A stretch of 64,000 bases of DNA from Ischnura elegans. Its lineage: Eukaryota; Arthropoda; Insecta; Odonata; Coenagrionidae. Position numbers and translations under genes: made by a program. Shown here piece by piece: positions 1-64,000 of this stretch (position 1 is the stretch's first letter; each line of letters starts with the position of its first letter). The stretch lies in the NCBI RefSeq assembly GCF_921293095.1, contig NC_060258.1, positions 4,836,001 to 4,900,000 of the forward strand, read 5' to 3'. The notes under the pieces are model-generated. The model was not told the origin of the DNA and did not search any database. It saw only the letters and a program-made list of their open reading frames with translations.

Positions 1-2455
1 TTTACTGTGATATTGCGGCGGATATTTTATATGTATGTTATGTTCGCTATCGCTGATCGAAAAGCTTCAGCGTTAAATGTAAGACAATATACTTCGACGG
101 ATCGGCCAACTTACGAGAGAAGGTAAATTGACGTTCTGGACGTAGATGTATTATCTATCAGAAGCTGCATAAATTATTTGGTCTTAAACATTGCACATAT
201 CCGGCATACATTTCCCTTTAACGATGTTGTTATAAAAATAGTACGGGAGGTGGTAAAGTTGTTCAAATTTTCCTCCCACTGATGTAATAGAAAATGCCGA
301 AACTCGATTTCCAAACTGCGGCGAAAGTGGCGCCGCTCCATTTGTGCAATACTTTTGTATCCGACTGTACATAGTACCTTAGTACCATGCATACATTATT
401 GATGAATTAAAACAGAGAAATATTAAAAGAGACTATCCCCACGTAAGTGAGAGACAATACTATGAATTATCAACCAGTCATGAACAAACAAATGCATAAA
501 ATTCAACAAAAATTTAATTCATTTGGTAAAACATTTTGGTGGGTGACACATACAACAGGTAAACATATTAGAGTTGAAAATAAGGAGATGAATTTACCAC
601 TTGAGGCTTTTGAACATGAGTGCATTATATCTAAAAATTCAATTGAACTGGGTACATGCCTGCAGATCCCTTCAGTTTCACCAACTGGCAGGTACCCCAA
701 CCATGGATGCCCTAATGTCACCATAGCTCAAGACCCCTCCTAAAAAGGCTCCATTCCCCTAAAAAATACTTTTCTTGTTAAGAATCACCATAACACAGAA
801 ACCGGAAATCAAAGATTGAAGAAGAATCTTCCACCCATCCATGTGACAACAGAGCCCCACAATCCTGTGTTAAAAATTTCTGAAATGATAGGCTAGGTAG
901 ATAGGCTATACTAGTGTACTCCAACAATCCTCCTTCGAAAGCCCATGCTTTGATACATGATGCCATATGCTTTTCACTACAGCACTCACTGGCAGTATGT
1001 CATGTAATGATACATTTGCTATGCTAAAATAAAAAATAAATATATTTGTCGCTGTTATGATTTTTAATTTTTTTATTACATGCATTAGGCTCCCATTAAT
1101 AAGAGGCTGCAAAATACTGTAACATCTCTAGGCAATGGCTAGAAGTGGTTAGTGGTTATGTAGTCTCATCAGTGCCAGCTGTGGAATTGCCTCTAGGGTC
1201 TTAGCTTCTTAAAACTGTGGTATACCCGCAATTTAAAAATATTAAATTTCCTAATATGCTTAATTGGTATTATTATCTTAATCTTCATTTCCAATACATA
1301 TAATTTTATGCAGCATTTTTTAAGTTTATCCAGTTTTTTTTCCAATTATTCTCATGTAGGTATTCTTTACTTGACTGTTCCAGATGGATTTCTTAAGATA
1401 TATAAAGGGCAGAGCAGAGGCGAACTAGGACAACAGGAAATCTCTTCCCTCTGTCAATCCAAATAACATTTGGATACTCTGAAGAGAGCCATGCCTCAAG
1501 AGTCCCAGAGGCTCACCTCAAGGCTGTGATGATGCTGAAGTGATGTATGGATGTTAACCTAGAAGTACTTAAGTATGAGACATTCATCTTAATCCAGGCA
1601 CAGAAGAGACTGGTTTTAATGGCAAGAAAGCAGTCCGGATCTGCCCTGCACACAACTAAGCATCAAGAGGTGAAACCCATGGTGTCCACCTGTGCATTTC
1701 ACTGTTAAAGTATCTTACCTATCAAATCTCACCTCGGGAATAGGAAAGCAACGAATGAAATAGCTGTTGAAAGAAATAAAGTGGCCTGAATTTGAACTGC
1801 TTTACCCGAATCACTAAAAAATGTGAAACAACCATTGGTAAATGTTGTTGACAAAATTTCGATTGATTATGGTAAATAAATATTAATCTCTCCTTTGTTT
1901 CTGCTCATGCAAAAGAATTTTATTAACCTTATATTGCTTGTAACTGTGTTGTAATATTTACATGTATATCAACTATTTGATTTTACTTGATGACTTTTAC
2001 CAAAGTAACTTTCAGTAAGTATTACCCCAGAAATTTCAAGGTATACAGTTAAGAATTTTATTATTTTGTAGAATGTCATTTAAATTAGGTTGTTGATGTG
2101 ATCATGTCATGGTCTTTGATTGTGAAAGTGTATATTCTCTGTACTTGCACCACAGTGAGCCATCAAGTGAGTTTCCTTAAATCGTTAATTTTTGTACAAT
2201 CTGCATGTACTGGAATACAGTAAATTTACCTCTAAGTTGCAGTCACACTTCTCCTAACTCTGGAAGAGAATATATGCAATTCATGTGCAACGTTACTTTC
2301 AGTTGTAATAAAAATGTTGATTGTGAATTAGCAACTTCATATTATTTTTTTTCCAAGTTTCACAATCAAAGACCTAGGCTGTTTACACATCATTATTTAA
2401 AAAAAAACATGAGAAGTACTCTTCAGTGTAACAAGTATTTAATAGTAGCTGTTTA
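1..2455. other. AT-rich region without a supported gene
   Basis: I see no convincing gene, RNA or mobile element here. The longest plus-strand open frame (447-743, 98 codons) has no domain I recognise, and its codons show no obvious coding signature. A purine/pyrimidine-mixed stretch at 1381-1700 is less AT-rich than its surroundings but stays closed in all frames. Treat it as intergenic or intronic DNA. Confidence 0.5.
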
Positions 2456-2534
2456 GGAAAGCATTCCCTGCGGAGACGGGATTCGAGAATACCCCCGCAG
2501 TATCCCTGCTTGTCGTAAGAGGCGACTAAAAGGG
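2456..2534 (+). repeat. Short conserved repeat, copy 1 of 2
   Basis: About 79 bases that recur at 4337-4412 in the same orientation. The best-conserved part is the right half, with TATCCCTGCTTGTCG followed by a GGCGACTAAAAGGG end. The left half (GGAAAGC-TTCCCTG) is recognisably related but more diverged. Right-end conservation and dispersal suggest a SINE domain or the end of a non-LTR element. I cannot name the family. Confidence 0.6.
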
Positions 2535-4336
2535 TTGGAATCACAATAACTATGAAAGTTATGGTTCCTCAGTAATGAAAATTGGAAATAATAATAATTT
2601 ATTCCATGCTGGTGACGTTACAAGAATATAATTGACTGGTCAAAATTTAAGATGAAGTTGGTACATAAGAAGTAATTATTAACAGATTAAAAGTACAAGA
2701 AGTTCTCCTCCACACTGTAAAAATACTTCGACTTTAGGAATGACAATAGCTGGCATTCAAATACAGACATTGTTGGAGTGTTTTTAGATGCACTGGAAGG
2801 GCATTGCGCAATTTAATACACTACTCTGGATCCCTCCTAGAAGAGACTTCACAATTTTGTTGAAGATATGGATTAGTTACCTGTCAAGTTCTTGGTAGCA
2901 CATGTTTTTCAGAAACAAAGATGAATTTTCCCTTGTAAAAACCCATGCACATAAAATATGAATACATGGTACAATGAACAATTCTTAACTTTTTAAAAAG
3001 AGGGCGGCCATGGCTCCTGAACTTATCATACTGCATAGATCTTACTATCTTCTTTTGAATTTTTAAAGTAAAAAAAATTGAAATGGATCATAGTCATGGA
3101 AACAGGAAATGCAAGAAAAGAGTTAACTATATAACTCACTGCTAACATGCAGTGTGGAACTGAATTACAATATGTAGAGATAGTATATACTTAAGTAAGC
3201 CGGGCCCTCGTGTATCTCAAGCAACCCACATTTTCTGTACAGGCTCATGAGGAAGTAAATAATGAAAACAAAAACTAAATTTTTACCTCTTAATGTTGCG
3301 TTACTTTGTGATGACATGAATGTATAATCTATTAGTCAAAATTATTTTCTAATGTTGAGTGTTCCTGCATACCTTTGTCATGAATTTATTGCCTTATGCA
3401 TCCATATTGCCATCCTGATATCCAACCACATAAGTTCAGACCTGTTTGCAATTTCAATTCATTATTTTTCAATTACGGAAGTCCTTCGGCAAATTAAATG
3501 AAAACAGATTGCTCTTCATACCTTCTAGATGCCTGAAAGCAGTAGTTAGGTGTGATGTATGAGATGATGGTGTGGGCAAGGGCAAAATCTGAACATCTTG
3601 GTATCAAATGGGAAAACTCAAGGTGATAGCATTTTTTACATTATGAAGTCAAATATCATCCCTCTTGAGGAAATAAAACAAAAAATCACCGATTCATCTA
3701 TACCATAACAGTTATTTTTAATTTTTGTTGCTTTAGCCTAGATCTGAGAAAAATCATTTTCTTTGTCCTACACCTCTCTGTCTTTGTTGCAGTGCAGTTC
3801 ATTCGCAATGCAACATTTTTTAAGCCTTATCAATGCCATCACTGATTCAGAATTCATCGTGGGCAGTTGTAAGATATTATAGTGATGAAGGTATTCTTGG
3901 TTCAAGTGGGGTGCGGATGGTGGTTGAACTTTGTGGAGGGAATATGCATTACTAAGACGTAGCATTGGGTGACACAAATGAGTTAAATGATTGGATCCAG
4001 TGCTTTGAAGATGGGTCTTCTAGGCTGTGTGGTGGATGCTGTAGTACTGGTTGAACTACTATTACAACTTAGTGGCACAGCAATGGAATATACCATGTAA
4101 TGGTTGAATTTTTAATTAAATAGCTATTGGGTTTACTCGGCTTCTCCTACCCTCCTATAGGAACATCAGCGTTTTACACTGCTCTAACTTGTGAAAAAAC
4201 AATTTGGTATTCAGTATGCCACTTTGTGAAAGAATTTTGACATTGGATTGCGAATAAGCATGCATGATACACAATACATACATGAAAGCACAATAGACTT
4301 AGTTCCGATTGTTGCCAATCCTTGTTCGTTTCATTA
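2535..4336. other. AT-rich region, no gene seen
   Basis: No open frame with recognisable protein similarity and no clear repeat structure. A minus-strand frame of 69 codons at 3768-3977 has fairly ordinary amino-acid composition but no motif, start context or splice signals that would support it. Confidence 0.45.
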
Positions 4337-4412
4337 GGAAAGCAGTCCCTGGGAATGGGGGACTAGAGAGTCCAACAGTATCCCTGCTTGTCGCAGGAGG
4401 CGACTAAAAGGG
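4337..4412 (+). repeat. Short conserved repeat, copy 2 of 2
   Basis: Second copy of the element at 2456-2534. The terminal 35 bases differ from copy 1 at only two positions (GTCGCAGGAGG against GTCGTAAGAGG), while the left half carries several substitutions. The two copies lie 1.9 kb apart with unrelated DNA between them, so this is dispersal and not a tandem duplication. Confidence 0.6.
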
Positions 4413-4675
4413 TAACGGTGCAGCAAAGAGATGGCCAGCTCGATGTCTTTCTCTGAGGCATCCTTTAATATTTGGTTCCTATATACAGCCTCCGCAATGA
4501 ATGTACAGAGTCATCACTTGATTTGATACACGGAGTGATTGCTGAAGTGATCACTCACAATTAACGAAAAATCATCGTGTGATTCATGATTAAACCATAT
4601 TGGAATAATCCACGGAGGACTGAATTTGTGTGGTAGCAAAACTACGCAAAACAAAAAAGAGGAACCTACACTCAC

Positions 4676-4777
4676 CAGGTCATCAGTAGCCAATGGGTCT
4701 GAGGCATCATTTGTTATTCCAGCTGGATCTGACGTGTAGAGCACAGGATAATTACCTTCACAGATAATTATCTTCAT
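4676..4777 (-). other. Possible exon (weak)
   Basis: On the minus strand, 34 codons read through an acidic Ser/Asp/Pro-rich stretch (residues SDPAGITNDASDPLATDDL) and stop exactly at a good splice-donor match, CTG/GTGAGTGT, at 4676/4675. The open frame continues a further 53 codons past the donor into sequence that no longer looks coding, which is what an exon-intron border would give. The upstream acceptor is not convincing, and the ATG at 4777 is only the first available start. No family recognised. Confidence 0.2.
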
Positions 4778-5784
4778 TCTCCTCTTTCAGAGTAAACAAG
4801 AAGGCTATGCTGAGTGCCAATCAAAAAAGGTCAAATAATAACAAAACATAATAATAATAGTGCAAATGCATATAAATAACTACCTCTTTAACAATTGATT
4901 TATTTCTTTTACCTAGTCCAGATGAGGCCACCACCCTGCCCCCTCTTCCCCTTGGTCAGGACACGTGAGAGCCAAAAGCATGTTGGCACAAGATTTTAGC
5001 GACTAACTACTATAAAATGGCTGACACGACCAGTTTATTCGGCACACCTTGGTGTGTAATGCTTCTCCATTTGCTAGCCACAGCAGAAATGGGTAAAATC
5101 TTCACCTTCCAACCTAGAGGTTACATAATCGAATCCAAACTTGTTGGTTTTCCCCATCCAGGTCTTTGAAAACATACCTGTGTGGCATTTGTTAGTGTAC
5201 CCCCAAAATTTCTGGAACCCCTCCCCCAGAATATCCTCCGAACTTATCCGCAGAACTTTGCGCAAAAAGTCGTTAGCGGTCCTCACGTTTTTCGCGCAAA
5301 GGCCCTTCGACTCAAAGTCTCGGAACTTTTGTCTCCGAAACTCTGCCCTCTAAAATCTGCCAACCGAAGCAGCCATACCTGGAGATAGAGACTTATATAG
5401 GTAGCACGGCGGAGGAATACTTACTCCTTGGCAATCAAGGGGAAATGGCTGCTGAGGCACAAGTATGCAGTTTGGAGTGGGAAGTACTACCATTTTCCTA
5501 TCACAATTCTCTCTCCCCCCCCCCCCCAACACCCCACCCCAATATGCATCTCCCCTCCATAAATTCCAATGAATTGCCTCTATCAGCCATCACCCGACTT
5601 GGTGATGTCTCCAACCCAGAAGATTGAGGGGAAAATTCCGGCCTGTACGCGGTTCCCCCCTCCTTCCCCGGCTGGGATGACGGACGTTTTGCAGTGGTGC
5701 CAGTCAACAGGGGCGCCTTGAGTGCAGATTCGCAGCTGATTGAACATCGCCCTTTTTACCCCTCCACTCCTTCGCAAAATCTCT
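4778..5784. other. Intergenic DNA with a C13 homopolymer
   Basis: No supported gene. A run of 13 C residues lies at 5515-5527. From about 5200 to 5780 the DNA is more GC-rich than its flanks, and several short frames overlap on both strands, none with recognisable similarity. The region abuts the outer end of the copia 3' LTR. Confidence 0.45.
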
Positions 5785-5990
5785 TTTTGGGAGTGCAATA
5801 AGACGCAGGATGCCATAGGACTGCTAGAGTTTATTGCAGCACGACAAATTACATAGACATATAAAAATGGTAACCGGAAGTAGTAGTGTGGAAAAAACAA
5901 AAAACACATAAAAACCAAGTAGTGAAGGGGATAATGGGAAGTGGACAAAAGAAGGTCACATGTTTAGCAACACATTTAAATTCCACAACA
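5785..5990 (-). repeat. Copia 3' LTR
   Basis: On the minus strand it starts TGTTGTGGAA directly after the polypurine tract and runs to ...ACTCCCAAAA, the last segment shared with the 5' side next to the primer-binding site. It includes an inverted pair TGCAATAA...TTATTGCA bracketing about 31 bp. A possible polyadenylation signal AATAAA lies inside it. The distal boundary is set only by where homology with the other LTR ends. Confidence 0.75.
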
Positions 5991-5999
5991 CTCCCCCTT
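5991..5999 (-). promoter_or_regulatory. Copia polypurine tract
   Basis: AAGGGGGAG on the minus strand, immediately before the 3' LTR start TGTTGTGG. It overlaps the pol stop codon (TAA at 5998-6000). It is the expected primer for plus-strand DNA synthesis. Confidence 0.8.
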
Positions 6000-7542
6000 A
6001 AACATGAGACAGTCCCAGTAATTTAACACATTTGAAATGCTTAGATTTTGGTGTACCTTTAGTTAGTATATCAGCCATCATATCATCAGTGCAGACATAC
6101 TGTAAGTCAATCTTTTTACTGTTTACCATTTCACGTATAAAATGAAATCTGATATCAATGTGCTTAGTTCTGCTGTGATAAACATCATGGATGGCTAAGT
6201 TTTTAGCACTTTGATTGTCATTGAAGAGAACAGGACAGTTTTGACAGTCAAAAATTTCAGAAAGAACAGAATTTAAATACAATGCTTCTTTAGAGGCTTC
6301 TGTGAGCCCTATGTATTCCGACTCCGTGCTTGACAATGCAACACTTCTGTGTTTCACACTGGCCCATGACACAGCAGTACCTCCATGAGTAAATACATAA
6401 CCAGTATAAGAATGTTTGTCCATTTCACACGCACCCCAATCAGCATCAACGTAACCAGTCAGGGGTTGTTTAGCATTACCATACACATGACACAAGTCCT
6501 TTGTTCCTTTCAGATACCTGATCAACTTCTTTAACACATTCCAGTGCTCAAGAGAGAAACATGTATTGAACTGACTTAACTTATTTACAGTATGAGCAAT
6601 ATCTGGGCGAGTAGAAAGAGACAAATACAAAAGAGCACCAATCAGTTGTTGATATGGAACATCAGGAGATGACTCCCCCTTAGATAATGGCTTCAACTTA
6701 CTATTTGGTTCAATTGGGGTACCAATGGGATTTGATTCACTCATTTTGTACTTCATGAGTAGATCTTCAATGTACTTTGTCTGATCTAACATCAAAAGAC
6801 CCTTTGGTCTATCGCGCCTGATGCGCATACCCAAACAATACTCAGCTTCACCCAAATCTTGCATTTCATATTGAGACATCAGAGATTCTTTGATTTGAAC
6901 AGTTTCACCTTGATTATTGCTAATTATTAGCATGTCATCTACATACAATGTTACAATTAGGATACATTTATCATTCAACTTAAAATATATGCACGGTTCC
7001 CTTTTACATTGAGTCAACCCAAGATTGATCAATGAGTTATGAATGGTCTTATTCCAGGCTCTAGGTGCCTGGCGAAGGCCATAAATAGCCTTCTGAAGAA
7101 GGCAGACCTTTCCTTCATTCCCTTTCTCAATGAAGCCATCTGGTTGGCACATGTAAATGGTTTCGTCTAGCTTTTCATTCAAAAAGGCAGTTTTCACATC
7201 TAAGTGCAAAATGTCCCAGTCATTTAGTGCAGCCATGGAAAAGAGCATTCTTATGTTTTCTCGTCTCACTACTGGAGCATACGTTTCCTCAAAGTCTACA
7301 CTAGGTTGCTGCGAAAAACCTTTTGCTACTAGCCTAGCTTTATATTTCACCAGATTTCCATTAGACCCACTCTTAATTTTGAAAACCCATTTACATTTTA
7401 CAATACATGCATTAGTTGGTTTATCAATCAGAACCCAAGCTTCATTATCATGGAGTGATTTCAACTCATCATTCATTGCTTCCTTCCACTTACAAGCATC
7501 TGGCCGAGAAAGTGCATCAGAAACAGAAGTAGGAATGTCAAG
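5998..7542 (-). pseudogene. Copia pol, reverse transcriptase-RNase H segment
   Basis: The open frame from just after the stop at 7543-7545 to the natural pol stop encodes the copia RT (RVT_2 type) followed by RNase H. Visible landmarks from the ATG at 7476 are the RT start region (WVFKIKSGSNG, ~30), the catalytic YVDD box in LYVDDMLII (~176), and a C-terminal RNase H with D-rich and SSTESEYIGL motifs (~340-400). The RT catalytic motif is intact. The segment is in the same frame as the upstream integrase segment, so the polyprotein was once continuous. The 22 codons between the stop and this ATG (SVSDALSRPDACKWKEAM region) are still typical copia sequence, so the ATG is not a natural start. 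Confidence 0.92.
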
Positions 7543-9099
7543 TTAACATAATTCAGTATGGTACATATGAAAATCATGCATGACCTTGGGGTTTCGAATC
7601 CGTGTAGGATACCTCCGCTCAGGCACTGTATTTTCATCAAGATTAGCTAAATCAGAATTCAAGCTCTGACTAGGGGTTTCTTCAGCATTAGGAACACAAT
7701 TATTGGCATTACTTCCATTATCTGACTGTACACTGACCACTGTTACAATATCTCCAGTGTCACAGCTAATAGTAGGAGGGTGATCTATACCAAGCATATC
7801 ATCAGCCATATTGCTACATGAATTCCTTGAACTGTTTTGTGAATTTTTAAGAAAAATAGCATCGCGAGCTTTGACAACTTTACCAGTAATGTTATTATAG
7901 ACTCGGTAACCTTTTGAGTTTTCACAATATCCGAGCATTACGTGTTCTTGACTTTTGGAATCAACTTTCCTTTTAAGACTATCTTTAACATGAACTAGAG
8001 CTTTACAACCAAATACACGCAAATCACTAAGATCAGGTTTGTGGCCTGACCGTGCTTCCTCTGGTGTTACATTTTTGACACTGGCATGGGGGGAACGGTT
8101 TTTGAGATACACGGCTGTGTTACATGCCTCAGCCCAAAATTTCTTAGGAAGGTTGGCATCTAATAACATAGATCTAGCCTTTTCAATTACTGATCTATTA
8201 GTTCGTTTTGCTACCCCATTTTGATCAGGAGTTTTAGGAATGGTAGTTTGATGCTGTATGCCACGACTAGTCATGAACTCGGACATTCTAGCGTTAACAA
8301 ACTCACCACCATTATCAGATCTTAAAATTTTTATGGTTTTCCCACTCTGATTCTCCACAAGTGCCACAAACCCTTTGAACTTGCTAGTAACTTCATATTT
8401 ACTTCGGAGAAAATAAGTAAAAATCTTCCTTGAAAAATCATCAACAAAAATCAAAAGGTATTTACAACCACTTAGGGAGACATTCTCCATTGGTCCACAC
8501 AGGTCTGAATGTACAAGCTTGAGGACCTCTGTTGCACGCTTACCAGGATTGCGACTAGGCTGCCTGTGCTGTTTGCCTTTGACGCAAACCTCACAAATTT
8601 GGTTCAGAGCCCCTTCAAAATTAATACCTTTCACCATATCCTTGATACCAGAGAGACCTTTTTGGCCGATATGACCGAGTCTTTTGTGCCAAAGTTCGGG
8701 AGAGTTCGCTGAAATCACCAACTCAGGTTGGTACAGGGCAACATTAGTTTCAACTTTATTAGAATTAGAAGGAACCACAGATTGAAGAACTTGTTCTCTG
8801 CATGCATTAACCACTACATTAGACAAATGAGGAATAACAGAGGTGATATTATCATTTGCAGGCACTTCATCAAGGATATACAATCCATTAACTAATGACC
8901 CTGAAATTCTTACTTCTCCTTCAACATTGAAATCATCCCTATGATACACTGCACAACCTTTTGACGAAAAAACAGAAATCAATCCTTTTTCAGATAATTT
9001 TGAAATGGACATATAATTAGCAGTTAAACTAGGAATATGCATTACATCACTAAAAAAATTTTTACCATCAGCAACAATTACCTTACAAGAACCTGACCC
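7543..9099 (-). pseudogene. Copia pol, integrase segment
   Basis: Contains the GAG-pre-integrase zinc-binding region (HKRLGHIGQKG with a downstream CEVC), then the integrase core with the first Asp in HSDLCGP, the second in RSDNGGEF, and a long C-terminal linker of low conservation. The glutamate expected 36 residues after the second Asp, in the QNGVAER motif, is Lys here (codon AAA on the minus strand near 8213), so the catalytic triad is broken. Stops bracket the segment: TAA at 9100-9102 upstream and TAA at 7543-7545 at its end, both in the pol frame. The first 19 codons after 9100 are open, continuing copia-like sequence. Confidence 0.92.
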
Positions 9100-9310
9100 T
9101 TAAGCATGAGAAAGAGTGTTGCTAGCGACAGCCACTGGTATTTCATTAATACTTTCATGGTAATCAACAAACATCTTACCATCCTTCGCCATGTGGTTAG
9201 TACACCCAGAGTCCATTATCCAACCTGAGTTCGGAATTCCAGCACTAAGTGCCGCAGAAAAAAAGTCCGATGATTTCAAGTTTTTTCTTGTGACCGTGGG
9301 ATGTAAATTT
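9100..9310 (-). pseudogene. Copia protease segment
   Basis: The frame carries the aspartic-protease active site in WIMDSGCTNHM (about 9190-9225), the typical copia DSG motif in the context of a retained substrate flap. It lies in the pol frame, +1 relative to gag, and is entered by a frameshift somewhere in 9260-9310. Two homopolymers there (A6 in AAGAAAAAAC and T7 on the minus strand) are likely sites for an indel. It ends at the TAA at 9100-9102, beyond which copia-like sequence continues in frame. Confidence 0.8.
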
Positions 9311-10072
9311 GAATTCCCCATCTTGCTGATGTTTGTTCTTCTCATCCGCTCTCTTCTTAGCATAACAGTCCGCCTTTTTGTGTCCGACTTTATGACAAAA
9401 GCCGCACTTGTACGACGGTTTCTGATGTCTCGCGAATGCTGGCTCTCGTGGTCCTCTGTGAACCGCCAATGCTGCATCACCGGGAGTATGCATGGCACGT
9501 CTGCTCTCCTCCGCTAGAAGTCTGGACTTGACAAAATCTACGCTTAGATCTTTGCCGGAGTGATCCAACGCCATAACCATAGGCTCATACGTCGGAGTTA
9601 GTTTCGTCAGCATCATTGCACCAACCAACTCATCCGGTAATTCTAAACCGAAGTCCTTCAACTTCTCGGAAGTGCTCACTAGGTCAGTAATATATTCTAA
9701 CATGCCACTATAATTTGACAGTTTCATCTCTAAGAGTTTGTTTAGGTGACACAATGGTCCAACAGAACCCTTACTCTCGAAGAGATCCTTGAGGTTATCC
9801 CAAGCCTCTTTCGCACTTTTCGCTTCCGAAACATGCACGTACAGAGAAGGATCAATTAGGAGGCGAATTTTCGAGAGAGCTATTTCAATCTTTTCCTGGC
9901 TAAAGTCCTCTTCATCAACGGCAATAATGACGTAGTCCCATAACCGCTCGTGTGTTAAGTACATTCGAGTAGCGAAGCACCATGTTTTATAATCTTCAGC
10001 ACCAGTTAACTTTTTAATTTGAAACGACGAAGCTGTCGATTGACTCTGCATTTTGGAATGCAGAGGAAACAC
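9245..10072 (-). CDS. Copia gag (capsid/nucleocapsid)
   Basis: A 275-codon frame with the copia Gag fold (UBN2-type). The N-terminal ITKLTGAEDYKTW-like block is followed by Trp/Tyr-rich capsid helices (DYKTWCFATRMYLTHERLW, ~30-50), and a single CCHC zinc knuckle lies at about residues 225-238 (C-GFC-HKVGHKKADC; DNA 9363-9405). Either the ATG at 10072 or the one at 10051 could be the start; the second gives the MQSQS start more typical of the family. The last ~15 codons are out of frame with the protease and are an artefact of the frameshift. Gag packages element RNA into virus-like particles in the cytoplasm. Confidence 0.88.
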   Translation of the reverse strand: MFPLHSKMQSQSTASSFQIKKLTGAEDYKTWCFATRMYLTHERLWDYVIIAVDEEDFSQEKIEIALSKIRLLIDPSLYVHVSEAKSAKEAWDNLKDLFESKGSVGPLCHLNKLLEMKLSNYSGMLEYITDLVSTSEKLKDFGLELPDELVGAMMLTKLTPTYEPMVMALDHSGKDLSVDFVKSRLLAEESRRAMHTPGDAALAVHRGPREPAFARHQKPSYKCGFCHKVGHKKADCYAKKRADEKNKHQQDGEFKFTSHGHKKKLEIIGLFFCGT

Positions 10073-10198
10073 AACACTGGATTATTAAAGATTTAAACGG
10101 CTATCGCGGCCATGTGCTCGGCTAGTAATTATTCACTTTACGCCATACGCACGCACTCGAATTGAAAACTTATTTCACAGTCCTAAATTGGTTATTTT

Positions 10199-10213
10199 GC
10201 TGGGCCCATGACC
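10199..10213 (-). promoter_or_regulatory. Copia primer-binding site (half initiator tRNA-Met)
   Basis: The minus strand reads GGTCATGGGCCCAGC directly inside the 5' LTR. It is complementary to the anticodon stem-loop of initiator tRNA-Met (GCTGGGCCCATAACC) with one mismatch. Drosophila copia also primes from an internal fragment of this tRNA and not from its 3' end. Confidence 0.82.
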
Positions 10214-10276
10214 TTTTGGGAGTGCAATAAACTCTAGCAGTCCTATGGCATCCTGCGTCTTATTGCACTGCCAACA
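10214..10276 (-). repeat. Copia 5' LTR remnant with an inverted core
   Basis: About 63 bp next to the primer-binding site share ACTCCCAAAA and the TGCAATAA/TTATTGCA bracket with the 3' LTR, but the ~31-bp segment between the bracket arms is in the opposite orientation. The rest of the LTR (about 140 bp, including TGTTGTGG) is missing. Directly to the right, hAT-derived coding sequence begins. Confidence 0.7.
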
Positions 10277-10780
10277 CAAACAACTTTTTTACAGCCGGAT
10301 ATGCATTTAACTTTGACAGACATTTCGATTTGTCACCAAGAAATTGTAATACTTCAATTTCATTCCCATTATAACATGGAATGAGGAATGTCGCGGGTCA
10401 TCTGAAAAGGCAAAGAAGTCCTCATCTGAAGAATTTCCATCATTTATGGAGCAGAGAACATCAGGATTAAATTTTTTGGCTGCATTTATTAGCATTTGCT
10501 GTAGATGCGCTCGTAATTCCACTCTGTCGTTTGGAAGCCACCTCACCCTGAAGAAGGGATGGGTACAAGACGCCAAAATTGCATCATTGACTTCCGCTGA
10601 AAGACTGAAATAGGATTTGAACGTATTCTGCAAGCTCATATTCAGACCTGTAATTAGTGGGGCACAATAGTTGAAACCATTGGCTGCATCTCCTATAGCT
10701 TTCCTTTTGTAGAAAATAGTGTTGGTAACAACAATCCAAAGAAACACCCATCTCCCTGAAGCCGATGAATACTCAGGCAA
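10277..10780 (-). pseudogene. hAT transposase C-terminal relic
   Basis: A 157-codon minus-strand frame (from 10780) contains AILASCTHPFFRVRWLP and an acidic SSDEDFF stretch, as in the region before the hAT dimerisation domain of ZBED-like transposases. Near 10370 the match moves to another frame, which reads SKLNAYPAVKKLFV up to the copia border; that is the beginning of the hAT C-terminal dimerisation motif. So there is a frameshift, and the copia element cuts the gene inside the motif. The 3' part was not found on the other side of copia. There is no intact DDE core in the window. Confidence 0.75.
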
Positions 10781-10794
10781 AAAAATCTGTGCTG

Positions 10795-10890
10795 TGACTG
10801 CACTAAATCTGCACTGTAACTGTGCTAAAAGGGATGTACTGTAACTCTACTTAAACTGCACTTGAATTGAAACATCACAGTACAGTTATA
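10795..10890. repeat. Degenerate precursor of the 25-bp minisatellite
   Basis: Imperfect, irregular reiterations of ACTGTAACTGYGCTA/ACTGCACT-like words that resemble the unit of the adjacent regular minisatellite but without a fixed period. It is probably the sequence from which the array expanded. Confidence 0.4.
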
Positions 10891-11092
10891 GCACGGTCAG
10901 TGTGCAGTTGCCCTAGCATAGTCAGAGTGCAGTTGCCCTAGCACAGTCAGAGTGCAGTTGCCCTAGCTCAGTCAGAGTGCAGTTTCCCTAGCTCAGTCAG
11001 AGTACAGTTGCCCTAACTCAGTCAGAGTGCAGTTGCCCTTGCACAGTCAGAGTGCAGTTGCCCTAGCACGGTCAGAGTGCAGTTGCCACTGT
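10891..11092 (+). repeat. 25-bp minisatellite, 8 units
   Basis: Unit GTGCAGTTGCCCTAGCAC plus AGTCAGA. Unit starts fall at 10902, 10927, 10952, 10977, 11002, 11027, 11052 and 11077, exactly 25 bp apart. Units differ by one to three substitutions. The BEL/Pao element is inserted at its right edge. Confidence 0.92.
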
Positions 11093-11097
11093 ACAGT
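11093..11097. repeat. BEL target-site duplication, left copy
   Basis: ACAGT directly outside the left LTR, matched by ACAGT at 17217-17221. Five bases is within the usual range for BEL/Pao elements. Confidence 0.85.
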
Positions 11098-11318
11098 TGT
11101 TTGATGCGGTAATGAAAGATAGTGGACTGTATCACTATAATTTTACTTCGCTGCAATTCACATCGCAGGATTCCACGAACAAAGAATACATTTGGAACTG
11201 AGTCACTAATGAGGGAGCATGGAATCTGCCCAACCTCTCCCTGCCATCGTTCAGGCGTGACTGCCTCCCAGCACTATCTCGCGCTACATCAGCGCCACAA
11301 ACGTCCACAGTCGGAACA
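11098..11318 (-). repeat. BEL 3' LTR
   Basis: Same length as the other LTR (221 bp). On the element strand it starts TGTTCCGACTG and ends CATCAAACA, with TG...CA ends intact. Differences from the 5' LTR seen by eye: A/G at 11111, G/A in the TTTGGAACTG/TTTGAAACTG site, and the terminal dinucleotide. Confidence 0.95.
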
Positions 11319-11384
11319 TACCGCCCGCCAAAAAATGGATATAGGGCCCATTTTTTAATAACACAAAATACAATGTAATTAGAA
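11319..11384 (-). promoter_or_regulatory. BEL 3' untranslated region and polypurine tract
   Basis: 66 bp between the pol stop and the 3' LTR. The minus strand ends TTTTTTGGCGGGCGGTA right before the LTR; the G-rich GGCGGGCGG is the best candidate for the plus-strand primer, although it is not a pure purine run. Confidence 0.5.
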
Positions 11385-12545
11385 TTAAACATCAGTTTCA
11401 TTTAAAGGCAAAACACAAATCTTATTAATGGGTCTCTTATATGTTCCGTGTTTTGTTCGTACTGTTACCACACGCACAAGTCCGTCGACATCAGGATGAA
11501 CCTGTTCAATGACACCTAGGTTCCAGGACATAGGAGATGTGTTGTCTTCCTTTAAAACTACTAATGCACCCGGATTAAGGTTTTTTATGACTATGGACCA
11601 CTTGTTCCTTTGCTGCAGCGTAGCCAAATAGTCATTCGACCACTTCTTCCAGAACTGCTGCAACTGCCGCTGCATCTGCTGCCATCTAGAAAGCAAGCCA
11701 ATTCTTACGTCAATTAGATCTGGTTCTGGGATAGAAGTAATGGGTTGACCAATGAGAAAATGGCCGGGAGTTAATGCAGAGGGATCGTTTGGGTCGTTGG
11801 AAAGAGCAACTAAAGGCCTTGAATTGAGACATCCTTCAATTTGGGTAACAAGAGTGGTGAATTCTTCAAAGCTCAAGCACGCCATTCCCATGACTCTTCT
11901 CAGATGATACTTGAAGGACTTAACACCAGCCTCCCTTATTCCGCCGAAGAGAGGAGCTCGGGGTGGAATGAAGTGCCAGCGTATCCCTTCTCTTATTGAA
12001 AACTCAGTCAGAGAATCATGTTTTTGAACTGTACTGACGGTCTCACGTAAGCTTCGCAACTCCTTGTCGGCCCCCACGAATGTAGTCCCATTGTCGCTGT
12101 AGATATTTTGGCACCTCCCTCGACGAGAAATGAATCTCTTAAAAGCTGCAAGAAATGCTTGAGCTGTCATGTCACTAAATACCTCCAAATGTATAGCACG
12201 CGTGGCAAGACATATGAACACTGCTGTATAGCATTTAACTCTTATTCTGGATCGTGGTGAACCTGATTTTATGAAAAAAGGTCCTGCATAGTCAATCCCT
12301 GTGTTTCTAAAAGGTGTTGAGGGATTAACTCGGTAGCTCGGAAGCTGTCCCATTAACTGTGTCGTTGCTTGAGCCCTTAACTTGCTACAAGGCAAACAGC
12401 GATGGACTATCATTCTAATCAGATTCCTTCCATTGGGAATCCAAAATCTCTCTCTCAGTGAATTCAGTAAAAATTGACCTCTCGCATGAAGAAGTCGCTT
12501 GTGTTCTTCTTGGATTATGAGTTTGGTCAAATGATGTCGTTGTGG
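11385..12545 (-). pseudogene. BEL pol segment 3: integrase and C-terminal domain
   Basis: In frame with the upstream segments after the TGA at 12546-12548. It carries the H2C2 integrase zinc finger (HKRLLHARGQFLL ... HRCLPC), the catalytic core with the first Asp in GIDYAG, the second in YSDNGTTF, and a Glu 54 residues later in GGIREAGVKS (a long D-E spacing normal for BEL), then a DUF5641-like end with W-x-L-G-V-I-E and GLVRVVTVRT. The three acidic residues are all present. It ends at TAA 11385-11387. The first ATG-like start inside is not a natural start. Confidence 0.93.
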
Positions 12546-13097
12546 TCAAATAGCAGGATGCTTCTGTTGAAAAGGAAGGTCGGAATGCTGCAATCGGCCT
12601 CCTACCCGTAGAATTCCATCCTCATAACAGATTGGATTCAGGGATTTTAAATTGCTCTTACAACTAACTGCCCCATTGACTTTCAGGTCGTGTATCTCCT
12701 GACAGAATTCACTGTACTGCGCCATCTTGATCAAAAGCTGAAGTGATTTCTCTATTTCTTCCTGAGTTAATTCACCGATTTGTCTTCTTACACGGGTAGT
12801 TCTGGAATTCTCTTTGAAGCGTAGACAATACGCCATCACTCGTTGCAATTTCCTCAGACTAAAAAACCTTTCTATGATACTAGACGTTTGAACCTTCAAG
12901 CTTACGAAGGTTTTTCTTTCCTTTTTCTGTTCTGGAATTTCTTCTGTCATTACTTGTTTACCTGAGTTCGGCCATGTAGATGGCATTCTGCGAATCCAGG
13001 AAGGTCCGTTCCACCATGTTCTATTATGGGTAAGGTTATCTGCATTTAATCCCCTGGTAATCAAATCTGCAGGATTATCTTCTGATGAAACGTGACA
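12546..13097 (-). pseudogene. BEL pol segment 2: post-RNase H linker
   Basis: Between the two nonsense codons. It begins with the conserved HVSSEDNPADLITRG block that normally ends the BEL RNase H region, followed by a linker and a GILRVGGRLQHSDLPF segment that precedes the integrase zinc finger in this superfamily. Frame is shared with the segments on both sides. The TAA at 13098-13100 replaces a codon right after a conserved Gln, and the TGA at 12546-12548 a codon after KHPAI. Confidence 0.9.
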
Positions 13098-16000
13098 TTA
13101 TTGCGCGTCTGACGTTTTTTCTTGTATCTCTGCCTCTCTATTTGCTACAAATGTTTTCCATTTACTTGGTGACGCTGCTATCCATGCTAATGTCACCGTA
13201 GAATCAGTCCACAAAAATGTCTTGAATTTAATGTGGCTAACTGCAGTAGTCACCTTTTCGAATAGACGTGCTAACACTAAAGCTGCGCACAATTCAAGCC
13301 GTGGAAGCGAGACCCGTTTCACTGGAGCCACTCTTGACTTAGCACAAAGTAGTTTAACTCTTGTCTGGCCCCTTTCATTGGTTGATCGAATATAGATGCA
13401 AGCACCATATGCCTTCTCGGAAGCATCTGAAAAACCGTGAATTTGAAGATCCCTAAGGCTTCCCTTTACAACTGCTGGCCTATCAATAAAGATTTCATCA
13501 ATTTTATGAAGTTGTGTGAACCAATGTTGCCATTGCTGTAGAATTTCGTCCGGTAGTTCTTCGTCCCAGTCTATTCCCTTTAACCAAAGTTGCTGCAAGA
13601 GAACCTTGCCAGTTATCACTATTGGGCTTATAAGACCCAAGGGATCAAAAATGGAAGAAATGACTCCTATCACCGTTCTCTTAGTGGTATGGTTCCTAAA
13701 TCTTGATTGTTGATATTTGTGAAGACCGTTGATGATCTGAAATTGGTCAGCTGCTGCATGCCAAAGAAGACCCAAAGTTGTCACCTTGTCTTGACTGTCC
13801 AGACGAAGTGGAAGGTGCACTTCTCTAAGTTCTAAGGGAATAGATTCCAGTAATGCTGGATGATTTGAACACCATTTGCGTAAGTTAAATCCACCCCTTT
13901 TCAATAGTTTAATGAGCTGGTCTTGGCATTCAAGAGCTTCGTTGAGATTCGATGCTCCGGATATGCAATCATCTACGTAGAAGTCATGAGAAAGGATTTC
14001 TGCTCCCTTTGGATAATCGCCTTCTTCGTCTTGGGCTAATTGTTGCAGACATCTAGTTGCCAGGAATGGTGCTGACGATGTGCCGTAGGTGACTGTCTGT
14101 AACTCAAAGGTTGTTATAGGTTCTGTCGTAGAGTTTCTCCATAAGATTATCTGAAACCTGCAATCCTGTTCATCTACTCGTACCTGTCGATACATTTTCT
14201 CTACGTCTGCAGTAAACCCGATTTGGTGAATCCGAAATCGAAGTATTATCGACTGCAGATCTTGTTGAACCGTTGGACCCACCATTAGGATATCATTCAA
14301 AGACTTTCCAGTAGTTGTCTTAGCAGATGCGTCGAAAACTACCCTTGTCTTTGTAGTTGTGCTAGAAGCCTTCACAAGAGGATGATGTGGCAGGTAGCAA
14401 GAAATTGTTTTAGCACAATCCGCATCTTGAATGACCTTCATGTGTCCAAGTGATTCATATTCGGCTAAAAATCCTCCATAGTCTGCACGTAGATTAGGAT
14501 TTCTGTCAATACGTCCTTCCAGATGATAAAGTCTCACTGTCGCCATTTTCAGTGAGTCTCCCAAGCATTCAGGATTTTCCTTGAAGGGTAGCCGAACCAC
14601 ATATCGTCCAGTGTCATCTCTGGTCGTGTTGTTGACAAAATGCTTCTCGCATTCTACATCTTCCTTTGATCGTGGAGGCTGTGTAAAGTTGTCCATCTCC
14701 CACAATCGTTTTAACTGATCATCAAGACTAAGCGCATTTGCAAGAAAGAATGTCTTTTTAGGAAGAAAAGGTGACACTGCCTCCTCCTGAGGATGAAAAC
14801 GTCCAGCTAGAATCCATCCCAACTCCGTATTTTGCATGACAGGATAAGGTCCTGGTCTTATCTGCCGCTCAGGTTTGAGAATGTGAAAGAAGATATCTGC
14901 TCCTATCATCAAATCTATTTTTCCCGGTTCATTGAACGCAGGGTCTGAAAGAGGAAGTTCCCTTGGAAGATTCCAATTTGCTGTATTCAAGTACGTTGAA
15001 GGTATGTCTCCTGATATTTTTGGTAGAACCAAACACTCAACTGTGATGTTGTAAGAACTAATTCTAGACTGGATCTGTAGAGTAACACAGTGTTTCACTT
15101 GAGATTTTTGCGTGTTGATACCTTCAATTGGTGTGTTTTTTCTCGTTTTCCTCAAATTTAAACGCTGCACCAGTGATTCTGTCACAAAGTGAGACTGAGA
15201 GCACGAATCTAGCAGTGCTCTACAGGTGTGGAATTTTCCGTTGCTGTCGCGTACCTTGACCATAGCAGTGGATAAAAGTACTTGAGTTTCTGACGTTCTC
15301 TTCAAAGAACAATAAGAATTGCTCGTTTGTAATCCATTGGCGTCCTCTTTCAAATCATTTTGTGAATGATGAGGTGATCCATTGGTGGAAAAAGGTTTCT
15401 GTCTTGACACGACCTTGGTGCCTTCTATCTCGTGCAGAAGAGTGTGGTGCCTTCCGCCGCAATACCTACAATTACCTGACTTGCACTTATTCATTCTATG
15501 TCCAGGTTGGAGGCAATTATAACAAAGCGAATGTTGCTTCACAAATTCATTTCGCTGTTGAACACCTCGCTTGGTAAATTCTGTGCATTTATAAAGGGAA
15601 TGCAATTGATTGCAGAATATACACTGATCATTGGCAGCTAAATACGTTTGTCTTGCATTTGTCCGGCATTGCTTATCGTGTTCCTGATGCTTGGAACTTG
15701 TTACTGCATGTTTCACGTTCTGATTGGCCTTAATCACTTCCAACGACTGACATTTATTTTCTAGAAATCCTAACAATTCATTTAAGCTTGCGAATTGATG
15801 AGAATTCATTTTTATTTCCCATTCCTTTCGAGTAGGTTCGTCGAGTTTTTCAAGAACAAGTTGTAAAAGAAGGATTTCATGCAGAGGAATTTCCAATTGT
15901 AGCGCCTGCAACGCATTGTAATTACTAACCAACTGATTGATCAATGCTCTCATGTCAACAACTGAGTCCTTACTCACTGCTGTCAGTGAAAAGAGACGCT

Positions 16001-16613
16001 TGATATGCGCTGTGGCGATAAGTTTGGGATTATCGTACCTTTTACAAACGATATCCCAAGCTACCTTGAAGTTGTCGGAAATGATGGGCAAGTTCTCTAA
16101 TAGTTTATGTACCTCACCACTAAGAGAGGACAGTAAATAATAGTAGCGTTGAATATCATCCAAGTCATCATTGTGTAAGACTAAACTGGTGAAGATATCG
16201 TGGAAATGCCGAAATTCTGTTGCATTTCCGTTAAAATTAGGCAACTTAATGTTTGGTAGCTTCAGTTGTCTTGAACGTGAACTACCTCCACCGTGATCCG
16301 AAGATTGGACTGAACGATTTGAGTCTGCTTGCTCTTCTTCCAAAATAGAGGTCATTTTTGCGAGTACTTCCATGTACATTTCCTCAAAAGTTTCTCTATC
16401 CTGTAAATGATCGTCATCATCGTCACCCAATTCCAATTGGCGTTGAACCTCGTTGTATTCTTGAAGGATATCAGGCATCCTCTCAACACGAAGCCTTAAG
16501 TTGACGATATCTGACCCCTCGTCAAACTTATCTACGTAATTCTTCATTCGGGTCAAACTCGCCTTTACCAAACCTCGAGTCTTTATTAGCATATGTTTGC
16601 CTTTAGAATCCAT
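13098..16613 (-). CDS. BEL gag-pol segment 1: Gag, protease, RT, RNase H
   Basis: A 1,171-codon frame. Residues ~115-260 are the DUF1759 Gag region (LPNIKLPNFNGN ... FRHFHDIF). There are two zinc knuckles at ~328-342 (CIFC-NQLHSLYKC) and ~362-376 (CYNCLQPGHRMNKC). A retropepsin-like DUF1758 active site LLDSCSQSHFV lies at ~465, with Cys where most proteases have Gly or Thr after Asp-Ser. RT has FDASAKT (~765) and the YVDD catalytic box (~876). The RNase H start GFSDASEKAYGACIY is at ~1063. Start: first ATG after the leader, 360 bp inside the PBS. The frame ends at a premature TAA; the BEL polyprotein normally continues. It makes virus-like particles and copies element RNA. Confidence 0.94.
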   Translation of the reverse strand: MDSKGKHMLIKTRGLVKASLTRMKNYVDKFDEGSDIVNLRLRVERMPDILQEYNEVQRQLELGDDDDDHLQDRETFEEMYMEVLAKMTSILEEEQADSNRSVQSSDHGGGSSRSRQLKLPNIKLPNFNGNATEFRHFHDIFTSLVLHNDDLDDIQRYYYLLSSLSGEVHKLLENLPIISDNFKVAWDIVCKRYDNPKLIATAHIKRLFSLTAVSKDSVVDMRALINQLVSNYNALQALQLEIPLHEILLLQLVLEKLDEPTRKEWEIKMNSHQFASLNELLGFLENKCQSLEVIKANQNVKHAVTSSKHQEHDKQCRTNARQTYLAANDQCIFCNQLHSLYKCTEFTKRGVQQRNEFVKQHSLCYNCLQPGHRMNKCKSGNCRYCGGRHHTLLHEIEGTKVVSRQKPFSTNGSPHHSQNDLKEDANGLQTSNSYCSLKRTSETQVLLSTAMVKVRDSNGKFHTCRALLDSCSQSHFVTESLVQRLNLRKTRKNTPIEGINTQKSQVKHCVTLQIQSRISSYNITVECLVLPKISGDIPSTYLNTANWNLPRELPLSDPAFNEPGKIDLMIGADIFFHILKPERQIRPGPYPVMQNTELGWILAGRFHPQEEAVSPFLPKKTFFLANALSLDDQLKRLWEMDNFTQPPRSKEDVECEKHFVNNTTRDDTGRYVVRLPFKENPECLGDSLKMATVRLYHLEGRIDRNPNLRADYGGFLAEYESLGHMKVIQDADCAKTISCYLPHHPLVKASSTTTKTRVVFDASAKTTTGKSLNDILMVGPTVQQDLQSIILRFRIHQIGFTADVEKMYRQVRVDEQDCRFQIILWRNSTTEPITTFELQTVTYGTSSAPFLATRCLQQLAQDEEGDYPKGAEILSHDFYVDDCISGASNLNEALECQDQLIKLLKRGGFNLRKWCSNHPALLESIPLELREVHLPLRLDSQDKVTTLGLLWHAAADQFQIINGLHKYQQSRFRNHTTKRTVIGVISSIFDPLGLISPIVITGKVLLQQLWLKGIDWDEELPDEILQQWQHWFTQLHKIDEIFIDRPAVVKGSLRDLQIHGFSDASEKAYGACIYIRSTNERGQTRVKLLCAKSRVAPVKRVSLPRLELCAALVLARLFEKVTTAVSHIKFKTFLWTDSTVTLAWIAASPSKWKTFVANREAEIQEKTSDAQ

Positions 16614-16972
16614 CCTTAAATTTAAGAGAATAGGGAGTAAGGTGTTTGTCTAGTAAAGGAAAAGAAAAAAGGAAAAGGACAAGGAAAGAACCAGACTAAA
16701 CGTATGACTTAGCTTACACGATCGCCGCCCGCCGCTGATACACCACAGCCGATGAACCGCGATGAGTTCCAACAGCAGATGCTCGCCCTCCTAGTATGGA
16801 GCGTAGAGGCGCCGACAAGGAGATAATGATAGAGATAGCGCCGACTGGGAGATAGCGTGGAGATTAGCGCTGCCGAGAACGCGCGTTGTCCGCCAAGGTC
16901 CGTTGGAGCTGCGTAGAAATGGCCTAGCTCGCTCGTAGCAACACGCCCTTAGAGTAAATCTTCGTTTGTAGA
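16614..16972 (-). other. BEL untranslated leader
   Basis: About 360 bp between the primer-binding site and the gag-pol ATG. On the plus strand it is comparatively GC-rich (CGCCGCCCGCCGCTG near 16725), unlike the AT-rich pol. It should contain the packaging signal, but no structure is obvious by eye. Confidence 0.6.
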
Positions 16973-16990
16973 ATCCGGCCCGAAGGACCA
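16973..16990 (-). promoter_or_regulatory. BEL primer-binding site, tRNA-Tyr
   Basis: The element strand reads TGGTCCTTCGGGCCGGAT, five bases inside the 5' LTR. This complements the 3' end of insect tRNA-Tyr (ATCCGGCTCGAAGGACCA) with one mismatch. Confidence 0.75.
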
Positions 16991-16995
16991 AAAAA

Positions 16996-17216
16996 TATTT
17001 GATGCGGTGATGAAAGATAGTGGACTGTATCACTATAATTTTACTTCGCTGCAATTCACATCGCAGGATTCCACGAACAAAGAATACATTTGAAACTGAG
17101 TCACTAATGAGGGAGCATGGAATCTGCCCAACCTCTCCCTGCCATCGTTCAGGCGTGACTGCCTCCCAGCACTATCTCGCGCTACATCAGCGCCACAAAC
17201 GTCCACAGTCGGAACA
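16996..17216 (-). repeat. BEL 5' LTR
   Basis: 221 bp, 218 identical to the 3' LTR. Its inner end reads ...CATCAAATA instead of ...CATCAAACA, so the terminal CA is mutated to TA. Promoter elements are expected here, but no clear TATA box is seen. Confidence 0.95.
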
Positions 17217-17221
17217 ACAGT
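17217..17221. repeat. BEL target-site duplication, right copy
   Basis: ACAGT directly outside the right LTR, matching 11093-11097. Confidence 0.85.
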
Positions 17222-18781
17222 TTCCATAGAACAGTCTCAGTGCAGCCAGTCGATTCATTATAATACTCTTTACTTGAAACAATAATTGAAAGCCTAGAAA
17301 AGGCTATTGAATTCCCGGTATATATTTTAACGAAGCAGACAAAACAATTAAATCTGGATAGGCAAATATGCAAAGATCCTGATTCACTGATCCATGTTGA
17401 TAAAGGAACAGATGAAGATATATCAGACGGAAATGACCAGATTTAGACTAGTCAAAGAAAAGGTAAACTGTATTCCTTATTAAGACAAAATTGGTACTCA
17501 TAAGATTGATAACTGTGAGAAAAACTTTTTCTGTGCATCAACAGACACTACCTGAAACGCACCTAAATTTACAAAATTGCTTTTGTTGAATTTCCCCACA
17601 AATGGGAGATTGCTTATAGAATAGAATTCATTGAAGGGAGCAGTTCGTACTTCATGCTGCTGAAGCTTAAATTTTAACTATGGAGCAAAATAAATTACAG
17701 TAAGATGTGGATACAAAAGAAATTTATTAAATACAAATACAATCCTTTAACACATTCGCATCCGCAAGCGTACTGGTGCGTGACCTGAAACTGGCCACAA
17801 ACACCAAAAGCGTACCCATACGCAGAATGCGTAGCGACATTTGTCAGTTGATCCTACTGCTATCTTAAGAGTTTTTTTTTAAGTTTTCCAAATCTAAAGG
17901 ATCCAATTATCCATAACTATACAGTTAATTAAGGTATAAGAATGGCCGACTCTAATCTTCTACTCTTCCAACTCAATCTTCATGATGATGTTCCACATGC
18001 CTCTTTGGCTGCCTTCCTGAAACTACAAAGAATGCAGACATCATATTGTTAGAACATGTAAAGTTCAAAGGAAAAACTGGAATTTTTAAGGATTAGCTGT
18101 GCTGTGTGCCTTAAAACCCTATAGCGATACTGGTTAGAGCATTGCAGTCAGGAGCCATCAGTTAAGGTACATTTATTTCTTAAATGACAGAATGTCAATA
18201 ATGGACAGCAATACATTGAGAAGTTAAGAAAATGTCAGGTTACAGCTACCAAAAAATGAAAAGTACTGTGCGCAGTATTTTTATGAATGTGAAATATAAA
18301 TTTGTTACATAAACTATCCCCAATTTCTCAGAAAAATCCATTTCAAATTAGTTTCATCACAACATTTTCATCTCTTTTCATAGAAAGCAATATGTCAGCC
18401 TACTCTGTAACTACTCATAGAGAACTAAAATCAGGCTTCATTTAGCACACATATTCTAAGATTATCATTTCTTTGATTTCAGCATATGTCAAGATGAAGT
18501 TTAAAGGCCAAGAGGTTCCACGGCTTTCAACAACGTATAAGAAACTGGCAAATAATGTGCGGGTATCCAAGGGTTACCAGGCCGGAAAATACCATAATCA
18601 AAATAAAGAAAAGCCTACACTAGATGCTGGGAAAACAAGCAGTATTGTTAAATGTTTCTTTCACAGTGAACAGCTCTTTCGTAGTACAGACATTATTATC
18701 ATCAAACTTGACACAAAAATGGGTACATATAATATTGACTATTGTGGTTCCACAAGAGTTCAAGGACTGTTGTAAGTCTTA
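17222..18781. other. AT-rich region, no supported gene
   Basis: Right flank of the BEL insertion. A plus-strand frame at 18473-18775 (100 codons, Lys-rich) follows a plausible splice acceptor (TTTGATTTCAG at ~18482) and could be an exon, but no family is recognised. A frame ending DEDISDGNDQI-stop near 17446 looks faintly coding. Neither is supported enough to call. Confidence 0.4.
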
Positions 18782-19005
18782 AGGCCGTTTTACATGGTGC
18801 ACGGAATTGCGCAGGTTAGAGCTGCATCAATTTCTAAAATGGCGTGGCATTGTGGGAATGCATGAACGAAATTGGAAAATGGGCTATTTCGCAGTCTAGC
18901 GTCCACGCCTGTGTTCTAGCAATTCACCGCTATACACGACGCAATTTTGACTGCCTTCGCATGTACATCAGATAGCGCAATTCCGTGCATCGTGTAAAAC
19001 CGCCT
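18782..19005. mobile_element. PIF/Harbinger-like MITE
   Basis: A 224-bp element with 31-bp terminal inverted repeats (left AGGCCGTTTTACATGG, right AGGCGGTTTTACACGA on the opposite strand; 3 mismatches in 31) and TTA on both sides (18779-18781 and 19006-19008). A three-base TWA duplication fits PIF/Harbinger. There is no open frame inside, so it is non-autonomous. Confidence 0.8.
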
Positions 19006-19085
19006 TTACTCAACATTCCATGGATATTTAACATGCCCAATCATTCCAAGGGAAGAATTAGAATATTGATTCCTCCCATGCGACA

Positions 19086-19949
19086 TCAGTAATTACCATC
19101 GGCGGCCTCCATCGTCTCCACATCTGCAGCGGGGTTCCCACCTCTCCCTCTCCTTTGGCCGCTGGCCGAATGACCTCCAATGTAGTCCCTCCCAAACAAT
19201 TTTAACAATAGCTGCTCCTGCAGTCTCTTAGGTGTCGTCCCAATGGTAATGGCAGATATATTGTCTACTTTCTGCATATAAATGTTGTATGAAGGATGCA
19301 ATAAAGCCTGAAAATAACATGTTAGCTTATAGAATGCAGTGACAGGATACTGGAACATATATATAAAGGTACTACACCAAGAAGACTTACTGTGAGCTCT
19401 GAAGGGCCTTTCTTCAAGAAATGCCGTGCATGCTGCAGCAGAATGCGCCCTTTTTCACAATCATCAGCTAAAAATGAAATAAGAATCTATTAAAAACCAA
19501 TGGAAACAATCACGATATTATATTGTGATCAGTTATCCATGACTATTCTAAATAAAAATAACATGAAATCATGAAGAACTTACCAGCATTAGCCAACAGT
19601 GCATCGATTGATGGTCTACCTTCAATGTTGGCCAAACTATTATTAATGTTGCGCTGTATCGAAACAGGCTATGGCACACTTGGCCCAATAGCCTCTGAAT
19701 TGAACCAATCGACGTCCCCTTGAATCCGTAGGGCATTCCCAATAGCATCGGCTAGAGGGGGGAAATCTTCCCCAAAACGAATGGGAGCCAGATTGGTAAC
19801 ATTACTGCCCATCTTTGGGCATCTCCTCCTCCTGCTTGGAGCAGGACGCTCACCATGCAAAACCATGATGGCCTTGCATGGCGACATATTTTCCTTCCCC
19901 ATCAGATACTCGAATTCCTCCTGCGCCTCTTTCATGTCCTGGTCCTTAC
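19086..19949 (-). pseudogene. Spliced gene or recent pseudogene with one in-frame TAG
   Basis: Three phase-compatible exons: A 19584-19949 (acceptor TTTTCATGTTGTAG, donor CTG/GTAAGT), B 19391-19467 (acceptor ATTTTTAG, donor ACA/GTAAGT) and C 19086-19307 (acceptor TTATTTTCAG, stop TGA). Exon A ends in phase 1 and B completes the codon; B ends in phase 0 and C begins in phase 0. The frame is open throughout except a TAG at 19669-19671 in exon A, one substitution from CAG. The product begins KDQDMKEAQEEFEY, has a basic RRRRCPKM patch, and ends with LLLKLFGRDYIGGHSASG, which faintly resembles the start of a BEN domain. Upstream exons are expected to the right; none identified. Readthrough, a sequencing or allelic difference, or pseudogenisation all fit. 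Confidence 0.65.
19391..19467 (-). other. Exon B of the 19-kb gene
   Basis: 77-bp exon bounded by consensus acceptor and donor. It encodes an uninterrupted DDCEKGRILLQHARHFLKKG stretch of mixed charged and hydrophobic residues, likely helical. Exact phase agreement with both neighbours is the strongest evidence that this locus was a real gene. Confidence 0.7.
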
Positions 19950-20744
19950 CTACAACATGAAAATGTAATGTTGCATATTAGACAAATAAAAGCATTTATC
20001 AAGACCTCAGAAGCGGACCTTAATAAGCATTCGCCTAAATAGAAAAGGCACTTCAGAGGGGCCTTGACCTTCTAGCGCTACCAATCACCTAATAAAGACA
20101 TGAAAAACAGCTCCATCAAGGCACTTTAAATATTTTAAAGGCTTTTCAAGAGGGACACTGACTTGCACAGTATTTACGCACACGCAGGGAAATAGTCTCG
20201 TGGAAAGTTTCCTACAGTGAGAATGGTGGCAGAGTTACATGATTTCGCGACGGAAAAAAAGCACAATCCCTTTCCATCGGGCATTCTATACATCAGGAAT
20301 ATTGAAATTCCACGGAATGTACAAATTGGCGCCACTTGTAAAGCGACCGGAAATAATGAAAATACGATATCAAAAAACTCAAGGGAAATAATTAATATCG
20401 ACCTGCAATAGGCATCACCAATAACGAAATGAACCACTTAACAAGTAATGCATCACATGGCATCTCGTGGAAAGTTTCCAACGGTGAGAACGATAGCAGA
20501 ATGACATGATCGCGCGCACATTTATATAAATTTTACATATCTGTGATCGCGCGTCGGTAGGAAATCCCAATCCCTATCCATGAAGCATACTATTCTTCAG
20601 GAGTATTTAAATTCAACGGAATGTACTAATTGGCGCCACGTGTAAAGTGACCGCAATTAGTGAATAACTTCCTCATAATGTTGCGCACTGTGTGCGCTTC
20701 TGTAGAGCCTGCCGCATATGATAACTCATTCACCTGGGAAAATG
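19950..20744. repeat. Diverged direct duplication
   Basis: About 180-200 bp at 20190-20365 recur at 20458-20660. Shared landmarks in order are TCTCGTGGAAAGTTTCC, GAATGACATGAT-like, AATCCCTWTCCAT, AGGAATWTTKAAATTC, GGAATGTACWAATTGGCGCC and TGTAAAG-GACCG. The second copy has a ~40-bp insertion. The period is about 270 bp. It lies upstream of the minus-strand exons, where a promoter or first intron could be, but no promoter element is certain. Confidence 0.65.
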
Positions 20745-21008
20745 TTAACAATCAATAGCCAAAAAATAATTTAGGAAATATTTGTCAATAAATGGAAATT
20801 TCGCTCCTCTTAGCAGATTCTCCCTAGTGGATTCATTCCTTAACTCTAAGCGCAATGTAGTCATTGCCTCTTCATCGTTAATTGGCAAAATTGTTGACAA
20901 AGTGCTCTTTGGCAGCTGCTCAGTCTCCCCATGCCTACAAGAGCACTTGCACTGCCGCTGCTTCAAAAGGTTGGCCCTCATTGACTTCATTTGGTAGATA
21001 AAGTTCAT
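20745..21008 (-). other. Possible exon or gene fragment
   Basis: An 87-codon minus-strand frame with a Cys-rich KCSC patch and LPINDEEAMTTLRLELRNES, which resembles the opening of DUF4806-type domains found in insect transposon-related proteins. The similarity stops at ENLL, followed by CTAAGAGG, one base from a consensus donor GTAAGAGG, so a mutated splice donor is conceivable. No working donor or acceptor found. It may or may not belong with the exons at 19086-19949. Confidence 0.25.
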
Positions 21009-21017
21009 TCCAAAATA

Positions 21018-21448
21018 ATATTGCCATGCAATCTGTGATAGGTGAAAAAAAAATAAAGGGAGAAAAACTCTTGTTCCTATAAAAAAACTACTTTATCTGA
21101 ATATTTCACAACTAGATATTTCACGAATGCGTACGTGAACGAAGTCACGATCGTTAAGAACTAAAATCTTGTTTTTTTCCGTTATCACCAAATGACTCAA
21201 TTGTTATTTCTGATCCATTACAATTTCAATTTGCGCGTTCGGTGGGAGACAAGAGTACGTGGTTATGTACGCAGAATTCCATCTAGAGAAGGCGATCGCG
21301 AATTTCCAAAAAAGATCGAAAGCTGTTGGAGGGGGAGATAAGAGGTGGACAGCAGGAGAATACAAATAAGATAGGAGATAAACTCGATGGAGATAAGCAG
21401 AGCAGCTACGCATTCCTGAAAGATTGAATCTTGTGAAAGGGGGTCTTC
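21018..21448 (+). repeat. Dispersed ~430-bp repeat, copy 1
   Basis: Diverged counterpart of 28283-28710 in the same orientation. Shared blocks in order are CCATGCAATCTGTGATAG, GATATTTCA-GAATG-GTACGTGA, CAGA-TTCCAT, GGAAGGCGATSGCGAATTTCC and CATTCMTGAAAGA-TGAATCT-GTGAAA. No terminal inverted repeats or frame noticed. Confidence 0.7.
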
Positions 21449-21452
21449 AAGG

Positions 21453-21520
21453 CAGTGGCGTGGAGAGAGGGGAGGTCCGAGGGGGTCCGGAAAACACCCC
21501 CCCCCCAAATTTGGGAACAC
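21453..21520 (+). mobile_element. Transposon end fragment, CAGTGGCG type
   Basis: Starts CAGTGGCGTGGAGAGAGGGG and soon runs into a C10 tract (21497-21506). CAGTGGCGTAGC-like words are terminal motifs of several insect DNA transposons. A reverse-oriented CAGTGGCGTAGCCAGG lies at 25731-25746 and another at 31887. I could not pair ends or find a target duplication. Confidence 0.35.
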
Positions 21521-21822
21521 AATTACTCACCTCCATGAAAGAAAACAAAATATTGAAAAGTCAATAAGTTTAAAAAGATTTCTTTGAATAAATTAAGTTT
21601 TTTCAATTATGAAAAATATTAAAAATAGTTTATAACATTCTGTTTAGTACCCTGTTTAAAAAAAAATCCTCCTGGTTTTGGATGCCCCCGAACGAAATTA
21701 CTGACTACCCCACATTTCCAAGGTAACGTATATGACTCGGTAGTCGGATGGTCATGGACATTTATAGGGGGTGAAAGATGAAAGGACAGTGCGTAGGAAA
21801 TCCCGGCGTCGACAATGTACCG

Positions 21823-22291
21823 CATTCTGGTTCCCGCTGTCGCCGTGTGAGATGACCTTGGGGCGAGGGTATGTGCGCTGCTGCGATGAAGGCTGCTAGC
21901 AGGTGGCAGAGTAGGCAGCTTGTAGGTAGCGCTTGGCTTATTTTATTAGGATTATTAATACCCTATCAAATGAAGGAAACTTTCCGAACATAGGTTGTGT
22001 TGATAGGTGATTATCAAGACATGTTTCCCTGAGCTCAGTGCCTCATACATGCATTGGTAACCTCAGACGATGTAAAACTCCTATCCTCTCGTGTAGAAAC
22101 TAGATCCCTGTGACGTCACGTGGAGTGGCATCGCATGGACGCCAAACTGGCCTTTTTTCAAATGAAGTTAAAATTGACCAATAACATTAGTATAAACTGG
22201 GATTTCTAAAACCAAATAATTTGAATACACTAATTGTGGTTGAGGAATCGCAATCAATGCCTTTCGTTTTCTTTGATGAAGGAAACTACCC
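21823..22291 (+). mobile_element. TA-flanked TIR element, copy A (left-truncated)
   Basis: Right ~470 bp of the same element as copy B, starting at ATTCTGGTTCCCGCTGTCG. It ends with the intact TIR ...AAGGAAACTACCC followed by TA. It and its right flank (to about 22437) are duplicated at 22618-23200, so A and B are partly a tandem duplication. No open frame. Confidence 0.75.
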
Positions 22292-22438
22292 TATTCTGAC
22301 ACTATTACCAACAAACATCGTCATTAGTGTTTCCTTGTTATATCATATTAAGCAATCAGAGTATTGAATATTCGGAAGGAGATTCGAAGAATGAGAATAT
22401 ATTGGAGAATGCATTGTCTTAATGCCTAGTTCACAATA

Positions 22439-23113
22439 GGGTCGTTTCCTCTTATGTTTTTATCGTCTAAACCGAAAGATTATTACTCCTGGAGTACGCT
22501 TTTCACGCTTTTAGATTTAGATCACGATATTTATTTTTTGCTTTTAAGGAAATGTTAAATTTTCAAGCGCGCGAAAACGCGACGGCTAATTATGAATGCA
22601 GGGAAAACCCCGTGTGATGTCATTCTGGTTCCCGCTGTCGCCGTGTTAGGTGACCTTAGGGCGAGGGTATGTGCGCTGCTGCGATGAATGCTGCTAGCAG
22701 ATACCCAGGCTACCTACCTACGTAGCAGAGTACCCTGCTAGCACGTCGCATTTGGCTTAAATAAGGATTATTATTACCCTATCAAACGAAGGAAACTTTC
22801 CGGCCTTAGGCAATTTTAATAGGTGATTTATAAGAGATGTTTCCCTGAGTTCTGTGCCTCAAGCGTACACTGGTAGAGACGATTTAAAATTCCTATTTAC
22901 TCGTATAGAATGTAGATCCCAGAGACAAGTCACATGGAGTTGAATAGCATGTACGCCAAACTGACCTTTTTTTCAAATGAAGTAAAAATTGACCATTAAC
23001 ATTCGTATAAACTGGGATTCTAAATCAAATAATTTGTACATTATGGATACACTAGTGGTGGGTAAGGATTCGCAATCAATGCGTTTTGTTTTCTTTGGTG
23101 AAGGAAACTACCG
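22439..23113 (+). mobile_element. TA-flanked TIR element, copy B (complete)
   Basis: 675 bp with ends GGGTCGTTTCCT and AGGAAACTACCG, flanked by TA on both sides. The TIR is 12 bp or so, with one variable base. It includes a short CG-rich motif TTTCAAGCGCGCGAAAACGCG shared with copy C. No transposase frame, so non-autonomous; a TA duplication would fit Tc1/mariner-like mobilisation but is not decisive. Confidence 0.75.
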
Positions 23114-23231
23114 TATTCTGACTCTGTAGAATATTCACAAGGGGATTCGAAAAATGAGAATATGTTGGAGGATGCATTCTCTCGTTGCCTAGTTCACAAT
23201 TGCCGCACTATACTTGATTCGATACTAGTGA

Positions 23232-23420
23232 TGTGCGAGAGTTTCGTCTCGGCGGTCGAGACGAGAATTTAATTTCTCTGCATTGTCGGGACGAGACTCC
23301 CTCGGCGCGGCGAAAGTGTCGCCTGGGAGTCGAGAGTCTTGACGAGACTCGTCCCGTCAACGCCGAGACATGAAATTCGCGTCTCGAGACTCGTCTTGGT
23401 GGTCTCGAGAGTCTCGCACA
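23232..23420. mobile_element. Palindromic MITE rich in CGAGAC words
   Basis: 189 bp bounded by TGTGCGAGA and its inverse TCTCGCACA. The interior repeats CGAGACGAG and CTCGTC in both orientations, so each half can fold on itself and on the other half. No flanking target duplication recognised. It is strikingly GC-rich for its surroundings. Confidence 0.6.
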
Positions 23421-25798
23421 GCCCCACTCGATTCCCGACCCGAGATTAACGAGTGCTCCTCGCACATCCTCAACGCCTACGTCTGATTAAAGTTAAATTT
23501 CAATTGCCAAAATGGTATGAAATATATTCCCTGGCATTTAAAATTATCCCGAACTCCCTGTTTCCTAGGGGGGTCACTTCCTATTCCCTCCTGAGCATAT
23601 CCCTTGCTACATCACTGCATTAACTGCAAAGGCCGCTTTATGAATGTGATGGAAAAATATCCTTTGCTTGTGGTAGCACTAAGAAAAATGATATCGGAAG
23701 AGAAAATAATTGGAAGTAGGTACATTTTCAATTGAGATTAATTTCCTTGATATTACTCAATTCTTTCCATTATTATCGGGGATGGCTACTGTGCCGTTAT
23801 TTTTAAAAAATAAATAAAAAAGGTATTCAAAATACTAATTGTTGTGCGATGGGGAAAGAAGGCTACCAATGAAATTTGTCCTGCCACTATCGCTCAAGGG
23901 AAATATGTATTTATAGAACTATTTGTCGTTAAACATTGTTCGACGGGAAAAATTTGAATAAGACAAACTATCTCCATTTTATCTCCTTCGGAATAAGTGA
24001 CTGATTTACTGGTGTCCCTCACGAGCTGGTATCATGACGGCCGTTACTTTTTTGTGAACTATGGTGAACAATATAAGGCGATGCATGTTGGAATCATTCC
24101 GTGAGTTCCTATTAACATTTCTTCACGGCATGAAAACAGTAAACGGAATTGCTTTCAAAATACCCTACGCAATACAAAAAATTTGTATTCAGTGAGAAAA
24201 AGACAGCCAATTTTCAGATTGGATGAGTAACTCATACAGCTGAGTTGAAGGACATAATTTCGATATAAATAGGAGTGAAGTGCTCATCTACAGTACGTAT
24301 TATTTGCATTGAAAAGGATTTGAATCCTTACTTTGAAATGCGATTGACTGTAGACATTGAATTGCATTGACATTAAGATTGAATGTAGGTCAAATTGTCG
24401 CAGAATTGGTTGTGGCTGATGTTTCTGGGAAAATATATTCATACAGAAGTAACGTACACTGAAAACAGAAACTGGTTGGAGAAAAAGACAAGAATAATGA
24501 GACCATTGTATGAGTAAAAATAATATGTCATGGAGTTTGATATGAATAATTAAATAAAGCAAAGGATACAAAAAGACAAAATGCATCAATATTTCTCTCT
24601 CAATCATTATTGTATTTGTAACTCTCCGTTTAATAATTCATTATAATATTTGTGTAACTCTTCAATTAATCGCACTAAATGTTTACTTGATAACCGTATT
24701 TGAAGACCGCCTCACGGTTGTGACGTTAAAAATAACTCTTTATGAGGAAATTCGAGGGAAGTTCCATTTTTTTACGCGTTACTCCGAAAAAATGCCATTT
24801 CATTGCTATCATTGACAGTGATAATAGCTAAACGCACATATTTGCTATAAATGACTTGCAATCACATGTCTGAATATGTATTTTTTCGGTATTTTTCTTT
24901 CTAAGGATACTTTTTAAAACGTTAAGACTCATTTGGTTCTTTGAATTAAACGATTTTTTACACTATCCTAATGTGGGGTGGCTCTAAGAAATTGGTCAAT
25001 ACAAAGCGTCTCAAAATATAGCGGTAGCTTCAGGTTCAGGCATAAAGGAAACCTTGTAAATAATCTTAATGAATGATTAACGCGAATTAACCATGCATCA
25101 ACATTCATAGGAAACATGCTATTTAGTAACGGAAAAATTACCGCACGCGTTTGCCGAGTTAGAAATGCACCGAAAAAATATTGAGCCCGAAGGAAAGTAA
25201 TTATATACTTCTTTAGACGTTCATCCGCAATTTTGTTTCCAAGCAGTGACTGAGGGAAGAATTCTTGTTCTGAGTCGTAATGAAAAGAGTATAAAAGAGA
25301 CTTATCTGTTATCAAATCTTGATTATGTTTGAGACGCTAATGGGATGTATCTCTGAAGCAAACAGGAAACATTACTTAAAGTTTCGATAACGTTTTTGGA
25401 CCGTAAGAAGTCATTGAAAATGATATTCTAGCCCATCTTCAAAATTCTCATCGCTCTGCAAGCATTTCAACTCTCGTGGCTAAACTCAGCGTCCAAAGAT
25501 AAATGGAGAAGCATTGAGGTCGCTAATCTCTCAATTTTCGATATCTTATCTCCGCCTCACATTGACTCTGCCTTCACCTGTATTTGTCTCTTCGGAGGAA
25601 AGGACTCCCAATATTTGTCTATCGCAAACGCCGCTTTAGAGAAACGATGGAAAAAAATATCCTTCGCAAGTTGACGCACTGGGAGATATGCGATCACCTT
25701 TAGACAATATGGGAAATAGATTTAAAAATCCCTGGCTACGCCACTGGCGGAGTTTGTCCAACTATCGCCATGCGTATGCTGTGAGCGGTATTAACATG
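23421..25798. other. AT-rich region, nothing supported
   Basis: No gene, tandem repeat or paired transposon end identified. A 115-codon minus-strand frame at 24968-25315 has no recognisable motif. The only repeat signal is the inverted CAGTGGCGTAGCCAGG at 25731-25746. Confidence 0.45.
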
Positions 25799-26480
25799 AA
25801 GGCAACAGACGAAGTGAAGTACCTGGAAGTCTTGTTAGCTTCGAAATAATTGAGGGGAACGAATAGAGGAATATTTGCGGCAGAGCCCTGAAGTAATTAG
25901 GATTCTTCAAGCGTATCGTGGGAAGATTTTTGGATGAGAAAGTAAAATGTAGATGTTGTTTCGCACTCGTCCGACCACACCTTTTATATGCAACGATAGC
26001 ATATGGAATCCGGTGCAGAAAAACTTAATCGGCGAACTGAATAAAACACCTACGGAAACTACAAGAACTAAATAAAATACTTGGGAAAGCTTTTCGATTC
26101 GTTAAAAACAGCTGCTGGCGTACAGAAAGCATTGCGCAGATGTTGAATAAATAAGAATGGAAGCCGCTAGAAACTCGTAGGCTGCGTAATATGCCTTGAT
26201 TCCTTCAGCAAATATGAATATATATCTTTAAAAGCGACACAGAAAATATCATATCAGAGCCCCGCTATATTTCTAGGCCTGACAAAAGAGATAAATTAAG
26301 AGAAATATTTGATCGAACGGATAGATATGAGAACTCATTTTTCCCCCGGAATCATTAATGACTTCAATATATATTGATGGTGATTTTTGGCTTGCGAATT
26401 TGCTTTATTATACTTACAGGCTGGTACCGTAACACCACCTGCCACACTCCTTTTAATGTGGCTTGCGAGGGAGTAAGTAG
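25799..26480 (+). pseudogene. Decayed CR1/Jockey-like LINE, RT C-terminal end
   Basis: Plus-strand remnants of a non-LTR reverse transcriptase thumb and C-terminal region. KATDEVKYLEV is at 25799, then after a frameshift comes FKRIVGRFLDEKVKCRCCF with VRPHLLYA (25906-26020), and in the same frame from 26155 EWKPLETRRLRN and later RYISRPDKRDKLRE with ENSFFPR to about 26352. Several stops interrupt it. The tail CCTGCCACACTCC...GTGGCTTGCG at 26430-26470 fits a LINE 3' untranslated region. The N-terminal RT and endonuclease are absent, as expected for a 5'-truncated copy. Confidence 0.8.
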
Positions 26481-28282
26481 TTCTAAATGAAGATGCGTGC
26501 GTGTATGGCAGTGGTAGTTTATCATCTTGATTTGAAATGTTAGATCATAACAGATTTGAGAATAATAGTTTATTCTATGATATACTCTTACGACACATGA
26601 AAAATATGTCGCTTATTTTAGACGCATGCGATTAATGCAATCGAGGTCTACATCGTCTCTAAATCATGTCAACGCGTTCAATTATATTATTCAAATTGGA
26701 ACTAACGTTTTCTTAACGTGAAATAACCTAAGCTTTTATCCCATGAAGCCTAATTTATAAACTGTCTTATTAAATGGTACTCATGAAGACGACTTAAGCT
26801 GCAAACTTCTCCCTACGTTAGTAGTTTTTTATTTTTATTTTTCTTATTTCCATTGCTTGGAAGAAGAGTATTTCAGAAAACGGCCAATCACAGCAAAGCT
26901 GCAATTAAAGAGGGCTACACGAATGCGGCGAAAATACCGATATCGGCACTTTGACATGAAGACTGTTGTCATCCTAAGACAAACAAAGCGGCGAGATGCG
27001 GAAAAATTGTGAGATCACATGTGCAACAATGCCATGAAAAGCTACGAGAGAACATTGTGATATTGTAAGGTACTCTCCAGGATGACTTATTGTGCATACT
27101 TCTTTCAATCTTAGTAGTTCATTTGGCATACATTCAGTACCCTATTTTCATTTTAACCTGTCTGAGTATTGATATTCATGTATATAATCGCGAGTTTTGC
27201 ATTTAAGTATCATGGATACATAAAAAAACCAGTTGCATATATTAAGACCTCGATTTGAATTTATTATTGATGGTGAATTTAATTTATGATTAACGGGTTT
27301 TCAAGGATATGGAGAAACCTAGGACAATCTTATCTATATCTTATTTTATTTCTATACGGGAGACTTAGTAGTTACCAACTGCTGTTTCTTATTTTTTTGG
27401 TTTTCATGGACCTTTAAACTTATATATTTATCCCGCAACATATTCATAGAATTTGGTTAAATAAGAGTAAATGAATTAAGAACATTTTATTACTTGCCTT
27501 GCGGCATTAACACCCAAGGAAAAAACAACGTAAAAAATTCAGCAACCTCAAAAGAAAAATCAACAAATTGAAACAAAAAATAATAAAAAATTAAATAGAA
27601 ATTCATACCGTTTTTACAGTTAATCAGCCTAACACTGAGGTATAAAGAAGCTCCTATAACGAATGCATTCACGCATTTATTCTGTCGGTTAACAATGAAA
27701 CGACAGATATAAAATAATTAAATTAATAATGGAAACTCCGCTACTACAGGCAATTACGACAATATGCACCGCATTAACAAAAAAATTAAGTTAACCGAAT
27801 ATTACACATTATTATCTGAGTTGGGTATCAATTGAGCACTTAATTTACATGCAGCAAATAAGTACCTCCGATGACTCTGCCACGCTAGGACTCATCTAAA
27901 ACTTGAAAGATTAGGATTTTCTGTAGTTGCTCTAATTAAAAGTAAGACCCTCTCTTATATCTGCAAAGTCTACTTCGGCAGAAACAGGATATTTCGTGGA
28001 TGAGTGTATGATTCAAGGCAGGAAAATGAAACCACGGTTTAAGCTGTTATGACCAGATCATTCAAACGTCTGCGATGTTGTGCGTTGGCTGTAGCGGGAC
28101 TAAAAATTTACAGTAAAAAATAATATTTTATGTCTATACTGAGATATACTTAAGCATATACACGAATATATCTTCTTCCAATACCATTTCCTTCTCTGAC
28201 TGGGCATGCCACTTACAGGAAAAAATTAACTTGTAACTCAATAATCAGATAAGTCTAAGAAATACCAAACTAAACCAAAAAT
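26481..28282. other. AT-rich region, nothing supported
   Basis: Very AT-rich, with no open frame over 60 codons that resembles a protein and no repeat I can pair within the window. Confidence 0.5.
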
Positions 28283-28710
28283 AATCTTTCCATGCAATCT
28301 GTGATAGCTGAAATTAATTAAAGGTAAGTCCCGCTGTTATATCAGTAAAAAAATTCTTTTACTCAATAATTCAAAACTGGATATTTCATGAATGTGTACG
28401 TGACTTAATACACGATGGTAAATACATAAAATCACTAAATTTTGCATTTATAATCAGAAGATTCGATTTTCCATCAATGTTATCTGTTTGGTCCAAATTT
28501 AATCTCTTTTCACGTGTGGTGGGACACTGGAGTAGGTGGTCATGTAAGCAGAGTTCCATTTAGGGAAGGCGATGGCGAATTTCCGAGAAAGATAAGGATA
28601 TAAGAGGTGTACTGGAGGAAGACATGAAAAAGATAAGAGATAATGGAGAAGGAGATAAAAAACGACGGGGCATTCATGAAAGAATGAATCTCGTGAAAAA
28701 AGGTGTGCAC
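28283..28710 (+). repeat. Dispersed ~430-bp repeat, copy 2
   Basis: Counterpart of 21018-21448, 7.3 kb away, same orientation and order of blocks, roughly 70-75% similar by eye with several small indels. Confidence 0.7.
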
Positions 28711-30523
28711 CATTGCAAGGTAGCGTTTTGCTCAGTGGAGACTTTTAATGTTTGGAGAAGACGAGGGAGAGGTTAAGGGCCATATTCCAGAGCGTCACTT
28801 AAGTGTTGATTTCTCCCCACTCGTCACTCCAAGTGCACTCTCGGTCGCTACTTCCGCATTCCAAGATGTCACTCGGACTGCCCTCGGAAACGAGTGACCT
28901 GCGTTGGACACTACGAGGGGCCACTCAAGTGGAGCGAGCAAAATTCAAGATGTCTGCCGTTATCACTTCGCATATTCAAAGCGGAATATTGGGAGTAAAA
29001 CGATATCCACAAACAAAATTTAATTCCAGTGATTTAAATAAGGCATGATTAAGCGATTACAATTTAGTTTAGAGGCGTCAGTCGTTTTAAATAAGTTCAA
29101 CTGATGTTCCTCCCGATACCCCATGGTGTCCTCGCGTCCGTGATTTGGCATAATTTATTATCAGATAATAATTAATTATTTTACGAATGGAGATCTATAT
29201 TAAATAGCAAATATCATAATCTATCATAATCTAATATCTAAATCTCTATAATACACTAATTTACATTGGTGCACCATATTACTTATGTTATCGGCTCTTA
29301 TACAAAATAATACTAAAACATTACGGGGACCTTACTAACTGGCTTTGATTCGGCTTTTGCTGCGACTTGTACATCAACTTACAATGGCCATGTAAACCAC
29401 TGTTAATGAGGATTGATGAAATTTAAATAAGTATTTGACCCCTTGTATGACATGGAACGCATCATTAATATTCCCCGAAGAAATATGTTTTTAATTAACT
29501 TCTCGCGTCGAGGTTCAAATTTACCGCTCTTCACTGCTGCATTTGAGCGAGGGAAGAAGAGAAGGCAGTGTGGAGGAAAACCCGGCAATTACACATTGAG
29601 TGCACTATATCGACAAGGAAGTTGTCACAGAAATAAGAAAGGGATTTTAAAGCAAATTTCGCCTGAGATGCAAGCTATGCAATTTGGCAACTAGACTACG
29701 AACTGAAGACCCATGAAAAAGAATTTGAAGGTCTAAAAGACGATGGCAAGTGATATCATGGAAACAGTACTGTAAATTAATAAAGTAATGTTACATTATT
29801 GGTAATAGTAAGAAGTTGGAATCTCACGCCATTTCATGCAAAAGGAACTCCAACTATGTCTCTTGTAAAATTCGTGATCAACATTATATTCCACACCACA
29901 AATTACATCGTTCAAACATTCACTTCAGGACACTGGCATGATATGCACTGGACAATGCTATTTGCTGTTGGCGAAAATTAGTGCAGCTTTGAGTGCCGGC
30001 CGCTACTGTTTAAGCCCTACTGAAAAATCAAGCCATTTTAAATAAATTTGCAAATTTTTTGAAGACATTAGAATATATTTAAATCGGTGTGTATCCCAAT
30101 CAAAATGGACTTTGCTCTTCTGCATGAATGAGTTGAATAACATTCATTGCGAACTTTTAAATATATTATTTAATTTTGAAAATGTACTGTTTTTGAAAAA
30201 TAAAAAAGTTCAAACACATTATGTACTACCATAAAATGCTTAATATTTTTATTACGCTCAATTCGAACTATTTAAAGTATGGAAAACATAAAAAGGCATT
30301 GTTCCAACCAAATCATTCCAAATCCTGGATGAAAAAAAGAACACTGCACCCTCAACGAATAGTTCTTGCCTCCAAAGAATTTTCACACAACGTAGGCTGA
30401 GATAAGGGTGCCGGTAGATACAGAGGACTTTTCGTCCTTTAGAAAACATTATAAGAACTCTTTTTCCATCGAGCAGTTGCTTTTTGATATAACTGAACCA
30501 CTGAGCAGTAAACTGGAAAAGTA
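28711..30523. other. Region without a supported gene
   Basis: A GC-richer stretch at 28775-28960 begins GGGCCATATTCCAGAGCG after TAA, reminiscent of a Harbinger-type end, but no partner end was found. Two antiparallel frames overlap at 29403-29694, neither recognisable. A sharply AT-rich segment spans 29130-29300. Confidence 0.4.
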
Positions 30524-30643
30524 CCATGGGCGAAATATTACGGCTTCACGCAAACAAAGTCAATAAAATAGATAGACGATGACTAATATTACGTCCATGG
30601 AAATCCTCACAAAGATTAGCAGGTCGTAATATTACGCCAATGG
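30524..30643. repeat. Small inverted-repeat element
   Basis: 120 bp bounded by CCATGGGCGAAATATTACG and, inverted, CCATTGGCGTAATATTACG (17 of 19 matching). A third copy of the motif, TAATATTACGTCCATGG, lies in the middle (30584-30600). Could be a tiny MITE. No target duplication seen. Confidence 0.5.
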
Positions 30644-30848
30644 CACGCAAATGGCTCTCTCAGGCGACGTGAACCATATCCTACGTAAAGAGTCGTACTA
30701 TGGAAGACGTGATCAAGGGGAAGAAAATAAAATTAATTAACTGCAAAATGGACAAATTATCATTATTTCCTCGTACTATCAAGCAGTTCCGGATATAGAA
30801 AAACTCAAGGGAGGGGTGCGCAAAAGATATTTTGACCTACCTATAATA

Positions 30849-31509
30849 GGGTGGTTTCCTATTATTTTTTTATTGCCTAAATCGAAAGATTATTACTCCT
30901 GGAGTACGTATTTCACGCTTTTAGATTTTTAAATGACAATATCTATTTTTCGCGATTAAATGAAAAGTGAAAATTTTCAAGCGCGCGAAAACGCGACGCG
31001 TAAGTATGAATGCCGGGAAATCTCTCCGTGCGTCGTATTACTGGTTCCCCCTTCCGCCTTGTGAAGTGACCTTGAGGCGAGACTTAGCGCTGATACGTCG
31101 CAGGCTGCTAGCGGGTAGCTGAATACCCTGCTAGCTGGTAGCGCTTGGCTTAAATATGGATTATTAAGACCTTATCAAACGAGGAAAACTATCCGACCTT
31201 AGCCAGTTTTAATAAGTGATTATTAAGACATGTTTCCCTGAGCTCTGCGCCTGATGCATGTATTGGTAACCTCAAGCGATGTATAACTCCTATCTTCTCG
31301 TATAGAAACTAGGTCCCTGTGACGTCACGTGGAGTGGCATCGCATGGGCACCAATCTGGCCTTTTTCAAACGAGGTTAAAAATTGACCCTTGCCATTCGT
31401 CTAAACCGGCATTTCTAAAACGAAATAATTTGTATATTATGAATACACTAATGGTGGGTAACGAATCGCAATTATTGCCTTCTGTTTTCTTTGATGAAGG
31501 AAACTACCC
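30849..31509 (+). mobile_element. TA-flanked TIR element, copy C (complete)
   Basis: 661 bp, ends GGGTGGTTTCCT and AGGAAACTACCC, flanked by TA. It is homologous to copy B over its whole length, about 8 kb away, with scattered indels and substitutions, so an independent insertion of the same family. Confidence 0.78.
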
Positions 31510-32245
31510 TATTTTATTTTAATGAAAAATAATGAAGTTAGTAGCAAAGTTTTGGATAGTTTTATTCAAACTGATTTCACGCATTTGCTAGACAATGCTG
31601 TCTTATGACATAAAAAAGTTACAATTGTTGTTACAAAGCCCCACACGGATGGGCGCGCCTCCCCCTACGCCCCCCATATGTATGCACCAGTGCTATTAAG
31701 GATAACAGACATGTCACTCGCGAGGACAATTCATTGCCTGTGTTTTTTCTAAACTTTAATAGATTTGCTATAAGAATTACAGATCATTCGCAAGTTTTGT
31801 CTATGCAAGAATATGCACGTATATTTTGCGTTATGCGTAATGATTCTACGACCATGCGGTGCTCTTGTGTGCTGCATGCTGGAGATCAGTGGCGCAGCGA
31901 GGGGAGTTTCGGGGGTTAAAACGCCCCCCCCCCCTAGAGCTCAGAGAAATTTTTAAGTTTAATCCGTTTTACTTAAATGGATTAATATTAATAATATAAT
32001 AGTGTAAGGATTAATAAAATATCCCTCAGAAAGACGTAAAACTCACTATTTTGAACCGTTTATCTTTAAAATTCCGAAATTCATTAATCTCGCACTTACC
32101 GCTTATCCTGGTTGGTATTCCATACCCCCACACACCCCGGTGTTAGTTGCACCTAAAACCCCCCAGCCTTAATTCCTAGCTGCCCCCTGCTGGTGATGGA
32201 TCACCGCTTGCCAAACACCTTAGTTGTGGATGTGGAATGCCATTT
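31510..32245. other. Transposon debris
   Basis: It includes CAGTGGCGCAGCGAGGGG at 31887, a run of about 13 C residues after 31920, and pyrimidine-rich decayed sequence at 32120-32200 with more C runs (CCCCCACACACCCC). The pattern fits decayed ends of the same CAGTGGCG family. No gene. Confidence 0.4.
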
Positions 32246-32310
32246 TTAACACTAGAATGCCGGGAAATTTGTATCCCCTAGAATGCCGGGAGGGTGTCAT
32301 TTTGACACCC
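32246..32310 (+). mobile_element. piggyBac-like left end (candidate)
   Basis: TTAA (32246-32249) followed by CACTAGAATGCCGGG, then a second CTAGAATGCCGGGA at 32277 and a perfect 8-bp hairpin GGGTGTCA-TTT-TGACACCC (32292-32310). TTAA targets and C(C/A)CTAGA-type ends are piggyBac hallmarks. TAGAATGC recurs at ~32472 and ~32692. No right end or transposase found. Confidence 0.45.
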
Positions 32311-33548
32311 ACGTTTTTATTTGCATGTTAAGTTGCAGATTAGTTTTATTTCGGAGTAGATAGTGTCAACTTTTGTTTGATACTGATTTTGTGCCCTAAT
32401 ATTTAAAAATAACATAATATTTTAATAGAGTACCATCGAAGTAAAAAATTTTTTTACAAAAAACTACTCTCCTAGAATGCGGCATCCATCGAAAAGATTG
32501 CGCTGAAACGTCGGAGGACGCATGAAAGTGCAATAATACCTATATATAATTATTGAATACTTTTTTAGAAGTATTTATCGTTCACTGTAATTGGTTAAAT
32601 TTTATGCGCATAAAACAATTAAAATGAACATGACAGAATTGTTTTTCTTTTTATTATTATTGTTAACTTTTTTCATCAATTTTTCGTCATAGAATGCAGA
32701 AGTGTGCTTCAAAAGACGAAAATTAAAATAAAATCATTACGGCCACAAAACTACGAAATTTTAAAAAATAAAATACAAAAACTCGTCTGAACCCAAAAAG
32801 AAATCGAATACTTTTTCATAAATACTTACAAAAAGCTTCATGTAAATAGTAGATTCTCTACATTCTGGCACTTTTGGTCCGTTTTGGCCGTAGGTTTACT
32901 GACTTTTCACTTAGCTTACAAAAAGAAACAGCTCTGTTTTCATTGTATTTTATCTATACTTGACAATCCGTAGTCAGATCTGGATTTGATTGCCAGATAT
33001 TCGTTGACGCAATGTAAGGAAAAGCAAGCTATTCTGATAAATTTTGTAAAAATAATTCGGGACATCTTTTGTGAAGTTATTTCCTTATATATATTACCAG
33101 GAATTCATAGTGACCAAGTCAAAAATATTCTGGAAAGAAAAAACAGGCAATCGCCTGGTTCTAGTTCTGACCAAATATTTCCGCCCCATATGATCAATAA
33201 TATCTACTTCAAAGTTTATCTCATTACAACACCTTACAGTTTTGGGCGATTTGTTAGAGTTGTTACTAATGTCAATATGAGGGCGAAGAGATCATAGAAC
33301 AAGAACGCATTTTTTTCTGTTTGCCCTGATGAACAGTAAGTGTTACGTCACCATTTTTGTTCAAATTAGTTGATTACAACTCTTCCCGAGAAGCTTTTAT
33401 TTCACCAGGTATTTCCTTTCTTCCCTTATTTACGGTTCCCGAAAGGAAAGTACCCTTTTGTTTCGAGTAGAGCTAGCAAAAGTGATGTGAAACAAATTCC
33501 AGTGGTTACATTTCTGCCCTTGCTCATGTAGGGTTGCATACGTTTCAA
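32311..33548. other. AT-rich region up to the array border
   Basis: No supported gene. A 103-codon plus-strand frame at 32986-33297 is unrecognised. The sequence changes abruptly to the GC-rich hairpin array at 33549. Confidence 0.45.
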
Positions 33549-34088
33549 CTCGCTGCGCTGCGCGCGCTCGTTAAGGGGCTCCGCCCCTTATAAACCCCGG
33601 TTCCGGCTTCGCCGTCTATACTCGTGATCTTTGGAAGAATTTTAGTTTGAATAATCTCACCTCAGCTAGGGGCCGGCTTCGCCGGCTAGGGGGTAGATAA
33701 GCGCCATATTCATTCCTCGGAACGGCTTCGCCGTTCCTCGTTGTGAGGCGGCTTCGCCGCCCAGGGGTTGAGTGTGCCCTAAGGGGCTTCCTCGCACAAT
33801 ACTCGAAACGGCTTCGCCGTTCCTCGTCTGGGGTCGGCATAGCCACCCAGAGGGCGAGGGCTTTTTGGAACTTTTTCAGCGTTATTCGTTTAAGGGGCGG
33901 CTTCGCCGCCCAGGGGTAGATGGAGCCCACAGCTGCTGCGCCGCTTGAACATCGCGGTGTTTCTCTCCCCGGGGGTTACTGAAGCTCCCCCTTGCCTACG
34001 CCAGTTACTCCTCGGAACGTCTTCTCCGCCTTGGGGATGAAGAGCCTCCCGCGGCTATTCCACCTAGTCCTCATTAATGCTCTTCTCC
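33549..34088 (+). repeat. GC hairpin block 1 (family I)
   Basis: Leftmost block. Head hairpin TTAAGGGGC-TCC-GCCCCTTA at 33571-33590, followed by hairpins of the GGAACGGC and GGGCGGC classes, several with degenerate stems. Ends with a pyrimidine-rich TCATTAATGCTCTTCTCC shared with block 3. It is more decayed than the family II blocks, as if older. Confidence 0.9.
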
Positions 34089-36020
34089 TAATTAATCATA
34101 GTCCTAAATAATGAGTGGTAGGGGCACCGGTTAAAGTGTGACGAAAACTATTCGGAAAGGCGATGTTAAAAATTTTTTTTCGTCGAGGTTCCAGGGGTTT
34201 TCTGGTATTATTTCCCGTATGGTTTGCGGCGGTTCGCCCTCACCAAATATTCCGGATCTAGAGCTCAGAGGGGACGGTAAGTGCGGCGTAATGTTTGCGA
34301 GAAGTTCCCAAATAGAAGACTTATTGGTACATTTTACATTTGGGGGGGGACTTCAGGGGGATACCGGGGGTTTATACGTGTGTACTCCCTGCGGTAACCA
34401 GCCGTTCACAAAAATTCCGTGGGGATGAGTCGTTTGGGGGCGGTGGAATAGTCACGAAAAGTACCATAAAAGTAGACTTATATGTAAAATTTTATTTTTT
34501 GGGGGATGTATGTGGGTTGACCGGGGGTTTATAGGTTTGTACTGCCAGGGATCATTAATCGTCCGCATCAATTCCGTAGCGACGAGTGGTAACGCTTGAG
34601 AAAAAGAAGGAATAGTGACGAAAAGTACCCAAAAAGGCTACTCATATGCAGATTTTAATTTTTAGGGGGTTTCAGGGGGTTTAAAGATGACGATGTTCTA
34701 TGGTCACATCCTTTTACTATCATATCTAACAGAAGTGTGCCCTATGACATCCATATTTCGAGAGTAATACAATAAAAAGCAAACCAGTCCTCGAAAAAAG
34801 TGAGTAGTGCCCGCCATTTTTATTTTTTCGCGGTTAAATCCATTAAATCATTTATTAAATGTTTATATTTTCTAAAAGTTAAGGCATAGTTGTATGCAAC
34901 TAAAAATTTTGAAAGAAATGAGTCAGGTTTAAATTGAAAAAATCCTATGTTAACGTTTTGGAAATCGTAATTTTCGGTGATTTTCGGAATATTTTAATTT
35001 TTTTCTGAGAAACCAAGGACGACGAAAGAAAATTGTTACCTAAATTTCGCAGACGATGTTATGAACATACATAATAATCATTTTCGTTGTCCAACTTACA
35101 AAATTAGGCCGAAAGCAGTGGAAAATAATAAATATTTTCCGAGAAATAGATTTTGGACGCCATTTTGAAAGAGTTTAAGTTAGAAATTAACTTAAAAAAT
35201 TACATAGGTACGTGGCGACATTTATTGGCTTTCATAATATACAACAACGGTCCGTGTGACGGAAATAAATCGCCTGTATAACGATAAAGAGTAAATGAAC
35301 TCTCGAGAAAATATGGGAACTGCCCGCCATTTTTTATTTTTTGGTGGTTTATCGAAGGCAATATTGTAAATAAATTTAAATTTTCTGAAAGCAAATGCAT
35401 AGTTTTATGTAAATACAAAGCGTTAACGAAATAGGTCGCGGAAAACTGGACGAAGTCTTGTGTTAATCTTTTGGAAATTGTACTTTTCAGTGATTTTTGG
35501 CATATTGTAATTTTTTTCTCGGCAACCAATGAAGACAAATCAAATTGTTGCCTAGGTTAAATGGAGAATCATAAAAGCATATATAATAATCATTTTCGTT
35601 GTGCAACACCAAAAATTAGGTGGATGGCAGCGGAAAGAATGAAAATGTTTCCGAAAAATCATTTTTTGGACGCCATTTTGGCGATGTTTAAATTAGCAAT
35701 TTAATTAAAGCAATACATACGTACGTGGCACAATTTATTGGCTTTCTAAATGCACAACAAAATTCCGAGTTGCTTGCACGGTTTTCGCGCAGTAAAATAA
35801 AATCCGAAAGACGGTCCCCGGAAAAAGGGCGATTTCGGCCATTTTGTTGACCTAGCGACGACACGTGGCGGAAACTTCCGGTTTTCGGATTTTTCCTCCG
35901 AATCATTTCGGGTTCCCCGCACGCGTGCCAAATTTCAGCTCTCCAACATGTCTAGAAGTGGTCTAGAGTTTCTATCCATGAGTGAGTGAGGCACACATCC
36001 GGCTGTATATAATAGGGAAA
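34089..36020 (+). repeat. AT spacer of family I, copy 1
   Basis: Holds at least three ~155-bp subrepeats (34366, 34521 and on), each with GGGGATGAG, GTCACGAAAAGTACC, TTATATG-AAATTTTATTTTTTGGGGG and runs of five or more Gs. The second half is A/T-rich with two diverged ~500-bp parts that both include CCGCCATTTTTATTTTTT. It ends with TGCCAAATTTCAG, GAGTGAGTGAGG and TGTATATAATA just before the next unit head. Confidence 0.85.
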
Positions 36021-37822
36021 CTCGCCGCGCTGCGCGCGCTCGTTAGGGGGCTACGCCCCCTAAAACCCCCCCGCATCCGGCTACGCCGGCTGCCCCCACC
36101 GGACGGCTTCGCCGTCCCACCCGCGGCGTCTCGGAACGGCTTCGCCGTTCCTCGTCAGGGGTCGGCTTCGCCGCCCAGATATCGAGGTAGCCCTGTGACG
36201 GAGACCCGCTTGTTCCTCGGAACGGCTTCGCCGTTCACCGTGGGAGGGCGGCTTCGCCGCACATGGGTTACCCGAGTCCCCCCGAGGCGTCCACTCCTGG
36301 TAACGGCATCGCCCTTCCTCTTGATGGGGCGGCTTCGCCGCCCAAGGTTTTCCTATGTCCCCCCGAGCCATCGACTTCTCGGAACGGCTTCGCCGTTCCT
36401 CGCCCGTGGTCGGCTTCGCCGCCCAAGGTTTACCTGTGCCCCCCCGAGCCGTCGCCTCCACCGGACGGCTTCGCCGTCCCACCCGCGGCGTCTCGGAACG
36501 GCTTCGCCGTTCCTCGTCAGGGGTCGGCTTCGCCGCCCAGATATCGAGGTAGCCCTGTGACGGAGACCCGCTTGTTCCTCGGAACGGCTTCGCCGTTCAC
36601 CGTGGGAGGGCGGCTTCGCCGCACATGGGTTACCCGAGTCCCCCCGAGGCGTCCACTCCTGGTAACGGCATCGCCCTTCCTCTTGATGGGGCGGCTTCGC
36701 CGCCCAAGGTTTTCCTATGTCCCCCCGAGCCATCGACTTCTCGGAACGGCTTCGCCGTTCCTCGCCCGTGGTCGGCTTCGCCGCCCAAGGTTTACCTGTG
36801 CCCCCCCGAGCCGTCGCCTCCACCGGACGGCTTCGCCGTCCCACCCGCGGCGTCTCGGAACGGCTTCGCCGTTCCTCGTCAGGGGTCGGCTTCGCCGCCC
36901 AGATATCGAGGTAGCCCTGTGACGGAGACCCTCTTGTACCTCGAAACGGCTTCGCCGGTCATCGTGGGAGGGCGGCTTCGCCGCCCAAGTGTTACCCGAG
37001 TCCCCCCGAGGCTCGACTCTTGGTAACGGCATCGCTCTTCCTCGTGATGGGGCGGCTTCGCCGCCCAAGGTTTGCCTGGGTCCCCCCGAGCCATCGACTT
37101 CTCGGAACGGCTTCGCCGTTCCTTGCCCGTGGACGGCTTCGCCGCCCAAGGTTTACCTGTGTCCCCCCGAGCCGTCGCCTCCTCGGAACGGCTTCGCCGT
37201 CCCACCCCCGACGTCTCGGAACGGCTTTGCCGTTTCTCGTCAGGGGTCGGCTTCGCCGCCCTGATATCGAGGTAGCCCTGTGACGGAGACCCGCTAGTTC
37301 CTGGGAACGGCTTCGCCGTTCCTCGTGGGAGGGCGGCTTCGCCGCACAAGTGTTACCCGAGTCCCCCCGAGGCGTCGGCTCCTGGGAACGGCATCGCCCT
37401 TCGTCGTGATGGGGCGGCTTCGCCGCCCAAGGTTTACCTGGGTCCCTCCGCGCCGTCGACTTCTCGGAACGGCTTAGCCGTTCCTCGCCCGTGGTCGGCT
37501 TCGCCGCCCAAGGTTTACCTGTGTACCCCCGGGCCATCGACTCCTCGGAACGGCTTCGCCGTTCCTCGCCCGTGGGCGGCTTCGCCGCCCAGGGGGTATC
37601 GTCGCCCTCCCCCCCTCGTAAGACACACGTTCGGGTGCTCCGCGTGTCGGGGCGGATTCGCCGCCCGAGGGTTCTCGGAGTTTTTCCTCGCCTCTGACTC
37701 CTCGGAGTGCGTCCGACGTTCCTGGAGCTGGGGGAGCTTCGCCGCCCGGGTTTTCACTCCTTACCAAGCAGTGAGAACTACCGGCTATCCCCTATCGTTT
37801 ACGAAGGCTGCCGGGGGATAAT
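36021..37822 (+). repeat. GC hairpin block 2 (family II, longest)
   Basis: 1.8 kb. Contains an internal 362-bp direct tandem duplication (about 36099-36460 and 36461-36822) with almost no differences. Ends with the block terminus shared by all family II blocks: GTAAGACACACG, GGGGCGGATTCGCCGCCC, CACTCCTTACCAAGC and GGCTGCCGGGGGATAAT. Closely similar to block 9 apart from the extra duplication. Confidence 0.93.
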
Positions 37823-39560
37823 ATTGGAGGATGTAGACGCATGCTAGCCGTGATTGTGGCATCTTTTTAATTTAAAACGATGTTTTTAAGGTGGTCCTGG
37901 GAGTTTCCAGGGTTTTTTTGTGAGTGTACTGACTACGGTCACAAGCATCCTAAGAAATTACTTAGCGATGAGTCATAGGAGAAGTAAATTACTGCTAAAA
38001 TATGCTAAAACACCAAAGAACATGCTATTTACAGAAAAAAAAATAATTTTTTCCCTGGTCTTCTAGGAGGGCACGTGAAATTTAGAGGGTTTTTCTTGCA
38101 TAAAAGGTTTTTGTCTACCTACAATAAAAATTCCAGCGATCTAGCTGTAGGGAAACAATGAATTTTTCCCCGTATTATTAATATTTAGATTTCCAATTCT
38201 GTGTTCTCCACATAGCGGGTGCATAGGCGCTTTAATAAGGCATAACTCCTGTGAATTTCGTAGCCGTACCTTATGGGGAAGTGGTTTAAAAAATTCGCCT
38301 TTAGGTGTCCATGTCCATGAGCCCCTTTTATTACTCTACTATTTTGTTAAGAAATGTACATTTAAAAATTTGAAGTTTTATTGCGGGTGAGTAATTGGGG
38401 CAGGATAATTGAACATGACGCGTAAATATAGCCGACACAATTCCCATTCGGAATCAATAAAAACGATACACCTGGATGAATGGTACACGAAATATACGAC
38501 TTATTAGGTAATTTTTATTTTTTTGGGGGGTTCACAGGGGGTTTTCGGGGGACCTAAAGTGCTTGTTCTGTATAACGCGGCATCCTTTACCTTGGATAAA
38601 AATTTCGGCTCTGTAGCTGTAGTGTAAGCATGCTTTTTCGACGGTGTCATCCGTTTAAATTAAGTATTCTGCGTTCTCCAGGTAGCGGCACGTAGGGGCA
38701 ACAAAAAGACGTCACTCACGTTAATTTCGTGGCCGTATGTCGTCGGGAAGTGGCAGAAAAAAATTCCGAAAAATTTAAAATCGTGTGTTGAGGGAATGCA
38801 AACTTCACGGCGGATGTATTGTAAGTTACCAAACGTTGTAGGAGTCGCAATTTCAATGGAAATACATAATCGTTAATAACTCGAAATTTGTTCGTCTTAA
38901 GGATACATGAAGATAGCCGAAAAATTGAATAAAAAATCTAGTATCTTGCATTTAAGTGAATTTGTCCTACGATTATTGCAAATTGGTGAAAAAAATTCCG
39001 AAATTCGGCCCATAAGAAAAGCATTGGAAATTTTAAATTGTTAAAAAAAATACTTTTAAACAAAAAATTGCAAAGGCAACCACACCAAAAAATCAACCAA
39101 AAAATCTAGTGTCTCATACGTTAGGGACTTATTCCTACAACGATTTTAAGTTGGTTTTAAAAAAATCCAAAGATAGGCCCATAAGAAAAGCATTGGAAAT
39201 TTAAAAAAATTATAAAAAATACTTATAAACAAAATATGGCAAAATAATTCACATCAAAAAATCGGCCAAAAAATCTTATTTCCGTCAGTGACATTTCATG
39301 TTCCCGTGACATTTTTAATTAGGCAAAAAATGGAATATGTTTTAGTCCCATAAGGCTCCAATGTTAATTCGGATCGATATATCTCGAAAACCGAACGACT
39401 TTTTCGAGTTTTCGGACTTTTCCCCCCGATGAATATTTTTTCTCCACGACCTGTAAAAATTTCGTCTTCCCAGCACGTCCGGAAGTGGTCGGGAATTTGT
39501 ATACGTGAATCAGTGAGGCAGTGAGCTATCTGTCACACATCGGGTTGTATATAATGTAGA
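37823..39560 (+). repeat. AT spacer of family II, copy 1
   Basis: Begins GACGCATGCTAGCCGTGATT after the block end. Contains a G-rich knot GGGGGGTTCACAGGGGG-TTTTCGGGGG near 38525, several stretches of AAAAATC words, GATCGATATATCTCGAAAACCG, then AATTTGTATACGTGAATCAG and TGTATATAATG before the next head. No open frame of note. Confidence 0.9.
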
Positions 39561-40128
39561 CTCGCTGCGCTGCGCGCGCTCGTTAAGGGGCTCCGCCCCT
39601 TAAAAACCCCGGTTCCGGCTTCGCCGTCTTTATTTTTGGTCGTTCGAAGACTTTTGAAGTTCAAATAATCTCATCTCAGCTAGCCGGCTTAGCCGGCCAG
39701 GGGGTAGGGAGGCACCCCACTCATTCCTGGGAACAGCTTCGCCGTTCCTCACTGAAGGGCGGCTTCGCCGCCCAGGGATTGAGTGTGCCCCCCCAGGGCT
39801 GCCCTGCTTAATACTCGGAACGGCTTCGCCTTTCCTCGTCTGGGGTTGCCATTGCCGCCCAGAGGGCGAGGGCATTTCGGAACAGTTTCACCGTTATCCG
39901 TTTGAGGGGCGGCTTCGCCGCCCAGAGATGGGGGGAGTCCACAGCGGCTGCGCCGCTTGAACATCGGGGCGGCTTCGCCGCCCGAGGGTTACTGAAGCTC
40001 CCCCTCGCCGAAGCCAGCTACTCCTCGGAACGGCTTCGCCGTTCCTCGTTTTGGGGCGGCTTCGCCGCCTTGAGGTTGAGGAGCCCCCCCGCGGCTGCTC
40101 CGCTTAGTCCTCATTAATGCTCTTCTCC
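39561..40128 (+). repeat. GC hairpin block 3 (family I)
   Basis: Second family I block, with the head TTAAGGGGC-TCC-GCCCCTTAA and the same 3' end as block 1. It sits between family II units, so the two families are interspersed and not segregated. Confidence 0.9.
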
Positions 40129-41890
40129 ACCTGGAAGGGTGCCCAGGGGGATTCGGGGGTTTTAATATGTTATGCATGCGGTCACCAATCGTCCACAGTG
40201 ATCACGTAGCGATGATTTTAAAGGGGTAGTGCAATGCGGAGTAATAGTGGCAACAAATACGCATAAAAGAAGACTTAAAGGCAAGTTTTTAATTTTTTTG
40301 CGGGGGGTTCCAACGGAATACCGGGGGTATACTTGTGTTAAACCAGTGGTCACAAATCGTTCTCATAAATTCCGTGCCAATAAGTCCTAGGGGTCCGGAG
40401 CAGTTGTTTGACGATTCTTTTACCTGGAGAGGCGATTTATTAGAATTTTTTGGGAGGTTTCACGGGGTTATCGGGGGTTTTAATAAGTGGTTTGGGCACC
40501 GGTTAAATTGTGACGAAAACTACTCGGAAAGGCGACTTTAACATTCATTAATTTTTTTTTCAGCGATGTTCCAGGAGGTGATCGGGGGTTTCTGGTGTAT
40601 TTTCCCGTATGGTTTACGGCTGCTCGCCCTCACCAAATATTCCGGATCTTGAGCTCAGAGGGGACGGGTAGTGTGGCGTAATGTTTGCGAGAAGTACCCA
40701 AATAGGAGACTAAATGACACATTTTACGTTTGGGAGGGATCTCAGGGAGATAGCAAGGGTTTAAATTTGTGTACTCCTGGCGGTCACCATCCATTTACAT
40801 TAATTCCGTGGGGATGAGTCGTTGGGGCGGTGGAATAGTCACGAAAAGTATCCAAAAAGTAGACTTATATGCAAAATTTTATTTTTTGGGGGGGTGTATG
40901 AGGGTTTACCGGGGGATTATAGGTTTTTACTGCCAGCGGTCATCAATCATCCACATCAATTCCGTAGCGATGAGAGGTAAGGCTTGGAAAAGCGGCGGAA
41001 TTGTGACGAAAAGTACCCGAAAAGGCTACTTATATGCAAATTTTAATTCTTTAGGGGGTTTCGGGGGGTTTAAAGATGACGATAATATATGGTCACATTC
41101 ATTTACTGCCATATCTAACAGTAGTGTGCCCTATGACATCTATATTTCGAGAGTAATACAATAAAAAGCCAGTCCCTGAAAAAAGTGAGTAGTGCCCGCC
41201 ATTTTTATTTTTTCGCTGTTAAATATATTGAATCATTTATTAAACGTTCATGTTTTCTGTAAAACAATAAATAGGTGTATGTAACTACAAAGTTTGAAAG
41301 AAATTGGTCAGGTTAAAATTGACATAATCTTGTGTTAATCTTTTGGAAATCGTAATTTTCGGTGATTTTCGGAATATTTTAATTTTTTCTCAGTAACCAA
41401 GGACGATGAAAGAAAATTGTTACCTATATTTCGTAGACGATGATATAAGCATATATAATAATCATTTTTGTTATCCTATACCTTAAATTAAGTCGAAGGG
41501 AGCGGAAGTTATGAAATTTTAATAGAAAAACGAATTTTTGGACGCCATTTTGGCTGCAATTTTCTGAAAAAGAAATTTACAACATTACGTTATTACGTGC
41601 CAACGTTCATCAGCTTTTAGGAAATGCATTAGCGATCCGTGTGGCACACACCATTCGCGCGCAGTAAAATAAAAACCGAAAGATGGTCCCCGAAAAAAGC
41701 CCGATCTCGGCCATTTTGTCGTCCTAGCGACGACACGTGGCGGAAACTTCCGGTTTTCGGATTTTTCCTCCGAATCATATCGGGTTGCCCGCACGCGTGC
41801 CAAATTTCAGCACTCCAGCACTTCTAGAAGTGGTCGGGAATTTGTATCCATCAGTCAGTCAGTCACCACAAGGGCTGTATATAGATAGGT
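40129..41890 (+). repeat. AT spacer of family I, copy 2
   Basis: Homologous to the spacer at 34089-36020, with additional G-rich subrepeats at its start (40140-40620) and the same sequence order after them, but lacking one of the two ~500-bp AT parts. Ends with TCAGTCAGTCAGTCACC and CTGTATATAGATAGG before the head of block 4. Confidence 0.85.
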
Positions 41891-42962
41891 CTCGCCGCGC
41901 TGCGCGCGCTCGTTAGGGGGCTACGCCCCCTAAAACCCCCCGCATCCGGCCTCGCCGGCTGCCCCCACCGGACGGCTTCGCCGTCCAACCCGCGACTACT
42001 CGGAACGGCTTCGCCGTACCTCGACGAGGGGTCGTCTTCGCCGCCCATATATTTAGGCAGCCCTCCGACAGACAGCAGCTGGTTCCTTAGAACGGCTTCG
42101 CCGTTCATCGTGTGAGGGCGGCTTCGCCGCACAAGGGTTACCCGAGTCCCCCCTAGGCGTGGACTCCTGGGAACGGCATCTCCCTTCCTCGTGCCGGGGC
42201 GGCTTCGCCTCCCAAGGTTTACCTATTTCCCCGAGCCATCGCCTCCTCGGAACGGCTGCGCCGTTGCTCGCGGGAGGGCGGCTTCGCCGCCCAAGGGTTA
42301 TCGGCGCCCTCCCTCGTTAGCTTCCTCGTAATGGGGCGGGTTCGCCGCCCAGGGTTTACCCGTGTTCCCCCGAGGCGTCGACTCCTGGGAACGGCGTCGC
42401 CCTTCCGCGTGATAGGGCGGCTTCGCCGCCCAAGGTTTATTTTGTCCCCCCGAGCCGTCGACTCCTCGGAACGGCTTCGCCGTTCCTCGTCTGTGGGCGG
42501 CTTCGACGCCCAAGGGTTATCGGCGCCCTCCCCCCGTAAGCTTCCTGGTGATGGGGCGCCTTCGCCGCCCAAGGTTTACCCGTGTCCCCCCGAGGCGTCA
42601 ACTCCTGGGAACGGCATCGCCCTTCCGCGTGATGGGGCGGCTTCGCCGCCCAAGGTTTACTGTGTCCCCCCGAACCGTCGACTCCTCGGAACGGCTTCGC
42701 CGTTCCTCGTCTTTGGGCGGCTTCGCCGCCCAAGGGTTATCGGCGCCCTCCCCACTCGTAAGACACCCATTCGGCTGCTCCACGTGTTGGAGCGGATTTG
42801 CCGCCCGAGGGTTCTCGGAGGTTTTCCGTGCCTCTGACTCCTCGGAATGTCTCCGTCGTTCCTGGGGCGGGGGCAGCTTCGCCGGCGGGGGTTTCACTCT
42901 TCACAGAGCAATGCGTACTACCAGCTTTCCCCGATCGTTTACAAAGGCTGCCGGGGGAGAAT
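41891..42962 (+). repeat. GC hairpin block 4 (family II)
   Basis: 1.07 kb. Its 3' part (from about 42200) is closely related to the 3' part of blocks 5 and 6, with the series of GTGTCCCCCCGAGGCGTC-linked hairpins. Many hairpins carry one-base stem mismatches. Confidence 0.9.
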
Positions 42963-44688
42963 GTGGCTGAATGTAGACGCATGCTAGCCGTGATTGTGGC
43001 ATTTTAGCTTATGACGATGTTTCGAACGGGGTCCGGGGGGTTTCCAGGGGTTTTTATGAGTATACTGACAACAGTCGCAATCATCCAAATAAATTCCTTA
43101 GCGATGAGTCATAGGAGAAGGGAGTTACTGCTAAAATATGCGAAAACACCGAAGAACATGCTGTTCACAGAAAAAAAATAATTTTTTCCCTGGTCTTCTT
43201 GGAAGCCACGGGAAATATCGAGGGGTTTTCTTGTATAAAAGGTCTTTGTCTACCTACAGTAAAAAGTCCAGCGATCTAACTGTAGGGGAACAGTGAATTT
43301 TCCCGTATTACTCACATTTAGATTACCAATTCTGTGTTCTCCACATAGCGGTGCATAGGCGCTGTAATAAGGCATAATTATTGTGAATTTCGTAGCCGTA
43401 CCTTATGGGGAAGTGGTTAAAATAAATCGGTTTTAGGTGTCCTTGTCCTGGAACCCCTTTTATTACTCTACTATTTTGTTAAGAAATGTACATTTAAAAA
43501 TTTGAAGTTTTATTGCGGGTGTGTAATTGGGGCAGGATAATTGAACATGACGCGTAAAAATAGCCGACACAATTCCCATTCGGAATCAATAAAAACGATA
43601 CAACTGGGATGAATGGTACACGAAATATACGACTTATTAAGTAATTTTTATTTTTTTGGGGGGTCACAGGGGGTTTTCGGGGGACCTAAAGTGCTTGGTC
43701 TGTAAAACGCGGCATCGTTAACCTTGGATAAAATTTTCGGCTCTGTAGCTGTAGTGTAAGCATGCTTTTTCGACGGTGTCACCCCTTAAAATTAAATATT
43801 CTGCGTTTTCCTGGTAGCGGCGCGTACGGGCACGAGAAAGACGTCAATCACCTGAATTTGGTGTCCGTACCACGTCGGGAAGTGGTAAAAAAAAATTGGG
43901 AAAAATTTAAAATCGTGTGTTGAGGGAATGCAAACTTCACGGCGGATGTGTTGTAAGTTACCGAACCTTGTAGGAGTCGCAATTTCAATGGAAATACATA
44001 ATCGTTAATAACTCGAAATTTTTTCGTCGTTTGGATACATGAAGATAGCCGAAAAATTGAATAAAAAATCTAGTATCTTGCATTTAAGTGAATTTGTCCT
44101 ACGATTATTGCATATTGGTGAAAAAAATTCCGAAATTCGGCCCATAAGAAAAGCATTGAAAATTTGAAAAAGTTAAAAAAAATACTTTTAATCAAAATAT
44201 TGCAAAGAAAACGACACCAAAAAATCAACCAAAAAATCTAGTATCTCATACGTTAAGGACTTATTCCTACAACGATTCAAAGTTGGTTTAAAAAAAATCC
44301 AAAGATAGGCCCATAAGAAAAGCATTGGAAATTTAAAAAAAATATAAAAAATACTTTAAATCAAAATATGGCAAAATGTTTCACATCAAAAAATCGGCCA
44401 AAAAATCTAGTTTCCGTCAGTGAAATTTCACGTTCAGGTGACATTTGCAAGTGGGCGAAGAATGGAAAGAGTTTTAGTCCCGTAAGGCTCCAATGTTAAT
44501 TCGGATCGATATATCTCGAAAACCGAACGACTTTTTCGAGTTTTCGGACTTTTCCCCCCGATGAATATTTTTTCTCCACGACCTGTAAAAATTTCGTCTT
44601 CCCAGCACGTCCGGAAGCGGTCGGGAATTTGTATACGTGAATCAGTGAGTGAGCTATCTGTCACACATCGGGTTGTATATAATATAGA
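42963..44688 (+). repeat. AT spacer of family II, copy 2
   Basis: Same order of landmarks as the spacer at 37823. It differs in short A-runs and in GATCGATATATCTCG flanks, and is closest to the spacers after blocks 5 and 6. Confidence 0.9.
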
Positions 44689-46192
44689 CTCGCCGCGCTG
44701 CGCGCGCTCGTTAGGGGGCTACGCCCCCTAAAACCCCCCGCATCCGGCTTCGCCGGCTGCCCCCACAGGACGGCTTCGCCGTCCACCCCGCGACTACTCG
44801 GAACGGCTTCGCCGTTCCTCGCCAAAGGGGCCGTCTTCGCCGCCCATATATTTAGGCAGCCCTCCGACAGACAGCAGCTGGTTCGTCGGAACGGCTTCGC
44901 CGATCATCGTGTGAGGGCGGCTCCGCCGCAGAAGGGTTAACCGAGTCCTCCCTAGGCGTGGACTCCTGGGAACGGCATCGCCCTTCCCCGTGCCGGGGCG
45001 GCTTCGCCGCCCAAGGTTTACCGGTGTTCCCCCAGGACTGCGACAACTCGTAACGGCTGCGCCGTTCCTCGCCACCCCCACCGGACGGCTTCGCCGTCCC
45101 ACCCGTGACTCCTCGGAACGGCTTCGCCGTTTCTCGTTGTGGGTCGGCTTCGCCGCCCATATATTGAGGCAGCCCTCCAACAGACACCAGCTAGTACCTC
45201 GGAACGGCTTCGCCGTTCATCGTGTTAGGGTGGCTTTGCCGCCCAAGGTTTACCCGAGTCCCCCTGAGGCCTGGACTCCTGGGAACGGCATCGCCCTTCC
45301 TCGTGGCGGGGCGGCTTTGCCTTCCAAGGTTTACCAGTGTTCCCTCGCGCCTTCGACAGCTCGAAACGGCTGCGCAGTTCCTCGCCTGTGGGCGGCTTCA
45401 CTGCCCAAGGGTTATCTTGTCGTAATGGGGCGGCCACGCCTCCCAAGGTTTACCTATTTCCCCGAGCCATCGCCTCCTCGGAACGGCTGCGCCGTTCCTC
45501 GCGTGAGGGCCGCTTCGCCGCCCAAGGGTTATCGGCGCCCTCCCTCGTAAGCTTCCTCGTAATGGGGTGGGTTCGCCGCCCAGGATTTACCCGTGTTCCC
45601 CCGAGGCGTCGACTCCTTGGAACGGCGTCGCCCTTCCACGTGATAGGGCGGCTTCGCCGCCCAAGGTTTACTGTGTCCCCCCGAGCCGTCGACTCCTCGG
45701 AACGGCTTCGCCGTTCCTCGTCCGTGGGCGGCTTCGCCGCCCAAGGGTTATCGGCGCCCTACCCCCGTAAGCTTCCTGGTGATGGGGCGCCTTCGCCGCC
45801 CAAGATTTACCCGTGTCCCCCCGAGGCGTCGACTCCTGGGAACGGCATCGCCCTTCCGCGTGATGGGGCGGCTTCGCCGCCCAAGGTTTACTGTGTCCCC
45901 CCGAACCGTCGACTCCTTGGAACGCATTCGCCGTTCCTCGTCTTTGGGCGGCTTCGCCGCCCAAGGGTTATCGGCGCCCTCCCCCCTCGTAAGACACCCA
46001 TTCGGCTGCTCCACGTGTTGGAGCGGATTTGCCGCCCGAGGGTTCTCGGAGGGTTTCCGCGCCTCTGACTCCTTGGAATGTCTCCGTCGTTCCTGGGGAG
46101 GGGGCAGCTTCGCCGCCAGGGTTTTCACTCCTCACAGAGCAATGCGTACTACCAGATTTCCCCGATCGTTTACAAAGGCTGCCGGGGGATAA
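44689..46192 (+). repeat. GC hairpin block 5 (family II)
   Basis: 1.5 kb. Together with its spacer it is near-identical to block 6 plus spacer at an offset of exactly 3,231 bp. It includes hairpins with GGCTTTGCC and GGCTGCGCC cores, which are rarer variants. Confidence 0.93.
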
Positions 46193-47919
46193 TGTGGCTG
46201 AATGTAGACGCATGCTAGCCGTGATTGTGGCATTTTAGCTTATGACGATGTTTTGAAGGGGGTCCGGGGGATTTCCAGGGGTTTTTATGAGTATACTGGC
46301 AACGGTCGCAATCATCCAAATAAATTCCTTAGCGATGAGTCATAGGAGAAGGGAATTACTGCTAAAATATGCGAAAACACCGAAGAACATGCTATTCACA
46401 GAAAAAAATAATTTTTTCCCTAGTCTTCTTGGAAGCCACGTGATATATCGAGGGGTTTTCCTGCATAAAAGGTCTTTGTCTACTTACAGTAAAAATACCA
46501 GCGATGTAACTGTAGGGGAACAATGAATTTTCCCGTATTACTCACATTTAGATTACCAATTCTGTGTTTTCCAAATAGCGGTGCATAGGCGCTGTAATAA
46601 GGCATAACTAATGTGAATTTCGTAGCCGTACCTTATGGGGAAGTGGTTTAAAAAAATCGGTTTTAGGTGTCCTTGTCCTGGAACCCCTTTTATTACTCTA
46701 CTATTTTGTTAAGAAATGTACATTTAAAAATTTGAAGTTTTATTGCGGGTGTGTAATTGGGGCAGGATAATTGAACATGACGGGTAAATATAGCCGACAC
46801 AATTCCCATTCGGAATCAATAAAAACGATACAACTGGGATGAATGGTACACGAAATATACGACTTATTAAGTAATTTTAATTTTTTTGGGGGGGTCACAG
46901 GGGGTTTTCGGGGGACCTAAAGTGCTTGTTCTGTAAAACGCGGCATCGTTAACCTTGGATAAAAATTTCGGCTCTGCAGCTGTAGTGTAAGCATGCTTTT
47001 TCGACGGTGTCACCCGTTAAAATTAAATATTCTGCGTTCTCCTGGTAGCGGCGCGTACGGGCACGAGAAAGACGTCAATCAACTGAATTTGGTGTCCGTA
47101 GCACGTCGGGAAGTGGTAAAAAAAAATTCGGAAAAATTTAAAATCGTGTGTTGAGGGAATGCAAACTTCACGGCGGATGTGTTGTAAGTTACCAAACGTT
47201 GTAGGAGTCGCAATTTCAATGGAAATACATAATCGTTAATAACTCGAAATTCTTTCGTCTTTTGGATACATGAAGATAGCCGAAAAATTGAATAAAAAAT
47301 CTAGTATCTTGCATTTAAGTGAAATTGTCCTACGATTAATGCAAATTGGTGAAAAAAATTCCGAAATTCGGCCCATAAGAAAAGCATTGGAAATTTTAAA
47401 TTGTTAAAAGAAATACTTTTAATCAAAATATTGCAAAGACGACCACATCAAAAAATCAACCAAAAAATCTAGTACCTCATACGTTAAGGACTTATTCCTA
47501 CAACGATTATAAGTTGGTTTTAAAAAAATTCAATGATAGGCTCATAAGAAAAGCATTGGAAATTTTAAAAAAATATAAAAAGTACTTACAAACAAAATAT
47601 GGCAAAATGTTTCACATCAAAAAATCGGCCAAAAAATCTAGTTTTCGTCAGCGAAATTTCATGTTCCAGTGACGTATATAAGTAGGCGATGAATGGAAAA
47701 AGTTTTAGTCCCTTAAGGCTCCAATGTTATTTCGGATCGATATATCTCGAAAACCGAACGACTTTTTCGAGTTTTCGGATTTTTCCCCCCGATGAATATT
47801 TTTTCTTCACCCACGGTGAAAATTTCGTCTTCCCAGCACGTCCGGAAGTGGTCGGGAATTTGTATACGTGAATGAGTCAGTGAGCTATCTGTCACACATC
47901 GGGTTGTATATAATGTAGA
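46193..47919 (+). repeat. AT spacer of family II, copy 3
   Basis: Near-identical to 49424-51150. Differences seen by eye: C/G at 46632/49863 and A/T at 46906/50137. Confidence 0.93.
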
Positions 47920-49423
47920 CTCGCCGCGCTGCGCGCGCTCGTTAGGGGGCTACGCCCCCTAAAACCCCCCGCATCCGGCTTCGCCGGCTGCCCCCACAGG
48001 ACGGCTTCGCCGTCCACCCCGCGACTACTCGGAACGGCTTCGCCGTTCCTCGCCAAAGGGGCCGTCTTCGCCGCCCATATATTTAGGCAGCCCTCCGACA
48101 GACAGCAGCTGGTTCGTCGGAACGGCTTCGCCGATCATCGTGTGAGGGCGGCTCCGCCGCAGAAGGGTTAACCGAGTCCTCCCTAGGCGTGGACTCCTGG
48201 GAACGGCATCGCCCTTCCCCGTGCCGGGGCGGCTTCGCCGCCCAAGGTTTACCGGTGTTCCCCCAGGACTGCGACAACTCGTAACGGCTGCGCCGTTCCT
48301 CGCCACCCCCACCGGACGGCTTCGCCGTCCCACCCGTGACTCCTCGGAACGGCTTCGCCGTTTCTCGTTGTGGGTCGGCTTCGCCGCCCATATATTGAGG
48401 CAGCCCTCCAACAGACACCAGCTAGTACCTCGGAACGGCTTCGCCGTTCATCGTGTTAGGGTGGCTTTGCCGCCCAAGGTTTACCCGAGTCCCCCTGAGG
48501 CCTGGACTCCTGGGAACGGCATCGCCCTTCCTCGTGGCGGGGCGGCTTTGCCTTCCAAGGTTTACCAGTGTTCCCTCGCGCCTTCGACAGCTCGAAACGG
48601 CTGCGCAGTTCCTCGCCTGTGGGCGGCTTCACTGCCCAAGGGTTATCTTGTCGTAATGGGGCGGCCACGCCTCCCAAGGTTTACCTATTTCCCCGAGCCA
48701 TCGCCTCCTCGGAACGGCTGCGCCGTTCCTCGCGTGAGGGCCGCTTCGCCGCCCAAGGGTTATCGGCGCCCTCCCTCGTAAGCTTCCTCGTAATGGGGTG
48801 GGTTCGCCGCCCAGGATTTACCCGTGTTCCCCCGAGGCGTCGACTCCTGGGAACGGCGTCGCCCTTCCACGTGATAGGGCGGCTTCGCCGCCCAAGGTTT
48901 ACTGTGTCCCCCCGAGCCGTCGACTCCTCGGAACGGCTTCGCCGTTCCTCGTCCGTGGGCGGCTTCGCCGCCCAAGGGTTATCGGCGCCCTACCCCCGTA
49001 AGCTTCCTGGTGATGGGGCGCCTTCGCCGCCCAAGATTTACCCGTGTCCCCCCGAGGCGTCGACTCCTGGGAACGGCATCGCCCTTCCGCGTGATGGGGC
49101 GGCTTCGCCGCCCAAGGTTTACTGTGTCCCCCCGAACCGTCGACTCCTTGGAACGCATTCGCCGTTCCTCGTCTTTGGGCGGCTTCGCCGCCCAAGGGTT
49201 ATCGGCGCCCTCCCCCCTCGTAAGACACCCATTCGGCTGCTCCACGTGTTGGAGCGGATTTGCCGCCCGAGGGTTCTCGGAGGGTTTCCGCGCCTCTGAC
49301 TCCTTGGAATGTCTCCGTCGTTCCTGGGGAGGGGGCAGCTTCGCCGCCAGGGTTTTCACTCCTCACAGAGCAATGCGTACTACCAGATTTCCCCGATCGT
49401 TTACAAAGGCTGCCGGGGGATAA
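47920..49423 (+). repeat. GC hairpin block 6 (family II)
   Basis: Copy of block 5 at +3,231. One difference seen is T at 45618 against G at 48849. Such identity implies a very recent duplication or a local assembly duplication. Confidence 0.93.
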
Positions 49424-51150
49424 TGTGGCTGAATGTAGACGCATGCTAGCCGTGATTGTGGCATTTTAGCTTATGACGATGTTTTGAAGGGGGTCCGGGG
49501 GATTTCCAGGGGTTTTTATGAGTATACTGGCAACGGTCGCAATCATCCAAATAAATTCCTTAGCGATGAGTCATAGGAGAAGGGAATTACTGCTAAAATA
49601 TGCGAAAACACCGAAGAACATGCTATTCACAGAAAAAAATAATTTTTTCCCTAGTCTTCTTGGAAGCCACGTGATATATCGAGGGGTTTTCCTGCATAAA
49701 AGGTCTTTGTCTACTTACAGTAAAAATACCAGCGATGTAACTGTAGGGGAACAATGAATTTTCCCGTATTACTCACATTTAGATTACCAATTCTGTGTTT
49801 TCCAAATAGCGGTGCATAGGCGCTGTAATAAGGCATAACTAATGTGAATTTCGTAGCCGTACGTTATGGGGAAGTGGTTTAAAAAAATCGGTTTTAGGTG
49901 TCCTTGTCCTGGAACCCCTTTTATTACTCTACTATTTTGTTAAGAAATGTACATTTAAAAATTTGAAGTTTTATTGCGGGTGTGTAATTGGGGCAGGATA
50001 ATTGAACATGACGGGTAAATATAGCCGACACAATTCCCATTCGGAATCAATAAAAACGATACAACTGGGATGAATGGTACACGAAATATACGACTTATTA
50101 AGTAATTTTAATTTTTTTGGGGGGGTCACAGGGGGTTTTCGGGGGTCCTAAAGTGCTTGTTCTGTAAAACGCGGCATCGTTAACCTTGGATAAAAATTTC
50201 GGCTCTGCAGCTGTAGTGTAAGCATGCTTTTTCGACGGTGTCACCCGTTAAAATTAAATATTCTGCGTTCTCCTGGTAGCGGCGCGTACGGGCACGAGAA
50301 AGACGTCAATCAACTGAATTTGGTGTCCGTAGCACGTCGGGAAGTGGTAAAAAAAAATTCGGAAAAATTTAAAATCGTGTGTTGAGGGAATGCAAACTTC
50401 ACGGCGGATGTGTTGTAAGTTACCAAACGTTGTAGGAGTCGCAATTTCAATGGAAATACATAATCGTTAATAACTCGAAATTCTTTCGTCTTTTGGATAC
50501 ATGAAGATAGCCGAAAAATTGAATAAAAAATCTAGTATCTTGCATTTAAGTGAAATTGTCCTACGATTAATGCAAATTGGTGAAAAAAATTCCGAAATTC
50601 GGCCCATAAGAAAAGCATTGGAAATTTTAAATTGTTAAAAGAAATACTTTTAATCAAAATATTGCAAAGACGACCACATCAAAAAATCAACCAAAAAATC
50701 TAGTACCTCATACGTTAAGGACTTATTCCTACAACGATTATAAGTTGGTTTTAAAAAAATTCAATGATAGGCTCATAAGAAAAGCATTGGAAATTTTAAA
50801 AAAATATAAAAAGTACTTACAAACAAAATATGGCAAAATGTTTCACATCAAAAAATCGGCCAAAAAATCTAGTTTTCGTCAGCGAAATTTCATGTTCCAG
50901 TGACGTATATAAGTAGGCGATGAATGGAAAAAGTTTTAGTCCCTTAAGGCTCCAATGTTATTTCGGATCGATATATCTCGAAAACCGAACGACTTTTTCG
51001 AGTTTTCGGATTTTTCCCCCCGATGAATATTTTTTCTTCACCCACGGTGAAAATTTCGTCTTCCCAGCACGTCCGGAAGTGGTCGGGAATTTGTATACGT
51101 GAATGAGTCAGTGAGCTATCTGTCACACATCGGGTTGTATATAATGTAGA
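49424..51150 (+). repeat. AT spacer of family II, copy 4
   Basis: Copy of 46193-47919. It leads into block 7, whose head is CTCGCCGCGCGGCGCG (an extra G in place of T), as in block 11. Confidence 0.93.
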
Positions 51151-52166
51151 CTCGCCGCGCGGCGCGCGCTCGTTAGGGGGCTACGCCCCCTAAAACCCCC
51201 CCGCATCCGGCTTCGCCGGCTGCCCCCACTGGACGGCTTCGCCGTCCCACCCGCGGCGTCTCGGTACGGCTTTGCCGTTCCTCGTCAGGGGTCGGCTTCG
51301 CCGCCCAGATATCGAGGTAGCCCTGTGACGGAGACCCGCTTGTTCCTCGGAACGGCTTCGCCGTTCATCGTGGGAGGGCGGCTCAACCGCACAAGGGTTA
51401 CCCGAGTCCCCCCGAGGCGTCGACTCCTGGTAACGGCATCGCCCTTCCTCGTGAAAGGGCGGCTTCGCCGCCCAAGGTTTTCCTGGGTCCCTCCGAGCCA
51501 TCGACTTCTCGGAACGGCTTCGCCGTTCCTCGCCCGTGGTCGGCTTCGCCGCCCAAGGTTTACCTGTGTCCCCCCGAGCCGTCGCCTCCTCGGAACGGCT
51601 TCGCCGTTCCTCGCCTGTGGGCGGCTTCGCCGCCCGAGGGTTATCGGCGACCCGGATCCGGCGGCCCCCACCGGACGGCTTCGCCGCCCAGATATCGAGG
51701 TAGCCCTGTGACGGAGACCCGCTAGTTCCTGGGAACGGCTTCGCCGTTCCTCGTGGGAGGGCGGCTTCGCCGCACAAGTGTTACCCGAGTCCCCCCGAGG
51801 CGTCGGCTCCTGGGAACGGCATCGCCCTTCCTCGTGATGGGGCGGCTTCGCCGCCCAAGGTTTACCTGTGTACCCCCGGGCCATCGACTCCTCGGAACGG
51901 CTTCGCCGTTCCTCGCCCGTGGGCGGCTTCGCCGCCCAGGGGGTATCGTCGCCCTCCCCCCTCGTAAGACACACGTATGGGTGCTCCGCGTGTCGGGGCG
52001 GATTCGCCGCCCGAGGGTTCTCGGAGTTTTTCCTCGCCTCTGACTCCTCGGAGTGCGTCCGACGTTTTTGGAGCTGGGGGAGCTTCGCCGCCCGGGTTTT
52101 CACTCCTTACCAAGCAGTGAGAACTACCGGCTATCCCCTATCGTTTACGAAGGCTGCCGGGGGATA
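51151..52166 (+). repeat. GC hairpin block 7 (family II)
   Basis: 1.0 kb. By direct count, the plus strand has 16 GCTTCGC heptamers (GCGAAGC on the minus strand) between 51181 and 52100. Almost the same sequence as block 10 (60846-61862) and the start of block 11. The 81-bp unit is clearest here (CCCAAGG or CCCGAGG at 51471, 51552, 51633). Confidence 0.95.
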
Positions 52167-52914
52167 ATATTGGAGGATGTAGACGCATGCTAGCCGTGAT
52201 TGTGGCATCTTTTTAATTTATAACGATGTTTTTAAGGCGGTCCTGGGAGTTTCCAGGGTTTTTTTGTGAGTGTACTGACTACGGTCACAATCATCATAAG
52301 AAATTACTTAGCGATGAGTCATAGGAGAAGGGAATTACTGCTTAAATATGCTAAAACACCAAAGAACATGCTATTTACAGAAAAAAAATAATTTTTTCCC
52401 TGGTCTTCTAGGAAGCCACGTGAAATTTAGAGGGGTTTTCTTGCATAAAAGGTCTTTGTCTACCTACAATAAAAATTCCAGCGATCTAGCTGTAGGGGAA
52501 CAATGAATTTTCCCGTATTATTAATATTTAGATTTCCAATTCTGTGTTCTCCACATAGCGGTGCATAGGCGCTTTAATAAGGCATAACTCCTGTGAATTT
52601 CGTAGCCGTACCTTATGGGGAAGTGGTTTAAAAAATTCGCCTTTAGGTGTCCATGTCCATGAGCCCCTTTTATTACTCTACTATTTTGTTAAGAAATATC
52701 ATAAGAAATTACTTAGCGATGAGTCATAGGAGAAGGGAATTACTGCTTAAATATGCTAAAACACCAAAGAACATGCTATTTACAGAAAAAAAATAATTTT
52801 TTCCCTGGTCTTCTAGGAAGCCACGTGAAATTTAGAGGGGTTTTCTTGCATAAAAGGTCTTTGTGTACCTACAATAAAAATTCCAGCGATCTAGCTGTAG
52901 GGGAACAATGAATG
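52167..52914 (+). repeat. AT spacer, broken and internally duplicated
   Basis: Starts as a normal family II spacer, but at 52697 jumps back to sequence equivalent to 52293 and repeats it for ~217 bp up to 52914. The second copy has TTTGTGTACC where the first has TTTGTCTACC; the same G is found in the spacer after block 10 (about 62150). This looks like a fusion of two different array units. Confidence 0.85.
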
Positions 52915-54743
52915 AAAAATGAAATATAGATTGTATATAATATAGATTATTCATAATGAACAAAATTATTCATGGCGGACGATTAAGCCGAGTCCAGTTG
53001 AGTTGGTTGTGTTCGCTTGCATTGTCAGAGAACCAAGTGATGGAGCTGCTAGCTGAATCCATCGAACATAATTCGCTCCTAATTATGGAATTTTATTCAA
53101 TAGGCTTACATTGTAATAAAAATGATTGTACCAGCAACAGAAGTACTTTACGTAGTTATACTTCTAAATAGATTAAAATTTTGTGGGTATAATATTCCCT
53201 AACTCTTTATTGGTTGCGTGTAACCAATAAAGCTGCAGCTGACTCATGAGCTCAAGCGATCCCATGGGCTCGCCACTTCCCTAAACTTTCCGTAGCTATT
53301 CCAGCGTAATAAAAAGAGGACCAACTACGAATATCATTTCTCAGACAAAAAGGCACTATGTCTGCTCCCCTTTAATTGTTTCTATGAGGGTATACTGCGT
53401 TCCACATCCTGTCGACAGTGTGGGCGCTTATGTAGAATCGTTTCCCATGTTAATCTCCATAAGGCCAGGAACGCTGTGTTTTCAATAGGAGCATGAAAAT
53501 TAATACTGCGCTATGCACTGTTTAACGTTGTATTCTAATCTAGGATGAGACGCTGCATTCATTGGTGCCAATATTTTTTCGATAAAAATTATAGCAAAGG
53601 GCGTATAAAAACTTTCATAAATTTCCATTACAAAGGTGCGTTTTTTTATTTTATCTTCCTCTCGTAATAGTCGCATAACCGTTGTTTATATTGGATTGAA
53701 TCTTCTACAAAAATTCTTCACACTCTTTTCTCTTTGGAGGTCTTCACTTTTTAAAAACTTACGTTAAAACGTTTTTATATCGACGCTGCACTCTTAAGGA
53801 CAAGAAAATTTGGATTTTTGCTAGGTAAAAAAGTAGTCGCTCACTAACTTCCGTTTCTTTACGTTATAGATCCCTTTATTTTCCGTATCAAATTGGGGGA
53901 AGAGGTGCAAAATTTATTTTTAGTGAAACAATCATTAACTTTTATCAATTCTGAACGGAGTTCAAAAGTTTTTAACATAAGAAAAAATATAATATCGCCG
54001 CTGGGACGAGAAGAAATTTTCAAAAGTTGAAATTGTTGCATCTTCGAACCCAGTGAATCGAGATATGTGTTGTGGAGTTGTTTCAAAAAGGAAAAAATAT
54101 TTTTAATGAGAGTTGAGGGATCGAAAAGCGTATCAATAATGTCATAGGACAGTTTAAAAGATATTTATAGACTCCTTTGAATAAACATTGCAAACAATTT
54201 AAAGAGTATAGATAATCGTAAACACTCAATTAGTTAATGGTAATTGAGGATTCTCCGCGCTCTCCTCCCCCTAATTCCTTATTTGTGCCTTTATGAATGA
54301 GACAGATCTTTTAAGAACATTTAAACCCTTCCCATCACATGCGGCGAAAATGTTAAAATGCGTTTCGTTGGGCCATGGAGCAGGTAATTCAATGATGGGC
54401 GTAGTACACCCTCCATAGGGTCGCTAAGCAAGAATCCTTTTCTCGACGAGCTCAACCTCGCTGGCCCGTATCAGGGACCCTCCGAGCATGGGGCCTCCCT
54501 CCTGAAAAGTGACCCTCTCGCTGGTCGCTTAACTATTACTCGGTTTGATGCACGTAATTAGCAGAGGGGGTATTTTCTGGACTTGCATTCGCTCAATTTT
54601 GAGTGTTTACACGGGTAAATTATGACGGTAAGCATGTTTACGCATCTACTCCGGCGGGAGAATCCATCGTGAAGACACGCTTTTAAACCTTATGCATACA
54701 ACGCAAAAAATACCCAAACTGGCGCAGTAATTACGGCAACAAC
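52915..54743. other. Non-array DNA interrupting the array
   Basis: About 1.8 kb unrelated to the repeat units. Contains a perfect 11-bp inverted repeat with a 6-base loop (CTTTATTGGTT at 53205, AACCAATAAAG ending 53232) and a GC-richer segment at 54400-54560. No gene recognised; a 71-codon frame at 52956-53171 has no motif. It replaces the rest of one spacer and the head of the next GC block. Confidence 0.7.
53205..53232. other. Perfect stem-loop
   Basis: 11-bp arms around GCGTGT. It does not match the histone 3' stem-loop consensus, and no T-run follows it. Confidence 0.5.
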
Positions 54744-55854
54744 GGCGTCGCCGCCCAAGGTTTTCCTGTGTCCCCCCGAGCCATCGACTTCTCGGAACGG
54801 CTTCGCCGTTCCTCGCCCGTGGTCAGCTTCGCCGCCCAAGGTTAACCTGTGTCCCCCCGAGCCATTGACTTCTCGGAACGGCTTCGCCGTTCCTCGCCCG
54901 TGGTCGGCTTCGCCGCCCAAGGTTTACCTGTGTCCCCCCGAGCCGTCGCCTCCACCGGACGGCTTCGCCGTCCCACCCGCGGCGTCTCGGAACGGCTTCG
55001 CCGTTCCTCGTCAGGGGTCGGCTTCGCCGCCCAGATATCGAGGTAGCCCTGTGACGGAGACCCTCTTGTACCTCGGAACGGCTTCGCTGGTCGTCGTTGG
55101 AGGGCGGCTTCGCCGCCCAAGGGTTACCCGAGTCCCCCCGAGGCTCGACTCCTGGTAACGGCATTGCTCTTCCTCGTGATGGGGCGGCTTTGCCGCCCAA
55201 GGTTTTCCTGGGTCCCCCCGAGCCATCGACTTCTCGGAACGGCTTCGCCGTTCCTCGCCCGTGGTCGGCTTCGCCGCCCAAGGTTTACCTGTGTCCCCCC
55301 GAGCCGTCGCCTTCTCGGAACGGCTTCGCCGTTCCTCGCCTGTGGGCGGCTTCGCCGCCCGAGGGTTATTGGCGACCCGAATCCGGCTTCGCCGGCTGCC
55401 CCCGCCGGACGGCTTCGCCGTCCCACCCCCGACGTCTCGGAACGGCTTCGCCGTTCCTCGTCAGGGGTCGGCTTCGCCGCCCAGATATCGAGGTAGCCCT
55501 GTGACGGAGACCCGCTAGTTCCTGGGAACGGCTTCGCCGCCCAAGGTTTACCTGGGTACCCCCGGGCCATCGACTCCTCGGAACGGCTTCGCCATTCCTC
55601 GCCCGTGGGCGGCTTCGCCGCCCAGGGGGTATCGTCGCCCTCCCCCCTCGTAAGACACACGTTCGGGTGCTCCGCGTGTCGGGGCGGATTCGCCGCCCGA
55701 GGGTTTTCGGAGTTTTTCCTCGCCTCTGACTCCTCGGAGTGCGTCCGACGTTCCTGGAGCTGGGGAAAAAATGGCCGCCCGGGTTTTCACTCCTTATCAA
55801 GCAGTGAGAACTACCGGCTATCCCCTATCGTTTACGAAGGCTGCCGGGGGATAA
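54744..55854 (+). repeat. GC hairpin block 8 (family II, head missing)
   Basis: Begins inside a hairpin (GGCGTCGCCGCCC) instead of at the head sequence, so its 5' part was lost at the junction with the non-array DNA. Internal sequence resembles blocks 2 and 9. One hairpin near 55765 is disrupted to GGGGAAAAAATGGCCGCCC. Confidence 0.9.
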
Positions 55855-57586
55855 AATTGGAGGATGTAGACGCATGCTAGCCGTGATTGTGGCATCTTTT
55901 TAATTTATAACGATGTTTTTAAGGCGGTCCTGGGAGTTTCCAGGGTTTTTTTGTGAGTGTACTGACTACGGTCACAATCATCGTAAGAAATTACTTAGCG
56001 ATGAGTCATAGGAGAAGGGAATTACTGCTAAAATATGCTAAAACACCAAAGAACATGCTATTTACAGAAAAAAAATAATTTTTTCCCTGGTCTTTAAGGA
56101 AGCCACGTAAAATTTAGAGGGGTTTTCTTGCATATAAGGTCTTGGTCTACCTACAATAAAAATTCCAGCGATGTAGCTGTAGGGAAACAATGAATTTTCC
56201 CGTATTATTAATATTTAGATTTCCAATTCTGTGTTCTCCACATAGCGGTGCATAGGCGCTTTAATAAGGCATAACTCCTGTGAATTTCGTAGCCGTACCT
56301 TATGAGGAAGTGTTTTAAAAAATTCGCCTTTAGGTGTCCATGTCCATGAGCCCCTTTTATTACTCTACTATTTTGTTAAGAAATGTACATTTAAAAATTT
56401 GAAGTTTTATTGCGGGTGAGTAATTGGGGCAGGATAATTGAACATGACGCGTAAATATAGCCGACACAATTCCCATTCGGAATCAATAAAAACGATACAC
56501 ATGGGATGAATGGTACACGAAATATACGACTTATTAGGTAATTTTTATTTTTTTGGGGGGTTCACAGGGGGTTTTCGGGGGACTTAAAGTGCTTGTTCTG
56601 TATAACGCGGCATCCTTTACCTTGGATAAAAATTTCGGCTCTGTAGCTGTAGTGTAAGCATGCTTTTTCGACGGTGTCATCCGTTTAAATTAAGTATTCT
56701 GCGTTCTCCGGGTAGCGGCACGTAGGGGCAACAAAAAGACGTCACTCACGTTAATTTCGTGGCCGTATGTCGTCGGAAAGTGGCAGAAAAAAATTCCGAA
56801 AAATTTAAAATCGTGTGTTGAGGGAATGCAAACTTCACGGCGGATGTATTGTAAGTTACCAAACGTTGTAGGAGTCGCAATTTCAATGGAAATACATAAT
56901 CGTTAATAATCCGAAATTCGTTCGTCTTAAGGATACATGAAGGTAGCCGAAAAATTGAATAAAAAATCTAGTATCTTGCATTTAAGTGAATTTGTCCTAC
57001 GATTATTGCAAATTGGTGAAAAAAATTCCGAAATTCGGCCCATAAGAAAAGCATTGGAAATTTTAAATTGTTAAAAAAAATACTTTTAAACAAAAAATTG
57101 CAAAGGCGACCACACCAAAAAATCAACCAAAAAATCTAGTGTCTCATACGTTAGGGACCTATTCCTACAACGATTATGAGTTGGTTTTAAAAAAATCCAA
57201 AGATAGGCCCATAAGAAAAGCATGGAAAATTTAAAAAAATTATAAAAAATACTTTCAATCAAAATATGGCATAATGTTTCGCATTAAAAAATCGGCCAAA
57301 AAATCTAGTTTCCGTCAGTGAAATTTCATGTTCCCGTGACATTTTTAAGTAGGCAAATAATGGAATATGTTTTAGTCCCATAAGGCTCCAATGTTAATTC
57401 GGATCGATATATCTCGAAAACCGATCGACTTTTTCGAGATTTCGGACTTTTCCCCCCGATGAATATTTTTTCTCCACTACCTGTAAAAATTTCGTCTTCC
57501 CAGCACGTCCGGAAGTGGTCGGGAATTTGTATACGTGAATCAGTGAGTGTGCTATCTGTCACACATCGGGTTGTATATAATATAGA
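55855..57586 (+). repeat. AT spacer of family II, copy 5
   Basis: Full-length and very close to the spacers at 37823 and 59113, with a few point differences such as CGATCGACTTTTTCGAGATT near 57424. Confidence 0.92.
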
Positions 57587-59112
57587 CTCGCCGCGCTGCG
57601 CGTGCTCGTTAGGGGGCTACGCCCCCTAAAACCCCCCCGCATCCGGCTACGCCGGCTGCCCCCACCGGACGGCTTCGCCGTCCCACCCGCGGCGTCTCGG
57701 AACGGCTTCGCCGTTCCTCGTCAGGGGTCGGCTTCGCCGCCCAGATATCGAGGTAGCCCTGTGACGGAGACCCGCTTGTTCCTCGGAACGGCTTCGCCGT
57801 TCACCGTGGGAGGGCGGCTTCGCCGCACATGGGTTACCCGAGTCCCCCCGAGGCGTCCACTCCTGGTAACGGCATCGCCCTTCCTCTTGATGGGGCGGCT
57901 TCGCCGCCCAAGGTTTTCCTATGTCCCCCCGAGCCATCGACTTCTCGGAACGGCTTCGCCGTTCCTCGCCCGTGGTCGGCTTCGCCGCCCAAGGTTTACC
58001 TGTGCCCCCCCGAGCCGTCGCCTCCACCGGACGGCTTCGCCGTCCCACCCGCGGCGTCTTGGAACGGCTTCGCCGTTCCTCGTCAGGGGTCGGCTTCGCC
58101 GCCCAGATATCGAGGTAGCCCTCTGACAGAGACCCTCTTGTACCTCGGAACGGCTTCGCCGGTCATCGTGGGAGGGCGGCTTCGCCGCCCAAGTGTTACC
58201 CGAGTCCCCCCGAGGCTCGACTCCTGGTAACGGCATCGCTCTTCCTCGTGATGGGGCGGCTTGGCCGCCCAAGGTTTGCCTGGGTCCCCCCGAGCCATCG
58301 ACTTCTCGGAACGGCTTCGCCGTTCCTTGCCCGTGGACGGCTTCGCCGCCCAAGGTTTACCTGTGTCCCCCCGAGCCGTCGCCTCCTCGGAACGGCTTCG
58401 CCGTTCCTCGCCTGTGGGCGGCTTCGCCGCCCGAGGGTTATCGGCGACCCGAATCCGGCTTCGCCGGCTGCCCCCACCGGACGGCTTCGCCGTCCCACCC
58501 CCGACGTCTCGGAACGGCTTTGCCGTTTCTCGTCAGGGGTCGGCTTCGCCGCCCAGATATCGAGGTAGCCCTCTGACAGAGACCCTCTTGTACCTCGGAA
58601 CGGCTTCGCCGGTCATCGTGGGAGGGCGGCTTCGCCGCACAAGTGTTACCCGAGTCCCCCCGAGGCGTCGGCTCCTGGGAACGGCATCGCCCTTCGCCGT
58701 GATGGGGCGGCTTCGCCGCCCAAGGTTTACCTGGGTCCCTCCGCGCCGTCGACTTCTCGGAACGGCTTAGCCGTTCCTCGCCCGTGGTCGGCTTCGCCGC
58801 CCAAGGTTTACCTGTGTACCCCCGGGCCATCGACTCCTCGGAACGGCTTCGCCGTTCCTCGCCCGTGGGCGGCTTCGCCGCCCAGGGGGTATCGTCGCCC
58901 TCCCCCCTCGTAAGACACACGTTCGGGTGCTCCGCGTGTCGGGGCGGATTCGCCGCCCGAGGGTTCTCGGAGTTTTTCCTCGCCTCTGACTCCTCGGAGT
59001 GCGTCCGACGTTCCTGGAGCTGGGGGAGCTTCGCCGCCCGGGTTTTCACTCCTTACCAAGCAGTGAGAACTACCGGCTATCCCCTATCGTTTACGAAGGC
59101 TGCCGGGGGATA
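57587..59112 (+). repeat. GC hairpin block 9 (family II)
   Basis: 1.5 kb, nearly the same as block 2 but with one copy of the segment that is duplicated there (362 bp) and an extra CGGCTTCGCCGGC-type hairpin near 58455. Confidence 0.93.
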
Positions 59113-60845
59113 ATATTGGAGGATGTAGACGCATGCTAGCCGTGATTGTGGCATCTTTTTAATTTAAAACGATGTTTTTAAGGTGGTCCTGGGAGTTTCC
59201 AGGGTTTTTTTGTGAGTGTACTGACTACGGTCACAAGCATCCTAAGAAATTACTTAGCGATGAGTCATAGGGGAAGGGAATTACTGCTAAAATATGCTCA
59301 AACACCAAAGAACATGCTATTTACAGAAAAAAAATAATTTTTTCCCTGGTCTTCTAGGAGGGCACGTGAAATTTAGAGGGTTTTTCTTGCATAAAAGGTT
59401 TTTGTCTACCTACAATAAAAATTCCAGCGATCTAGCTGTAGGGAAACAATGAATTTTCCCGTATTATTAATATTTCGATTTCCAATTCTGTGTTCTCCAC
59501 ATAGCGGTGCATAGGCGCTTTAATAAGGCATAACTCCTGTGAATTTCGTAGCCGTACCTTATGGGGAAGTGGTTTAAAAAATTCGCCTTTAGGTGTCCAT
59601 TTCCATGAGCCCCTTTTATTACTCTACTATTTTGTTAAGAAATGTACATTTAAAAATTTGAAGTTTTATTGCGGGTGAGTAATTGGGGCAGGATAATTGA
59701 ACATGACGCGTAAATATAGCCGACACAATTCCCATTCGGAATCAATAAAAACGATACACCTGGGATGAATGGTACACGAAATATACGACTTATTAGGTAA
59801 TTTTTATTTTTTTGGGGGGTTCACAGGGGGTTTTCGGGGGACCTAAAGTGCTTGTTCTGTATAACGCGGCATCCTTTACCTTGGATAAAAATTTCGGCTC
59901 TGTAGCTGTAGTGTAAGCATGCTTTTTCGACGGTGTCATCCGTTTAAATTAAGTATTCTGCGTTCTCCGGGTAGCGGCACGTAGGGGCAACAAAAAGACG
60001 TCACTCACGTTAATTTCGTGGCCGTATGTCGTCGGGAAGTGGCAGAAAAAAATTCCGAAAAATTTAAAATCGTGTGTTGAGGGAATGCAAACTTCACGGC
60101 GGATGTATTGTAAGTTACCAAACGTTGTAGGAGTCGCAATTTCAATGGAAATACATAATCGTTAATAACTCGAAATTTGTTCGTCTTAAGGATACATGAA
60201 GATAGCCGAAAAATTGAATAAAAAATCTAGTATCTTGCATTTAAGTGAATTTGTCCTACGATTATTGCAAATTGGTGAAAAAAATTCCGAAATTCGGCCC
60301 ATAAGAAAAGCATTGGAAATTTTAAATTGTTAAAAAAAATACTTTTAAACAAAAAATTGCAAAGGCAACCACACGAAAAAATCAATCAAAAAATCTTGTG
60401 TCTCATACGTTAGGGACTTATTCCTACAACGATTTTAAGTTGGTTTTTAAAAAATCCAAAGATAGGCCCATAAGAAAAGCATTGGAAATTTAAAAAAATT
60501 ATAAAAAATACTTTCAATCAAAATATGGCATAATGTTTCGCATTAAAAAATCGGCCAAAAAATCTAGTTTCCGTCAGTGAAATTTCATGTTCCCGTGACA
60601 TTTTTAAGTAGGCAAATAATGGAATATGTTTTAGTCCCATAAGGCTCCAATGTTAATTCGGATCGATATATCTCGAAAACCGATCGACTTTTTCGAGATT
60701 TCGGACTTTTCCCCCCGATGAATATTTTTTCTCCACTACCTGTAAAAATTTCGTCTTCCCAGCACGTCCGGAAGTGGTCGGGAATTTGTATACGTGAATC
60801 AGTGAGTGTGCTATCTGTCACACATCGGGTTGTATATAATATAGA
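59113..60845 (+). repeat. AT spacer of family II, copy 6
   Basis: Near-identical to the spacers at 37823 and 55855, sharing ACCTAAAGTGC and GGGTAGCGGCACG variants. Confidence 0.92.
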
Positions 60846-61862
60846 CTCGCCGCGCTGCGCGCGCTCGTTAGGGGGCTACGCCCCCTAAAACCCCCCCGCA
60901 TCCGGCTTCGCCGGCTGCCCCCACTGGACGGCTTCGCCGTCCCACCCGCGGCGTCTCGGAACGGCTTTGCCGTTCCTCGTCAGGGGTCGGCTTCGCCGCC
61001 CAGATATCGAGGTAGCCCTGTGACGGAGACCCGCTTGTTCCTCGGAACGGCTTCGCCGTTCATCGTGGGAGGGCGGCTCAACCGCACAAGGGTTACCCGA
61101 GTCCCCCCGAGGCGTCGACTCCTGGTAACGGCATCGCCCTTCCTCGTGAAAGGGCGGCTTCGCCGCCCAAGGTTTTCCTGGGTCCCTCCGAGCCATCGAC
61201 TTCTCGGAACGGCTTCGCCGTTCCTCGCCCGTGGTCGGCTTCGCCGCCCAAGGTTTACCTGTGTCCCCCCGAGCCGTCGCCTCCTCGGAACGGCTTCGCC
61301 GTTCCTCGCCTGTGGGCGGCTTCGCCGCCCGAGGGTTATCGGCGACCCGAATCCGGCGGCCCCCACCGGACGGCTTCGCCGCCCAGATATCGAGGTAGCC
61401 CTGTGACGGAGACCCGCTAGTTCCTGGGAACGGCTTCGCCGTTCCTCGTGGGAGGGCGGCTTCGCCGCACAAGTGTTACCCGAGTCCCCCCGAGGCGTCG
61501 GCTCCTGGGAACGGCATCGCCCTTCCTCGTGATGGGGCGGCTTCGCCGCCCAAGGTTTACCTGTGTACCCCCGGGCCATCGACTCCTCGGAACGGCTTCG
61601 CCGTTCCTCGCCCGTGGGCGGCTTCGCCGCCCAGGGGGTATCGCCGCCTTCCCCCCTCGTAAGACACACGTATGGGTGCTCCGCGTGTCGGGGCGGATTC
61701 GCCGCCCGAGGGTTCTCGGAGTTTTTCCTCGCCTCTGACTCCTCGGAGTGCGTCCGACGTTTTTGGAGCTGGGGGAGCTTCGCCGCCCGGGTTTTCACTC
61801 CTTACCAAGCAGTGAGAACTACCGGCTATCCCCTATCGTTTACGAAGGCTGCCGGGGGATAA
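60846..61862 (+). repeat. GC hairpin block 10 (family II)
   Basis: Near-identical to block 7, with sporadic changes such as TATCGCCGCC against TATCGTCGCC near 61640. Lies three units further on, which suggests a higher-order arrangement. Confidence 0.94.
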
Positions 61863-63596
61863 TATTGGAGGATGTAGACGCATGCTAGCCGTGATTGTGG
61901 CATCTTTTTAATTTATAACGATGTTTTTAAGGCGGTCCTGGGAGTTTCCAGGGTTTTTTTGTGAGTGTACTGACTACGGTCACAATCATCATAAGAAATT
62001 ACTTAGCGATGAGTCATAGGAGAAGGGAATTACTGCTTAAATATGCTAAAACACCAAAGAACATGCTATTTACAGAAAAAAAATAATTTTTTCCCTGGTC
62101 TTCTAGGAAGCCACGTGAAATTTAGAGGGGTTTTCTTGCATAAAAGGTCTTTGTGTACCTACAATAAAAATTCCAGCGATCTAGCTGTAGGGGAACAATG
62201 AATTTTACCGTATTATTAATATTTAGATTTCCAATTCTGTGTTCTCCACATAGCGGTGCATAGGCGCTTTAATAAGGCATAACTCCTGTGAATTTCGTAG
62301 CCGTACCTTATGGGGAAGTGGTTTAAAAAATTCGCCTTTAGGTGTCCATGTCCATGAGCCCCTTTTATTACTTTACTATTTTGTTAAGAAATGTACATTT
62401 AAAAATTTGAAGTTTTATTGCGGGTGAGTAATTTTGGGCAGGATAATTGAACATGACGCGTAAATATAGCCGACACAATTCCCATTCGGAATCAATAAAA
62501 ACGATACACCTGGGATGAATGGTACACGAAATATACGACTTATTAGGTAATTTTTATTTTTTTGGGGGGTTCACAGGGGGTTTTCGGGGGACCTAAAGTG
62601 CTTGTTCTGTATAACGCGGCATCGTTTACCTTGGATAAAAATTTCGGCCCTGTAGCTGTAGTGTAAGCATGCTTTTTCGACGGTGTCATCCGTTTAAATT
62701 AAGTATTCTGCGTTCTCCGGGTAGCGGCACGTAGGGGCAACAAAAAGACGTCACTCACGTTAATTTCGTGGCCGTATGTCGTCGGGAAGTGGCAGAAAAA
62801 AATTCCGAAAAATTTAAAATCGTGTGTTGAGGGAATGCAAACTTCACGGCGGATGTATTGTAAGTTACCAAACGTTGTAGGAGTCGCAATTTCAATGGAA
62901 ATACATAATCGTTAATAACTCGAAATTCGTTCGTCTTACGGATACATGAAGATAGCCGAAAAATTGAATAAAAAATCTAGTATCTTGCACTTAAGTGAAT
63001 TTGTCCTACGATTATTGCAAATTGGTGAAAAAAATTCCGAAATTCGGCCCATAAGAAAAGCATTGAAAATTTGAAAAAGTAAAAAAAAAATACTTTAAAT
63101 CAAAATATTGCAAAGAAAACGACACAAGAAAATCAACCGAAAAATCTAGTATCTCATACGTTAAGGAATTATTCCTACAACGATTTAAAGTTGGTTTTAA
63201 AAAAATCCAAAGATAGGCCCATAAGAATAGCATTGGAAATTTAAAAAAATTATAAAAAATACTTTAAATCAAAATACGGCTAAATGGTTCACATCAAAAA
63301 ATCGGCCAAAAAATCTAGTTTCCGTCAGTGAAATTTCACGTTCCAGTGACGTTTGCAAGTAGGCGAAGAATGGAAAAAGTTTTAGTCCCATAAGGCTCCA
63401 ATGTTAATTCGGATCGATATATCTCGAAAACCGATCGACTTTTTCGAGTTTTCGGATTTTTCCCGCCGATGAATATTTTTTCTTCACCCACGGTGAAAAT
63501 TTCGTCTTCCCAGCACGTCCGGAAGTGGTCGGGAATTTGTATACGTGAATGAGTCAGTGAGCTATCTGTCACACATCGGGTTGTATATAATATAGA
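61863..63596 (+). repeat. AT spacer of family II, copy 7
   Basis: First ~1.1 kb resembles copy 6; the last ~550 bp resembles the spacers of blocks 4-6 (GAAAACGACAC and CACCCACGGTGAAAATTTCG words). A mosaic, as recombination between units would give. Confidence 0.88.
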
Positions 63597-64000
63597 CTCG
63601 CCGCGCGGCGCGCGCTCGTTAGGGGGCTACGCCCCCTAAAACCCCCCCGCATCCGGCTTCGCCGGCTGCCCCCACTGGACGGCTTCGCCGTCCCACCCGC
63701 GGCGTCTCGGTACGGCTTTGCCGTTCCTCGTCAGGGGTCGGCTTCGCCGCCCAGATATCGAGGTAGCCCTGTGACGGAGACCCGCTTGTTCCTCGGAACG
63801 GCTTCGCCGTTCATCGTGGGAGGGCGGCTCAACCGCACAAGGGTTACCCGAGTCCCCCCGAGGCGTCGACTCCTGGTAACGGCATCGCCCTTCCTCGTGA
63901 AAGGGCGGCTTCGCCGCCCAAGGTTTTCCTGGGTCCCTCCGAGCCATCGACTTCTCGGAACGGCTTCGCCGTTCCTCGCCCGTGGTCGGCTTCGCCGCCC
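63597..64000 (+). repeat. GC hairpin block 11 (family II, cut by window end)
   Basis: Same opening as block 7, including CGCGCGGCGCGCG and the CTCAACCGCAC variant. The array continues beyond the window. Confidence 0.93.

Follow-up and report, generated by a model that had tools for sequence, protein, structure and literature searches.

The window, by which is meant the whole 64,000-nucleotide stretch analysed here, ends in what is very probably (at a probability of roughly 0.87) a concatemer formed by a non-coding rolling-circle transposon of Helitron type, whose sense strand is the minus strand and whose 3' end carries many hairpins. A limited search of the literature met no description of a Helitron 3' hairpin multiplied in this fashion. 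The original prediction took the array for an animal satellite of an undescribed type; it appears instead to consist of tandem copies of a transposon that also occurs in solo copies, the dispersed units having constant ends. The array extends past the window to 76017 in the window's numbering (loci L029 and L050), and within the window it is laid out as follows.

33549..36020, minus strand: element copy 1 (sense = minus), with a 3' module and a solo-type end; hairpin block 33549-34090, with 10 GCTNCGC
36001..36020, minus strand: example of a neighbour copy's 5' end abutting a 3' end module (sense TCCCTATTATATACAGCC), an end-to-start fusion
36021..39560, minus strand: element copy 2, with two extra bases at the fusion joint with copy 1; hairpin block 36021-37760, with 37 GCTNCGC
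36021..36061, minus strand: example of a 3' end module, comprising terminal hairpin T (loop TGC on plus, GCA on sense) and hairpin E (loop TAC on plus, GTA on sense)
36092..37591, minus strand: sub-array built of 81-bp units that each contain hairpin A (GGAACGGC) and hairpin B (GGGCGGC)
39561..41890, minus strand: element copy 3, of the solo-type subfamily, with E hairpin TTAAGGGGC-TCC; hairpin block 39561-40110
41891..44688, minus strand: element copy 4, its joint with one differing base (T for A); hairpin block 41891-42900
44689..47919, minus strand: element copy 5, 3231 bp
47920..51150, minus strand: element copy 6, 3231 bp
51151..57586, minus strand: element copy 7, with hairpin block 51151-52110, followed by another copy (hairpin block 54743-55720) that lacks a 3' end module
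57587..60845, minus strand: element copy, hairpin block 57587-59050
60846..63596, minus strand: element copy, hairpin block 60846-61810
63597..64000, minus strand: element copy truncated at the window end, with the array continuing beyond

The hairpins of the array keep a single polarity, as had been predicted. Within 33549-64000, GCTTCGC occurs 177 times and GCGAAGC not at all, and with any middle loop base allowed, the counts of GCTNCGC and GCGNAGC are 216 and 0. Outside the array, the corresponding counts are 1 and 1 for the heptamer (positions 1-33548) and 4 and 4 for the relaxed form. The earlier figure of 16 GCTTCGC in 920 bp was close: 51151-52166 (1016 bp) holds 16, of which 15 lie in the first 921 bp, and the richest 920-bp stretch anywhere in the window has 21. 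In 21 blocks (18 dispersed and 3 from the window), triloop hairpins with at least 5 bp number 4-28 per block, against means of 0.6-3.3 over 200 dinucleotide shuffles of each block. The loop reads TNC on the plus strand in 3-26 of the hairpins in each of these blocks and GNA on the plus strand in none.

It was also claimed that the loops are all TTC (GAA on the minus strand), and this does not hold. Besides TTC, the plus-strand loops include TAC, TCC, and TGC, and there are off-rule loops as well (ATC, TTT, TTA, ATA, GTC, and others). As a rule for the loops GNA fits better than GAA, with exceptions: a GNA loop closed by G-C pairs is found on the sense strand in 105 of 141 distinct hairpin 19-mers, or in 105 of 137 when four from the opposite copy at L019 are dropped. 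Mini-hairpins of the form d(GCGNAGC), according to an excerpt from PMC4686876, are extraordinarily stable DNA, stable to heat and protective against 3'-exonuclease. The array hairpins share their GNA loop and G-C closing pairs, although what is described there is a biophysical oligonucleotide motif and no mobile element.

The array unit is also present as solo copies, about 1.8-3.9 kb long and dispersed in the genome, whose ends are constant and whose flanks are unrelated. Genome-wide, one 17-mer from hairpin A occurs in 1774 forward and 1555 reverse copies, and GGCTNCGCC shows a single polarity at 19 of the 20 loci fetched. The twentieth (L019) turns out to be two copies in opposite orientations. 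The bare heptamer has one stray of opposite polarity in each of L022 and L027. It is the individual copy, not the genome, that has a fixed polarity, because the hairpins form the 3' end of a single defined element.

The sense strand of solo copies starts with TCC or TCT (TCC/TCT...TATATACA), except at L015, where the usual end is missing. The Helitron 5' consensus is TCTMTAYTA. Among the array joints, 5'-TC deviates at one (41891). Intact copies end in CGAG and not in the CTRR of canonical Helitron1 elements, and in place of the single hairpin that canonical elements carry about 10-12 nt from the 3' end there are several, the terminal one directly adjoining CGAG. The plus-strand base preceding the 3' end is A at 17 of 17 host-flanked ends (L014 and L024 being taken as host by reading). 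At 33549 copy 1 meets host DNA (A on plus, T on sense). The plus-strand base following the 5' end is T in 11 and C in 2 of 13 copies, with L015 set aside; the exceptions to the A/T flank are L015, L020, and L026. Insertion at A^T without target duplication is read from one clean empty site, that of L009, where the joined flanks match a neighbouring host repeat at 93.9% over 297 bp, no bases being gained or lost. Direct 3'-to-5' fusions occur at 19 of the 36 ends examined, and inspection of the ends by eye noticed no asymmetric terminal inverted repeats. Internal hairpins were considered as alternative 3' ends, since L027 starts inside a hairpin block, but it does not start at CTCG, so the idea is unsupported.

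Beyond the window, at 76017, an element encoding Rep and a PIF1 helicase is fused to the array on the same strand. This coding element (L050:5332-8604, minus strand) matches PF14214 (1e-29), PIF1 (9.3e-50), and Pif1_2B (6.5e-12), and its 3' module is 80.6-87.5% like that at 12 array places over 72-116 aligned positions. The module and the same type of fusion recur in four of six further coding-copy regions, the predicted ends at L055 and L056 having no module. No 5' end of the coding copy was found within 16 kb, so the pairing of coding and non-coding elements relies on the 3' module and the fusion. An endonuclease domain was not found in four frames of one coding copy (searched in pieces, part of one omitted). 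In a check for a prokaryotic or viral origin, neither viral contigs nor genome contigs had any match to the end-module pattern, and viral contigs had none to hairpin A.

Given the Helitron-like ends, the end fusions, and a Rep/PIF1 element on the same strand that shares the 3' module, the folded minus strand is most likely the transferred strand of a Helitron, and the hairpins its multiplied 3' terminator. By analogy with the rest of the family, a Rep-helicase from the coding relatives would nick the 5'-TC end and peel off the sense strand. The 3' end of the peeled strand would fold into GNA mini-hairpins, which, if experiments on Helraiser are a guide, would stop the helicase and lead to a cut after CGAG. 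The ends might then be joined into a circle, and concatemers of joined copies would account for the precise 3'-to-5' fusions, which are themselves observed. Later, unequal exchange may have duplicated whole units, as the 3231-bp pair with its 3 differences suggests.

What of the extra hairpins? Any function for them is an inference. Possibly, though this is doubtful, the cluster is a working multi-terminator: transposases would read a C-GNA-G loop code on the transferred strand, and stacked loops would give surer termination and a nuclease-proof single-stranded end, by which the element would out-multiply its coding relatives and form concatemers. The odds are about even that the extra hairpins are neutral by-products of slippage and quasi-palindrome correction in single-stranded DNA, with no selection for termination. 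Since that proposal competes solely with the functional reading of the multiplication, its odds overlap with those of the Helitron explanation. It is favored by the variable number of hairpins among copies, 10-37 GCTNCGC per complete array block (three coding copies carry 4-5 hairpins each), and by the many hairpins that are imperfect or off-rule. It sits less well with the lower frequency of shared variants in stems (10/96, versus 70/323 between hairpins; p = 0.012) and with how strongly both hairpins are conserved among 49 distinct 81-bp units (about 4-11% versus 31%), but conversion could also yield either result. Singleton variants show no such deficit in stems.

Also in favor of the Helitron reading, hairpin E exists with an A-T pair or with G-C, changed on both sides, in 22 and 10 of 32 distinct modules, none of them mixed; inside the 81-bp units there are no compensated changes. 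The middle loop base of the multiplied hairpins shows no significant freedom (14 of 36 single changes, p = 0.48), and wobbles are not significantly biased towards one strand (38 versus 24, p = 0.10). Whole-block folding energies favor neither strand, on energy tables in which hairpins B and E, both small, gain nothing from their GNA loops. Only the terminal hairpin T of the solo subfamily favors the minus strand (-5.3 versus -2.7 kcal/mol as DNA), since only there can a G-T wobble form. In the 17-row alignment the subfamilies are too divergent for the rest of the element to be compared.

Might the element be read the other way round, as a non-coding retrotransposon that a LINE enzyme mobilizes? 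Sense would then be the plus strand, the GC block the 5' region, and GTATATAGATAGGA the 3' tail, with tandems arising by insertion into the element's own tail. The A/T-rich end does look like a tail, and L015 has an 18-bp flank duplication, unlike Helitrons. This reading is nonetheless very improbable: L015 is the only one of 14 scored copies with a convincing duplication (the flank match at L009 is the host repeat itself), the empty site has none, and in the coding element to which the array is fused, a search of four frames gave Rep and PIF1 domains but no reverse transcriptase.

It is very improbable that the array is an ordinary satellite that grew by unequal exchange, its hairpins and their polarity inherited from one ancestor and serving no role. 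Copies 5 and 6 are 99.9% identical (3 mismatches in 3231 bases), there are 81-bp sub-repeats, and the unit spacings are seen again beyond the window, all as such a satellite would have it. Unequal exchange certainly lengthens the array, while leaving its origin and ends unexplained. The solo units with their constant ends, the deficit of shared variants in stems, and the signs, at L005, L021, and L028, of fusions in solo copies whose flanks are unrelated speak against a satellite. So do the GNA loops kept on different stems in dispersed and coding copies, which also answer in part a possibility the original prediction had set against itself, that one recent amplification explains the enrichment. 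The loops of the 81-bp units, though, are mostly inherited by duplication.

The minus strand had been predicted to be amplified as folded single-stranded DNA or RNA. Single-stranded DNA of the rolling-circle kind is very probable on the evidence of the ends, the fusions, and the Rep/PIF1 relative, whereas a functional structured RNA is hardly credible, for although both strands fold strongly as RNA, they do so equally, no Rfam match reached the gathering score (nor was any tRNA found), and the GNA rule is one of DNA hairpins.

Among known Helitrons, Helraiser and Helibat1 (Helitron1), as excerpts from PMC4778049 and PMC5876387 describe them, share with the array element a 5'-TC, insertion at A^T without duplication, Rep with a PIF1-type helicase in coding copies, and a hairpin near the 3' end, which in Helraiser acts as terminator. 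The joined-end junctions of Helraiser circles are of the same type as the array's 3'-to-5' fusions. Their 3' end is CTAG/CTRR and not CGAG, and Helraiser has one 19-bp palindrome with an ATT loop 11 nt from the end, in contrast to many hairpins with GNA loops. FoHeli1 and FoHeli2 of Fusarium oxysporum (Helitron2/Helentron) are like the array element in having, on the sense strand, GAA loops closed by C-G, and joined ends are reported for their group, as is one case of three tandem copies in Metarhizium. However, the hairpins quoted in the excerpt (PMC5148889) belong to the 5' end, not the 3' end, the target is TNAT^T rather than A^T, and the group has asymmetric terminal inverted repeats, of which inspection by eye noticed none in the array element. 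Plant tandem Helitron arrays (Xiong et al. 2016, as a review, PMC12628747, sums them up) are likewise rolling-circle products left in tandem. They are said to have many 5' ends and a single 3' end, whereas each fusion in the damselfly array joins a complete 3' module to a 5' end, with coding copies also involved.

The array family bears on what Helitron transposases recognize at the 3' end. In Helraiser, exchange of the stem left about 90% of activity, whereas an altered loop behaved like a deletion of the hairpin (excerpt from PMC4778049). The array family looks like a natural counterpart to those tests, since its stems vary and its loop stays mostly within GNA. Its complete-end fusions, coding copies included, are a readable genomic record of joined-end products. 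If the loops of other Helitron families follow the GNA rule, then the loops could serve to locate 3' ends that lack CTRR, and the question of recognition would become directly testable.

The repeating unit of the array that begins at position 33549 is very probably (at roughly 0.87) a Helitron-type element. Its sense strand is the minus strand of the window, and its 3' module comprises terminal hairpin T and hairpin E, and ends in CGAG. The window corresponds to C13:4836001-4900000 of a genome (1.72 Gb in 110 contigs) that contains 3329 exact matches to a 17-mer from a further hairpin, A. Twenty stretches, all on contig C1, were picked among the matches listed (100, all on C1), and in most of them a single element is present as solo copies, which measure about 1.8-3.9 kb where both ends could be located and have mutually dissimilar flanks. 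No 5' (sense) end was recognised in L012, L013, or L014, and the 3' modules of L010, L023, and L026 are damaged; L027 starts inside a hairpin block, and L028 lies within a cluster. The element in L018, the only copy with its frames listed, has no frame longer than 163 amino acids. By eye, the body of the element in L025 carries repeated G-runs (of the GGGGGTTT type) that might form quadruplexes.

On the plus strand, with ^ marking the border, copies start A^CTCGC and end GATAGGA^T or AATAGAGA^T, which on the minus strand reads A^5'-TC...CGAG-3'^T. Passages in PMC4778049 and PMC5876387 describe insertions of Helraiser, an experimentally studied Helitron, as joining A to 5'-TC and T to CTAG-3', and Helitrons as leaving no target duplication. 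With overlapping loci and the three damaged modules left out, 36 intact 3' modules were scored. A loose rule gave 21 fusions (the 3' module of one copy joined to the 5' end of the next) and 15 host-flanked ends; after reading, L014 and L024 were reassigned as host-flanked, giving 19 and 17. The plus-strand host base at the 3' module is A in 17 of 17 host-flanked ends, while at the other end 11 of the 13 bases are T and the remaining two C, with L015 set aside. That solo copy stands apart from the others: its 5' (sense) end is altered, and 18 bp of its flank are exactly duplicated. The copy in L009 sits in a host tandem repeat, which supplies an empty site: the joined flanks span GAATA^TTCTTG with zero bases added and match the neighbouring repeat at 93.9% identity along 297 bp.

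The array extends beyond the window, to 76017 in window numbering, and contains 12 fusions of 3' module to 5' end, the exceptional joints being those at 36021, with two extra bases, and 41891, with one base changed. The joints are of the type contained in Helraiser circles (PMC4778049, PMC5876387). Insertion between A and T would not account for them, because the base 5' of the element is the G of CGAG, not A. Copies 44689-47919 and 47920-51150 show 3 differences in 3231 bases, and unit spacings near 6436, 3259, and 2751 come back as 6437, 2752, and 3231; the near-identical 3231-bp copies and recurring spacings indicate that whole-unit duplication also acted.

The PF14214 (Helitron_like_N) profile matches the genome at 119 places, including four on the minus strand of the window's contig, at C13:4917074, 4982617, 5022581, and 5085137. 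The element of the first is fused by its 3' end to the array at 76017, and is 80.6-87.5% like 12 array modules over its first 72-116 aligned positions. Its hairpins T, E, D, and A carry the loops TGC, TAC, TGC, and TTC, respectively, and a fifth, H, the off-rule loop ATC. The coding frames, in two fetched loci, are as follows.

L050:5332-8604, minus strand: Rep-helicase frame (PF14214 1e-29, PIF1 9.3e-50, Pif1_2B 6.5e-12)
L051:289-1464, minus strand: Herpes_teg_N frame, upstream of Rep-helicase (PF04843 6.3e-8)

Herpes_teg_N is a domain named for herpesvirus tegument proteins. No 5' end could be located for the coding copy; its resemblance to L063 reaches about 85.6 kb without the tail appearing. 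The four Rep-helicase matches within G000:C13:4917074-5085685 (minus strand) are separated by 40-66 kb and contain one internal TAG apiece, and the region has likely undergone large-scale duplication. Six further regions, at equal distance from other PF14214 matches, were examined. The 3' module is present in four (L052, L053, L054, L057), each time fused to the 5' end of another copy, and absent from two (L055, L056). L052 and L057 have five hairpins with every loop TNC; L053 and L054 have one hairpin of at least 5 bp, with loop TCC.

The original observation of a single loop polarity holds: positions 33549-64000 contain 177 GCTTCGC and 0 GCGAAGC or, with any middle base, 216 GCTNCGC and 0 GCGNAGC, against 4 of each at 1-33548. 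The accompanying claim of a GAA minus-strand loop throughout must be widened, as the loops are GAA, GTA, GGA, and GCA, closed by a C-G pair, on several different stems (GGAACGGC, GGGCGGC, GGACGGC, GGCCGGC, TTAAGGGGC or TTAGGGGGC, CGCGC). Across 21 blocks, 4-28 triloop hairpins of at least 5 bp were observed (shuffle mean 0.6-3.3), the plus-strand loops being TNC in 3-26 per block and GNA in 0. GNA is given, in a passage of PMC4686876, as the loop rule of extraordinarily stable DNA mini-hairpins. Loops are TNC in 105 of 141 distinct hairpin 19-mers, so many are off the rule; four of the others (3 GAA, 1 AAA) come from an opposite-orientation copy in L019.

That the multiplied hairpins have a function seems less likely than not. 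Among 81-bp units selected by at least 53/81 consensus matches (49 distinct of 78), variation is 4-11% in stems, 5-14% in loops, and 31% at remaining positions, with no compensated stem-pair changes in the 49. One pair of hairpin E, in 32 distinct modules, is A-T in 22, G-C in 10, and mixed in 0, with loops TCC, TAC, and TTC; the switch could be a single event. The loops of terminal hairpin T are TCC, TGC, and TAC, with GGC in 2 of 31. An alignment of 17 copies (15 fetched, 2 from the window) has proportionally fewer shared variants in stems than in the stretches separating the hairpins (10/96 vs. 70/323, p = 0.012), but singletons show no such deficit (23/96 vs. 59/323, p = 0.24). This is the pattern that constraint on the active lineage, with free decay of copies once inserted, would produce. 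Three results count against constraint: wobble strand bias (38 vs. 24, p = 0.10) and freedom of the middle loop base (14/36, p = 0.48) are not significant, and whole-block folding energies favour neither strand.

The rest of the window contains other repeats:

5998-10081, minus strand: pieces of a Copia-type LTR retrotransposon (RVT_2, integrase core, GAG-pre-integrase; split over several frames)
10889-11087: tandem repeat with a 25-bp unit (8 copies, 91% matches)
11100-17216, minus strand: BEL/Pao-type element (Pao peptidase, DUF1759, integrase)
21823-23125 and 30845-31513: duplicated segments that have diverged (77-81% identity)

The BEL/Pao-type element is bounded by 219-bp direct repeats (11100-11318 and 16998-17216, 99.1% identical) that look like its LTRs.

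Other Helitrons offer partial parallels. In the account excerpted from PMC4778049, the Helraiser hairpin is a terminator that keeps about 90% of activity after stem exchange, while a loop change is equivalent to deletion of the hairpin. Since the Helraiser loop is ATT, the GNA rule does not extend to all Helitrons. Two groups of Fusarium Helitrons, according to a passage in PMC5148889, have C-GAA-G hairpins, but at the 5' end. A second Helitron family in the same genome (L060, L061; PF14214 matches near 1e-59) has the 3' end GACAGGACGAAGTCTGTCGGGTCAGCTAG^T, and similarity between its two loci ends within about 10 bases past CTAG. A possible C-GAA-G hairpin precedes CTAG^T, in a near-optimal fold only (-3.0 vs. 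-3.2). No such CTAG/C-GAA-G end was recognised in a third family (L058, L059).

We withhold the canonical Helitron1 label, because the element has neither a CTRR end nor a single hairpin, both of which were tested. According to the model, the Rep-helicase from coding copies would act in trans, the sense strand of the element would be displaced until the 3'-terminal hairpins halted the helicase, and the element ends would then be joined. GNA hairpins might also protect the 3' end, to judge from oligonucleotide work excerpted from PMC4686876. The element probably operates in a Helitron-like manner, and its coding relative bears Helitron enzymes.
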